Assembly (NCBI GenBank): GCA_016213775.1
Contig: JACQZR010000295.1
Span: 1 to 38,288 of the forward strand
Direction of reading: 5' to 3'
DNA from: Acidobacteriota bacterium
Lineage (GTDB): Bacteria > Acidobacteriota > Terriglobia > Bryobacterales > Bryobacteraceae
Length of the DNA: 38,288 nucleotides
Of this stretch, positions 1-38,288 are shown piece by piece. Each line of letters begins with the position of its first letter. Positions within the stretch are counted from its first letter, which is position 1. Both the position numbers and the translations under genes were made by a program. Below the pieces are notes generated by a model. The model was not told the origin of the DNA and searched no databases. It was given only the letters and a program-made list of their open reading frames with translations.

Positions 1-1131
1 CACGCCGCCTCCACCAACCGCGATCGTCTTCGCATCGCTTTTCGCGCCATCGCCGAATGTGTTCAACGCCTGCTGCCAGAGCTTTGTTCCATCCGGCGAA
101 AATGTCGCCGTGACCCATTTGAATCCACCAGTCACGTGGATGTTCCCTCTCTCGTCGATGGCGAGCGCCTTGAAAAGCCCGGCGTCCGCGTCGGCCTTCT
201 GCCAGAGCAGATTGCCGGCTTCGTCGTACTTGGATAGAACCAGACCGCCGCCCACGTCGTGACCGATCCTGGTTAGTGTGGCAAGTGCCGCAACCACGAT
301 GCTGCCGTCCGGGCCAATGGCGATCAGTTGTCCCTCGTGCCACAACATGGAGCCGTACGCATCACTTGCGTAGTCGACCTGTCGCGCCCAGATGAGGGCC
401 CCGTCGGTGTCGATTTTCAGGGTGATCTGGTCGTACTGCATGACGAACTCACCGCTCACGTTTCCACGAAGGGCTCCCGTCACATAAACGTTACCCGCAG
501 GATCGACAGCCAGTGCAGCGAACCAATTGATCTGATTCGGGGAGCCATCGGCGTATCCCCAGACCAAGCCTCCGGCGGAGTTCATTTTCAGCAGGATGAA
601 CCGGCTCTCGGTCTGGGAGATCCTTGCTTCTCCGCAGACATATACATTGCCGGCGGGATCAATCCCCACCGACTTGGGAACGTGGTTCGATACCCCGGGT
701 ACGGAAATCCTCTCCGCCCATCGCCGCGTACCATCCTTGTCGAACTTCAGAACCGCAAACGGATAGTTTCTGCCGCCGTCTTCGGAGATTTTGGCCACAA
801 CGACGACATTACCTTCCGTATCGGTAGCGATCGTCCTCGGTTCCTTGTAACCCGGGCCATCGCCCTCGAATTGCGCTGTCCAGAGCCGTGTGCCATCGGG
901 CGCGTACTTCACGAGAACTATATTGCTGCTGCCGTCGGGCATTCCCACGCTCAGGGAGCCGGCCACGTAGACGTTTCCGTTGGTATCGGACGTCATTACG
1001 GGCGCTGCCGGCTCGCCGGAGTTCACACTGCGTACGGCATCGCCGGACAGTATGCGGACCTGGCTTGACTGGGCCGCCAGCGAGGCTGCCATCGAGAGCA
1101 CGCTGATCAGAAGATTGCAGAGGTATTTCAT
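1..1131 (-). CDS. Exported SBBP-type beta-propeller protein (C-terminus beyond the window)
   Basis: Open reading frame of 377 codons that begins at 1131 and is still open at base 1. A signal peptide (MKYLCNLLISVLSMAASLAAQ) is followed by SBBP-type repeats of about 50-60 residues, with blades such as DPAGNVYVTG, DTNGNVYVAGS and DERGNIHVTGG alternating with KYxxDGTRLW-like strands. Such repeats are known to fold as seven- or eight-bladed propellers in secreted bacterial proteins. The ATG at 1131 has GGAG six bases upstream. An in-frame ATG at 1143 is possible but has a poorer ribosome site. The propeller resembles residues 25-445 of the protein at 3207-6317, so the two are probably paralogues. 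It lies 110 bases downstream of the 1242-3128 gene on the same strand and may share its transcript. Role unknown; surface adhesion or binding is the usual guess for such proteins. Confidence 0.85.
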   Translation of the reverse strand, partial: MKYLCNLLISVLSMAASLAAQSSQVRILSGDAVRSVNSGEPAAPVMTSDTNGNVYVAGSLSVGMPDGSSNIVLVKYAPDGTRLWTAQFEGDGPGYKEPRTIATDTEGNVVVVAKISEDGGRNYPFAVLKFDKDGTRRWAERISVPGVSNHVPKSVGIDPAGNVYVCGEARISQTESRFILLKMNSAGGLVWGYADGSPNQINWFAALAVDPAGNVYVTGALRGNVSGEFVMQYDQITLKIDTDGALIWARQVDYASDAYGSMLWHEGQLIAIGPDGSIVVAALATLTRIGHDVGGGLVLSKYDEAGNLLWQKADADAGLFKALAIDERGNIHVTGGFKWVTATFSPDGTKLWQQALNTFGDGAKSDAKTIAVGGGGV

Positions 1132-1241
1132 ATTCCACTCCATATTCCACGGATGCCAATGCCGGGCGCATATTCTTGCCTGGCTGCAAAAAAGTCAGAA
1201 ACGCTTGCCGGGAGAGCACGCCGGGGCCAAAGTTCAGGGCC

Positions 1242-3128
1242 CTAGCGGGCCGCAGCGGCGGACGGTGGGTTGTAGCGCAAGAGCTTCGCCCCAATCCTCC
1301 CGTCAGGGCCGGAGCTGTCGGCCAGAATAGGAAGTGGCAGCTCACTATTGACACACTGCGTGCTCGCGTTCTTTAACCGCCGGACGCGGCCCGCGAATTC
1401 GGACGAAGCTCCAGTGCAATCGGTTTGCCCGGCCGGTGTCTCGTCGGGCGTGAATAGAAGGCCGGCCACCTGGCGGGCGAAGCCGGTGTCCGCCCATCGT
1501 TCAGCGGTCAGATCCTGGAGGCCGAATGCAGTGCTGTACCGGACCTCCCGATCCAAGGAGATCGTGCCGAGCTTGGCGTGGATTGTGACCCGGAGCTGCC
1601 CTCCCGGGAGGCGATCGGCGGCAATCAGCAGTTCGCCCTTCGGCAGACTGTCTGAATGGAGTTCATACTCGAACTTCTCGCCGTCGCGAAAGTCGAACAG
1701 GCGCATACCGATGTTGAACTTCGGTCTGCCGGTTCTGGCCTGCCGGTCCGCCTGGTCAAGTGCCACGAGAAGGTCGCCGGTACTCGCTCCGAAAACGTCC
1801 TCCATGGCTTGGCGGGCGCGCTTTTGCAGCGCCTCCAACGCGCGGGGGTTCCGGCTGGCGAGGACTTGGGAGTATGAGTTGAGAAACTCCAGCCAGCGGT
1901 ACATGCTGTTCTCGTAACGGAGTTGTGGCGCTAACCGTTCCGCGTAGCCAGGCGCCGCATGGGCAATCCGGCAAATCTCATAGATCTTCCGTGGCACTTC
2001 TTCGCTGGTGGAACGATATCCGAAAATGATGGCGAACAGTATCTCCGCCTCGCGTGCCATCATGGTGGCCAGATGGTTTTGGGGAAGTGAGCTCGGCCGT
2101 GATGCCAGCTCCCGCTCGGCGATGTCGAGGGCTTGGTTGAGCATGGCTTCGAGTTCCCGGTTACTCCCGGTCTTGCTCGCCGTTGCCTTGACAAACTCTC
2201 GTGGCCAGAGACGGCGGCCCGGCGCTGTCGTGACCACCAGCGGCGGGTGCAGCTTTGCCGGATCGAAGCCTTCGCTGCCCGGCACCGCGGGCTGGCGGCC
2301 GGTCCCGGGCGGCAAGGTGACGCGTAGTGTTGTCCGGTAACCCCATACAGGGGTTTTTAGGGCATACCGCGTACTGCGCATATCTCTGTCCAGCCTGTCG
2401 TCCGAATCGAGTCCGCGAATCCATTCCGCGCTGTTCTTGCCCAGCACTGCATCCAGGCCTTCCTGCGCGCGTTTCCGCAGATTCTCGATCGCCCCACGAT
2501 CCCCTCTCATCCGCGCCGATTGCCAGTCCGTGTCGAACTCAAGCGTCATCAGCAGGAGGGTCTCGTAAAGAGCCTGCACCTCCTGCGGGTTGTCCACCAC
2601 CTTCGCCGCTTCCGGCGACCGGTTGGCCTGCCGGAAACGCCAGTACGTATTCCGTACCGATTCCGGGGAGATGTCGTCCAACCCGCGCAGCGCCATGTAG
2701 CAACGGAGGGTCAGCAATGTATAGGCCGTAGCGAGGTGTGTGTGCGGAAGATCCAGGAGCACGTGCGGCTGCGCCCGCACCCCCTCCTCGAATTGGCTCA
2801 GCGAGGCCTCCGCCGAGGCTTCCACCCGTTTCGCCTCTTCGCCGGAAAACTGTTGTGCCTTGCGGCGAGGTGCGATGCGCTGTCCCGGCTGGGAGGCCAC
2901 AATCACAGGCGGGTAGCTCGCTTCGATGGCCGCCCACTCGCGCCGCTTGCCGTCGGCGATATTGATGAGCATCTGCAATTCCTGAACCCGGTTCTGGCCG
3001 GACCTCAGAACGAGGCACGGAAAGGTCCCGCTGTAGTAAGTACTGGAGGGGTTACAGTCGAACTGCGCCGGCAACAGACCAGCCCCGCCAACCACCAGCA
3101 TCGCGATCAACGTCTTCTTCATGGCCAT
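1242..3128 (-). CDS. Exported protein of unknown function with an internally duplicated module
   Basis: 628 residues with a signal peptide (MAMKKTLIAMLVVGGAGLLPAQ). The ATG at 3128 has AAGGAG about six bases upstream. I do not recognise a named family. Residues about 73-250 (SYPPVIVASQPGQRI, then LPHTHLATAYTL, LRGLDDISPE and YWRFRQANRSPEA) are repeated in diverged form at about 295-465 (HPPLVVTTAPGRRLWP, then LPQNHLATMMAR). A beta-rich C-terminal part (about 468-560, FDFRDGEKFEYEL and later) follows. The exported protein at 22904-24262 has one copy of the module joined directly to the same C-terminal part. The last ~60 residues are low-complexity and unlike the paralogue. Mostly helical; no catalytic motif was seen. 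Flanked on the same strand by two SBBP-repeat genes (gaps of 78 and 110 bases), suggesting co-expression. Confidence 0.85.
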   Translation of the reverse strand: MAMKKTLIAMLVVGGAGLLPAQFDCNPSSTYYSGTFPCLVLRSGQNRVQELQMLINIADGKRREWAAIEASYPPVIVASQPGQRIAPRRKAQQFSGEEAKRVEASAEASLSQFEEGVRAQPHVLLDLPHTHLATAYTLLTLRCYMALRGLDDISPESVRNTYWRFRQANRSPEAAKVVDNPQEVQALYETLLLMTLEFDTDWQSARMRGDRGAIENLRKRAQEGLDAVLGKNSAEWIRGLDSDDRLDRDMRSTRYALKTPVWGYRTTLRVTLPPGTGRQPAVPGSEGFDPAKLHPPLVVTTAPGRRLWPREFVKATASKTGSNRELEAMLNQALDIAERELASRPSSLPQNHLATMMAREAEILFAIIFGYRSTSEEVPRKIYEICRIAHAAPGYAERLAPQLRYENSMYRWLEFLNSYSQVLASRNPRALEALQKRARQAMEDVFGASTGDLLVALDQADRQARTGRPKFNIGMRLFDFRDGEKFEYELHSDSLPKGELLIAADRLPGGQLRVTIHAKLGTISLDREVRYSTAFGLQDLTAERWADTGFARQVAGLLFTPDETPAGQTDCTGASSEFAGRVRRLKNASTQCVNSELPLPILADSSGPDGRIGAKLLRYNPPSAAAAR

Positions 3129-3206
3129 TGGTTCTCCTTTTTTGCCGCCTCATCCTGTTCCTTCGGAAATTACCGCTGCGGCGGCCAGCAGCTAATCCAC
3201 AGCAAG

Positions 3207-6200
3207 CTATCTTGCGAAATACCCGGCGACTTCGATCGCCACGTGCGTGAAACCCGCCACGCGCAGATCGATGGAACCGTTTGACGATGCGGGCACGATA
3301 CCGGAGTTGGCGACGGTCTGGCCCTGAAAAGCGTTGAGCTGCGAGATGTTTGGCCAACTGGTTCCGGACGGCCACATGCTCAGGAATGGCATTGGCACAC
3401 CACTGGGAACCACGGAAGCATTCAACGCCCAGGCGCGCGCTGTCGCCGGCAATCCCGCGCAACGGCCCGATGGGATCGGCAAACTGCGGTCTGCGGAATT
3501 GCTTACGGCCGGTCCGCCAAACGGGCCCGTGAGCGAGGGGTCTTGGGTGTTCATCACGCGGCATTGTGTTAGGGGAAAATACAGCAAGCCTCTTCCTGTC
3601 CCGTCCTCGGGTGCAAAGTAGCCGGTAACGTCGATGATCAGGTTCGTCGAGTCGTAGGCATACACATCGATGCTGCCATTCGAACTCGCCGGGATAATAG
3701 CGCTGTTGGCGACGGCATAGCCGTAGAGTGCGTTCATGTTGGAGATATTGGGCCGCGGCACACCTGCCGGGTATGCCGTTAGGAACGCCACTGGATTTCC
3801 GTTTGTCAGATCTCCCGGAGCGAGCGTCAACTGCACCGAGTAGGCCGCGGCGGCTGGAATCTGGCAGGTGGCGTTTGGGGTACCAGGCAGCCTGAGCGTC
3901 CGATTCTCGCGAGCCTGCATGCGCTGGTTTCCGTATGGCGGGGCCAAGGAACTGTAAACCGGACCACGAGTGTCCACGGCACGGCAGGGACTGACTGGAT
4001 AGTAGAGCAGAGAGGTCGCGTTGACTTCATCCGTGAAGTAACCGTTGATATCGAGAATCAGGTTTACGTTGTTCGACGCATAGACGCTCACGCCGCCGTT
4101 CACTCCAGCTTTGACGATCGCTGCGTTGGCCACATAACCGCCTGTGGTAGTGCGCGCCGTCCAGAAGTCGGGTCGCGATTCCCCAGACGGCCAGATGGTG
4201 AGAAAATCCACCGGCCCTGTCTGATTCTCAACAGTGTCGAGTGTAACGTTGAACACGTATGCCTTTGCCGTCGATGGAACCGTGCACGTGGCTGAGGCTG
4301 TGACGGGGATCGTTCGAGTCGTCCCGGCGGCCAAGAGTGGGGGCCCAAAAGCGTCAGTCCGGGAACCGGCGTACGCGGCTCGAGTGTCCACCAGACGGCA
4401 AGGGCTCAGCGGCACGAACTTGAGGCCGGCGGACGGTGGTGGAGGAGAGGCGCCGGACTGTGTAACATTCACCGTCTGGCCGCCGATAGTCAGTCTTGCA
4501 GTGCGCTCGGAAGGCGATGGATTCGCCGCGGCGGAATATGTTACCGTCCCATTGCCGCTACCGGCGCTCCCCGCGGTGATCGTAAGCCAATTCATGTCGC
4601 TGCTCGCCGTCCACGCGCAGCCGGCCGCCGCGGTGACAGCTACACTGCCGCTTCCTCCGGACGCGCTCACGGGACCAGGCTGGGACAGCGTGTAGGCGCA
4701 GGCGGCGGCCCCAGCCTGCGTCACCGTGTAACTGATCCCCTGCACGGCTATGGTTCCAGTCCGTGCACCGCCCGCATTCGGGGCCACAGTGTAGGTAACG
4801 GCGCCGCTGCCGTGCCCGGAAGCGCCGGAGGCGATGGCGATCCACGTGGCGCTGCTCGTCGCCGTCCAACTGCAACCGGCGTCATTCCCCACGTTGATGG
4901 TTCCGTTTCCGCCCGAGACCGGGAACGCCTGCCCGAAGGAGCTCAGCAGGGGTGTGCAAAGAGGCGCGGTAGTCATCGCGGCCGTGTAATAGTTGGGACC
5001 GCTGATCCCGGTAGTTACCGTCCTGCCTGCGCCATCGACGACAACGCCCGTGGCCACGTTGTTGGACTGGGCAAAGTACTCTTGAGCATAGGCGATGTCG
5101 CCGGCGGCGTTGTACTTCACGACGCAATACCTCACAGTCTGCGGATAGGCGGTCAAGCCGCACGAACCTGCAACGTAGGCGTTCGCGTCCCGATCCAGAG
5201 CCAGGGCTTTGGCGCGGTTTCCGTTTTCATTCCGGCTGAAGGCGTTGGACCAGAGCAACGTCCCATCAGGCGAGAACTTCCTGGTATACCAACGGAAGCC
5301 GTCCGAGCCTGCCAGGAAGATGTCGCCGCTGGCGTCGATAGCCATCTCGTCGGCGGGCCCATGCTCACTGTCGAATCGACGCCACAGGACCCTGCCGTCA
5401 CGGTCATACTTCAGCAAGAGGGCATGATAGAACAGAAAAACTGTGCTTAAGGACGGATTGTAGTTGTTGACATGCATTCCAACTACAAGATTCCCTTCCG
5501 GGTCAAAAGCCAGTTTCGATCCTACAAACGCCTGTGCCCACCACTGTTCAGAGAATTGAACGATTTCGTTAGGAACACTCCTGGTCCATAAAGGAGTCAG
5601 GCTGGAATCGAATTTCACGGTAATCGCATCCGCGGAGAGGTCCAACCTCTCGTCGGTGGATCCAGTGGCTCCCGTCATGTAGACGTGGCCTTCTCCGTCG
5701 AGTGCAATGGCTTTCAGAACGTTCACCCGCCCGGGTACGCCATCCACCACTCGCGCCTGTAACACTCCCGCCGGACTAAGTTTTGCGGCCATAAACTGCC
5801 AGTTGTTTGCAGCCAGCCTGGCGCCTCCAGCGAGGTAGACATTGCCCGCTGGATCGACGGCCATGGCGTGAAGGTAGTGTACTGCGGCGTTATCGGAGGC
5901 GACCGCCGCAGCCCATGCCACTGCGCCATTCGTGTCCCACTTCACCACGGCCCAGACGACGGCTCCGTTGTCCAAGGTGACGTTCCCCGCGACGAAGACG
6001 GCGCCGCCGGACCCTACGCCGATGGCACGAGCGATCCACAATGTGGTCCGGTCCTCGCGATGACTCTGCGCCCACAGTCGTACGCCCGCGGGGCTGTATT
6101 TGACCAGAAAGAAACTACTCTGGCCTGGCGGTAGTCCCAGGGAGATGGAGCCGGCGACGTAGAAGTTCCCCCCGGAGTCGGCAACCACCAGTGGCGGCAC

Positions 6201-6317
6201 AACGTCTGGCGACGCCGCCACCGGGAGCGTGTCCTCCCAGAGGATGCGAACCTGGGCGCATGCCTCGCGGGAGAGAATCATGTTCATTAGGAAGAGGCAT
6301 AGGATAATGACGCGCAC
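3207..6317 (-). CDS. Large exported SBBP propeller + two BACON domains + triple C-terminal repeat
   Basis: 1036 residues starting at a GTG (6317) with AAAGGAG six bases upstream; no better ATG lies nearby. Order: signal peptide (1-22, ending EACAQ); SBBP-like propeller (about 25-445, e.g. DPAGNVYLAGG, DGEGHVYMTGA); two BACON domains (about 455-535 and 540-622, with the typical CSWTATSSATWI and CAWTASSDMNWLTI cores); a proline linker (PPPPSAG); then three repeats of about 130 residues (632-762, 770-902, 911-1035). Each repeat starts near FVPLSPCRLVDTR and ends near LILDINGYF. BACON domains are known binding modules of secreted proteins. The C-terminal repeat recurs in acidobacterial surface proteins, but its function is not known to me. 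Likely cell-surface or secreted. It is divergent from the CHAT gene at 6553, sharing a 235-base intergenic region. Confidence 0.88.
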   Translation of the reverse strand: MRVIILCLFLMNMILSREACAQVRILWEDTLPVAASPDVVPPLVVADSGGNFYVAGSISLGLPPGQSSFFLVKYSPAGVRLWAQSHREDRTTLWIARAIGVGSGGAVFVAGNVTLDNGAVVWAVVKWDTNGAVAWAAAVASDNAAVHYLHAMAVDPAGNVYLAGGARLAANNWQFMAAKLSPAGVLQARVVDGVPGRVNVLKAIALDGEGHVYMTGATGSTDERLDLSADAITVKFDSSLTPLWTRSVPNEIVQFSEQWWAQAFVGSKLAFDPEGNLVVGMHVNNYNPSLSTVFLFYHALLLKYDRDGRVLWRRFDSEHGPADEMAIDASGDIFLAGSDGFRWYTRKFSPDGTLLWSNAFSRNENGNRAKALALDRDANAYVAGSCGLTAYPQTVRYCVVKYNAAGDIAYAQEYFAQSNNVATGVVVDGAGRTVTTGISGPNYYTAAMTTAPLCTPLLSSFGQAFPVSGGNGTINVGNDAGCSWTATSSATWIAIASGASGHGSGAVTYTVAPNAGGARTGTIAVQGISYTVTQAGAAACAYTLSQPGPVSASGGSGSVAVTAAAGCAWTASSDMNWLTITAGSAGSGNGTVTYSAAANPSPSERTARLTIGGQTVNVTQSGASPPPPSAGLKFVPLSPCRLVDTRAAYAGSRTDAFGPPLLAAGTTRTIPVTASATCTVPSTAKAYVFNVTLDTVENQTGPVDFLTIWPSGESRPDFWTARTTTGGYVANAAIVKAGVNGGVSVYASNNVNLILDINGYFTDEVNATSLLYYPVSPCRAVDTRGPVYSSLAPPYGNQRMQARENRTLRLPGTPNATCQIPAAAAYSVQLTLAPGDLTNGNPVAFLTAYPAGVPRPNISNMNALYGYAVANSAIIPASSNGSIDVYAYDSTNLIIDVTGYFAPEDGTGRGLLYFPLTQCRVMNTQDPSLTGPFGGPAVSNSADRSLPIPSGRCAGLPATARAWALNASVVPSGVPMPFLSMWPSGTSWPNISQLNAFQGQTVANSGIVPASSNGSIDLRVAGFTHVAIEVAGYFAR

Positions 6318-6537
6318 AGTTCACTCCTTTCAGCGAAGTCCGCACTCCTGCATGCGTCTGATGCGCACACCGGTCCGATATTCCCGCCGGACTGAATAAA
6401 TGTTGAAAAAGTTCGCGCATCATAGCTGGAGCTTGCTCCACTTGCGTCAGCCTGTCAAGGGCTACCTCCGGGCGTACAAACACGGGGCGGGCGAGAATCG
6501 GATAAACGTTGGCCTTTCCCTCCCGAGCGGCCTGATG

Positions 6538-6543
6538 TACACT
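6538..6543 (+). promoter_or_regulatory. Candidate -10 element for the first TPR-CHAT gene (leaderless?)
   Basis: TACACT ends nine bases before the ATG at 6553. The second CHAT gene has TAAACT at exactly the same distance (13871-13876). The ~42 bases before both ATGs are related (GGCCTT near 6511 and 13844, ATGTAxACT, CTCGC). Neither ATG has a Shine-Dalgarno sequence, so the transcripts may be leaderless. This is inference from sequence conservation only. Confidence 0.4.
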
Positions 6544-6552
6544 GTGCTCGCC

Positions 6553-9500
6553 ATGCCCCCGATGTATGCACTTCCATTGGTTCCTGTTCTCATCGCATTC
6601 GCCTCTCTGGCTCAGACACCCACACCGGACCAGTTGGCGCAACAGTTGGTCCGTGCGAAATCGGAGGCCGACCGAACCAGGCTGATCGAACAAAGCCCGC
6701 AATCCCTCACCCCTGCGCTAGTGAAAGCGCTGGAAGCGGAAATCGAGAAGCTGCAGAACACCGGCCGTCTGAAGGAAGCGATCCAGGCGGTCGGATTCTC
6801 GTTGAAACTCGCGGATCGCATCCAGGACGCCGGTGGGAAGGCCGTGCTGCTGGGGCGCAGAGGCTCGGTGGCGTTCGATCAAGCCGATTACGCGCTGGCG
6901 GAAGCTTCCTACGAAGGAGCCTTGGCGCTCCATCAGGCGCGGAACGACGCGGCCGGAATGGCACGGGTGCTGGCCGGGCTCAGCGGCTGTTACTTCCGCC
7001 GCGGCGACACCCAGCGCGCGCTCGACTACGCGCTGCGCGGCATCGAGACCGGCGGCAAGAGCGCCGACGAACGCAGCATTCGGCCGGCTCTCAATAACCT
7101 GGGGGTGTTGTACGAGAGCACCGGGGAATTCGACAAGGCCCTTGCCGCCCACCAGCGCGCTCTCGACCTGGGGCGCCGCTACAAGAACCCGAGATGGGAA
7201 GCAGATGCCTTGAACAACATGGCTGCCGTCCATTACCAACTCGCCGACACGGACGTGGCGTTGAAGTTGTTCGAAGAAGCGCTCCAGTTGCGGCGCGCCA
7301 GCGGCCTGACGGCGGACATCCCCAGCAACCTCTCCAATATCGCGGCGGTCTACTCCACCAGAGGGGACCTTCTGCGCGCCGCGGAAATGCTCGAGAACAG
7401 CCTCACCCTCTCGCGTAAGCTGGGACTCAACGACGATGTGGCGGTGATCCTCAACAATCTCGGAACGATCCGCGATCACTTGAGCGACAGCAAGGGGGCA
7501 ATCCGCTTTTTCGAGGAGAGCCTCACGCTGGCAACGAAGCAGTCCAGACCCGCTGAAAGGATTCACCCGCTGGTCAATCTGGGCATGGTGTATGAGAAGC
7601 TTGGATCCGCCCGGCGCGCCCTGGGTTACTATCAACAGGCCCTGGACTTATCCCGCAAGTTGAACGACAGCGCCACCACTGCGTCGATTCTGCTCCCGCT
7701 GGGCGCTCTCTATGAAACGCAGGGGGACCTGAAGCAAGCTGAGGAATATTTTCGCGAGGGTTTAAGAATAGCCGAGAAGCTCAATAGCAAATTCACGATC
7801 GCCCAGGCCGAACAGGATCTTGGCAGCCTTGCCGAGCGGCGGAGCGACTTTCCTCAGGCGGCCAGGCATTACCAGCGGTCGGTAAGCCTGTTGGAAGAGA
7901 TTTCGCGGTTCAGTACACTGGCGCAGGGCTACTCCGCTCTTGGGGAAGTCTTCGGGAAACTGGGAAAGTTCGCCGAAGCGGACAGCACGTTTGAAAAAGC
8001 CATCGCCGCGGCGCAAAAAGGCGGTCAGCGGTTATATCTGGGAGGCGTCCAGGTGGGCCTGGCCCGTCTTCGCCTGCTTGAGCGGAAGCCGGTGGAGTCG
8101 CTGGCCGCGGCGCGGCGTGCCATCGAAATCGCGGTTCAATTGGACCAGCCCGATCTGCATTCCTTCTCCGCAATGGCGGCGGGCGAGGCACTGCGCGCGC
8201 TCGGACGAGGCGATGAAGCGCGTCAGGCGTTTGAAGAGGCCATCGCCAAGGTCGAGCTCAGGCGGGAAGAAGTGGCTGGTGGGGAACAGCAAAGGCAAAG
8301 TTACCTCGAAGGCCATCTCGACGCGTACCACCACCTGATCGGCTTGTTACTGGAGCAGGGGCGTCCCGACCTCGCTTTTTCAGCGGCCGAGCGCACCAAG
8401 GCGCGCGTGCTGCTCGACGTGCTCGGTCAAGGCAGGATCCCGATTAACAAAGCCATGACCCCAGCGGAATTGGGTAGTGAAAACAAACTACGGCTGGAGC
8501 TTGCCAATTGGAACAAACAGATTGCCGCTCAGAACGAGAAATCGAAATCCGATCCCGCACGAATCACGCAACTGCGCAACAAACGGGATGCCGCCCGTCA
8601 AGATTACTCCGCTTTCCAGATGACGCTCTATACGGCCCATCCGGAGCTGCGGGTCAGCCGTGGCCAATCGGCGCGGGTCACTGCGGCCGAGGCACAGCGG
8701 CTGCTGCCCGACCCATCGGCCGCGATTCTGGAATTCGCGGTGATGGTAACCGAAACGGTCGTGTTCGTCATCACGGCGGACGGGTTGTTCCCGCATCGGA
8801 TCGCTGTCGGCAAAGACGCACTGGCAAAGCAGGTGGAACAGTTCCGGACGCAGCTCGCGCAGCGTAGCCTCGGCGCCGGCGAGACTTCCAGGAGGCTTTA
8901 CGATCTCGTCATCCAGCCTGTCGCGAGCAGGCTGGAAGGGAAGTCCACCTTGCTTGTCGTGCCGGACGGCGCCCTGTGGGAACTGCCGCTGCAAGCGTTG
9001 AGAACAGGACAGGACCGGTACATGATCGAGGATCATACGATCTCCTATGCGCAGTCGGTGAGCGCGCTCAGGGAAATGGTGAAACCGCGCATCGGCCGCG
9101 AGCCAGGGGCGGGACTGCTGGCGATGGGGAACCCGGCGCTGCCGGCGAACCTGGCTGCGTTGCCCGAGACCGAAGCGCTGGTTCAGAAGCTTGGCGTGCT
9201 GTATGGTCCGGCGCGGAGCCGCGCCTACGTGCGCTCGCAGGCTGAGGAACAACGCTGGAAGCAGGAAGCGCCGCGACACCGGGTTCTCCACCTGGCGACT
9301 CACGGCGTGCTGGACGATGCAAGCCCGATGTATTCGCACGTGATGTTGTCGCGCGGCGCCAGCGGGAAGGAAGATGGGCTGCTCGAGGCGTGGGAGGTGA
9401 TGGAATCCGATCTCAATGCAGACCTGGTCGTGTTATCCGCGTGTGAAACCGCTCGGGGCCGCGTCGGCGCCGGAGAAGGGATGACCGGCTTGAGCTGGGC

Positions 9501-9714
9501 CTTCTTCGTGGCTGGGGCGCCGTCGGTTGTGGCGAGCCAGTGGAAAGTCGCGGAGCTGAGCACCAACGAGATGATGCTGGAGTTCCATCGCAGTCTGCAA
9601 CAGGGCAAATCGAAGGCCGAGGCACTGCGCGAAGCCGCGCTGCGGCTGATGCAGAATCCCCGCTACCGGCATCCCTTCTATTGGGCGCCCTTTGTGCTCG
9701 TCGGGGCATCGTGA
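6553..9714 (+). CDS. Secreted TPR-CHAT (caspase-like) protease, copy 1
   Basis: 1053 residues from the ATG at 6553. This start was chosen because it aligns with the start of the paralogue at 13886 and gives a signal peptide (MPPMYALPLVPVLIAFASLAQ); the frame is open further upstream to 6400. Residues about 55-600 are tetratricopeptide-type repeats with many ALNNLGVLYESTGEF-like units. A linker follows, then a C-terminal CHAT domain (about 745-1050). The CHAT catalytic pair is visible: His917 in HLATHG and Cys964 in LSACETARG, followed by GAGEGMTGLSWAFFVAGA and SQWKV. CHAT domains are clan CD cysteine peptidases related to caspases. A signal peptide implies action outside the cytoplasm, unlike cytoplasmic TPR-CHAT partners of CRISPR effectors. 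The gene at 9803 follows after 88 bases and is probably co-transcribed. Substrate unknown. Confidence 0.9.
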   Translation: MPPMYALPLVPVLIAFASLAQTPTPDQLAQQLVRAKSEADRTRLIEQSPQSLTPALVKALEAEIEKLQNTGRLKEAIQAVGFSLKLADRIQDAGGKAVLLGRRGSVAFDQADYALAEASYEGALALHQARNDAAGMARVLAGLSGCYFRRGDTQRALDYALRGIETGGKSADERSIRPALNNLGVLYESTGEFDKALAAHQRALDLGRRYKNPRWEADALNNMAAVHYQLADTDVALKLFEEALQLRRASGLTADIPSNLSNIAAVYSTRGDLLRAAEMLENSLTLSRKLGLNDDVAVILNNLGTIRDHLSDSKGAIRFFEESLTLATKQSRPAERIHPLVNLGMVYEKLGSARRALGYYQQALDLSRKLNDSATTASILLPLGALYETQGDLKQAEEYFREGLRIAEKLNSKFTIAQAEQDLGSLAERRSDFPQAARHYQRSVSLLEEISRFSTLAQGYSALGEVFGKLGKFAEADSTFEKAIAAAQKGGQRLYLGGVQVGLARLRLLERKPVESLAAARRAIEIAVQLDQPDLHSFSAMAAGEALRALGRGDEARQAFEEAIAKVELRREEVAGGEQQRQSYLEGHLDAYHHLIGLLLEQGRPDLAFSAAERTKARVLLDVLGQGRIPINKAMTPAELGSENKLRLELANWNKQIAAQNEKSKSDPARITQLRNKRDAARQDYSAFQMTLYTAHPELRVSRGQSARVTAAEAQRLLPDPSAAILEFAVMVTETVVFVITADGLFPHRIAVGKDALAKQVEQFRTQLAQRSLGAGETSRRLYDLVIQPVASRLEGKSTLLVVPDGALWELPLQALRTGQDRYMIEDHTISYAQSVSALREMVKPRIGREPGAGLLAMGNPALPANLAALPETEALVQKLGVLYGPARSRAYVRSQAEEQRWKQEAPRHRVLHLATHGVLDDASPMYSHVMLSRGASGKEDGLLEAWEVMESDLNADLVVLSACETARGRVGAGEGMTGLSWAFFVAGAPSVVASQWKVAELSTNEMMLEFHRSLQQGKSKAEALREAALRLMQNPRYRHPFYWAPFVLVGAS

Positions 9715-9802
9715 CGGCGGCGTCCATCTTGCCGCATTATTTCTGAAGTCGCAGGTAATACGGCGGAATAGCTTTCATCGTCAGCCCGTGGAGGTTATTC
9801 CG

Positions 9803-11350
9803 ATGAAAACGTTCCTCACCATTCTTCCCCTGACGCTTCTCGCGGCGGGGTTTCCGCTGCGCGCCGAGACCGTTCATGGCACATTACGTTACATGGACTC
9901 CAACGGAATGGTGCACCCCATTGCCAATGCCACGGTGGAAATCTGGCGCTGGCGGTGGCGCTGGGGGATGTTCAGTGGCTACGACTGGTTTAAGGACGGC
10001 TACGCCCTTACCAATGAGAACGGCTATTTCCTGACTGCGCTGCCATTTGAGGGCGGAGGCGTTGTTTGCTCGGTGCGCGTTCTGGCGAATAACCAGGCGG
10101 CGGTGGTGTATAACGAAAACTACGGCGGTACTTTCTATGCCGAGCCGGGGCATCCTGCCTCGGGGTTCAGGCTCAAGGTAAATTGCCCTTCGGATGTCCT
10201 CGACTTTTCCTGGGATTTTTGGGATCCGGCCGTGACCCGCCACTATCACGCCGCCGAATCGATTCGCCAAGCGTATCTGTACGTCACGCAGAATCGCGAC
10301 CCGATGGAGACCGACCCGCTGCCACAGGTCAACGTGATTTTCAGGGATTCCACGAGTGACCCATTCGATGGAATCATCTTGCCGAAGGGGTCGGGACTCC
10401 AGACAGTGACCGTGCTCGCCGCCTACGCGAAGTTCATGCTGGCGAAAATCAGTGGAACCGGCTCCAAGGCGAATACGGACGCACGAAAGGCGTGCGCGGG
10501 ACAGGCATTTGCCGAAGGCTTCACGCGCTTCTTTCCGCGGGCAGTGCTACGCAAGTTTCCCGAGTGGGCATTTGAAACTCCGAGTCAGATCGAAACCGCC
10601 AACCGCGAGCTGGAAAATGCCTATGTGGCCGGTGAAGTCATCGGCCAGTATGGGAATTGCGGTCTCATCACGCCGGACCTTATTCCGGGGCTGATTGCCG
10701 CGGCGCTCTGGGACCTGGCTGATGCGTCTTGCGGCCAGTCCTCCCGTTGCGACCGCGGTTCGGCGATCGAGGACTTCGACAATGCCTCGGATCTCGATGG
10801 CCTCATTCTCAAGGTCATCGACCGCGACATGCCCAGCGGGTACGACTTCCCCACACTGACACGTTTTTACACGGGTTTTGACAAGCGCCGTTTCGGAGCG
10901 CTCGATTCGATCTTCAGCCACTATGGACTACCAGTCCCTTTGCGGCTGTTTTACAGCGATTGGCGGGGGGACAACTTCAGCACGGCCACGAGCAAAGGGA
11001 TGCAGGACGCGATCAACGCAGGGTACCGTTTCGTGAGAATCGAAGGCTACGTGTTTCCCAATTATCAGAATGGAGCCGTGCCGCTCAAACTGTACTGGGG
11101 CCGTTCGGACAACTTCACCACGGCCACGCCGGCAGGGGAGCAGGATGCGCTCGCGGTGGGGTACACGCTGGCACGTGTCGAGGCCTACCTCTATCCGAAT
11201 CCGCAGCTCGGAACAGTGCCTCTGAATCTGTACTACAGCGTAGCGCGAGGCGATAACTTCACCCTTGCCACGACGACGGCCGAGACCGACGCACAAAACG
11301 CCAGCTACAGATTCGTGCGCAACGAAGGCTACCTTCTGCCGGTGAACTGA
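9803..11350 (+). CDS. Exported metallopeptidase-like protein with degenerate zinc site and three C-terminal repeats
   Basis: 515 residues. The ATG at 9803 has GGAGG eight bases upstream and opens a signal peptide (MKTFLTILPLTLLAAGFPLRAE). A transthyretin/carboxypeptidase-regulatory-like beta domain (about 20-110) and the following core align with the protein at 20093-21754. Where that protein has HEYAH, this one has AAYAK (residues 206-210), so both zinc histidines and the catalytic Glu are gone; the downstream AEGFTRFF segment is kept. It is therefore probably a pseudoenzyme. The C-terminus (about 377-515) holds three repeats of ~45 residues, each with PLxLxY, a DNFxTAT motif and a GYxxxRxEGY-like end. 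They resemble the DUF5648-type beta repeats of secreted bacterial proteins and replace the fascin-like repeats of its paralogues. It likely sits in a transcript with the CHAT gene upstream. Confidence 0.82.
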   Translation: MKTFLTILPLTLLAAGFPLRAETVHGTLRYMDSNGMVHPIANATVEIWRWRWRWGMFSGYDWFKDGYALTNENGYFLTALPFEGGGVVCSVRVLANNQAAVVYNENYGGTFYAEPGHPASGFRLKVNCPSDVLDFSWDFWDPAVTRHYHAAESIRQAYLYVTQNRDPMETDPLPQVNVIFRDSTSDPFDGIILPKGSGLQTVTVLAAYAKFMLAKISGTGSKANTDARKACAGQAFAEGFTRFFPRAVLRKFPEWAFETPSQIETANRELENAYVAGEVIGQYGNCGLITPDLIPGLIAAALWDLADASCGQSSRCDRGSAIEDFDNASDLDGLILKVIDRDMPSGYDFPTLTRFYTGFDKRRFGALDSIFSHYGLPVPLRLFYSDWRGDNFSTATSKGMQDAINAGYRFVRIEGYVFPNYQNGAVPLKLYWGRSDNFTTATPAGEQDALAVGYTLARVEAYLYPNPQLGTVPLNLYYSVARGDNFTLATTTAETDAQNASYRFVRNEGYLLPVN

Positions 11351-11969
11351 CGGAGCGCCGGCTCATGCTTGTCGGCGTCCCGAAGAAGGGGTGGAGAGTC
11401 CCGCAAAGCGGGTGGCTTGAGGAGTTGGACCGCCTCAAAGCCAACCTCAGAGCCAGCCTCAAAGCCGGCCGGTCTCTGGGTGCAGGCGTCGCACGCCGCG
11501 CGCCTCATTGCGTGATTCAAACCTGCCCGCTCTTCCCATCCGCGGTCTCCTGCGCGCGGATGTATTGGCGGACTGGCTCCAACTCGAATCCGACGGTGGA
11601 CGCTGCGTAGTCGCGAGCCAAGAAGTGCTCTCCTGTAAAGTCCCGCTCCTTGCCACACAGCCGGGCCGATAGGGATGGAGCTCTTACCTTTCAGAAACCC
11701 AAGCGCCCCTGCTCTCTGTCCCCACCAAGCCGTCCCAATGACGTTGACTGTCGGCCCTCGGGGGCACCTTAAGACCGCCGTTAACAATTTGTGGTGTGTT
11801 AGCCGTTTTGGACCACGTTCGCGAAGGTCCTTGTCGAAGGGCGATTCGACGCGCCGATGCGAACCCCAAGAAAAATAACTCCTCCGGTAATCGGCCCGCC
11901 TTTTTCGCTTCCTCAGATACTGTCGGGAGCACAAAGCTCCACCGACACAAGAAAACAAGGAGAACGAAA
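11351..11969. other. Intergenic region with an RHS-core remnant; otherwise no gene seen
   Basis: 619 bases between two plus-strand genes. No open frame here has credible coding character apart from the short RHS-like remnant at 11580-11655 on the minus strand. The last ~100 bases hold the leader of the 11970 gene. A weak inverted repeat near 11358-11386 follows the stop of the 9803 gene but lacks a T run. Some of the rest may be further RHS debris too diverged to identify. Confidence 0.5.
11580..11655 (-). pseudogene. Remnant of an RHS-repeat core
   Basis: On the minus strand, 25 codons read GKERDFTGEHFLARDY followed by AASTVGFEL. This resembles the conserved end of RHS core domains (GKERD, then TG, then YF.ARYY, then GRF). 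No start, no upstream repeats and no extended frame are present, so it is at most a scrap. The match is short and judged by eye. Confidence 0.42.
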
Positions 11970-12773
11970 ATGAAACGCGCATTGTTGGCACTTATGACGG
12001 CGGCAGTCGTCAATGCTCAGGTTTTACCCGAGGGCACCACGGTGACTCTCCGGTTGGAAGAGGCAATCAGTTCCGCGACGGCGGAGAAGGGCCAGCCCAT
12101 CGAGTTCACCGTGATGGAAGATGTTCTCTCCGGCGATACCGTGGTCCTCAAGCAGGGTGCGCGCGCACTTGGAGCCATTACCGAGGCCGAGCCGAAGAAG
12201 AGAATGGGACGTTCCGGCAAGGTCGACTTTACGGTGGAGAAGGTGCGCGCCGTCGATGGCAGGTACGTCACGCTGCGGCCAACCAAGAGCAATTACAAAG
12301 GTCACGGCAACGGGCTGAAGGTCGGATTGATTGCAGCCGGTGTCTCGGCCGTGTGCTGGGCCTGCGCGCCCGCGGCCCTGCTGATCAAGGGTAAGGATGT
12401 CAGCATCCCCAAGGGAACCCGCTTCAACGTGTTTACGGACAACTCCTATACGCTGTCCGCGACGACGGCGGACCGCCCTCCCGTGGCGGCGCGAATCGAG
12501 GAGCGGCCCCAGCGTCAGGCGATCGAGTCGCCGACGCTGTCCACCTCCACCGCCAGCGTCACCATCAATTCTTCTAGCGCCGGCGCAGAGATCTCCGTCG
12601 ACGGAGTGTTCATGGGCAGCACGCCCACCACCATGAATCTCAACGCAGGCAGGCACAAGATCGTCGTCTCCGATGCGCAATCCACCTATGAGCGCGAGAT
12701 CGTGGTCACCGCCGGCGGCAAGATCAATATCAATGCCCAACTCATCCCCATCGCCCTGGCAGCCAAGCACTGA
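11970..12773 (+). CDS. Exported PEGA-domain protein
   Basis: 267 residues. The ATG at 11970 has AAGGAG nine bases upstream and a short signal peptide (MKRALLALMTAAVVNAQ). Residues about 18-160 form a beta-rich region: VLPEGTTVTLRLEEAISS, then SGDTVVLKQGARALGAI, a pattern seen in exported acidobacterial proteins with a 'resistance to permeation' type strand order. A hydrophobic stretch at 116-139 carries two Cys (VCWACAP). Residues about 193-255 are a PEGA domain (VTINSSSAGAEISVDGVFMGSTPTT in the genome, ending with VTAGGKININAQL). PEGA domains are known in surface-layer and envelope proteins. It heads a compact operon with the thioredoxin-like and Cys-rich genes (45- and 107-base gaps). Confidence 0.85.
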   Translation: MKRALLALMTAAVVNAQVLPEGTTVTLRLEEAISSATAEKGQPIEFTVMEDVLSGDTVVLKQGARALGAITEAEPKKRMGRSGKVDFTVEKVRAVDGRYVTLRPTKSNYKGHGNGLKVGLIAAGVSAVCWACAPAALLIKGKDVSIPKGTRFNVFTDNSYTLSATTADRPPVAARIEERPQRQAIESPTLSTSTASVTINSSSAGAEISVDGVFMGSTPTTMNLNAGRHKIVVSDAQSTYEREIVVTAGGKININAQLIPIALAAKH

Positions 12774-12818
12774 AGTAGAGAAGTCCGGCCACCGGGCGTC
12801 GAAAGGAGCTAGATCAAC

Positions 12819-13319
12819 ATGAACAAAGTACAGAGAACGTTGGAGATTCTGGTCAACGTCGCCATCCTGGTGACAGCCGGTCTGGTGATTGCGACCCTGG
12901 CAGGTGGGTATCGGAACACGGGCGGTATGGCCTCGAACCCACACGAAGGAACGAAGCTGGCGATCGAGGGACACGACTGGAGCGCCGTACGCTCAACCGT
13001 TGTCCTGGTCCTGGACACCAAATGCCGCCATTGCGCGGAAGGGACGCCCTTCTATCGGCGTCTGGCTGAGGCGGCGCGGCGCGAAAAGGCCGGGCTGTTG
13101 GCGATACTGCCGCAGGCGCCGGCGGATGGGAAGAAGTATTTGTCCGAATTAGCTGTGAACGTGAACCAGGTGCGGCAGGAAGATCTGGTCAAGCTGGGCT
13201 TCCGTGGTACGCCTACCATCCTGGTTGTGGACCGGAAGGGCGTCGTGAAGCGGGCATGGTCGGGAGTGCCAGCGTCGCAGGATCAGGCGCTCAAAGAGTT
13301 TGCGGACCTCATTCGTTAG
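12819..13319 (+). CDS. Membrane-anchored thioredoxin-like protein
   Basis: 166 residues. The ATG at 12819 has GGAG at good distance. One N-terminal transmembrane anchor (about 9-30, ILVNVAILVTAGLVIATLAG) is followed by a thioredoxin-fold domain with a CRHC redox motif (Cys69, Cys72) and a cis-proline loop (GFRGTPTILVVD, Pro132). The fold predicts a periplasmic thiol-disulphide exchange function. The next gene encodes a secreted peptide with six cysteines, an attractive substrate, but that pairing is inference. A decayed copy of the anchor region lies at 22214-22322, where AILVTAGLVIATLAGG is identical. Confidence 0.87.
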   Translation: MNKVQRTLEILVNVAILVTAGLVIATLAGGYRNTGGMASNPHEGTKLAIEGHDWSAVRSTVVLVLDTKCRHCAEGTPFYRRLAEAARREKAGLLAILPQAPADGKKYLSELAVNVNQVRQEDLVKLGFRGTPTILVVDRKGVVKRAWSGVPASQDQALKEFADLIR

Positions 13320-13426
13320 CGATCGGTGAACGATGCCGTTCGCAGGCGATTCCTGCTCGCAGGCGACCCTGCGGGAGAAACAAGTGGCAAACAACAATTT
13401 AGCTGAGATGAGAAAGGAGAACGAGA

Positions 13427-13657
13427 ATGTTCACGATGATTAGGAAACGGCTGCTTTCGCGGTTGGCCATCCTGGCGGTTATGGTTGCCTCGTTAGCGGT
13501 GGTGGCGCCAAGTCCGGCGCGGGCTGCAAGACCCGGCGAAGGTGGGAATTGTCCCCCTGGTTATATCGAAACGACTTGCTATTTGGTACAGTGCTACTAC
13601 TGGGGAGAACTCGTCTGTTGGTTCTACCCATACAGTTGCTGCGCCGAATACAATTAG
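13427..13657 (+). CDS. Small secreted cysteine- and aromatic-rich peptide
   Basis: 76 residues. The ATG at 13427 has AAAGGAG at good distance. A clear signal peptide with RKR n-region ends near PSPARA (about 33), leaving a mature peptide of ~43 residues that starts ARPGEGGNCPPGY. It carries six Cys (42, 51, 56, 64, 71, 72) and about ten aromatic residues, among them YYWGELVCWFYPYSCC. I do not recognise a family. The even Cys number, export signal and neighbouring thioredoxin-like protein suggest a disulphide-stabilised mini-protein. It could also be the precursor of a modified peptide, but no modifying enzyme is seen. A strong terminator follows. Confidence 0.78.
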   Translation: MFTMIRKRLLSRLAILAVMVASLAVVAPSPARAARPGEGGNCPPGYIETTCYLVQCYYWGELVCWFYPYSCCAEYN

Positions 13658-13697
13658 GGGCGAGCTTTCACACGGCATCGCTGAAGTTTCACATCGG

Positions 13698-13734
13698 AGG
13701 CCACCAGCCGGCAACGGTTGGCGGCCTTTGTTTT
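13698..13734 (+). terminator. Rho-independent terminator after the Cys-rich peptide gene
   Basis: AGGCCACCAGCC pairs with GGTTGGCGGCCT across a short GGCAAC loop (one mismatch and one G-U pair), followed at once by TTTGTTTT. It closes the 11970-13657 operon and separates it from the second CHAT gene. Confidence 0.8.
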
Positions 13735-13870
13735 GCGTGTTGTTGGCCCTGCCCGCCCGGTGTTGCAGGACGACGCCGGATTGTTCGCCAGCGGCCGGCC
13801 CGTCGCGAACAGACACACAAGACACACAAACACACACAACGCGGGCCTTCCCAGTTGGCCTTGCCTCATG

Positions 13871-13876
13871 TAAACT
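13871..13876 (+). promoter_or_regulatory. Candidate -10 element for the second TPR-CHAT gene
   Basis: TAAACT ends nine bases before the ATG at 13886, in the same position as TACACT before the first CHAT gene. No ribosome binding site lies between. A CA-rich tract (ACACACAAGACACACAAACA and on) occupies 13811-13839 just upstream. Confidence 0.4.
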
Positions 13877-13885
13877 ATCCTCGCG

Positions 13886-16800
13886 ATGATGCCAGTCCAC
13901 GCTCTCCTTGGTGTTTTACTAGCCGTCGCCTCTCCGGCTCAAACCCCCGCACCCCAGTCTCTGGCGCAACAGTTGGTCCGCGCCAAGACCGAAGCCGAGC
14001 GGAACAAGCTGATTGCGAAAAGCCCGCAATCCGTCACTCCGGCACTGCTCCAAGAGGTGGAAACAGAAATCGAGAAGCTGCAAGACATCGGCCGGCTGGC
14101 GGAAGCAATTCAAGCCATCGCATACTCGCTCCCACTCGCGGACCGCATCCAGGACACCAGCGGGAAGGCCGCTCTGCTGCGCCGCCGCGGCTCCGTGGCG
14201 CTCAATCAAGGCGATAATACGCTGGCTGAGTCCTCCTACACGGAAGCCCTGGCGCTCTACCAGGCGCGCAACGATGCCGGTGGAATGGCGCGGGCTCTGG
14301 CCGGGCTCAGCGCTTGCTTCTTCCGCCGCGGCGATACCAAACGCGCATTCGAATTGGCGCTACGCGCCATCGAGACCGGCGGCAAGAGCACCGACGAGCG
14401 CAGTCTTCAGGCGGCGCTGAATGTGCTGGGTCTGCTGTACGAGAACACCGGAGAGTTGGACCAGGCGGTTGCCACCCACCAGCGCAGCATCGATCTGGCG
14501 CGGCGGTGCAAGGATCCGGGCTGGGAAGCACGTGCGTTGAACAATCTGGCGATCGTCCACTACCGCCGCGGCGGCTACGACGAGGCGCTGAAGCTGTTCG
14601 AGGAAGCGATCCGGTTGTGGCGCGGGCAAGGCAACACGGTAGACATTCCAGGCACGCTGGCGAACATGGCAACAGTGCACTCCGTCAGAGGCGACCGTCT
14701 GCGCGCCGGCGAGACTCTCGAGATGAGCCTCACTCTCACACGTGAGATGGGCCGGATGGACTCGGTGGCGGCGATCCTCAATAATCTCGGTACAAACCGC
14801 CTTGAGCTGGGAGACCGCAAAGGCGCAATCTCCTTTTTCGAGCAGAGCCTGGCCCTGGCAACCAGCCAATCCAGACCGGCCGAAAGGATGCTGCCACTGG
14901 TGAATCTGGGCTTGGTGTATGACAGGCTCGGATCCTACCGGCGCGCGCTCGCCTACTATCAGCAAGCCCTCGACTTATCCCGAAAACTCAACGACAGCGC
15001 CACCACTGCGTCCATTCTCAGCCCGATGGGCTCGCTGTATGAGACGCAGTTCGATCTGAAGCAAGCCGAGGCCTACTATCGCGAGGGTCTGAAGATCGGC
15101 GAGAAGCTGGGCAGCAAGAGCGCGATCGCCCAGGCGGAGCAGGATCTCGGCCACCTCGCTCAGCGGCGGCGCGAATTCCCGCAGTCGGCCACACACTATC
15201 AGCGTTCCATAAAGTTGTGGGAGGAGATGTCGGCGTTCAGCTCAACGGCGCAAGGCTACGCCGGACTGGGAGAAGCGCTCGGAGAGCTGCGAAAGTTTCC
15301 AGAAGCGGATCTTGCGTTTGAGAAGGCGCTATCCGCCGCGGAGAAGAGCGGTGAGAAGGGGTACCTCGGACACGTTCTGGTGGGCCTCGCCCGGATTCGT
15401 CTGCGTGAGAACAAGCCGTCTGAGTCACTGGCCGCCGCGCGGCGAGCCATTGAGATTGGGGTACTCATTGACGAGCTCGGTCTGCAATCCTCTGCCGCTA
15501 CCGCGGCGGGGAAAGCACTACGTGCGATCAACCAGCCTGACGAGGCGCGGCGTGCCTTTGAAGACGCCATCGCCAAAGTGGAGCTCATTCGCGAGGAAGT
15601 GGCCGGAGGGGAACAACAAACGCAAAGCTACCTGGAAGGCAATCTCGAACCGTACCACCACCTGCTCGCCTTGTTGCTGGAGCAAGGGCGTCCCGATCTG
15701 GCCTTTGCCGCCGCTGAGCGCACCAAGGCCCGCGTGCTGCTCGACGTGCTCGGTCAGGGTAGAATCACGATTAACAAAGCCATGACTGCCGCGGAAACCA
15801 GCCGCGAGAACCGGCTGCGTCTGGAGCTTGCGAACTGGAACAAACAGATTGCCGCGCAGGGCGAGAACCCCAAATCGGAACCCGCGCGGATGGTGCAACT
15901 TCGGGATGGGCGCGACGCCGCGCGCCGTGCTTACTCCGCTTTTCAAATGTCGCTCTACGCAGCCCATCCGGAACTGCGCATCAGCCGCGGCCGGTCAGCT
16001 CCGGTGACAGCAGGTGAAGCACAGCGTCTACTGCCCCAACCATCGGCGGCAATCCTGGAATACGCGGTAATGGAGACGGAGACGCTCCTCTTCGTCATCA
16101 CTACGGACGGCTTGTTCTCACATCGCATCCCGCTTGGTCAAGTAGCCCTGGCGCGGCAAGCGGAACAGTTCCGCTCGCAGCTTGCGCAGCGCAGCCTCGG
16201 CGTCGGCGACACTTCCCGCAAACTATACCGTCTCCTCGTTCAACCGGCGGCGAGCCGGCTGGAAGGAAAATCCACTCTCATCGTCGTACCCGACGGCGCT
16301 CTGTGGGAGCTTCCGCTACAGGCATTGATCTCGGAACAGAACCGGTACATGATCGAGGATCATACGATCTCTTACGCGCAGTCGGTGAGTGCGCTCAGGG
16401 AAATGTCGAAACCGCGCAACAGCCGCGGAGCCGGCCTGCTGGCGATCGGTAACCCGGCGCTGCCAGCCAACCTGCCCGCGCTGCCCGGCACGGAAGTCCT
16501 GGTTCAGAAGCTCGGTGCGCTGTACGGTTCCGCGAACAGCCGTGCCTACGTCCGCATGCAAGCGGATGAACAACGATGGAGAATGGAAGCGCCGCGATAC
16601 CGGGTTCTGCACCTGGCCACCCACGGCGTGCTGGACGACGCGAGTCCCATGTATTCCCACTTGATGCTTGCGCCCGGATCGAGTGGGAAAGAAGATGGCC
16701 TTCTCGAAGCCTGGGAGGTGATGGAGACCGATCTGAACGCCAGCCTGGTTGTGTTATCCGCGTGCGAAACGGCGAGAGGACGCGTCGGCGCCGGAGAAGG

Positions 16801-17035
16801 CATGACCGGCTTGAGCTGGGCCTTCTTCGTTGCGGGTGCGCCGTCGGTTGTGGCCAGCCAGTGGAAGGTGGCGGAGCTGAGCACCAACGAGCTGATGCTG
16901 GAATTCCATCGCAGTCTGCAAGAGGGCAAATCCAAGGCCGAGGCGTTGCGCGGGGCCGCGCTGCGGTTGATGAAGGATAAGCGCTACCGGCATCCGTTCT
17001 ACTGGGCGCCATTTGTGCTCATCGGCGCATCGTAG
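13886..17035 (+). CDS. Secreted TPR-CHAT (caspase-like) protease, copy 2
   Basis: 1049 residues, highly similar along its whole length to the protein at 6553-9714, with the same order of signal peptide (MMPVHALLGVLLAVASPAQ), tetratricopeptide array (about 55-600), linker and C-terminal CHAT domain. The catalytic pair is His913 (HLATHG) and Cys960 (LSACETARG). The ATG at 13886 aligns with the start of copy 1. Similarity extends about 60 bases past both stop codons (CTTGCC, TTTCTGAA, GCAGG, GCGGAA in order), showing a segmental duplication that included flanking DNA. Both copies are followed by a metallopeptidase-like gene; here the gap is 533 bases because of an inserted repeat element. Confidence 0.9.
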   Translation: MMPVHALLGVLLAVASPAQTPAPQSLAQQLVRAKTEAERNKLIAKSPQSVTPALLQEVETEIEKLQDIGRLAEAIQAIAYSLPLADRIQDTSGKAALLRRRGSVALNQGDNTLAESSYTEALALYQARNDAGGMARALAGLSACFFRRGDTKRAFELALRAIETGGKSTDERSLQAALNVLGLLYENTGELDQAVATHQRSIDLARRCKDPGWEARALNNLAIVHYRRGGYDEALKLFEEAIRLWRGQGNTVDIPGTLANMATVHSVRGDRLRAGETLEMSLTLTREMGRMDSVAAILNNLGTNRLELGDRKGAISFFEQSLALATSQSRPAERMLPLVNLGLVYDRLGSYRRALAYYQQALDLSRKLNDSATTASILSPMGSLYETQFDLKQAEAYYREGLKIGEKLGSKSAIAQAEQDLGHLAQRRREFPQSATHYQRSIKLWEEMSAFSSTAQGYAGLGEALGELRKFPEADLAFEKALSAAEKSGEKGYLGHVLVGLARIRLRENKPSESLAAARRAIEIGVLIDELGLQSSAATAAGKALRAINQPDEARRAFEDAIAKVELIREEVAGGEQQTQSYLEGNLEPYHHLLALLLEQGRPDLAFAAAERTKARVLLDVLGQGRITINKAMTAAETSRENRLRLELANWNKQIAAQGENPKSEPARMVQLRDGRDAARRAYSAFQMSLYAAHPELRISRGRSAPVTAGEAQRLLPQPSAAILEYAVMETETLLFVITTDGLFSHRIPLGQVALARQAEQFRSQLAQRSLGVGDTSRKLYRLLVQPAASRLEGKSTLIVVPDGALWELPLQALISEQNRYMIEDHTISYAQSVSALREMSKPRNSRGAGLLAIGNPALPANLPALPGTEVLVQKLGALYGSANSRAYVRMQADEQRWRMEAPRYRVLHLATHGVLDDASPMYSHLMLAPGSSGKEDGLLEAWEVMETDLNASLVVLSACETARGRVGAGEGMTGLSWAFFVAGAPSVVASQWKVAELSTNELMLEFHRSLQEGKSKAEALRGAALRLMKDKRYRHPFYWAPFVLIGAS

Positions 17036-17568
17036 GGGCGAGGCGTCTTGCCAGATTCTTTCTGAATTGCAGGGTGATACCGCGGAACATCTCGGCTCCT
17101 TTCGGCTTCTCCGCGGCGCTCTCTCGTAGCGGCCGTAAATGAAGATACCGGGCGTTCTGAGTTTTCCCGCGACTTGTCGCGACGTGCCTGCCATCGGCCT
17201 GACCGCGGGCCAGTGTGGAGCGGCGTAACTAACCTCAATACTGTGCACTTCACGTGGGGCGGGCAATCCTGGCAGGCAATCTTGCCCGCAGCCTGGCTTT
17301 CAAGCCGGCAAGCGCCGGGTGGAAACCCGGCGGCAGCCAGGATCGGCTGCCCCACCCAAGCTGAACAGTATCGTAACTAACCTCAACTAACCTCATCACA
17401 AAAAATGCTCCGGCAGGTAATACGCGGGAGAGAACCTCATCCTCGCTACTGAGAAGCCGCTAGGCGGGCCCGTGGGCGAAGAAACTCGGGCCGTGAGAAA
17501 CCGCGACGTTCTGTCAGACGCTTTGGGTAACGGTTTCTGGATAACTGAATGAAATGAGGAGATGCACC
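17036..17568. other. Intergenic region with a palindromic repeat element; no gene
   Basis: 533 bases between CHAT copy 2 and the next gene. The first ~60 bases are the duplicated downstream flank of the CHAT gene. A 102-base palindromic element lies at 17254-17355, flanked by copies of CGTAACTAACCTCAA (17224-17238 and 17372-17386). CTAACCTCA is repeated once more just after. No credible coding frame. Confidence 0.6.
17254..17355. repeat. REP/MITE-like palindromic element with terminal inverted repeats
   Basis: Starts GTGGGGCGGGCAATCCTGGC and ends GCCAGGATCGGCTGCCCCAC, imperfect 20-base inverted repeats (17 of 20 positions pair). The interior has nested hairpins (GGCTTTCAAGCC and CCGGGTGGAAACCCGG). 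Such elements are dispersed in acidobacterial genomes. The 15-base direct repeats CGTAACTAACCTCAA lie 15-16 bases outside both ends, so they are not a simple target duplication touching the element. Confidence 0.65.
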
Positions 17569-19974
17569 ATGGGTGACCATACAAATATTCGATCACTTGG
17601 AATGACAGCCGTCACTATGTCGTGGTTGCTGTCAGGAACTCTCCTGGCGCGGGTCACCGCCCCGGTAGCGATCACCATCGCCGTCGAGGAGGAAGTCAGG
17701 GTAGGCAAGGAAATGACGGTGCATGTTGTGCTGGAACCGCTGCGGGACCTGTCCCAGGGTTACTTTCAGATCACACATGCGGAGCCTGATTGGAAGCTGT
17801 TGGCAGGCCGCACAACCTGGATCGGGGATCTGAAGGCCGGAGCCCTGATCAAACTCAGGTTGACTTACATGCCGCTGGTGGAGAACCCGGAGCCGATTCG
17901 AGGAAAACTGGAAGTGCTGGGTTGGCCGGCAGTAGAGGGCAAAATGGCCCCCAGGCAGGAGACGCCTGGCACCGCCAAACCGGATGAATCCGGGTCTACT
18001 CCCGGCAAGCGGCCGCTGCCCGAATGGGAGGCGGCATGGCCGGTTCCCTCTCCCGAGGCGGCCATGGAAACGCGCCGGCCCGGCGACTATTCGACGCCGC
18101 GCCAGAGTGACTACGCGGCCATTTCCAAAGAACGTCGAGCCGGATATGTGGCCACGGTCACCGGGAGCTTTGTTTACCGCGACGAGCAGGGCCGGCCATT
18201 CGGGGTGCGCAATGCCACTGTCGAACTGAGAGACCGCGATGGGGACACGTCGAAGTTGTGCGGCGTAGGCATGACCGACGCCGACGGGAATTTCTCGCTG
18301 CGAGGGGAATGCGCCGACGTGATGTGGAGCTTGGTGAGCCCGCCCGATTATTTCGTCAGGCTTATACTGAGCAACAACGTTGTCGCAGTAAAACCCGATG
18401 GCATTTTCGACGGACCGTACACCTTCGATTCCGGAGTGACTGAGAACTGGGGCGGGGGCACGCTCGATTTACGTGAACTGCGGGTGAACAATGCGGCCGC
18501 CTGTCAGATTCATAACCTGGTAGTCCGCGCCTGGCAGTTCCTGGCGGCCCGCAACGAGAATCTGCCCAAGGTCGAAGTGCGATGGCCGGCAACGGAAACC
18601 TCCTACGCAGCCGGACTGGCGCCGCTGACGCCCATCATCAGGGTTGAGCCGGCAAGACAATGGGATGAGTTCGCGGTACTGCACGAGTACGGCCATCATT
18701 TGCTGTATAACCGGGCAGAAAGTCCCGCGCCTGACTACAACAACGGCAACTGTGACCCGGGGCACTGCATCTGGTGGCCGGAACTTGGCTCGATCAGTTG
18801 GACGGAGGGATTTCCGAACTTCTTCGGCGCCTACCTGATCACATTATTCGACCATGACCCCGGGTCTTTCGAAACCCATGCGGAAAACGCACCCGGATGG
18901 GAAGACCGCATCGAAGGTCACATCGCGGCAATCCTATGGGATTTGTGGGACAGCGTGCCTGACGACCAGCACTTCGACGGCGCGGGAAGGCGCGATAGTG
19001 CTTTCGTTCTTAGTTTCGAGCAGATCTGGGATATTGTGCTCCGCTACGACCCCTCCAGCGCCAACGATCACAACCATCCAACAACGATCCACGAATTCTA
19101 TGATGGGCTCAAAGCGCTGTATCCGTCCGCGGTTAATCTTGCGGCTGAGATCTTTCGGGAACACCATATCCTCAAACCGCAGCCTGACCTGGCTCTGAAC
19201 GGCATCGGAGCGCTGCCGGCCACGGTGGATGCCGGGTCCTCGTTCCCGGTTTCCATCGCCGTGAAGAACGCTGGGAACGAGGTGGCGGTGTCGTCCGCGA
19301 CGATGCAACTGGCGCTTGTCGGTTCGCACTCGCCGGTAGTGCTGTCACAGACACTTTCCACACCGGCTTTTTTTGCGGCGGGTGCCATTAACAACTGGAA
19401 CGCCAGCGTCAACGTGCCGCCTGGTACGCGGCCGGATAGCTATCGCCTGCGAGTTTGCGTCGATGTTCCGGCGCAGGTGCCCGAAAGTGACGAGGGCAAC
19501 AACTGTTCCACTTCGACGGCGAGTTTCATCGTCCCGGCTGCCTACCCGGTCGTCGTACAGACCATGAATGGGAACTACCTCACGGCTGTTGGCGGCGGCG
19601 GCAGACTCAGCGACGTGCTCCATAGCGACGCTCGGTCTGTTGGCGCCTGGGAGAGGTTCACCCTGGTTCAACAAGCCGACAATCGGTGTGCGCTGAAGAC
19701 GGTGAACGGCAATTACCTCACATTCGTTGGCGGCGGAGGAAGACTCACTGACGTGGTTCATTCGGATGCAACGGGAGTCGGCACCTGGGAAAAGTTCACG
19801 CTGATTCCGCTGGGCGGGAGCCAATACGCCCTGGCGACCGCCACTGGTAACTACCTCACCGTCGTTGGCGGCGGAGGACAAGTCACCGATGTGGTGCACA
19901 CGGATGCGAGGGCGATCGGCGCATGGGAGAAGCTCACGCTGGCCGGGACGCCTGTTGGAGTGTGCCAGAGGTGA
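17569..19974 (+). CDS. Exported zinc metallopeptidase-like protein with CARDB and fascin-like domains
   Basis: 801 residues. The ATG at 17569 was chosen over 17554 because AGGAG lies seven bases before it. Order: signal peptide (to about LLSGTLLA); Ig-like beta domain (25-125); proline-rich linker (130-195); transthyretin-like domain (200-290); peptidase core with HEYGH (His372, Glu373, His376) and a downstream TEGFPNFF segment whose Glu413 is a plausible third zinc ligand; CARDB domain (538-655); three fascin-like repeats (658-801) of the form NGNYLTxVGGGGRLxDVxHSDA and WEKFTL, together one beta-trefoil. The motif set fits a gluzincin-type peptidase acting outside the cell. It follows CHAT copy 2 and precedes a second peptidase of the same type by 118 bases. 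Confidence 0.85.
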   Translation: MGDHTNIRSLGMTAVTMSWLLSGTLLARVTAPVAITIAVEEEVRVGKEMTVHVVLEPLRDLSQGYFQITHAEPDWKLLAGRTTWIGDLKAGALIKLRLTYMPLVENPEPIRGKLEVLGWPAVEGKMAPRQETPGTAKPDESGSTPGKRPLPEWEAAWPVPSPEAAMETRRPGDYSTPRQSDYAAISKERRAGYVATVTGSFVYRDEQGRPFGVRNATVELRDRDGDTSKLCGVGMTDADGNFSLRGECADVMWSLVSPPDYFVRLILSNNVVAVKPDGIFDGPYTFDSGVTENWGGGTLDLRELRVNNAAACQIHNLVVRAWQFLAARNENLPKVEVRWPATETSYAAGLAPLTPIIRVEPARQWDEFAVLHEYGHHLLYNRAESPAPDYNNGNCDPGHCIWWPELGSISWTEGFPNFFGAYLITLFDHDPGSFETHAENAPGWEDRIEGHIAAILWDLWDSVPDDQHFDGAGRRDSAFVLSFEQIWDIVLRYDPSSANDHNHPTTIHEFYDGLKALYPSAVNLAAEIFREHHILKPQPDLALNGIGALPATVDAGSSFPVSIAVKNAGNEVAVSSATMQLALVGSHSPVVLSQTLSTPAFFAAGAINNWNASVNVPPGTRPDSYRLRVCVDVPAQVPESDEGNNCSTSTASFIVPAAYPVVVQTMNGNYLTAVGGGGRLSDVLHSDARSVGAWERFTLVQQADNRCALKTVNGNYLTFVGGGGRLTDVVHSDATGVGTWEKFTLIPLGGSQYALATATGNYLTVVGGGGQVTDVVHTDARAIGAWEKLTLAGTPVGVCQR

Positions 19975-20092
19975 AGTGGGGAGCTCTCCGCTTCAAATCC
20001 CGAAGGCATGTGAATGGAACGCGGACAAGCGGGATTCCGCCGGGCCGGCGTTCCGAAGTTACAGAAGTTACAAATTGAAAGGAGGTCGAACA

Positions 20093-21754
20093 ATGAGAAA
20101 GAGAATGAATTCCATCGCGGGTTTGCATTCAGCCAACACCGCGGCAACGAGGGGATGGCGCAGTGGATTGCGGTGGGGCGTGGCCGCCGCCGCACTCTTG
20201 TGCGCGCCCCTGGCCTTTGGGGAAACTGTCAGGGGCCACTTCACCTATTCGGACACGAACGGTGCGAAACCGATTGCGTCGGCAAAGGTAGAGATCTGGC
20301 GCTACGCCTATTGGACATGGGCGAACGCGGCCACGGTGTGGACCAACAGCGATGGCCGGTTCGAGCAGCCGATGCCGTTCCTGGGGAGTGGAGTAGTGTA
20401 TGCGGTTCGGGTGTTCGCCACGAATGCGGGAGCCGTAGTCTGGCCCGACGATGTCGTGCACACGTTTCCGTTCTACCGCGAGCCGGGTGAGCCGGGGACG
20501 AAGTACACGCGCACCGTGAGGACGTCCACCGACGTGGCTGACTTCGATTACAACTTCAGCGACGCTTTCGCCGTGAAGCATTTCAACCTCGCCGAGACGG
20601 TGCGGATTGGATATCAATACGCGGCGGCGCGACGGGATCCAAACGAGCGGGACGGCCTGACCCCGGTGAACGTACAGCCGACCGGCGCCGCCGTCATGAG
20701 TTGGTACAATCCCGCGGCTGACACCCTGGTGATCAGGAGTACGGACGTGATGAACGACCGCCTGATTTTGCACGAGTACGCCCACGCTCTGCAAGCCAGG
20801 ATCGGCAGTTTCGCCTGGATCCCGGCGAATCACAACGGCTGCGAGGCCAGGGACGTGGTCACCGGACAACTGATCAACAGTGCCGAACATGCCTGGATGG
20901 AAGGATTCGCCAGCTATTTCGCGGCGGTGGTGAGCCACAGGGCAGGTTCCGCGGCCATTGCGGACAACGGCTGGTCTGGGACCATGTCACCGGCGCACCT
21001 CGAGAGTCCCGCGGCTTGTACGGTGATCGGACTGCCCGGCTCGTCGGGTGTCATCACGGCAAACATGGTGGAAGAGCGGGTGGCTGCCATGCTGTGGGAT
21101 CTGTTCGACAATTGCCCTTCGGTCGGCACTTGTGACGGCATACCCGAATCCTTCGATACGCTCAGCAGGATGGACCTTGCGGTGTTCCAGATCATGGATC
21201 GCGAACTGGGCGTTCGCGGAGTCTGGCCGACAGTGCGCGCCTTCTACGATGCCTGGGTGGCGCGCGGCCTGCCCGTGGCGCCGCTGGCCAGTCTGTTCAA
21301 GGCCTACGGCCTCTCGCTTCCGGTAACGTACCCGGTTGCGGTTCAGACGGTGAACGGGAATTACCTCACCGCGGTTGGCGGTGGAAACAGGCTCACGGAT
21401 GTGCTTCACAGCGATGCAACTTCCATTGGCGCCTGGGAGAAGTTCACCCTGGTGCAACTGGGCCGCCAGTGTGCATTGAAAACCGCAAGCGGGAATTACG
21501 TCACGTTTGTCGGCGGTGGTGGAAGACTCAACGACGTGGTTCACACGGATGCCACGGCGGCCGGGGCTTGGGAGAAGTTCACGCTCGTTCCCCAGGGCGG
21601 CAGCCGGTACGCAGTGCAAACGGCGACGGGCAACTACCTCACTGCCGTCGGCGGAGGAGGGATGCTCGACGACGTGGTTCACACGGACGCCACAGGGGTG
21701 GGTTTGTGGGAGATCTTCACGCTGGCGGGCTTGCCAAGCGGAGTGTGCCAGTAG
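20093..21754 (+). CDS. Exported zinc metallopeptidase-like protein with fascin-like C-terminus
   Basis: 553 residues. The ATG at 20093 has AGGAGG eight bases upstream. A long n-region leads to a signal peptide ending near LCAPLAFG. A transthyretin-like domain (about 42-130, GETVRGHFTYSDTNG, KVEIWRY) is followed by a peptidase core with HEYAH (His227, Glu228, His231) and MEGFASYF, whose Glu270 may complete the zinc site. Three fascin-like beta-trefoil repeats occupy 412-553. The CARDB domain of the preceding protein is absent. It is closest in architecture to the protein at 9803-11350, whose zinc motif is lost. A hairpin terminator follows the stop, so 17569-21754 may be one transcription unit. 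Substrate unknown. Confidence 0.86.
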   Translation: MRKRMNSIAGLHSANTAATRGWRSGLRWGVAAAALLCAPLAFGETVRGHFTYSDTNGAKPIASAKVEIWRYAYWTWANAATVWTNSDGRFEQPMPFLGSGVVYAVRVFATNAGAVVWPDDVVHTFPFYREPGEPGTKYTRTVRTSTDVADFDYNFSDAFAVKHFNLAETVRIGYQYAAARRDPNERDGLTPVNVQPTGAAVMSWYNPAADTLVIRSTDVMNDRLILHEYAHALQARIGSFAWIPANHNGCEARDVVTGQLINSAEHAWMEGFASYFAAVVSHRAGSAAIADNGWSGTMSPAHLESPAACTVIGLPGSSGVITANMVEERVAAMLWDLFDNCPSVGTCDGIPESFDTLSRMDLAVFQIMDRELGVRGVWPTVRAFYDAWVARGLPVAPLASLFKAYGLSLPVTYPVAVQTVNGNYLTAVGGGNRLTDVLHSDATSIGAWEKFTLVQLGRQCALKTASGNYVTFVGGGGRLNDVVHTDATAAGAWEKFTLVPQGGSRYAVQTATGNYLTAVGGGGMLDDVVHTDATGVGLWEIFTLAGLPSGVCQ

Positions 21755-21768
21755 TGAGTGAAAAGCAT

Positions 21769-21810
21769 GGCGGCCGGAGGCATCGACATTCGGTCAGGCC
21801 TTCGGCCGCC
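21769..21810 (+). terminator. Hairpin after the 20093 gene, likely terminator
   Basis: GGCGGCCGGAGG pairs with CCTTCGGCCGCC (12 base pairs, one G-U) around an 18-base loop, followed by TTACTT. The T tract is weak, but the position just after the stop codon fits a terminator. Confidence 0.55.
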
Positions 21811-21820
21811 TTACTTGAGC

Positions 21821-21857
21821 TTGGGCGCCCTATGTGCTCATCGCCGCCGTCGTAACT
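21821..21857 (+). pseudogene. Scrap of a CHAT gene 3' end
   Basis: TTGGGCGCCCTATGTGCTCA matches the end of the CHAT genes (TTGGGCGCCCTTTGTGCTCG near 9680) and, read in that frame, gives WAPYVLI against WAPFVLV. Nothing upstream matches, and the stop is displaced. Short, so uncertain alone, but it lies at the head of a series of similar scraps. Confidence 0.42.
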
Positions 21858-22000
21858 GGGGCCGCACGCGATCCTGAGCCGCGGAGATCGGAGGGAATGG
21901 TAATCAGCCTGTAGGGTTTGGGGGCCGGTTCGAGCGTTGCATGATTCGATTTGCCTTCCTGAGAAGCTCTCGAATTCTTACAGTAGTAAGTCCTTTCTCG

Positions 22001-22128
22001 CGGCATCCTCACACTTAGAAGCTGGTGGCGTGACGGTCCCGGCAGACGGCAGAGATTACATGAGAATCGCCGCACCGCGAGCCGTTTCAGCCGCGTTTGC
22101 GCGGAGTTCAGTGAAGGGAGAAGCGACA
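22001..22128 (+). repeat. Shared leader block, copy A
   Basis: Related by eye to 26350-26478 and 27057-27180. Common words in order are GCATCC, GAAG, GTGG, ACG.CCC.GCCGGC-like, GCCGCACCGC, AGCCGTTT and TGAAGGGA. Copies A and B both end GACAATGAAA at a start codon (22129 and 26479). It could be a duplicated promoter/leader or the tail of an unrecognised gene. Confidence 0.55.
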
Positions 22129-22215
22129 ATGAAAATCGGCGGCGGGACGGCGATCCACGATGAGATGACCCTTGGAGGTAACAGACTGGCTCGTTTGTCC
22201 CGGACATTCTGGTGA
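22129..22215 (+). pseudogene. Short 28-residue frame, probably a remnant
   Basis: ATG at 22129 with AAGGGAG upstream encodes MKIGGGTAIHDEMTLGGNRL and eight more residues, ending at the junction with the thioredoxin-like scrap. The first ~35 bases resemble the start of the 34-residue frame at 26479. Initiation signals look intact, but the body seems truncated. I cannot assign a function. Confidence 0.35.
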
Positions 22216-22322
22216 ACACGCCATCCTGGTGACAGCCGGCCTGGTGATCGCGACCCTGGCTGGCGGTGGCCTGCGTACATCGCGGGCGTCCAACCCAAGT
22301 TCGCTGGAAGGAAAGAAGCTGT
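22214..22322 (+). pseudogene. Remnant of the thioredoxin-like gene (membrane-anchor part)
   Basis: GCCATCCTGGTGACAGCCGG and the bases after it match 12868-12960 closely and encode AILVTAGLVIATLAGG, identical to residues 15-30 of the intact protein. SNP, EG and KL matches follow. The Cys-containing thioredoxin domain is missing, and the sequence runs into a scrap of another gene. Confidence 0.75.
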
Positions 22323-22342
22323 GGGAAAGAAGATGGGCTGAC

Positions 22343-22440
22343 CGAGCGCGGATTTATTGCGCCAACTGGACGCAGTGCACGAAAGGACTCGCGGCAACTC
22401 GACGGGGCGGACGACACTCCGCGTCTTGACGTCGGCTGGC
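22343..22440 (+). pseudogene. Remnant of the gene at 22904-24262
   Basis: About 98 bases are nearly identical to 23599-23697 (GAGCGCGGATTTATTGCGCC against GAGCGCGGATTTGTTGCGCC, then CTGGACGCAGTGCACGAAAG in both). Two local differences break the frame. It lies directly after the thioredoxin-like scrap, so two unrelated gene pieces are joined. Confidence 0.8.
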
Positions 22441-22466
22441 GCCAAAAGCCCATACGCGAGATGATG

Positions 22467-22494
22467 ACGAAGTTCGATACACGAAGTTCGATAC
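22467..22494. repeat. 14-base perfect tandem repeat
   Basis: ACGAAGTTCGATAC occurs twice in a row at the boundary between the 22904-gene scrap and the sigma-promoter scrap. It may mark a recombination junction. Confidence 0.6.
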
Positions 22495-22497
22495 CCC

Positions 22498-22620
22498 TTG
22501 CATTAGGCAGTGCAACGTATATAATCGGGCAAGCGATCACTGGGCAACGACCGAATCGAGGGGCGGATTGGAGCGCACATGACGGCCATCGCTCCAAGGC
22601 AGCCTTGGCAAGCTGGTTTT
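22498..22620 (+). pseudogene. Duplicated promoter and start of the 32071 sigma-like gene
   Basis: TTGCAT, a 16-base spacer and TATAAT (22520-22525), then GAGGGGCGGATTGGAG and an ATG at 22579 parallel 31989-32090 closely. The first residues read MTAIAPRQPWQ against MPIAPREPSQ in the intact gene. Similarity then stops, although the frame stays open to 22866. The promoter may still be active, but a functional protein is unlikely. Confidence 0.65.
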
Positions 22621-22903
22621 GTGCTTCCCCACACGGTGGGCCCTACCAGATTTACCCCGACCTCGGACGTGAGGGGCCGGAGACGAGCAACACCAGGGTC
22701 AGCCCTCCTCGTCTTTTTCACTCGGGCGGAGCCGCGACAGGATGCCGACGCTCGGCCCCACCCGAGAGCGGGCTTGTCCTTTCCCGCCGGCTGGCGGAGT
22801 GATCAAAAAGAAACATGCCATGGTAATCGGAGCCGTGTTTTTTACTCCGTTGGCATTGGGAGGTAAGAACCATGAAAGAGAATGGGTTGAAGGGAGAATC
22901 CCA

Positions 22904-24262
22904 ATGATGAAGCCGTTACTGATCTCCGCATTGCTCCTGGCGGGAGCCGCGATTTTGTCGGCGCAAAACATGAACGATCCCTTGATGCGCTCGGTATACC
23001 AATACAACGAAGGGTTCCGAACGCTCATGGGCGACGCCAACAGAAACGCAATGCAACTTAGCGCCATGAAGAGCCGATTCATGTTGGAAGATCAGCTCCA
23101 GATGGCTGAGCTCGACAGGCAGTATCCTCCGGTGCTTGTCGTCTCGCGGGTGGGCCAGCGCATCTTCCCCAAGCGGGCCCGAATTCTCGGGGGAGAGAAT
23201 GCGAAGTCGGCGGAAGCGCTCTTTGAGTCTTACCTGGATGATTTCGAGATTGGATTGCGGAGTCGGCCGCACGCGCTGCTGGATTTCCCGCACACACACC
23301 TTGCGACAGCCTGGATGCTGTCCACCGTGAGACGCTACATGGTGCTACGGGGGCTGGACGACGTGTCGCCAGATCTGGCGCGAGACCTGTATTGGCGGTT
23401 CCGGCAGGCCAACCGCTCGCCTCAGGCGGCGAAGTTCATAGAGAACCTTCAGGAGGTACAGGCGCATTACGAGTTCTTGCTGATCGACAGTGTCAGTCTC
23501 GATGCGGACTGGCAGTCCGCGCGAATGAGAGGCGATCGCGGAATGATCGAGTCAATTCAGAAACGCGTGGAGCGGGGTTTTTCGGAGACGTTCGGCATCT
23601 CGAGCGCGGATTTGTTGCGCCAACTGGACGCAGTGCACGAAAGGACTCGCGGCAACGCGGCGGGGCGGACGACACTCCGCGTCTTGGCGCCGCCGGGCGG
23701 CTGGCGGCAGTTCGACTTTCAGAAGAGCGAAGACTTCGAGTATAAGTTGGAAGTCATGGCGGCGGGTCAGCTTGAGAAGGGTAGCGTTCACATCGGCGTC
23801 CGGGTGCAAAACGGCGACCGGACCATTTCGATTTCCGCCAGTCTGGCTGGCAAGACGATGGCGCACGCGGTGACCTACAAGCGCGCCGAAGGACCGCCCA
23901 ATTTCACAACCCTTCCGTGGGCGCAGACTGACTTTGGGAAACTGGTTGCCAGTCTCCTGTTGGCTCCGATGCCTGAACTGACTGCTCGCGTCCTGACTCC
24001 CGGCCAAAAGTGGTCGTCTCGCAACGGCCAGACGGAAGCGCAGTCCGAGATAACCGGCCCATGCAAGCAAGGTGAGGGTCTGAATGGACAGCAAGTGGCA
24101 GGGACAATTCGCCTTGCCGCATCAGCAGCAGTCCACATCATCTCCTATTGCCTGGGCTCCGATGTACCTTTACCTATCTCTGTAGACTACTTCCTTCCAG
24201 GAGTCTCTATTGCGGCCAACATGGTCCGACGGTCGGCGGCTGAACCAGCGATTCCCAGGTAG
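22904..24262 (+). CDS. Exported protein of unknown function, single-module paralogue
   Basis: 452 residues. ATG at 22904 with AGGGAGA upstream and a signal peptide (MMKPLLISALLLAGAAILSAQ); the frame is open upstream, but only this start gives export and a ribosome site. Residues about 73-245 (YPPVLVVSRVGQRIFPK, FPHTHLATAWML, LRGLDDVSP, YWRFRQANRSPQAAK, DWQSARMRGDRG) are highly similar to the first module of the protein at 1242-3128. After TTLRV the sequence passes directly to the beta-rich C-terminal part (FDFQKSEDFEYKLEV), skipping the second module of the larger protein. The last ~90 residues are unique. No catalytic motif recognised. The gene follows a scrap of its own sequence at 22343-22440. 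Confidence 0.85.
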   Translation: MMKPLLISALLLAGAAILSAQNMNDPLMRSVYQYNEGFRTLMGDANRNAMQLSAMKSRFMLEDQLQMAELDRQYPPVLVVSRVGQRIFPKRARILGGENAKSAEALFESYLDDFEIGLRSRPHALLDFPHTHLATAWMLSTVRRYMVLRGLDDVSPDLARDLYWRFRQANRSPQAAKFIENLQEVQAHYEFLLIDSVSLDADWQSARMRGDRGMIESIQKRVERGFSETFGISSADLLRQLDAVHERTRGNAAGRTTLRVLAPPGGWRQFDFQKSEDFEYKLEVMAAGQLEKGSVHIGVRVQNGDRTISISASLAGKTMAHAVTYKRAEGPPNFTTLPWAQTDFGKLVASLLLAPMPELTARVLTPGQKWSSRNGQTEAQSEITGPCKQGEGLNGQQVAGTIRLAASAAVHIISYCLGSDVPLPISVDYFLPGVSIAANMVRRSAAEPAIPR

Positions 24263-24726
24263 TCGGCCTCCCGTCAGATCGCCGCTGAATAGGAGAAAAG
24301 GATCCGAGCGGTTATAACGCAGTCTCCTATTGATCCATGAAGATCAGACGCTGAGAACGGAAACGGGATTCAGCGAAGGAGATGAGTGAAGGGTTAGAGA
24401 TGATAAGGATCTCAGCCGGTCAGGCTACAAGGTAGCGCGACATCGTTGTCCTGCTGGAACTGCGGCCTCCGGCGCCGCCAAACTCCCAGCCGTACGCCGG
24501 AGCTTTGAGATTCCACAACCATCGCCGTGAAGCTGATAAAGGAGGGATGCAACGAAGTTTCCGCCAGGTCCGATTCGCCGCGCCGGCGCACCCGGCTTGT
24601 CGAGGCTGACCTCTGAAGTTGGCCCTACACTTGCCAATCGTCTTCTGTTGACTCGGCGGTTGGAACTCCTCCCAATGAACACTGTCTGTGAGAGCTGACA
24701 AACAATTTCCCAAAGGAGGGTTTCCG
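24263..24726. other. Intergenic region with a repeat related to 25921-26110; no gene
   Basis: 464 bases. A repeat block at 24346-24452 matches DNA on the far side of the next gene. The remainder, including the 30 bases with AAAGGAGGG before the ATG at 24727, shows no credible frame. Confidence 0.55.
24346..24452. repeat. Flanking intergenic repeat, left copy
   Basis: GACGCTGAGAACGGAAACGG, GGATTCAGCGAAG and later GTCAGGCTACAAGGTAGCGC followed by GACATCGTTGTCC. The last 33 bases match 26078-26110 with three differences. The right copy is split by ~97 extra bases. Confidence 0.65.
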
Positions 24727-25827
24727 ATGCCGGCCTCGACCATCGTCACTACTATCGTTCTTGTGCTGTGGGCCTTTGGGCTCGGTGCACTCATCGTTGC
24801 CGCAATCAGGCGGTTCGGTGACCGGGCGGAGCTGAGCCGGTTGTCGCAACAGGTCTCGGTCGCGCTCGCGGCAATCGCGAGCATCGGATATGGGGTCTAC
24901 CTTGCCGCAACCGCACCGGGAAAAACCGCGATTCCGGTATTCTATGTAGACATGATCTCTCCGGCTGTTGCGGGAGAGTCGCGCATCCCCGTCCTGATCG
25001 AGAAGGCGCAAGCCGAACATGAGTTGCTCATTCAACCCAGTTCGCCCGACGGACAGGGTCGGACCATCAAACTCCACGCCACCATCACCGCGCCATCCGG
25101 AGCGCGGATCTTCGCCGATGACAGGGAGGTCAAGGCAGGGGAATCAGCGAAGTTCCCGTTCACTTCAAATCAGGCCGGCAATCACACTCTGACCATTACG
25201 GGAATTGTGGCCACACGCGGGTCAGAGACGAAGCCGGCGGACAGATTCAAAGTGCAAATCCGGGAGGCCGGAGCGACCGCTTTTTCTCCATTTGCCACCT
25301 TACACATTTGGCTGCTGGCGGCCTTTCTGACGCCATCCTCCCTGGTAATAGCAGGCTGGTATGCCTATTCGGCTCGGGCAAAGGAGAAGCTGCGAGAGGC
25401 CGCCGAAAGGCATGGGCTGCAAGTTGTGCCTCGCGGCGAGAAGCCGTTCCGGCTCGAGGATCTCCAATGCGCGATTGTCAGCGCATATCCTGGAGGCTCC
25501 GTCGCAACTCTGATGCGCGGCGACGTGAATGGCTGTGGCGTCTATGTGGTGAGTTATGTCCACTCGGAGTCCACCAGCTCGGAAAGCACCACAACGCTGG
25601 AGTTCACAGTGTTTGTGTTCCGGTCGCCGGACCTGCGTCCCGCGCCCGAATCCCCAGCCCCTCGCACCCCCAAGATGTTGAGTTGGGAGGGTAAGTGGAC
25701 TCTGGAGACGCGCGCCGGGGAATCGTATATCTATCGTGGCGGAGGGTTCTCGACGCGAGCATTCGACAGGGACTTCGAAGAGGTCCGGTCCATCCTGGCT
25801 ACCGTTCCGCGCCGTGGCGCGGGCTGA
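24727..25827 (+). CDS. Three-helix membrane protein of unknown function
   Basis: 366 residues. The ATG at 24727 follows AAAGGAGGG, and the hydrophobic segment starts at once. Two helices (about 5-27 and 41-62) are followed by an extracytoplasmic beta-sandwich-like domain (about 70-180, KLHATITAPSGARIF, NHTLTITGIVATRGS). A third helix (about 190-213) leads to a cytoplasmic part (about 214-366) with an AKEKLREAAERHGLQV helix and a YVVSYVHSESTSSESTTTLE region. I do not recognise the family. An Ig-like sensor or assembly domain on the outside and an inner domain suggest signalling or envelope organisation, but this is speculation. It stands alone between two copies of one intergenic repeat, as if moved or duplicated as a unit. 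Confidence 0.8.
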   Translation: MPASTIVTTIVLVLWAFGLGALIVAAIRRFGDRAELSRLSQQVSVALAAIASIGYGVYLAATAPGKTAIPVFYVDMISPAVAGESRIPVLIEKAQAEHELLIQPSSPDGQGRTIKLHATITAPSGARIFADDREVKAGESAKFPFTSNQAGNHTLTITGIVATRGSETKPADRFKVQIREAGATAFSPFATLHIWLLAAFLTPSSLVIAGWYAYSARAKEKLREAAERHGLQVVPRGEKPFRLEDLQCAIVSAYPGGSVATLMRGDVNGCGVYVVSYVHSESTSSESTTTLEFTVFVFRSPDLRPAPESPAPRTPKMLSWEGKWTLETRAGESYIYRGGGFSTRAFDRDFEEVRSILATVPRRGAG

Positions 25828-25920
25828 GGAACTCTTCCTGGAAAGGTTGGTTCAGTCCATTTCAGAACAAAAGATAATCGGCGCGGTAATCAGGCAGGCG
25901 CTTTACCATCCTAAAGAACA

Positions 25921-26110
25921 GGCGCTGAGAAACGGGAAACGGGACTCAGTGAAGAAGAGTAAAAGTCAGAGACGATGAGCTGAGCGCAGCGAATCGTCCG
26001 GCAGGCGATGATGCCCCGCAAAACTGGCGGCACTACCGACAAAAAGCGCGCCGGTAGTTTTCGTCAGGCTTGAAATTGTCAGGCTACGGGGTAGCGCGAC
26101 ATCCTTGTCC
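25921..26110. repeat. Flanking intergenic repeat, right copy (with internal insertion)
   Basis: GGCGCTGAGAAACGGGAAAC, GGGACTCAGTGAAG and, after about 97 additional bases, GTCAGGCTACGGGGTAGCGC followed by GACATCCTTGTCC. It corresponds to 24346-24452 upstream of the membrane-protein gene. Confidence 0.65.
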
Positions 26111-26349
26111 TTCCGGTGCGATGCCCTGCGAGATGCTCTTGCGAACCCTGCGGGGACTTTGGATTCCGGTCCGGTCCCCTTCCCTTACGTCCCACCACGA
26201 AGCCTCTGTCCAACTCCACTCCGTCTGCGGGCACTGGCTGCCGGAATGCACGGTTTCACCACGTCACCCTTGGATTACCCGCACCTGTCCCCGCACAGCC
26301 TGAGATGCCACGGAAAGAAAAGAGCCGCGTGGTAATACCTTCCCGAGCT

Positions 26350-26478
26350 TCGCATCCTCAAAACCAGAAGGTGATGGTGGAACGGCCCCGGCGGCTTCCC
26401 ATTGAAGAAAGAATATGCCGCGCCACTAGCCGTTTCCTCATCAGTTTTCGAATGAGTGAAATGAAGGGAGATAAGACA
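26350..26478 (+). repeat. Shared leader block, copy B
   Basis: GCATCCTCAAAACCAGAAGG, GGTGGAACGGCCCCGGCGGC, ATGCCGCGCC, AGCCGTTTCC and GAAGGGAGATAAGACA align in order with copies at 22001-22128 and 27057-27180. It directly precedes the small frame at 26479. Confidence 0.55.
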
Positions 26479-26583
26479 ATGAAATCCAACAATGAAATGA
26501 CGATCCAGAACGCCAGCGGAAAGGCCGGCGCGCTCATCGGTCACCACAACGTGACGATGCTGCCCGGAACGCGGGTGGCGTAG
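26479..26583 (+). CDS. Possible 34-residue peptide downstream of the shared leader
   Basis: ATG at 26479 with AAGGGAG nine bases before it. The product begins MKSNNEMTIQNASGKAGALI and ends LPGTRVA. It has no signal peptide and no cysteine. The first 35 bases resemble the start of the broken frame at 22129. It may be a genuine small protein, or the front end of a gene whose remainder is lost. Nothing in the sequence points to a function. Confidence 0.4.
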   Translation: MKSNNEMTIQNASGKAGALIGHHNVTMLPGTRVA

Positions 26584-26654
26584 AGCCCGCTGCACGGTAC
26601 GGCCCCCCGATCCTGTCGCGCAGTTACATTCCCCTCAGTCCGTCTGGCGGCGAT

Positions 26655-26668
26655 GTCACATCTGTGAC
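26655..26668. promoter_or_regulatory. Perfect inverted repeat GTCACA-TC-TGTGAC
   Basis: A perfect 6+2+6 palindrome 11 bases before the ATG of the decayed sigma gene. The 15 bases ATCTGTGACAGAATC (26660-26674) recur exactly, in reverse orientation, at 29639-29653. It may be an operator or part of a conserved sigma-gene leader. Confidence 0.4.
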
Positions 26669-26679
26669 AGAATCATGCT

Positions 26680-27015
26680 ATGAACGAAGTGCTCTCGGTC
26701 ATGCAGCTTCTGGCTGCCTGGGGGCACGGCGTCCGGGCGGCTCTGGAGCGTTGGAGCCGCGGGTCCATCGGGGATTGCGGTCAATTGCCAGCGCCTACCT
26801 CCGGCGCGGTCGCGGTCTCGGCAACCAAACCCTCCAGCCCCCTGAGCCTATCAACGAAGCCTACCTCCGTCTCATCGATCAACCGCAACCGGTTCAATTC
26901 GAGAACCGCGCACACTTTTTCGGGATCTCCGCCCGCATCATGCGTTTTGTTCTGGTGGAAACACGCGCGGACGCGCCATGCGTCGAAACGTGGCGGCGAC
27001 GCATGTCCGGTCACG
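26680..27015 (+). pseudogene. Decayed ECF sigma-70 factor gene (TIGR02999-like)
   Basis: Three frame segments together resemble the front of acidobacterial ECF sigma factors. First frame from the ATG at 26680: MNEVLSVMQLLAAWGHGVRA. Second frame: SIASAYLRRGRG, then LQPPEPINEAYLRLIDQPQP and VQFENRAHFFGISARIMRFV, matching region 2 (NEAYLRLIDQ, W-NRAHFFGIAA-LMRRILVD). Back in the first frame: RHASKRGGDA and VTLDEAW. At least two frameshifts are needed, and region 4 is missing. TIGR02999 naming is from memory of the family pattern. Confidence 0.72.
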
Positions 27016-27056
27016 CTAGACGAGGCGTGGCTGATCGCGCCCCCTTCCGCCCTGCA

Positions 27057-27180
27057 TCCGCCTTCTGGAAGCTCGTGGTGGAACGTCCCCTGCCGGCGAC
27101 GGGAATCGTCTCAAGCAGATTCGCCGCACCGCAGCAGCCGTTTTCACCCGGTTTCCGAAGGAATTCATTGAAGGGAATGA
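27057..27180 (+). repeat. Shared leader block, copy C
   Basis: GCATCCGCCTTCTGGAAGCT, GTGGTGGAACGTCCCCTGCC, GATTCGCCGCACCGCAGCAG, CCGTTTTCACCCGG and TTGAAGGGAA align with copies A and B. It ends ~30 bases before the ATG at 27213. Read as protein, part gives IRRTAAAVFTRFPKEFIEG, so a lost coding origin is possible. Confidence 0.55.
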
Positions 27181-27212
27181 GCTTGAAGGAGATTCAAAAG
27201 GAGGACCTCCCC

Positions 27213-29186
27213 ATGCAATCCGTACGCCTCATCTTCCGATCAGCCGCGATCCTGCTGCTACCGTTTCTTTCCTGTCTCGCGCAGCAGGAAGAAACCACCG
27301 TCAACATCACCGAAACCGACCTTATCGAAACAACCGGCATCGTGCACACCAAGTGGGTGTTCACCTATAATCCCCCTCGCGCTTATGACCGCGTCAAGCG
27401 GTTGTACCCGAATCTGTACGTACTGTTTCGGGACTATGGTCCGGAGCGGTCCAGGCTGGAGATCAACAAAGATACATTGAAGATCGAATCCGACGACGCC
27501 AAGCGCATGATCACCTTCACCGCTGATGTCCTGGGCCATGTTGTGAGCCGCCGCAACCGCTGGCAGATTCCCCTGCAGCCCAACGAGCAACTGTTGACCC
27601 AGGACGGCAACAAGATCATCACCGCTCTCCAAACCAGCCAACCCGGCAACAAGATCAGCGTCATCTGCACCAGCGTGCTGCCAAAGGATGCGCAGAACAT
27701 CCGAGTCGATCAGCAAGCCCACATGATTACCTACACGCTGCCGAAGATGCCTGCCGCCGGTCCCATCGAGCAGCCGCAGGTGGACGTGAGCATCCGCAGC
27801 AAGAAAAGAATCATGTCCGCTCTCTACAAGATCTACGGAGACCCCGAAGCCGGAGATGGGGCGTATTGGGTTTCGAAAGCCATCTTCATGAACACCGGCA
27901 AATCCCCCATCTATAACGTGAAAATCACGAGCCGTCTCGGCGACATCGCGGAGTCGAACATCGCCGAGCCCTATTCGGAGATCGCCGCCGGAGGCTCGGT
28001 CGTGGACTGTTACTACCCAACCATCCAAGCCCGTGCGGCTCAATTCAAGACCATGAATCCGCTTCAGCTATTCGTCCGCTACGAGTATGAAGACGCCAGC
28101 GGCAAGGTGTACTTTGGGGAGACCACACGCCGCGTCGAGATGCTGGGAATCAACCAGTTCGAGTTCTCCAACCTCAACGACGAGGATCGCAGCGATAGCT
28201 GGTTCGATTACTTCAACAATGCGCCGTTGCTGTCCGCCTACGTCACAAAACTGGATGATGTGGTGAAGCAGTTCGCCGGTTACGTGAGCACGGCCTCCGG
28301 CGGCGCGGACGCCAATATCAGCAAGGAAGGCGCTGTCCGTTGGCTCGAGGCCGCTTACAACATGCAACTGATGAACAACGTCTCCTATCAGACTCCTTCC
28401 GGCTTCGTCACCAAGGACCGTTCCAGTGGGCAGGACATCAAATATCCGCGGGATGTCCTGCGCGACAAGGCCGGCACCTGTGTGGATCTCGCGATTACCT
28501 ATGCGGCATTGGCCGAGGCGGTGGGACTGCGCGCTTACCTGATGCTCGTCCCCGGCCACGCCTTCGCGGTAATCCGCCTACCTGGCGGCGATCTCATGCC
28601 GGTGGAGAACACGGGACTCGGAGGGGGCAACCAACGTATGACGTTTCAGCAAGCCGCCGAGGTGGGGCTCAAGAACCTTCAGAAATACTACGGCGACGGC
28701 GTCTATTACCTCGTGGATGTGCAGCATCAATTGTCGCTGGGGCGCGTACCAAACCCCGAGCTGCCAGCGGTGGGAAATGACTTTCTCGAGAAGAGTGGCA
28801 TTCGCCGATTGGAGGACATGAAGTTCTCCCGCGGCCCAAGTCAGGGGAACCCGGCTCAAGGAGTCGCGTTCCGGCTCGTACACGACCATTTCGGCAACAA
28901 CCTCTCCGCGTATTGCATCGGCAGACTTACGGTGTCGGGCGACTCAGCGGCTTTCATCGCCGAGAGCGCTACCGACGGCCGCATGGACCGGTTCCAATTC
29001 CGGAAATCGGAGATTGTCGAGGTGAAGAAGAACAGGATGCCGATGGGACAGTTTGGCAGAGTGATGCTGCCCGCCTTCCACGTTCGCTTCACGAACGGAG
29101 CCAACCTCAACTTCGCCCTGGTCAATGAGCAGGGGGCAGGATTGCTCGCCGACACGGTGATCCTGGCCCTGCAACCCGGCCACTGA
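27213..29186 (+). CDS. Exported transglutaminase-like protein
   Basis: 657 residues. The ATG at 27213 follows AAAAGGAGG and opens a signal peptide (MQSVRLIFRSAAILLLPFLSCLAQ). Residues about 25-330 are beta-rich with no family I can name. A transglutaminase-like (papain-fold) domain lies at about 370-500: Cys423 in DKAGTCVDLAITYAAL, His449 in LVPGHAF, and Glu465 in MPVENTG as the likely acidic member. This order, Cys-His-acid, is typical of bacterial transglutaminase-like cysteine peptidases, although the acid is more often Asp. The C-terminal ~130 residues are beta-rich (MDRFQFRKSEIVEVKKN). A role in processing or cross-linking envelope proteins is plausible but not shown. It lies downstream of a decayed sigma gene. 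Confidence 0.85.
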   Translation: MQSVRLIFRSAAILLLPFLSCLAQQEETTVNITETDLIETTGIVHTKWVFTYNPPRAYDRVKRLYPNLYVLFRDYGPERSRLEINKDTLKIESDDAKRMITFTADVLGHVVSRRNRWQIPLQPNEQLLTQDGNKIITALQTSQPGNKISVICTSVLPKDAQNIRVDQQAHMITYTLPKMPAAGPIEQPQVDVSIRSKKRIMSALYKIYGDPEAGDGAYWVSKAIFMNTGKSPIYNVKITSRLGDIAESNIAEPYSEIAAGGSVVDCYYPTIQARAAQFKTMNPLQLFVRYEYEDASGKVYFGETTRRVEMLGINQFEFSNLNDEDRSDSWFDYFNNAPLLSAYVTKLDDVVKQFAGYVSTASGGADANISKEGAVRWLEAAYNMQLMNNVSYQTPSGFVTKDRSSGQDIKYPRDVLRDKAGTCVDLAITYAALAEAVGLRAYLMLVPGHAFAVIRLPGGDLMPVENTGLGGGNQRMTFQQAAEVGLKNLQKYYGDGVYYLVDVQHQLSLGRVPNPELPAVGNDFLEKSGIRRLEDMKFSRGPSQGNPAQGVAFRLVHDHFGNNLSAYCIGRLTVSGDSAAFIAESATDGRMDRFQFRKSEIVEVKKNRMPMGQFGRVMLPAFHVRFTNGANLNFALVNEQGAGLLADTVILALQPGH

Positions 29187-29302
29187 CTGCAACTTGTCTG
29201 GCATCGGCATGCACGCTTAATCGGCTTGGCCAAAAAGGAGCGGTTGCGGGTGGCCGTGGGATGCAAGGATCGCAAGCGTGTCAAGGGGATTGTGTCAAGA
29301 AA

Positions 29303-29318
29303 CGCGCCGCAAGGCGCG
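29303..29318. terminator. Short hairpin with GCAA tetraloop
   Basis: CGCGCC and GGCGCG pair perfectly around GCAA, a GNRA loop. It is 117 bases after the transglutaminase gene and has no T run, so termination is only a possibility. Confidence 0.3.
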
Positions 29319-29466
29319 ATGATGCGCGAAAGATGAAGATAGAATCCTCCGAGATCGCCTGGCGCAAGGCCGCCCCCGTGATCCCCGATCTCGGATGAAG
29401 CTGCCCTATGCTCTTGAGACGGCACTCTCCTAAACCTGCTCTCCGTTCCGGACCGCGCCATCAGCT

Positions 29467-29556
29467 CCTGTTTTCGACTTGTCCTGGGACGGGCAAATGA
29501 TCGCGGTGAGCTTCGAGACAGTGGAATCCGACATCTGGGTCATGTTGTCGCGCTGA
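29467..29556 (+). pseudogene. C-terminal scrap of a TolB/WD40-like propeller protein
   Basis: The frame reads PVFDLSWDGQMIAVSF, then ETVESDIWVMLSR and a stop. This fits the last blade of TolB-like or kinase-linked propellers (FDLSPDGKxIAF, then SDIWVxDL). Nothing upstream continues the match. Confidence 0.45.
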
Positions 29557-29703
29557 GAAGAGCAGCAATCAACCACTTTCGTCCGGCAGACGGGCCGCTG
29601 TAAAGCAAGAAGATTTTGATACTTCATGGCGCGGTGTGGATTCTGTCACAGATCAGGTAATCCGCGCTCCTGTTCTGCATCCGCAAGGAATCAGGAGGCA
29701 AAC

Positions 29704-31926
29704 ATGAAACTCAATCGGTCTTTTTCTAAGCGGATGTCAGTCGCATTCTGCTCGCTGTTCACTGTTTTGCTGGCGCTGCCGGCGGCAGCAAGAGTTACCA
29801 CTCCCGTTGCCATGAGCATCAATGCCATGGACGAGATCAAACCGAACTCGCCCGCAACCGTAATCGTGGTTCTGGAAGCCCTTCAGGATGTACCAGCCGC
29901 CTACATGAAGCTCGCGGTGCCGGAGTCCAGTTGGGTTTTGAATGAAGGGTCTCCCTATTGGTCGGGAACCATGCGGGCCGGTGAGGTCGTGAAGCTCACG
30001 CTGACACTCGTCCCGAAGGTGGCAAACCCCGAGCCGGTCCGTGGCAGCGTCGAGGCGCCAGGATGGGAACCCACCCAATCCATGCTCACCAGGGCGCCAC
30101 TCAAACCCGAGCCGGAGCAGGGTCCCTCGGCCAGCAAGGGATCCAGACCGGCGGAACGATCCGCAACAGCAAATGTAATCGCCACGGGCCAGTGCTTCTA
30201 CACGGAGAACGAACCCGTCGGCCTTCGCTTTGCCAAAGTCGAGCTTCGGGACGATGATTCGGGGGAGTTCAAAGCGGACGATTTCTGCGGTTCCGGAATG
30301 ACCAACGTCAACGGATACTTTCAAATTTCTGGCTCTTGCGGCGACCCGTTCCGGGACCTCCCCGACTACTTCGCGACGATCGTGATGAACAACAACACCC
30401 TGGAGATCAAGCCCAACGATTTCTTTGCAGGGACCTACACTTGGAGGCGTGGATACAAAGAGAACTTCCCAGGCGGGAATCTGGACTTTGGGTCACTGGA
30501 TTTGGGAAGTGCCACGCATACTGGGCGCAATGTCCTCCACATTCACAATCTCATCATGCAAGCGTGGGAATACATGGCAGGGTTGGGTGAGGGTGTCCCC
30601 AAAGTTCTCGTCGAGTACCCCGCCGCGAGCCTTGCCTACATTCCCGGCACTTGGCCTCTCGTCTCACGGATCTACATCCCCCAAGATTTCGAAGACGGGC
30701 AGGTTCTGGAGATGTTCGCGAATCACGTGTGGTATTCCATCGTTCGCACCAGCGCTGACAGCGGCACGATTCAGTCCTGGGCGCGATTTCACTCCGCGGC
30801 CATGCTTCAAGCGTTCGGCCGCCCGTTGGGCAGCTACAACGTCGAAACTCACCAGGACAATTACGGCAACGACCTCGCTCCCAATATTCTCTGGGATCTC
30901 TTCGATAGCGGCGATGACGACCAGCACGGCGAAGGCGCCGGCGCACGGGACGCCGTATCGATCCCGTTCAATGTGCTTTGGGACGTGGTCCGCCATCCGC
31001 TGTCCTACTCCGGCCAGTACGGATTTGAGACTTTCCTGCAGCATCTCTGGCAAAAGCAGCCCGCGTTGAAGAACCTGGTGATCGAAGTGTGCCGAGAGCA
31101 TCACCGGATGTATCCCTTGCCGGACCTGTTGGTGAGTGCTCCGGCCGTCTCCCAGACAGCGGTGACTCCAGGAGGGCAGCTCACTCTCACACCCAGCACC
31201 GTTTCGAACATCACTCCAGGGACAACATGGGGCCGGCCCTTTACTGTCAGGTACAGGCTTTCCGGCCCGACCTTAGTCACGCTGGTGGACTTTGGGGTGT
31301 CTCCCGTATACTCGTCCGGCAACTCCACCATTCAGGCCCTCTACGGCACGCCCCAAATCACTGTGCCCGAATCCACCCCGGAAGGAACTTACTACCTGGA
31401 GACGTGCGCCGATGTAACGGGGCAGGTCCCCGAGGAGAATGAAAACAACAACTGTGCCAAGACGGCTAGTCCCATCACGGTCCGCTATTTGAGGTACCCC
31501 GTTACCTTGCAGACGGTGAATGGCAGATACCTCACCGCTGTCGGCGGCGGCGGCTTGATCGACGACGTGATCCATTCGGATGCCACTGCCGTCGGAGATT
31601 GGGAGCGGTTCACGCTCGTTCAACTCGCCACTGGCCAGTGCGCAGTGCGGACGGTGAATGGCAGATACCTCACCGCAATGGGCGGCGGCGGTAGAATCTA
31701 CGACGTGATTCATTCCGACGCGACGGCAATTAACGCCTGGGAGAAGTTCGCGTTGTCACCACTGGGCGGCGGCAAATATGGAGTGCAGACGCTCAACGGC
31801 AATTACCTCACTGCCGTCGGCGGCGGTGGACGGCTCGATGACGTAATCCATTCCGACGCGACGGCCATTGGCTCATGGGAGACGTTCACAATTGGGGGGC
31901 TGCCAAGCGGAGCGTGCCAGAAGTGA
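29704..31926 (+). CDS. Exported metallopeptidase-like protein without zinc motif; CARDB and fascin-like domains
   Basis: 740 residues. ATG at 29704 with AGGAGG upstream and a signal peptide (to about LLALPAAA). The architecture parallels the protein at 17569-19974: Ig-like domain (about 31-125, ARVTTPVAMSIN), linker, transthyretin-like domain (about 155-240), peptidase-like core, CARDB (471-592) and three fascin-like repeats (597-740, e.g. NGRYLTAVGGGGLIDDVIHS). Where the homologue has HEYGH, this protein has EMFAN (336-340), and the TEGFPNFF segment is replaced by WARFHSAAM. Distant landmarks such as ILWDLFDSGDDDQH and CREHHRMYPLPDL are kept, so the fold is retained while zinc catalysis is almost certainly lost. 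Confidence 0.85.
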   Translation: MKLNRSFSKRMSVAFCSLFTVLLALPAAARVTTPVAMSINAMDEIKPNSPATVIVVLEALQDVPAAYMKLAVPESSWVLNEGSPYWSGTMRAGEVVKLTLTLVPKVANPEPVRGSVEAPGWEPTQSMLTRAPLKPEPEQGPSASKGSRPAERSATANVIATGQCFYTENEPVGLRFAKVELRDDDSGEFKADDFCGSGMTNVNGYFQISGSCGDPFRDLPDYFATIVMNNNTLEIKPNDFFAGTYTWRRGYKENFPGGNLDFGSLDLGSATHTGRNVLHIHNLIMQAWEYMAGLGEGVPKVLVEYPAASLAYIPGTWPLVSRIYIPQDFEDGQVLEMFANHVWYSIVRTSADSGTIQSWARFHSAAMLQAFGRPLGSYNVETHQDNYGNDLAPNILWDLFDSGDDDQHGEGAGARDAVSIPFNVLWDVVRHPLSYSGQYGFETFLQHLWQKQPALKNLVIEVCREHHRMYPLPDLLVSAPAVSQTAVTPGGQLTLTPSTVSNITPGTTWGRPFTVRYRLSGPTLVTLVDFGVSPVYSSGNSTIQALYGTPQITVPESTPEGTYYLETCADVTGQVPEENENNNCAKTASPITVRYLRYPVTLQTVNGRYLTAVGGGGLIDDVIHSDATAVGDWERFTLVQLATGQCAVRTVNGRYLTAMGGGGRIYDVIHSDATAINAWEKFALSPLGGGKYGVQTLNGNYLTAVGGGGRLDDVIHSDATAIGSWETFTIGGLPSGACQK

Positions 31927-31988
31927 GCCGCCGCTGTGGCGGAAGAAGCGCGGCGGGATTGCTTCGGGGATGGCTTTGGGACTGACCC

Positions 31989-32016
31989 TTGTGTTGCGGA
32001 GATGATCCTATATAAT
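31989..32016 (+). promoter_or_regulatory. Sigma-70-type promoter of the sigma-like gene
   Basis: TTGTGT (31989-31994), 16 bases, TATAAT (32011-32016), 54 bases before the ATG at 32071. A duplicate with TTGCAT, 16 bases and TATAAT is present at 22498-22525, followed by the same GAGGGGCGGATTGGAG leader. Confidence 0.65.
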
Positions 32017-32070
32017 TGAGCATACAATCACTGGGTTTGTGAGACCGAGGGGCGGATTGGAGTGGACTTG

Positions 32071-33129
32071 ATGCCGATTGCCCCAAGGGAACCTTCACAA
32101 CCCGATCCTGTCCTGATCTCGTTTCTCCAGACTGACAACGAGGCCGAAGCCGAGCATCATCTGGACGACTTGATTACCGGACAAGCCAGTCAGCTTATCC
32201 GGAAAGTGGTCCGGCACCGGCTGTTCGATGCTTCCCGCGAAGATATCGAAGATACAGCCGGCGAAGCGCTGCTTGGCGTACTCAAGCGGCTACGGGATTT
32301 GCGAAGCCACAAAGGCGATGAACCGATCGCCGATTTCCGCGGGTATGTGTCCGCCGCAGCCTGCCGCGCTTGTGACTTCCACATCCGCAAGAAGCATCCG
32401 CAACGCTGGAGTTTACAGAACCGCTTGCGATATCTGCTCACGCATCAGAGCGGCTTCGCCTTGTGGGAGACGGCGAATGGCGCCTGGGTTGCCGGTTTTG
32501 TCCCATGGAGCGGACGGGAAAAGGGGGCGGACGGCAAATGCACTCTATTGGAGACCAATCCCGCCGAAGTGGAAAGGCAGTTGCGCGGGGACCATAAAGC
32601 CGACTTGAGAGAACCGCTGTCGCTGTTGCAGGCCTTGTTCCGTTGGGCAGGCGAACCTCTCGAGTTCCATCGTCTGGTGAATGCCGTCGCCCATTTCTGG
32701 GGGATTCAGGACCGGCAGGCTTCCCTGGAGCCTCGATCCAACGGCGAAGCCGATCCCAAGGATCGCCTCGCGGATCCGGCCATCGACGTGTCAACCCGGC
32801 TGGCCCAACGGCAGTTTGTGGAGCGCATGTGGAAAGAAATCCTCGAACTACAGCCGCGGCAACGTGTTGCGGTCTTGTTGAATCTCAAGGACGGAGACGG
32901 GGCGAGCGCTATCGAGCTGTTTCCCATGACTGGGGTCGCTTTCCTGCCGGATATCGCCGCGGCTGTAGGATTTCCTGTGGACGAGTTCGCGCGGCTCTGG
33001 GTGGATCTGCCACTCGACGATGCAGTCATCGGTCAGCGCCTGGGGATCACCCGGCAGCAAGTGATTAACTTGCGCAAGTGCGCCCGAGAGCGGTTGGCGC
33101 GGCGATTTCAAGACCGGGGGCTTGTGTGA
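32071..33129 (+). CDS. Divergent sigma-70-like factor with long inter-region linker
   Basis: 352 residues from the ATG at 32071, eight bases after GGAG. An in-frame GTG at 32062 and the TTG at 32068 are alternatives; the duplicate at 22579 starts at the position of the TTG. Residues about 30-125 resemble sigma region 2 (DIEDTAGEALLGVLKRLRDL, then FRGYVSAAACRACDFHIRKK). A ~130-residue segment follows (about 130-260) that ordinary ECF factors lack. The C-terminal ~90 residues (LELQPRQRVAVLLNLKD, LPLDDAVIGQRLGITRQQVI and NLRKCARERLARRF) look like region 4 with a helix-turn-helix. Predicted to direct RNA polymerase to specific promoters. The anti-sigma-like gene follows after 93 bases, the usual arrangement. 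Confidence 0.72.
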   Translation: MPIAPREPSQPDPVLISFLQTDNEAEAEHHLDDLITGQASQLIRKVVRHRLFDASREDIEDTAGEALLGVLKRLRDLRSHKGDEPIADFRGYVSAAACRACDFHIRKKHPQRWSLQNRLRYLLTHQSGFALWETANGAWVAGFVPWSGREKGADGKCTLLETNPAEVERQLRGDHKADLREPLSLLQALFRWAGEPLEFHRLVNAVAHFWGIQDRQASLEPRSNGEADPKDRLADPAIDVSTRLAQRQFVERMWKEILELQPRQRVAVLLNLKDGDGASAIELFPMTGVAFLPDIAAAVGFPVDEFARLWVDLPLDDAVIGQRLGITRQQVINLRKCARERLARRFQDRGLV

Positions 33130-33180
33130 AACTTTTTTTCACGGTGATGGTAATTCGCGGCAGATTGCGGCATCCTAACC
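33130..33180 (+). promoter_or_regulatory. Possible promoter or hairpin between sigma and anti-sigma genes
   Basis: GTGAAACTTTTTTTCAC just after the sigma stop codon can fold (GTGAAA with TTTCAC) and has a T run, so it may be an attenuator. The GAAACTTT core could also serve as an ECF-type -35 element. The sequence does not decide between these. Confidence 0.3.
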
Positions 33181-33222
33181 TTCCGGAGCAGGACCGGCCG
33201 CGGGCTGGCCGCTGGTGACGCC

Positions 33223-34518
33223 ATGACAGAACATCTTACACAAGAACAGATTACGCTGTATCTGGAGCGACGACTGGCTGGGGGCGAGCTTCGCGCCGCC
33301 GACGCACACGTGGCGATGTGTGAAGCGTGCCGCGAATCGTTGTGGGCGGGCAGAAAAGATGCTTCGTTCGCAATGGCTCAGGCCTTGGCTCCGGGCGCTG
33401 ACGAACCCTTGCATTTGCAGTACGAGGAACTGGCGGCGTTCGTCGACCGCGCAATGGACCCGGCGGATGAGGAGATCGCGAGGACGCACCTGGAACTCTG
33501 CACTGAATGTGCCAACGAAGTGCGTGAACTCCAACTGCTCAAGACATCTCTGCAACAACGCTCCGTCGAGGAGGCAGCGCCAGTCGCTGTACGGCCATCC
33601 CTCCTGTCGCGCATCGGAGAGTTCTTCCGGACTCCTTTGTGGCTGCCGGCCCAGGCGGTCGCCGTGGCTGCCTTGACATTGTGCGTCGTCTGGGTTGGTA
33701 CCCAGGGCCAGCGCAACAAAGTGCGGGGGATGGAGACGGAATTGTCCCGGTTGCAATCGGAGAACAGCAGGCTACGGCACGAATCCCAAATGGCTCAGAA
33801 TAAAGTGGAGCAGCTTGGTTCAGAGTTGGCGCAGTTGAAGCAAGGTCACACCGTGATCGCCGTGCAGGATGGAAGCACGCGCGTTGTACTTGCAGCCGGG
33901 GGACAGCTTCAGGGATTGGAATCCATTCCAGCCGATTACCGTTCCTCCGTACAAGCGGCTTTGGTTTCGGGCCGGCTGCCATTGCCCGCCGGTTTCAGCG
34001 ATCTTCTGGGCACGCGGCAAACGCTGATGGGCACCGGTCAGCGTGCTCCGTTTTCAGTGCGAAAACCAATGGGGACAAAGGTTGAAAACGCACGGCCGGA
34101 GTTTGAGTGGCAGCCCTTGCCCGGAGCGTCCAGCTACCGCGTCACTGTATTCGACGCTGATCTGAAGCGCGTGGCCGCGAGCGTTGAAGTCGGGGCCCTT
34201 CGCTGGAGGCCACGCGAGGATCTGCCGCGCGGCGTGGTCCTGACATGGCAAGTGACGGCGATTCAGGACGGTAAAGAGGTTACAGCACCTGCGCCGCCAG
34301 ATGCGGAGGCGCATTTCGAGGTGCTGGCATCCACCGGGCTCGCTCAATTGGAAACTGCCCGGAGAAGTTGTGGCGGATCCCGGCTGGCATTGGCTGTGCA
34401 GTACGCGAAACTCGGATTGCGAGACGAGGCGCGGGCGCAGTTGGAGGAGTTAAGGAATACAAATCCCGAGTCGAAGGTAATTCGCAGCCTGTTGAATGCA
34501 CTCGATCGGCCAAGGTAG
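33223..34518 (+). CDS. Membrane anti-sigma-like protein with two zinc-binding HxxxCxxC motifs
   Basis: 431 residues. N-terminal cytoplasmic part with two zf-HC2/ZAS-type motifs: His29, Cys33, Cys36 (HVAMCEAC) and His89, Cys93, Cys96 (HLELCTEC). One transmembrane helix (141-161, LPAQAVAVAALTLCVVWVG) is followed by a coiled coil (about 165-205, METELSRLQSENSRLRHES) and an extracytoplasmic part with a fibronectin III-like domain (about 285-350, PEFEWQPLPGASSYRVTVFD). The C-terminus has one TPR-like helix pair (LALAVQYAKLGLRDEARAQL). ZAS proteins are known to hold ECF sigma factors at the membrane. Two motifs in tandem are unusual. The ATG at 33223 has only a weak ribosome site, so coupling to the sigma gene is possible. 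Its third partner, a CHAT gene, is broken. Confidence 0.8.
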   Translation: MTEHLTQEQITLYLERRLAGGELRAADAHVAMCEACRESLWAGRKDASFAMAQALAPGADEPLHLQYEELAAFVDRAMDPADEEIARTHLELCTECANEVRELQLLKTSLQQRSVEEAAPVAVRPSLLSRIGEFFRTPLWLPAQAVAVAALTLCVVWVGTQGQRNKVRGMETELSRLQSENSRLRHESQMAQNKVEQLGSELAQLKQGHTVIAVQDGSTRVVLAAGGQLQGLESIPADYRSSVQAALVSGRLPLPAGFSDLLGTRQTLMGTGQRAPFSVRKPMGTKVENARPEFEWQPLPGASSYRVTVFDADLKRVAASVEVGALRWRPREDLPRGVVLTWQVTAIQDGKEVTAPAPPDAEAHFEVLASTGLAQLETARRSCGGSRLALAVQYAKLGLRDEARAQLEELRNTNPESKVIRSLLNALDRPR

Positions 34519-34593
34519 CCACGATTCCGTGAACTTACCCGCTGCGAATTTGGTGGGTATGGTGCCAAAGAGCTGACCGGGCATGGTGTGTAG

Positions 34594-34728
34594 CTACTTG
34601 GCCCCACCGAAAGCATAGAACGCCTTCTCGCTCCGCACATAGACACGGCCGGAGGAGATCGGCGGAGTGGCATGACGGCCTCCCCCAAGTAGGTAGTCGG
34701 ATTCCCTTCGAAGCACTTTCGATGGAAG
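34594..34728 (-). pseudogene. C-terminal scrap of a PQQ-like beta-propeller gene
   Basis: On the minus strand, 44 codons and a stop read LPSKVLRRESDYLLGGGRHA, then TPPISSGRVYVRSEKAFYAF and GGAK. The GRVYVRSEK.FYAFG pattern is the typical last blade of quinoprotein-type propellers. The match starts abruptly at 34728, exactly where the oppositely oriented CHAT remnant begins, so this is a recombination junction. Confidence 0.6.
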
Positions 34729-35985
34729 CTGGGCGATACCTCATTGACGAGTACCAAGTAGGTTATCTCACTGTGGGTCGGGATGTCATGAGGTTTGGCA
34801 TTGGCCTGGGAATAGGTCCTGGGCAGTCGATCGTGGCGGCAGCGCCCGACTTCGACCTCAGCCTCTCATCTGCACCTTCGGAACTGCGGGAACCGCCCGC
34901 AGCCGGTCAGCAGTCGCGCAGTTTGGATCTGCGCTCGTTAAAGGGCTCCTCTCCAGAAAGTGTAATGGCACGTGAGCTCCTTTGGATGCTTAAACTTGCT
35001 AGCGGGCGCGGTTTTCGCGAAGCGTGCTGAACTGCCCGTGTTCGGGCTCGGCACCCTCCAGGAATGTCGATGGTGGTGGCATCCATGATTCCGTGAGACT
35101 GGACGCCGGATTGTCGCTGGCCTTGAGCCCAGCCCCGGAACGGAATCGGTGTCCTGCTCTTGGACTCTATTGAAATCGGGCATGGGAATGGAAGCGTCGT
35201 CCAGCGCTCGCCGCATCCCCAACACCGACAGACCCGGCGCGCTGAGGCGCAGCCTCAACTCATTGATGGGAAGCCCCTTATCTTCGATTACCCTTTCGGG
35301 ATAGGAGCCCGTTGAAGATTACTGCGCTTCCGGAAACTCGGACGGAAGGCGAGCACATCGCAGCCTTGTTGCGAATCGAACCGTGGCTAGGGCCAATGGT
35401 TCTGGAGGCTCGGATTAAGCAATGCCGATCGCCGCGAATACTCCATCTTGCCACACATGGTTTGTTCCTACCGGACCAGTCGGCCGACCATCAGGGTCAA
35501 TCTGGCACATTTGCTGGAACGGGAAGATTGAGGGGTCCAGGCATGGAGAATCCGATGCTGCGGTGGTTCCTGGCGCTCGCCAGCGCCGAAACCTGGCTGC
35601 GAGGCGGTCAGGTGCTACCGGCCGCCAAGGATAGTATGCTTACCGCCGAAGATGTATCCGGCATGGACCTTTCGGCTACGGAGCTTGTGGTCCTCTCGGC
35701 ATCCAACACGGGACTTGGCGATGTGCGCATGGGTGAGGGGGTATTCGGATTGCGGCGTGCGTTCTCATCGCGGGGGCCAAGACGTTGGTGATGAGCCTCT
35801 GGGAGGTACCGGACGAGATGACCCGCGATTTGATGATGGATTTTTATGAGCGTGTTCTGCGTGATCAGCCACGTGCGCAAGCCGTTCGGGCAGCACAGCT
35901 AGCGATGCGGAGACAGTATCGCGACCCTTCTCTGTGGGCCGGATTTGTTTGCCTTGGTGATCCCGGCCCACTATTGTCCTCGATT
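34726..35985 (+). pseudogene. Broken CHAT-domain protease gene
   Basis: Only the CHAT domain survives; TPR-type and start sequences are missing. In order: RYLIDEYQVGYLTVGRDVMR (from 34728), PDFDLSLSS, an interruption at 34943-35310, then ITALPETRTEGEHIAALL, RILHLATHGLF, TAEDVSGMDLSATELVVLSA, GEGVFGLRRAF, a one-base deletion near 35765, and LVMSLWEVPDEMTRDLMMDF to WAGFVCLGDPG. The catalytic His is kept (HLATHG), but the Cys position of LSAC is Ser (codon 35702-35704). It differs from the two intact CHAT genes and belongs to the type usually found beside sigma/anti-sigma pairs. A cell without this copy would rely on the intact paralogues, if these overlap in function. Confidence 0.82.
34943..35310. 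mobile_element. Inserted element with 8-base inverted ends interrupting the CHAT gene
   Basis: GGGCTCCT (34943-34950) and AGGAGCCC (35303-35310) are perfect inverted repeats. The flanks CGTTAAAG (34936-34943) and CGTTGAAG (35310-35317) are direct repeats with seven of eight bases equal. Removing the insert with one flank copy restores an uninterrupted CHAT frame (LRSLKITALPETR). The interior has a minus-strand frame (VIEDKGLPINELRLRLSAPG, then LSVLGMRRALDDASIPMPDF) that I do not recognise; it may be a transposase scrap or a captured gene piece. Confidence 0.6.
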
Positions 35986-36013
35986 CCGAGGCTCAGAAGC
36001 CCTAGAACTGTAC

Positions 36014-36352
36014 TCAGGGCCAAAGCATCGCCACAATCAAGGGTTCAAGCCAGCGGCGATCTGCGGCCGCACGGTAGGTACCCCACATCTCTATCGCGGC
36101 CTTGATTCGGGCGACCTCGGTGTCTGGGAAGTCGAATTCCCTAACCGGGATCGACAGCAACGGGTTCCACACCGTATGCTCTTGCCCGTTCACGAACTGG
36201 CGATTGAGTTCGATGGCTGTCTCTTCGTCTGCATCGAGGGCAATTTTGTCTTGTACCGCCCAAATCGCGCGAATGGAGCTCACGTCTGCCCTCTGTGCTC
36301 CGAGTAGCGCGTGGAGGTTCAGGCGTTGAGTGTGGTCCAACGTCAACTTCAT
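36014..36352 (-). CDS. Small phage-type protein, downstream of the tail-fibre gene
   Basis: 112 residues from the ATG at 36352 (MKLTLDHTQRLNLHALLGAQ). An upstream in-frame ATG at 36412 lies inside the tail-fibre gene and is less likely. The AGAAGGGACAAAAGG stretch before 36352 gives a modest ribosome site. The protein is charged and helical, with a middle part (IWAVQDKIALDADEETAIEL) typical of small tail-region proteins. It sits 19 bases after the tail-fibre stop, so it is probably co-transcribed. The C-terminus (RWLEPLIVAMLWP) ends close to the CHAT remnant and might be truncated. I cannot assign a specific function. Confidence 0.6.
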   Translation of the reverse strand: MKLTLDHTQRLNLHALLGAQRADVSSIRAIWAVQDKIALDADEETAIELNRQFVNGQEHTVWNPLLSIPVREFDFPDTEVARIKAAIEMWGTYRAAADRRWLEPLIVAMLWP

Positions 36353-36371
36353 CCTTTTGTCCCTTCTGAAA

Positions 36372-38288
36372 CTACGGACTCGTGTAGAGCAGTAGGTACC
36401 CAAGCGTTGCACCCGCCGGTGTCTTCACTTTGAGCACGCCGGACCAGCCGCTGGGGTTGGTGGCGCCCATCAGTTCCGCCAGTCGGTATCCGTCACCCGA
36501 GCCGCCGGCGATGATCAACTCGCCGCCGCTGGTCACCTGGAACAGCGTCTTGTCGGCGAGGTTCGAGCCGGGACCGTAGACCGTTAGTGGAGGCTCACTG
36601 CTGTTGGCGGCGGTGATCACCGTCGCCCCGAGCGCGACGCCGGTGCGGTTGCGAGGCACCTGTGAATTCCAGGTTCGGGCGTAGGCGCGCTTGGGATCGT
36701 TGCCTTCCTGGAGGCAGGCGCCCCACACGTAGATGACGATGCCGTTGGTCCACTCATCACTGCTGCCGGAGTAGTTGCGGACCACCACCCACAGCCCGGT
36801 CTGGCCAGAGGCCAGAGTGCCCGTGATCTTGAACCGCTGCCAGGCGGCGGTGAGTGTCACCTGCGTCGGTCCTGCCAGGTACGTAGCGTAGGCGTTGTCT
36901 ACGATGGCGAGCGAGACCTTGCGCGTGCCGCTGGCGACCTTGGCCCAGACGTAGAACGTGTACGTGCCCACGTCCGCAAGGCCGGCGACCTGCTGCTGGA
37001 TCTTGGCGGCGTCACCGTTCGAGGTCAGCTTGTCGGCGGTCTGGTTGCCGTCGGGCGCCAGCGTGTCCGAGGTGTTGGCCGCCACCGAGCAGAAGCCGCC
37101 GTCGGTGCTCCAGACGGTCGAGAAGTCCTCGGATCGCTTGAGCATGTTTTCGAGGTCGCCGCCGACAGTCTGGAACGGGCCAGATTGCTGGAACTGGGCG
37201 GGCAGGTCCGCCAGCCCGATGGCACCAACAGTGACCGCGTTGCCGGCGGCGTCCTGGCGCAGGACCCCCGGGCCGCTCGCCGAAAGATCCGCGCCTGTGC
37301 CGCCACGAGCCAGGGACAGCGCACCGGAGACGACGTCGGTCACGGCGTGCGTATGGCTCGAGTTGGCCTTGGCTGAGGAGGTGCCGTCTACGAGCACGCA
37401 GTCGCCGGGGTTCCCGAGGGCCCCGTCGATCCCGCCGGAGGAATTGATGACGGCTGCGCGAGACGGTGCGAAGCCGAGGCCTTTGAGCGGTCGGGCAGCC
37501 AAGTCCGACACGAGCCCAGTCACGTCAGTCTCTGTGTGGCCGTGGCTGCCGAGCGCAAGCAATCCACCAGCGAGTGAGAGGCCCGTGCCGATAGTCAACT
37601 CGGCGAGCGTGTCCTGGGACGGTGAGTAGAGCAGCTTGTTGGCGGCGATGGTCGTCAGGCCCGTGCCGCCGCGCGGGACGCCGAAGGCACCACTAGCGAT
37701 GTTCCCCGCTACGTGCGTATGCGCGGGCAGATCGGAAGCGTCAAGCGACGCACCGGCTGTGACGCGACCCTTGGCGTCCACGGTGACCTTGGGGTACGTG
37801 CCGGGCGTAACCGCGGCATTCGCGAGCGACAAAACTCCGGCCGCGACCGCCAGCCCGCCGACCGCGTCGATCTGGACGATGCCCTTGCTCCCAGTCGTGG
37901 CATCCGGATATGAGAACGCGCCGAAAGTCTGGCCAACCGCGAAGTCGATGATCGCTTCCATGGCCACGTGGTTCGCGGCGTTCAGGCTCATCCCGAGGTC
38001 GCCGGAGTTGTCGGCCTTCCGCCACCTCAACGCTCCGTCATTCGGCAGCCGGACAAGGCCGGTCGAAGCCTTGGCTCCCGCTCCGAACTCCGCGCCGTCC
38101 ACGAATGACTTCAGGCCAGTGATCGTGACCGCGCCGTCCTTGCGGACGTAGTTGCGCGCGGACGTCACACCAACCTCATTCTCGATGGCGAGGACGGCCG
38201 ACTGGAGCGCGGTCAGGAAGCCGGAGACCATGTTCGCCTTCACCGCGACGCCGGAGAAGTGCTGCGCCGCCGACGTGCCGAACGCTCC
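36372..38288 (-). CDS. Phage tail-fibre-like protein (N-terminus beyond the window)
   Basis: At least 638 codons, open to the right edge; the GTG at 38243 and ATG at 38231 are internal candidates, but the upstream codons (GAFGTSAAQHFSGVAVKAN) look coding. N-terminal part: ALQSAVLAIENEVGVTSARN and YVRKDGAVTITGLKSFVDG. The middle holds fibre repeats (LPAHTHVAGNIASGAFGVPR, GGTGLTTIAANKLLYS; SHTHAVTDVVSGALSLARGG). Next comes a carbohydrate-binding-like beta-sandwich (NMLKRSEDFSTVWSTDGGFC, TLAPDGNQTADKLTSN, TYTFYVWAKVASGTRKVSLA), then a C-terminal adhesive region ending near TPAGATLGYLLLYTSP. The HTH-rich repeats and the RGGTG pattern are typical of phage tail fibres. It suggests prophage or phage-derived DNA at this end. 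Confidence 0.85.
   Translation of the reverse strand, partial: GAFGTSAAQHFSGVAVKANMVSGFLTALQSAVLAIENEVGVTSARNYVRKDGAVTITGLKSFVDGAEFGAGAKASTGLVRLPNDGALRWRKADNSGDLGMSLNAANHVAMEAIIDFAVGQTFGAFSYPDATTGSKGIVQIDAVGGLAVAAGVLSLANAAVTPGTYPKVTVDAKGRVTAGASLDASDLPAHTHVAGNIASGAFGVPRGGTGLTTIAANKLLYSPSQDTLAELTIGTGLSLAGGLLALGSHGHTETDVTGLVSDLAARPLKGLGFAPSRAAVINSSGGIDGALGNPGDCVLVDGTSSAKANSSHTHAVTDVVSGALSLARGGTGADLSASGPGVLRQDAAGNAVTVGAIGLADLPAQFQQSGPFQTVGGDLENMLKRSEDFSTVWSTDGGFCSVAANTSDTLAPDGNQTADKLTSNGDAAKIQQQVAGLADVGTYTFYVWAKVASGTRKVSLAIVDNAYATYLAGPTQVTLTAAWQRFKITGTLASGQTGLWVVVRNYSGSSDEWTNGIVIYVWGACLQEGNDPKRAYARTWNSQVPRNRTGVALGATVITAANSSEPPLTVYGPGSNLADKTLFQVTSGGELIIAGGSGDGYRLAELMGATNPSGWSGVLKVKTPAGATLGYLLLYTSP

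Follow-up and report, generated by a model that had tools for sequence, protein, structure and literature searches.

Two HExxH-lacking relatives of M36-like peptidases as candidate glycan-binding pseudopeptidases in an acidobacterial genome

The contig JACQZR010000295.1 of an Acidobacteriota bacterium (GCA_016213775.1) was analysed over positions 1-38,288, and this stretch of 38,288 nucleotides is referred to here as the window. Four paralogous genes lie in a 22-kb part of it; two of them encode the HExxH motif of zinc metallopeptidases and two do not. What have the copies lacking the motif become: failing duplicates, partners of their active-looking relatives, or proteins with a function of their own?

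Two subfamilies of modular proteins

The four proteins are apparently exported and modular, with N-termini judged by eye to be signal-like and a TTR-like domain, an M36-like core and a glycan-type C-terminal module in succession (Table 1). No family name for the peptidase cores of these four proteins was found in Pfam or NCBIfam. The initial annotation had treated them as a single set of paralogues, which is borne out by the homology of the cores but has to be refined, as they form two subfamilies: A, with the active-looking P0003 and the inactive P0001, and B, with the active-looking P0002 and the inactive P0004. Core identity is 34-39% within a subfamily pair and 21-26% between the A cores and that of P0002. 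In the tree, starred branches forced two independent losses of HExxH. Of P0001 and a plasmid protein from Haliscomenobacter, the latter was the closer to P0003 (support 92/85, branch not starred), and the A pair is thus unlike fresh twins. Measured from an unresolved fork, the branch of P0004 was 1.34 versus 0.74 for P0002; that leading to P0001 (1.30) was little above that of P0003 (1.13, i.e. 0.33 + 0.80).

Table 1. Features of the window discussed in the text
Feature	Position	Strand	Description	Match
P0005	6400..9714	+	TPR-CHAT protein directly 5' of P0001	
P0001	9803..11350	+	515 aa; subfamily A, inactive, apparently exported; prealbumin/TTR-like N-terminal domain, dead M36-like core, DUF5648-like C-terminal repeats	
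AAYAK	10418-10432	+	Replaces HExxH; P0001 residues 188-192, inside model helix 183-199	
FAEGF	10508..10522	+	Third-ligand-type Glu retained in inactive P0001	
DUF5648-like module	10949..11308	+	P0001; three repeats by eye, presumed glycan binder	PF18885, E 5.4e-05, 23.9 bits
P0006	13886..17035	+	TPR-CHAT protein 5' of P0002, 74% identical to P0005	
P0002	17569..19974	+	Putative subfamily-B peptidase, apparently exported; HEYGHH, WTEGF, NHP; CARDB; CBM92-like C-terminus	
HEYGH	18682-18696	+	HExxH of P0002	
WTEGF	18799..18813	+	P0002, putative third zinc ligand Glu	
CBM92-like triple repeat	19543..19968	+	P0002; two WExF, one WExL	
P0003	20093..21754	+	Putative subfamily-A peptidase, apparently exported; HEYAH, WMEGF; CBM92-like C-terminus	
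HEYAH	20771-20785	+	HExxH of P0003	
CBM92-like triple repeat	21329..21751	+	P0003; three WExF	
P0004	29704..31926	+	740 aa from the given start; subfamily B, inactive, apparently exported; TTR-like domain, dead core that has lost the catalytic loops, CARDB and CBM92-like C-terminus	
EMFAN	30709-30723	+	Replaces HExxH; P0004 residues 308-312, inside model helix 303-319	
MLQAF	30802..30816	+	P0004, opposite WTEGF in pairwise BLASTP; third-ligand Glu gone	
CARDB domain	31120..31458	+	P0004	PF07705, E 1e-06
CBM92-like triple repeat	31495..31920	+	P0004; WExF in all three	7zoi, E 2.1e-06

In M36 peptidases (fungalysins), the HExxH motif is followed by the Glu of an EG(W/F) motif and by an LWDL-type helix. 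The family described here shares this layout and differs in the N-terminal TTR-like domain of all four window proteins and in the absence of a zinc site from two of them. The P0002 and P0003 cores are probably M36-like peptidases of clan MA(E), HExxH and the EG Glu suggesting that they are active. The Pfam M36 model matched none of the four window proteins and one of 22 family members (E 2.6e-4), and hence the label M36-like rather than M36 is used. Structure models were those of the inactive relatives P0001 and P0004 only. With the first, Foldseek returned weak M36 matches (7qfy and 7qp3, E 0.057, ranks 18-19; 4k90, E 0.10), the only two matches at E <= 0.001 being to TTR-like-domain entries. 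The P0004 model retrieved M1 metallopeptidases (6koz, E 4.3e-5, rank 3; M1 TM-scores 0.17-0.27), with no M36 entry among the matches listed and clearly unrelated folds at similar E-values.

The C-terminal modules of P0002, P0003 and P0004 are 64-74% identical. That of P0004 matched CBM92 crystal structures (7zoi, E 2.1e-6; 7zoh, E 4e-6), the match being weaker for P0002 (E 6e-4), where WEKL takes the place of one WExF, and falling short of significance for P0003 (E 0.1). The Trp of WExF is described as necessary for glucan binding at three sites of a CBM92 protein (PMC11039641), and P0004 is predicted to keep three sugar-binding sites in its module. P0001 carries instead a module whose score is slightly under the PF18885 cut-off of 25 bits; DUF5648 has been presented as a possible glycan-recognition domain (PMC12853789). 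The C-termini were of low confidence in both models, and that of P0004 fell mostly below pLDDT 50.

Among the matches listed by three whole-genome profile searches, all 55 homologues from outside the window (47 + 3 + 5, from separate sequence readings) had HExxH. This census excludes 27 loci from a contig scan, because the scan itself used an HEYGHH pattern, and HExxH-less relatives may have escaped it, since its profile includes both inactive proteins and no more than 5-8 loose first-pass candidates were scored per genome. A first contig scan with the P0002 core gave no match. Searches of 237 genomes of the family, 399 of the class and 396 of the phylum, sets that overlap, gave no orthologue of P0001 or P0004.

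The source genome holds another locus with a B homologue. Assembly contamination was ruled out by the GC content of the contig (0.607 versus 0.616 at that locus) and by codon usage, which for P0001-P0003 correlated at 0.80-0.81 with the own-genome B homologue; for P0004 (0.70) a foreign origin is ruled out less firmly. Co-location with the TPR-CHAT genes is a weak clue to function, since 37 of the 40 pieces of the source genome that match P0006 lie on other contigs and nine loci surrounding members of the family (several with short flanks; two represent one contig) gave no homologue of P0005 or P0006.

The HExxH position and its replacements

The cores of P0001 and P0004 matched active-looking peptidases in BLASTP at E 6e-48 and 2e-152, respectively, the latter match also spanning the C-terminal module. 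As first proposed in the initial annotation, HEYGH, HEYAH, AAYAK and EMFAN align at one position, sharing columns both in an alignment of 8 cores and in one of 22 proteins, and in these alignments neither P0001 nor P0004 retains the two histidines or the catalytic Glu of HExxH. P0002 and P0003 have HExxH as well as the downstream Glu in the EG helix (WTEGF and WMEGF); among the 22 aligned proteins, WxEG is found in 19 rows and EG in 21. The pairing of MLQAF with WTEGF comes from BLASTP, and the multiple alignments put the gap elsewhere, likewise leaving P0004 without a Glu there. P0004 does retain the His next after the two lost ones (22-protein alignment). At both inactive sites the other two forward frames were devoid of HExxH, so that a simple frameshift error is ruled out as the cause of the loss.

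The initial annotation had also called for structure models to check the placement of the replaced segments. In AlphaFold2 models (block pLDDT 84-96), AAYAK and EMFAN lie in the helix that corresponds, by alignment and without coordinate superposition, to the zinc helix, in agreement with the expected position. This placement is not independent of the alignments, because the alignments with active homologues underlying both models already paired the motifs. Judged by their homologous cores and missing catalytic residues, P0001 and P0004 are probable pseudopeptidases.

Upkeep and possible roles of the inactive copies

The reading frame is intact in all four genes, including the inactive pair, as originally noted. 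The good ribosome sites attributed to that pair were likewise recognised by eye: Shine-Dalgarno-like GGAGG/AGGAGG sequences precede the starts of P0001, P0003 and P0004, and GAGG/AGGAG that of P0002. The codon usage of P0001 correlated at 0.85 with that of the CHAT genes. Taking as reference the positions that do not vary among 8 active B homologues, and with segment limits set after the alignment was viewed, P0004 was found to keep 2 of 31 invariant residues in the catalytic segment versus 58 of 100 elsewhere (Fisher p 2e-7), or 2 of 17 versus 58 of 94 (p 1.4e-4) when gap positions were removed. For P0001 the counts inside and outside the catalytic segment were 11 of 29 and 61 of 111, a difference that was not significant (p 0.14). 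The dN/dS of the P0004 C-terminal module was 0.279/1.020 against P0002 and 0.251/1.375 against P0003 (pairwise ratio 0.18-0.27). Core dS was saturated (about 3) and core dN/dS was therefore set aside; as the inactive genes have no orthologue, constraint on the dead cores was inferred from paralogues. The original view that both copies are maintained rather than dying is thus well supported for P0004, where the evidence for upkeep by selection is strong (C-terminal dN/dS, a loss centred on the catalytic segment, intact predicted sugar sites and an open frame), and moderately so for P0001, where it consists of the open frame and the codon composition, without significant selective retention.

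If the inactive genes were instead decaying duplicates still open by chance, the longer branch of P0004, the lack of orthologues in the genomes searched and the lack of a significant concentration of losses in P0001 would be accounted for, and decay does happen at this place, as a CHAT remnant is broken on the same contig. Nevertheless, we consider this explanation unlikely, given frames open over 515 and 740 codons, while the other two forward frames contain 11 and 13 stops in P0001 and 14 and 24 in P0004, a GC3 of 0.71-0.72 versus an intergenic GC of 0.58, the selective erosion of the P0004 catalytic segment, and a C-terminal dN well below dS. The inactive copies might also serve the active ones as dedicated partners (shield, inhibitor, chaperone or substrate-guiding subunit), by analogy with NTNHA, an HExxH-lacking relative described as protecting the active protein (PMC11766063). 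The initial annotation had suggested that they might inhibit, guide or act as decoys for the active peptidases. Live and dead relatives do lie inside one 22-kb stretch, and the module common to P0002, P0003 and P0004 means that three of the four could occupy one ligand. However, some 9-10 kb separate each inactive gene from its active-looking counterpart in the same subfamily, the C-terminal module of P0001 is of another type, P0001 is probably not sister to P0003, and other genomes of the bacterial family have active B homologues with no HExxH-less copy detected, all of which makes a dedicated partnership seem rather unlikely. Very improbable is the acquisition by the dead cores of another catalytic or metal-binding activity: the FAEGF Glu of P0001 and the remaining His of P0004 would be compatible with it, but in both proteins other residues stand in place of the HExxH histidines and catalytic Glu, the P0004 catalytic loops are deleted, and an alternative conserved site is not recognisable without orthologues.

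The reading we prefer, at about even chances, is that P0001 and P0004 are glycan-binding pseudopeptidases acting as non-catalytic binders, and that the HExxH pair are probably polysaccharide-anchored zinc peptidases. P0002 and P0003 would be working enzymes anchored to polysaccharide by the C-terminal module, while P0001 and P0004 would each have lost the site separately and retained the export signal, the scaffold and the glycan module, the dead core possibly persisting as a spacer or a protein-binding surface. Holding polysaccharide is the likeliest main job of P0004, as its catalytic loops are gone and three predicted glucan sites are present. A wider scenario, which we regard as quite improbable, is that a glucan-binding module spread over two peptidase subfamilies, that one copy in each separately became a dead glycan-anchored binder, and that live and dead copies share or compete for polysaccharide, the dead ones setting the site and strength of live peptidase action. 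If the dead copies are functional, the locus would be a compact natural experiment in the conversion of secreted peptidases into binding proteins, in which two losses at a single locus come with live relatives that serve as internal controls; otherwise it would be an ordinary, well-documented case of pseudoenzymes.

Comparison with known systems

In a search of the literature on pseudopeptidases, bacterial M36, and CBM92 with protease, which covered few subscription journals, none of the titles listed pointed to this family, and no paper there combined CHAT and tetratricopeptide proteins with metallopeptidases in Acidobacteria. AEBP1 and CPXM are animal proteins, and the four window proteins are bacterial. 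Those two belong to family M14, unlike the M36-like MA(E) cores described here, and are reported to be inactive metallopeptidase proteins of the extracellular space with an affinity for components of the matrix (PMC11266112); the binding role of P0001 and P0004 is putative. As in this locus, NTNHA lacks HExxH and is encoded in one cluster with its active relative (M27; PMC11766063); the likeness implies no sequence kinship, and here HExxH was lost twice and glycan-type modules are present. The CBM92 proteins of Chitinophaga pinensis (7zoh, 7zoi) resemble the P0004 module (E 2.1e-6) in their three repeats, each ending in WExF, but are described on carbohydrate-active enzymes (PMC11039641), whereas here the repeats are found on peptidase and pseudopeptidase cores, a link between a peptidase family and repeats of the CBM92 type.

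The four proteins and the identity of their core

The initial annotation described four paralogous metallopeptidase-like proteins, two bearing HExxH (here "active") and two without it, and this was confirmed: the four motifs occupied identical columns in multiple alignments, as claimed. The intact frames claimed for the two inactive genes were borne out, all four genes having one, and ribosome-site-like sequence preceded all four starts. The window spans an entire contig of 38 kb; the source genome measures 11 Mb.

Peptidase-set genes and their neighbours on the contig
Feature	Coordinates	Strand	Description
P0001 (inactive, subfamily A)	9803-11350	+	AAYAK at HExxH position; frame intact
P0002 (subfamily B)	17569-19974	+	HEYGH; frame intact
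P0003 (subfamily A)	20093-21754	+	HEYAH; frame intact
P0004 (inactive, subfamily B)	29704-31926	+	EMFAN at HExxH position; frame intact
TPR-CHAT protein	6400-9714	+	upstream of a peptidase-set member; 40 matching pieces of this type in own genome
TPR-CHAT protein	13886-17035	+	upstream of a peptidase-set member; 74% identical to the preceding
Paralogous protein	1242-3128	-	46% identity across 290 aa with 22742-24262
Paralogous protein	22742-24262	+	no Pfam match
Single open frame	26664-29186	+	truncated ECF sigma-factor fragment, then a signal-like stretch and a transglutaminase-like protein, the latter with a partial NCBIfam anti-phage ProA match (E 5.6e-15, 53.9 bits vs cut-off 1500)
CHAT gene remnant	35312-36105	+	two frames, stop within matched stretch
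Repetitive protein	36372-38243	-	phage tail-fibre-type in look (by eye)

Pfam and NCBIfam scans yielded no peptidase family for P0001-P0004, and Pfam M36 matched 1 of 22 family members (E 2.6e-4). Homologues aligned with a common HExxH, EG helix and LWDLxD-type helix, the EG helix beginning 32-49 residues after HExxH wherever patterns located both, an arrangement that, judged from sequence, is the gluzincin layout. In Foldseek, the P0001 model matched four M36 structures (E 0.057-0.16, probability 0.72-0.89), ranked under matches to TTR-like domains; for the P0004 model the matches were to M1 metallopeptidases, TM-scores being low, and none of those listed was an M36 structure. The core is likened to fungalysin (M36), in part on these Foldseek matches and the single Pfam M36 match. 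We name it M36-like, clan MA(E), rather than M36.

Loss of the zinc site

Both histidines and the glutamate of HExxH are substituted in P0001 and in P0004. The EGF glutamate is kept in P0001 and gone from P0004, and the Glu ahead of the LWDL helix, present in most homologues, is missing from both. In the AlphaFold2 models, AAYAK (residues 188-192) lies inside helix 183-199 of P0001 and EMFAN (308-312) inside helix 303-319 of P0004; block pLDDT around both motifs was 84-96, and whole-model means were 66.6 and 73.0, respectively. Profiles were run against three overlapping sets, comprising 396 genomes from the phylum, 237 from the family and 399 from the class; matches turned up in 28, 10 and 16 of these, respectively, own genome included, and among the matches listed all 55 of 55 non-window homologues carried HExxH. 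A tree of 17 cores required two separate HExxH losses; in it, P0003 grouped with a Haliscomenobacter plasmid protein, not with P0001 (support 92/85, not starred), and P0004 fell among the B proteins without a settled position.

Domain architecture and glycan-type modules

Common to P0002 and P0004 (subfamily B) are N-terminal and TTR-like domains, the core, CARDB and a C-terminal triple repeat. P0003 and P0001 (subfamily A) have the TTR-like domain and core in common, with the triple repeat ending P0003 and a DUF5648-like module ending P0001. The TTR-like label derives from below-cut-off Pfam matches (P0002, P0004), a profile match to TTR-52 (E 0.01) and Foldseek matches. Seven further active B proteins, aligned with P0002, stop after CARDB. 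The Haliscomenobacter plasmid A homologue (L017, 7932-9851) ends, by eye, in a propeller-like repeat replacing the CBM92-like module.

The C-terminus matched CBM92 structures in P0004 (7zoi, E 2.1e-6; 7zoh, E 4e-6), in P0002 (E 6e-4) and, at no better than E 0.1 and so not significantly, in P0003, and WExF was found in 3/3 repeats of P0004, 3/3 of P0003 and 2/3 of P0002. According to PMC11039641, studied CBM92 proteins bind beta-glucans, and binding at three sites of one of them needs the Trp of each WExF. Since the triple repeats of P0002, P0003 and P0004 share 64-74% identity, well above the 21-26% between the A cores and that of P0002, the module was probably transferred between subfamilies. 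Its three close copies all lie on this contig (201 genomes: own and 200 relatives), with weaker matches in 3 of the 200 relatives' genomes. DUF5648 is described in PMC12853789 as a three-bladed domain that could have a glycan-recognition role. A similar module, 31% identical, occurs in a Priestia megaterium plasmid protein whose annotation is matrixin-family metalloprotease, a further link of this module with peptidases.

Proposed maintenance and partnership, and precedents

That P0001 and P0004 are glycan-binding pseudopeptidases, the binding being predicted from sequence, is the reading we favour, with about even confidence. Decay of the two genes, opposed by the initial annotation as "maintained, not dying", seems rather unlikely. 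Among 131 columns invariant across 8 active B proteins, P0004 retains 2/31 residues in the catalytic segment (P0002 residues 372-430 numbered from 17554, limits drawn after the alignment was seen) vs 58/100 outside it (p 2e-7; gaps excluded, p 1.4e-4). Pairwise dN/dS of the C-terminal module was 0.27 (P0004-P0002), 0.18 (P0004-P0003) and 0.14 (P0002-P0003), and GC3 was 0.71-0.72 in both inactive genes vs an intergenic GC of 0.58. Maintenance is strongly supported for P0004, by the catalytic-segment losses and C-terminal dN/dS, and moderately for P0001, by its open frame and GC3; selective loss in P0001, for which the reference set comprised just two active A proteins, was not significant (11/29 vs 61/111, p 0.14). 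Counting against maintenance are the longer branch to P0004 (1.34 vs 0.74 to P0002) and the finding of no orthologue of either inactive gene in the overlapping phylum (396), family (237) and class (399) genomes; the P0001 branch (1.30) is close to that of P0003 (0.33 + 0.80).

That the inactive copies are partners of the active ones, as initially proposed, is possible but doubtful; NTNHA offers a precedent for partnership with an active relative (PMC11766063). Gain of a new activity by the inactive proteins appears very improbable. Pseudopeptidases as such are already known (PMC11266112), so that what is new here is the family and its twofold HExxH loss.
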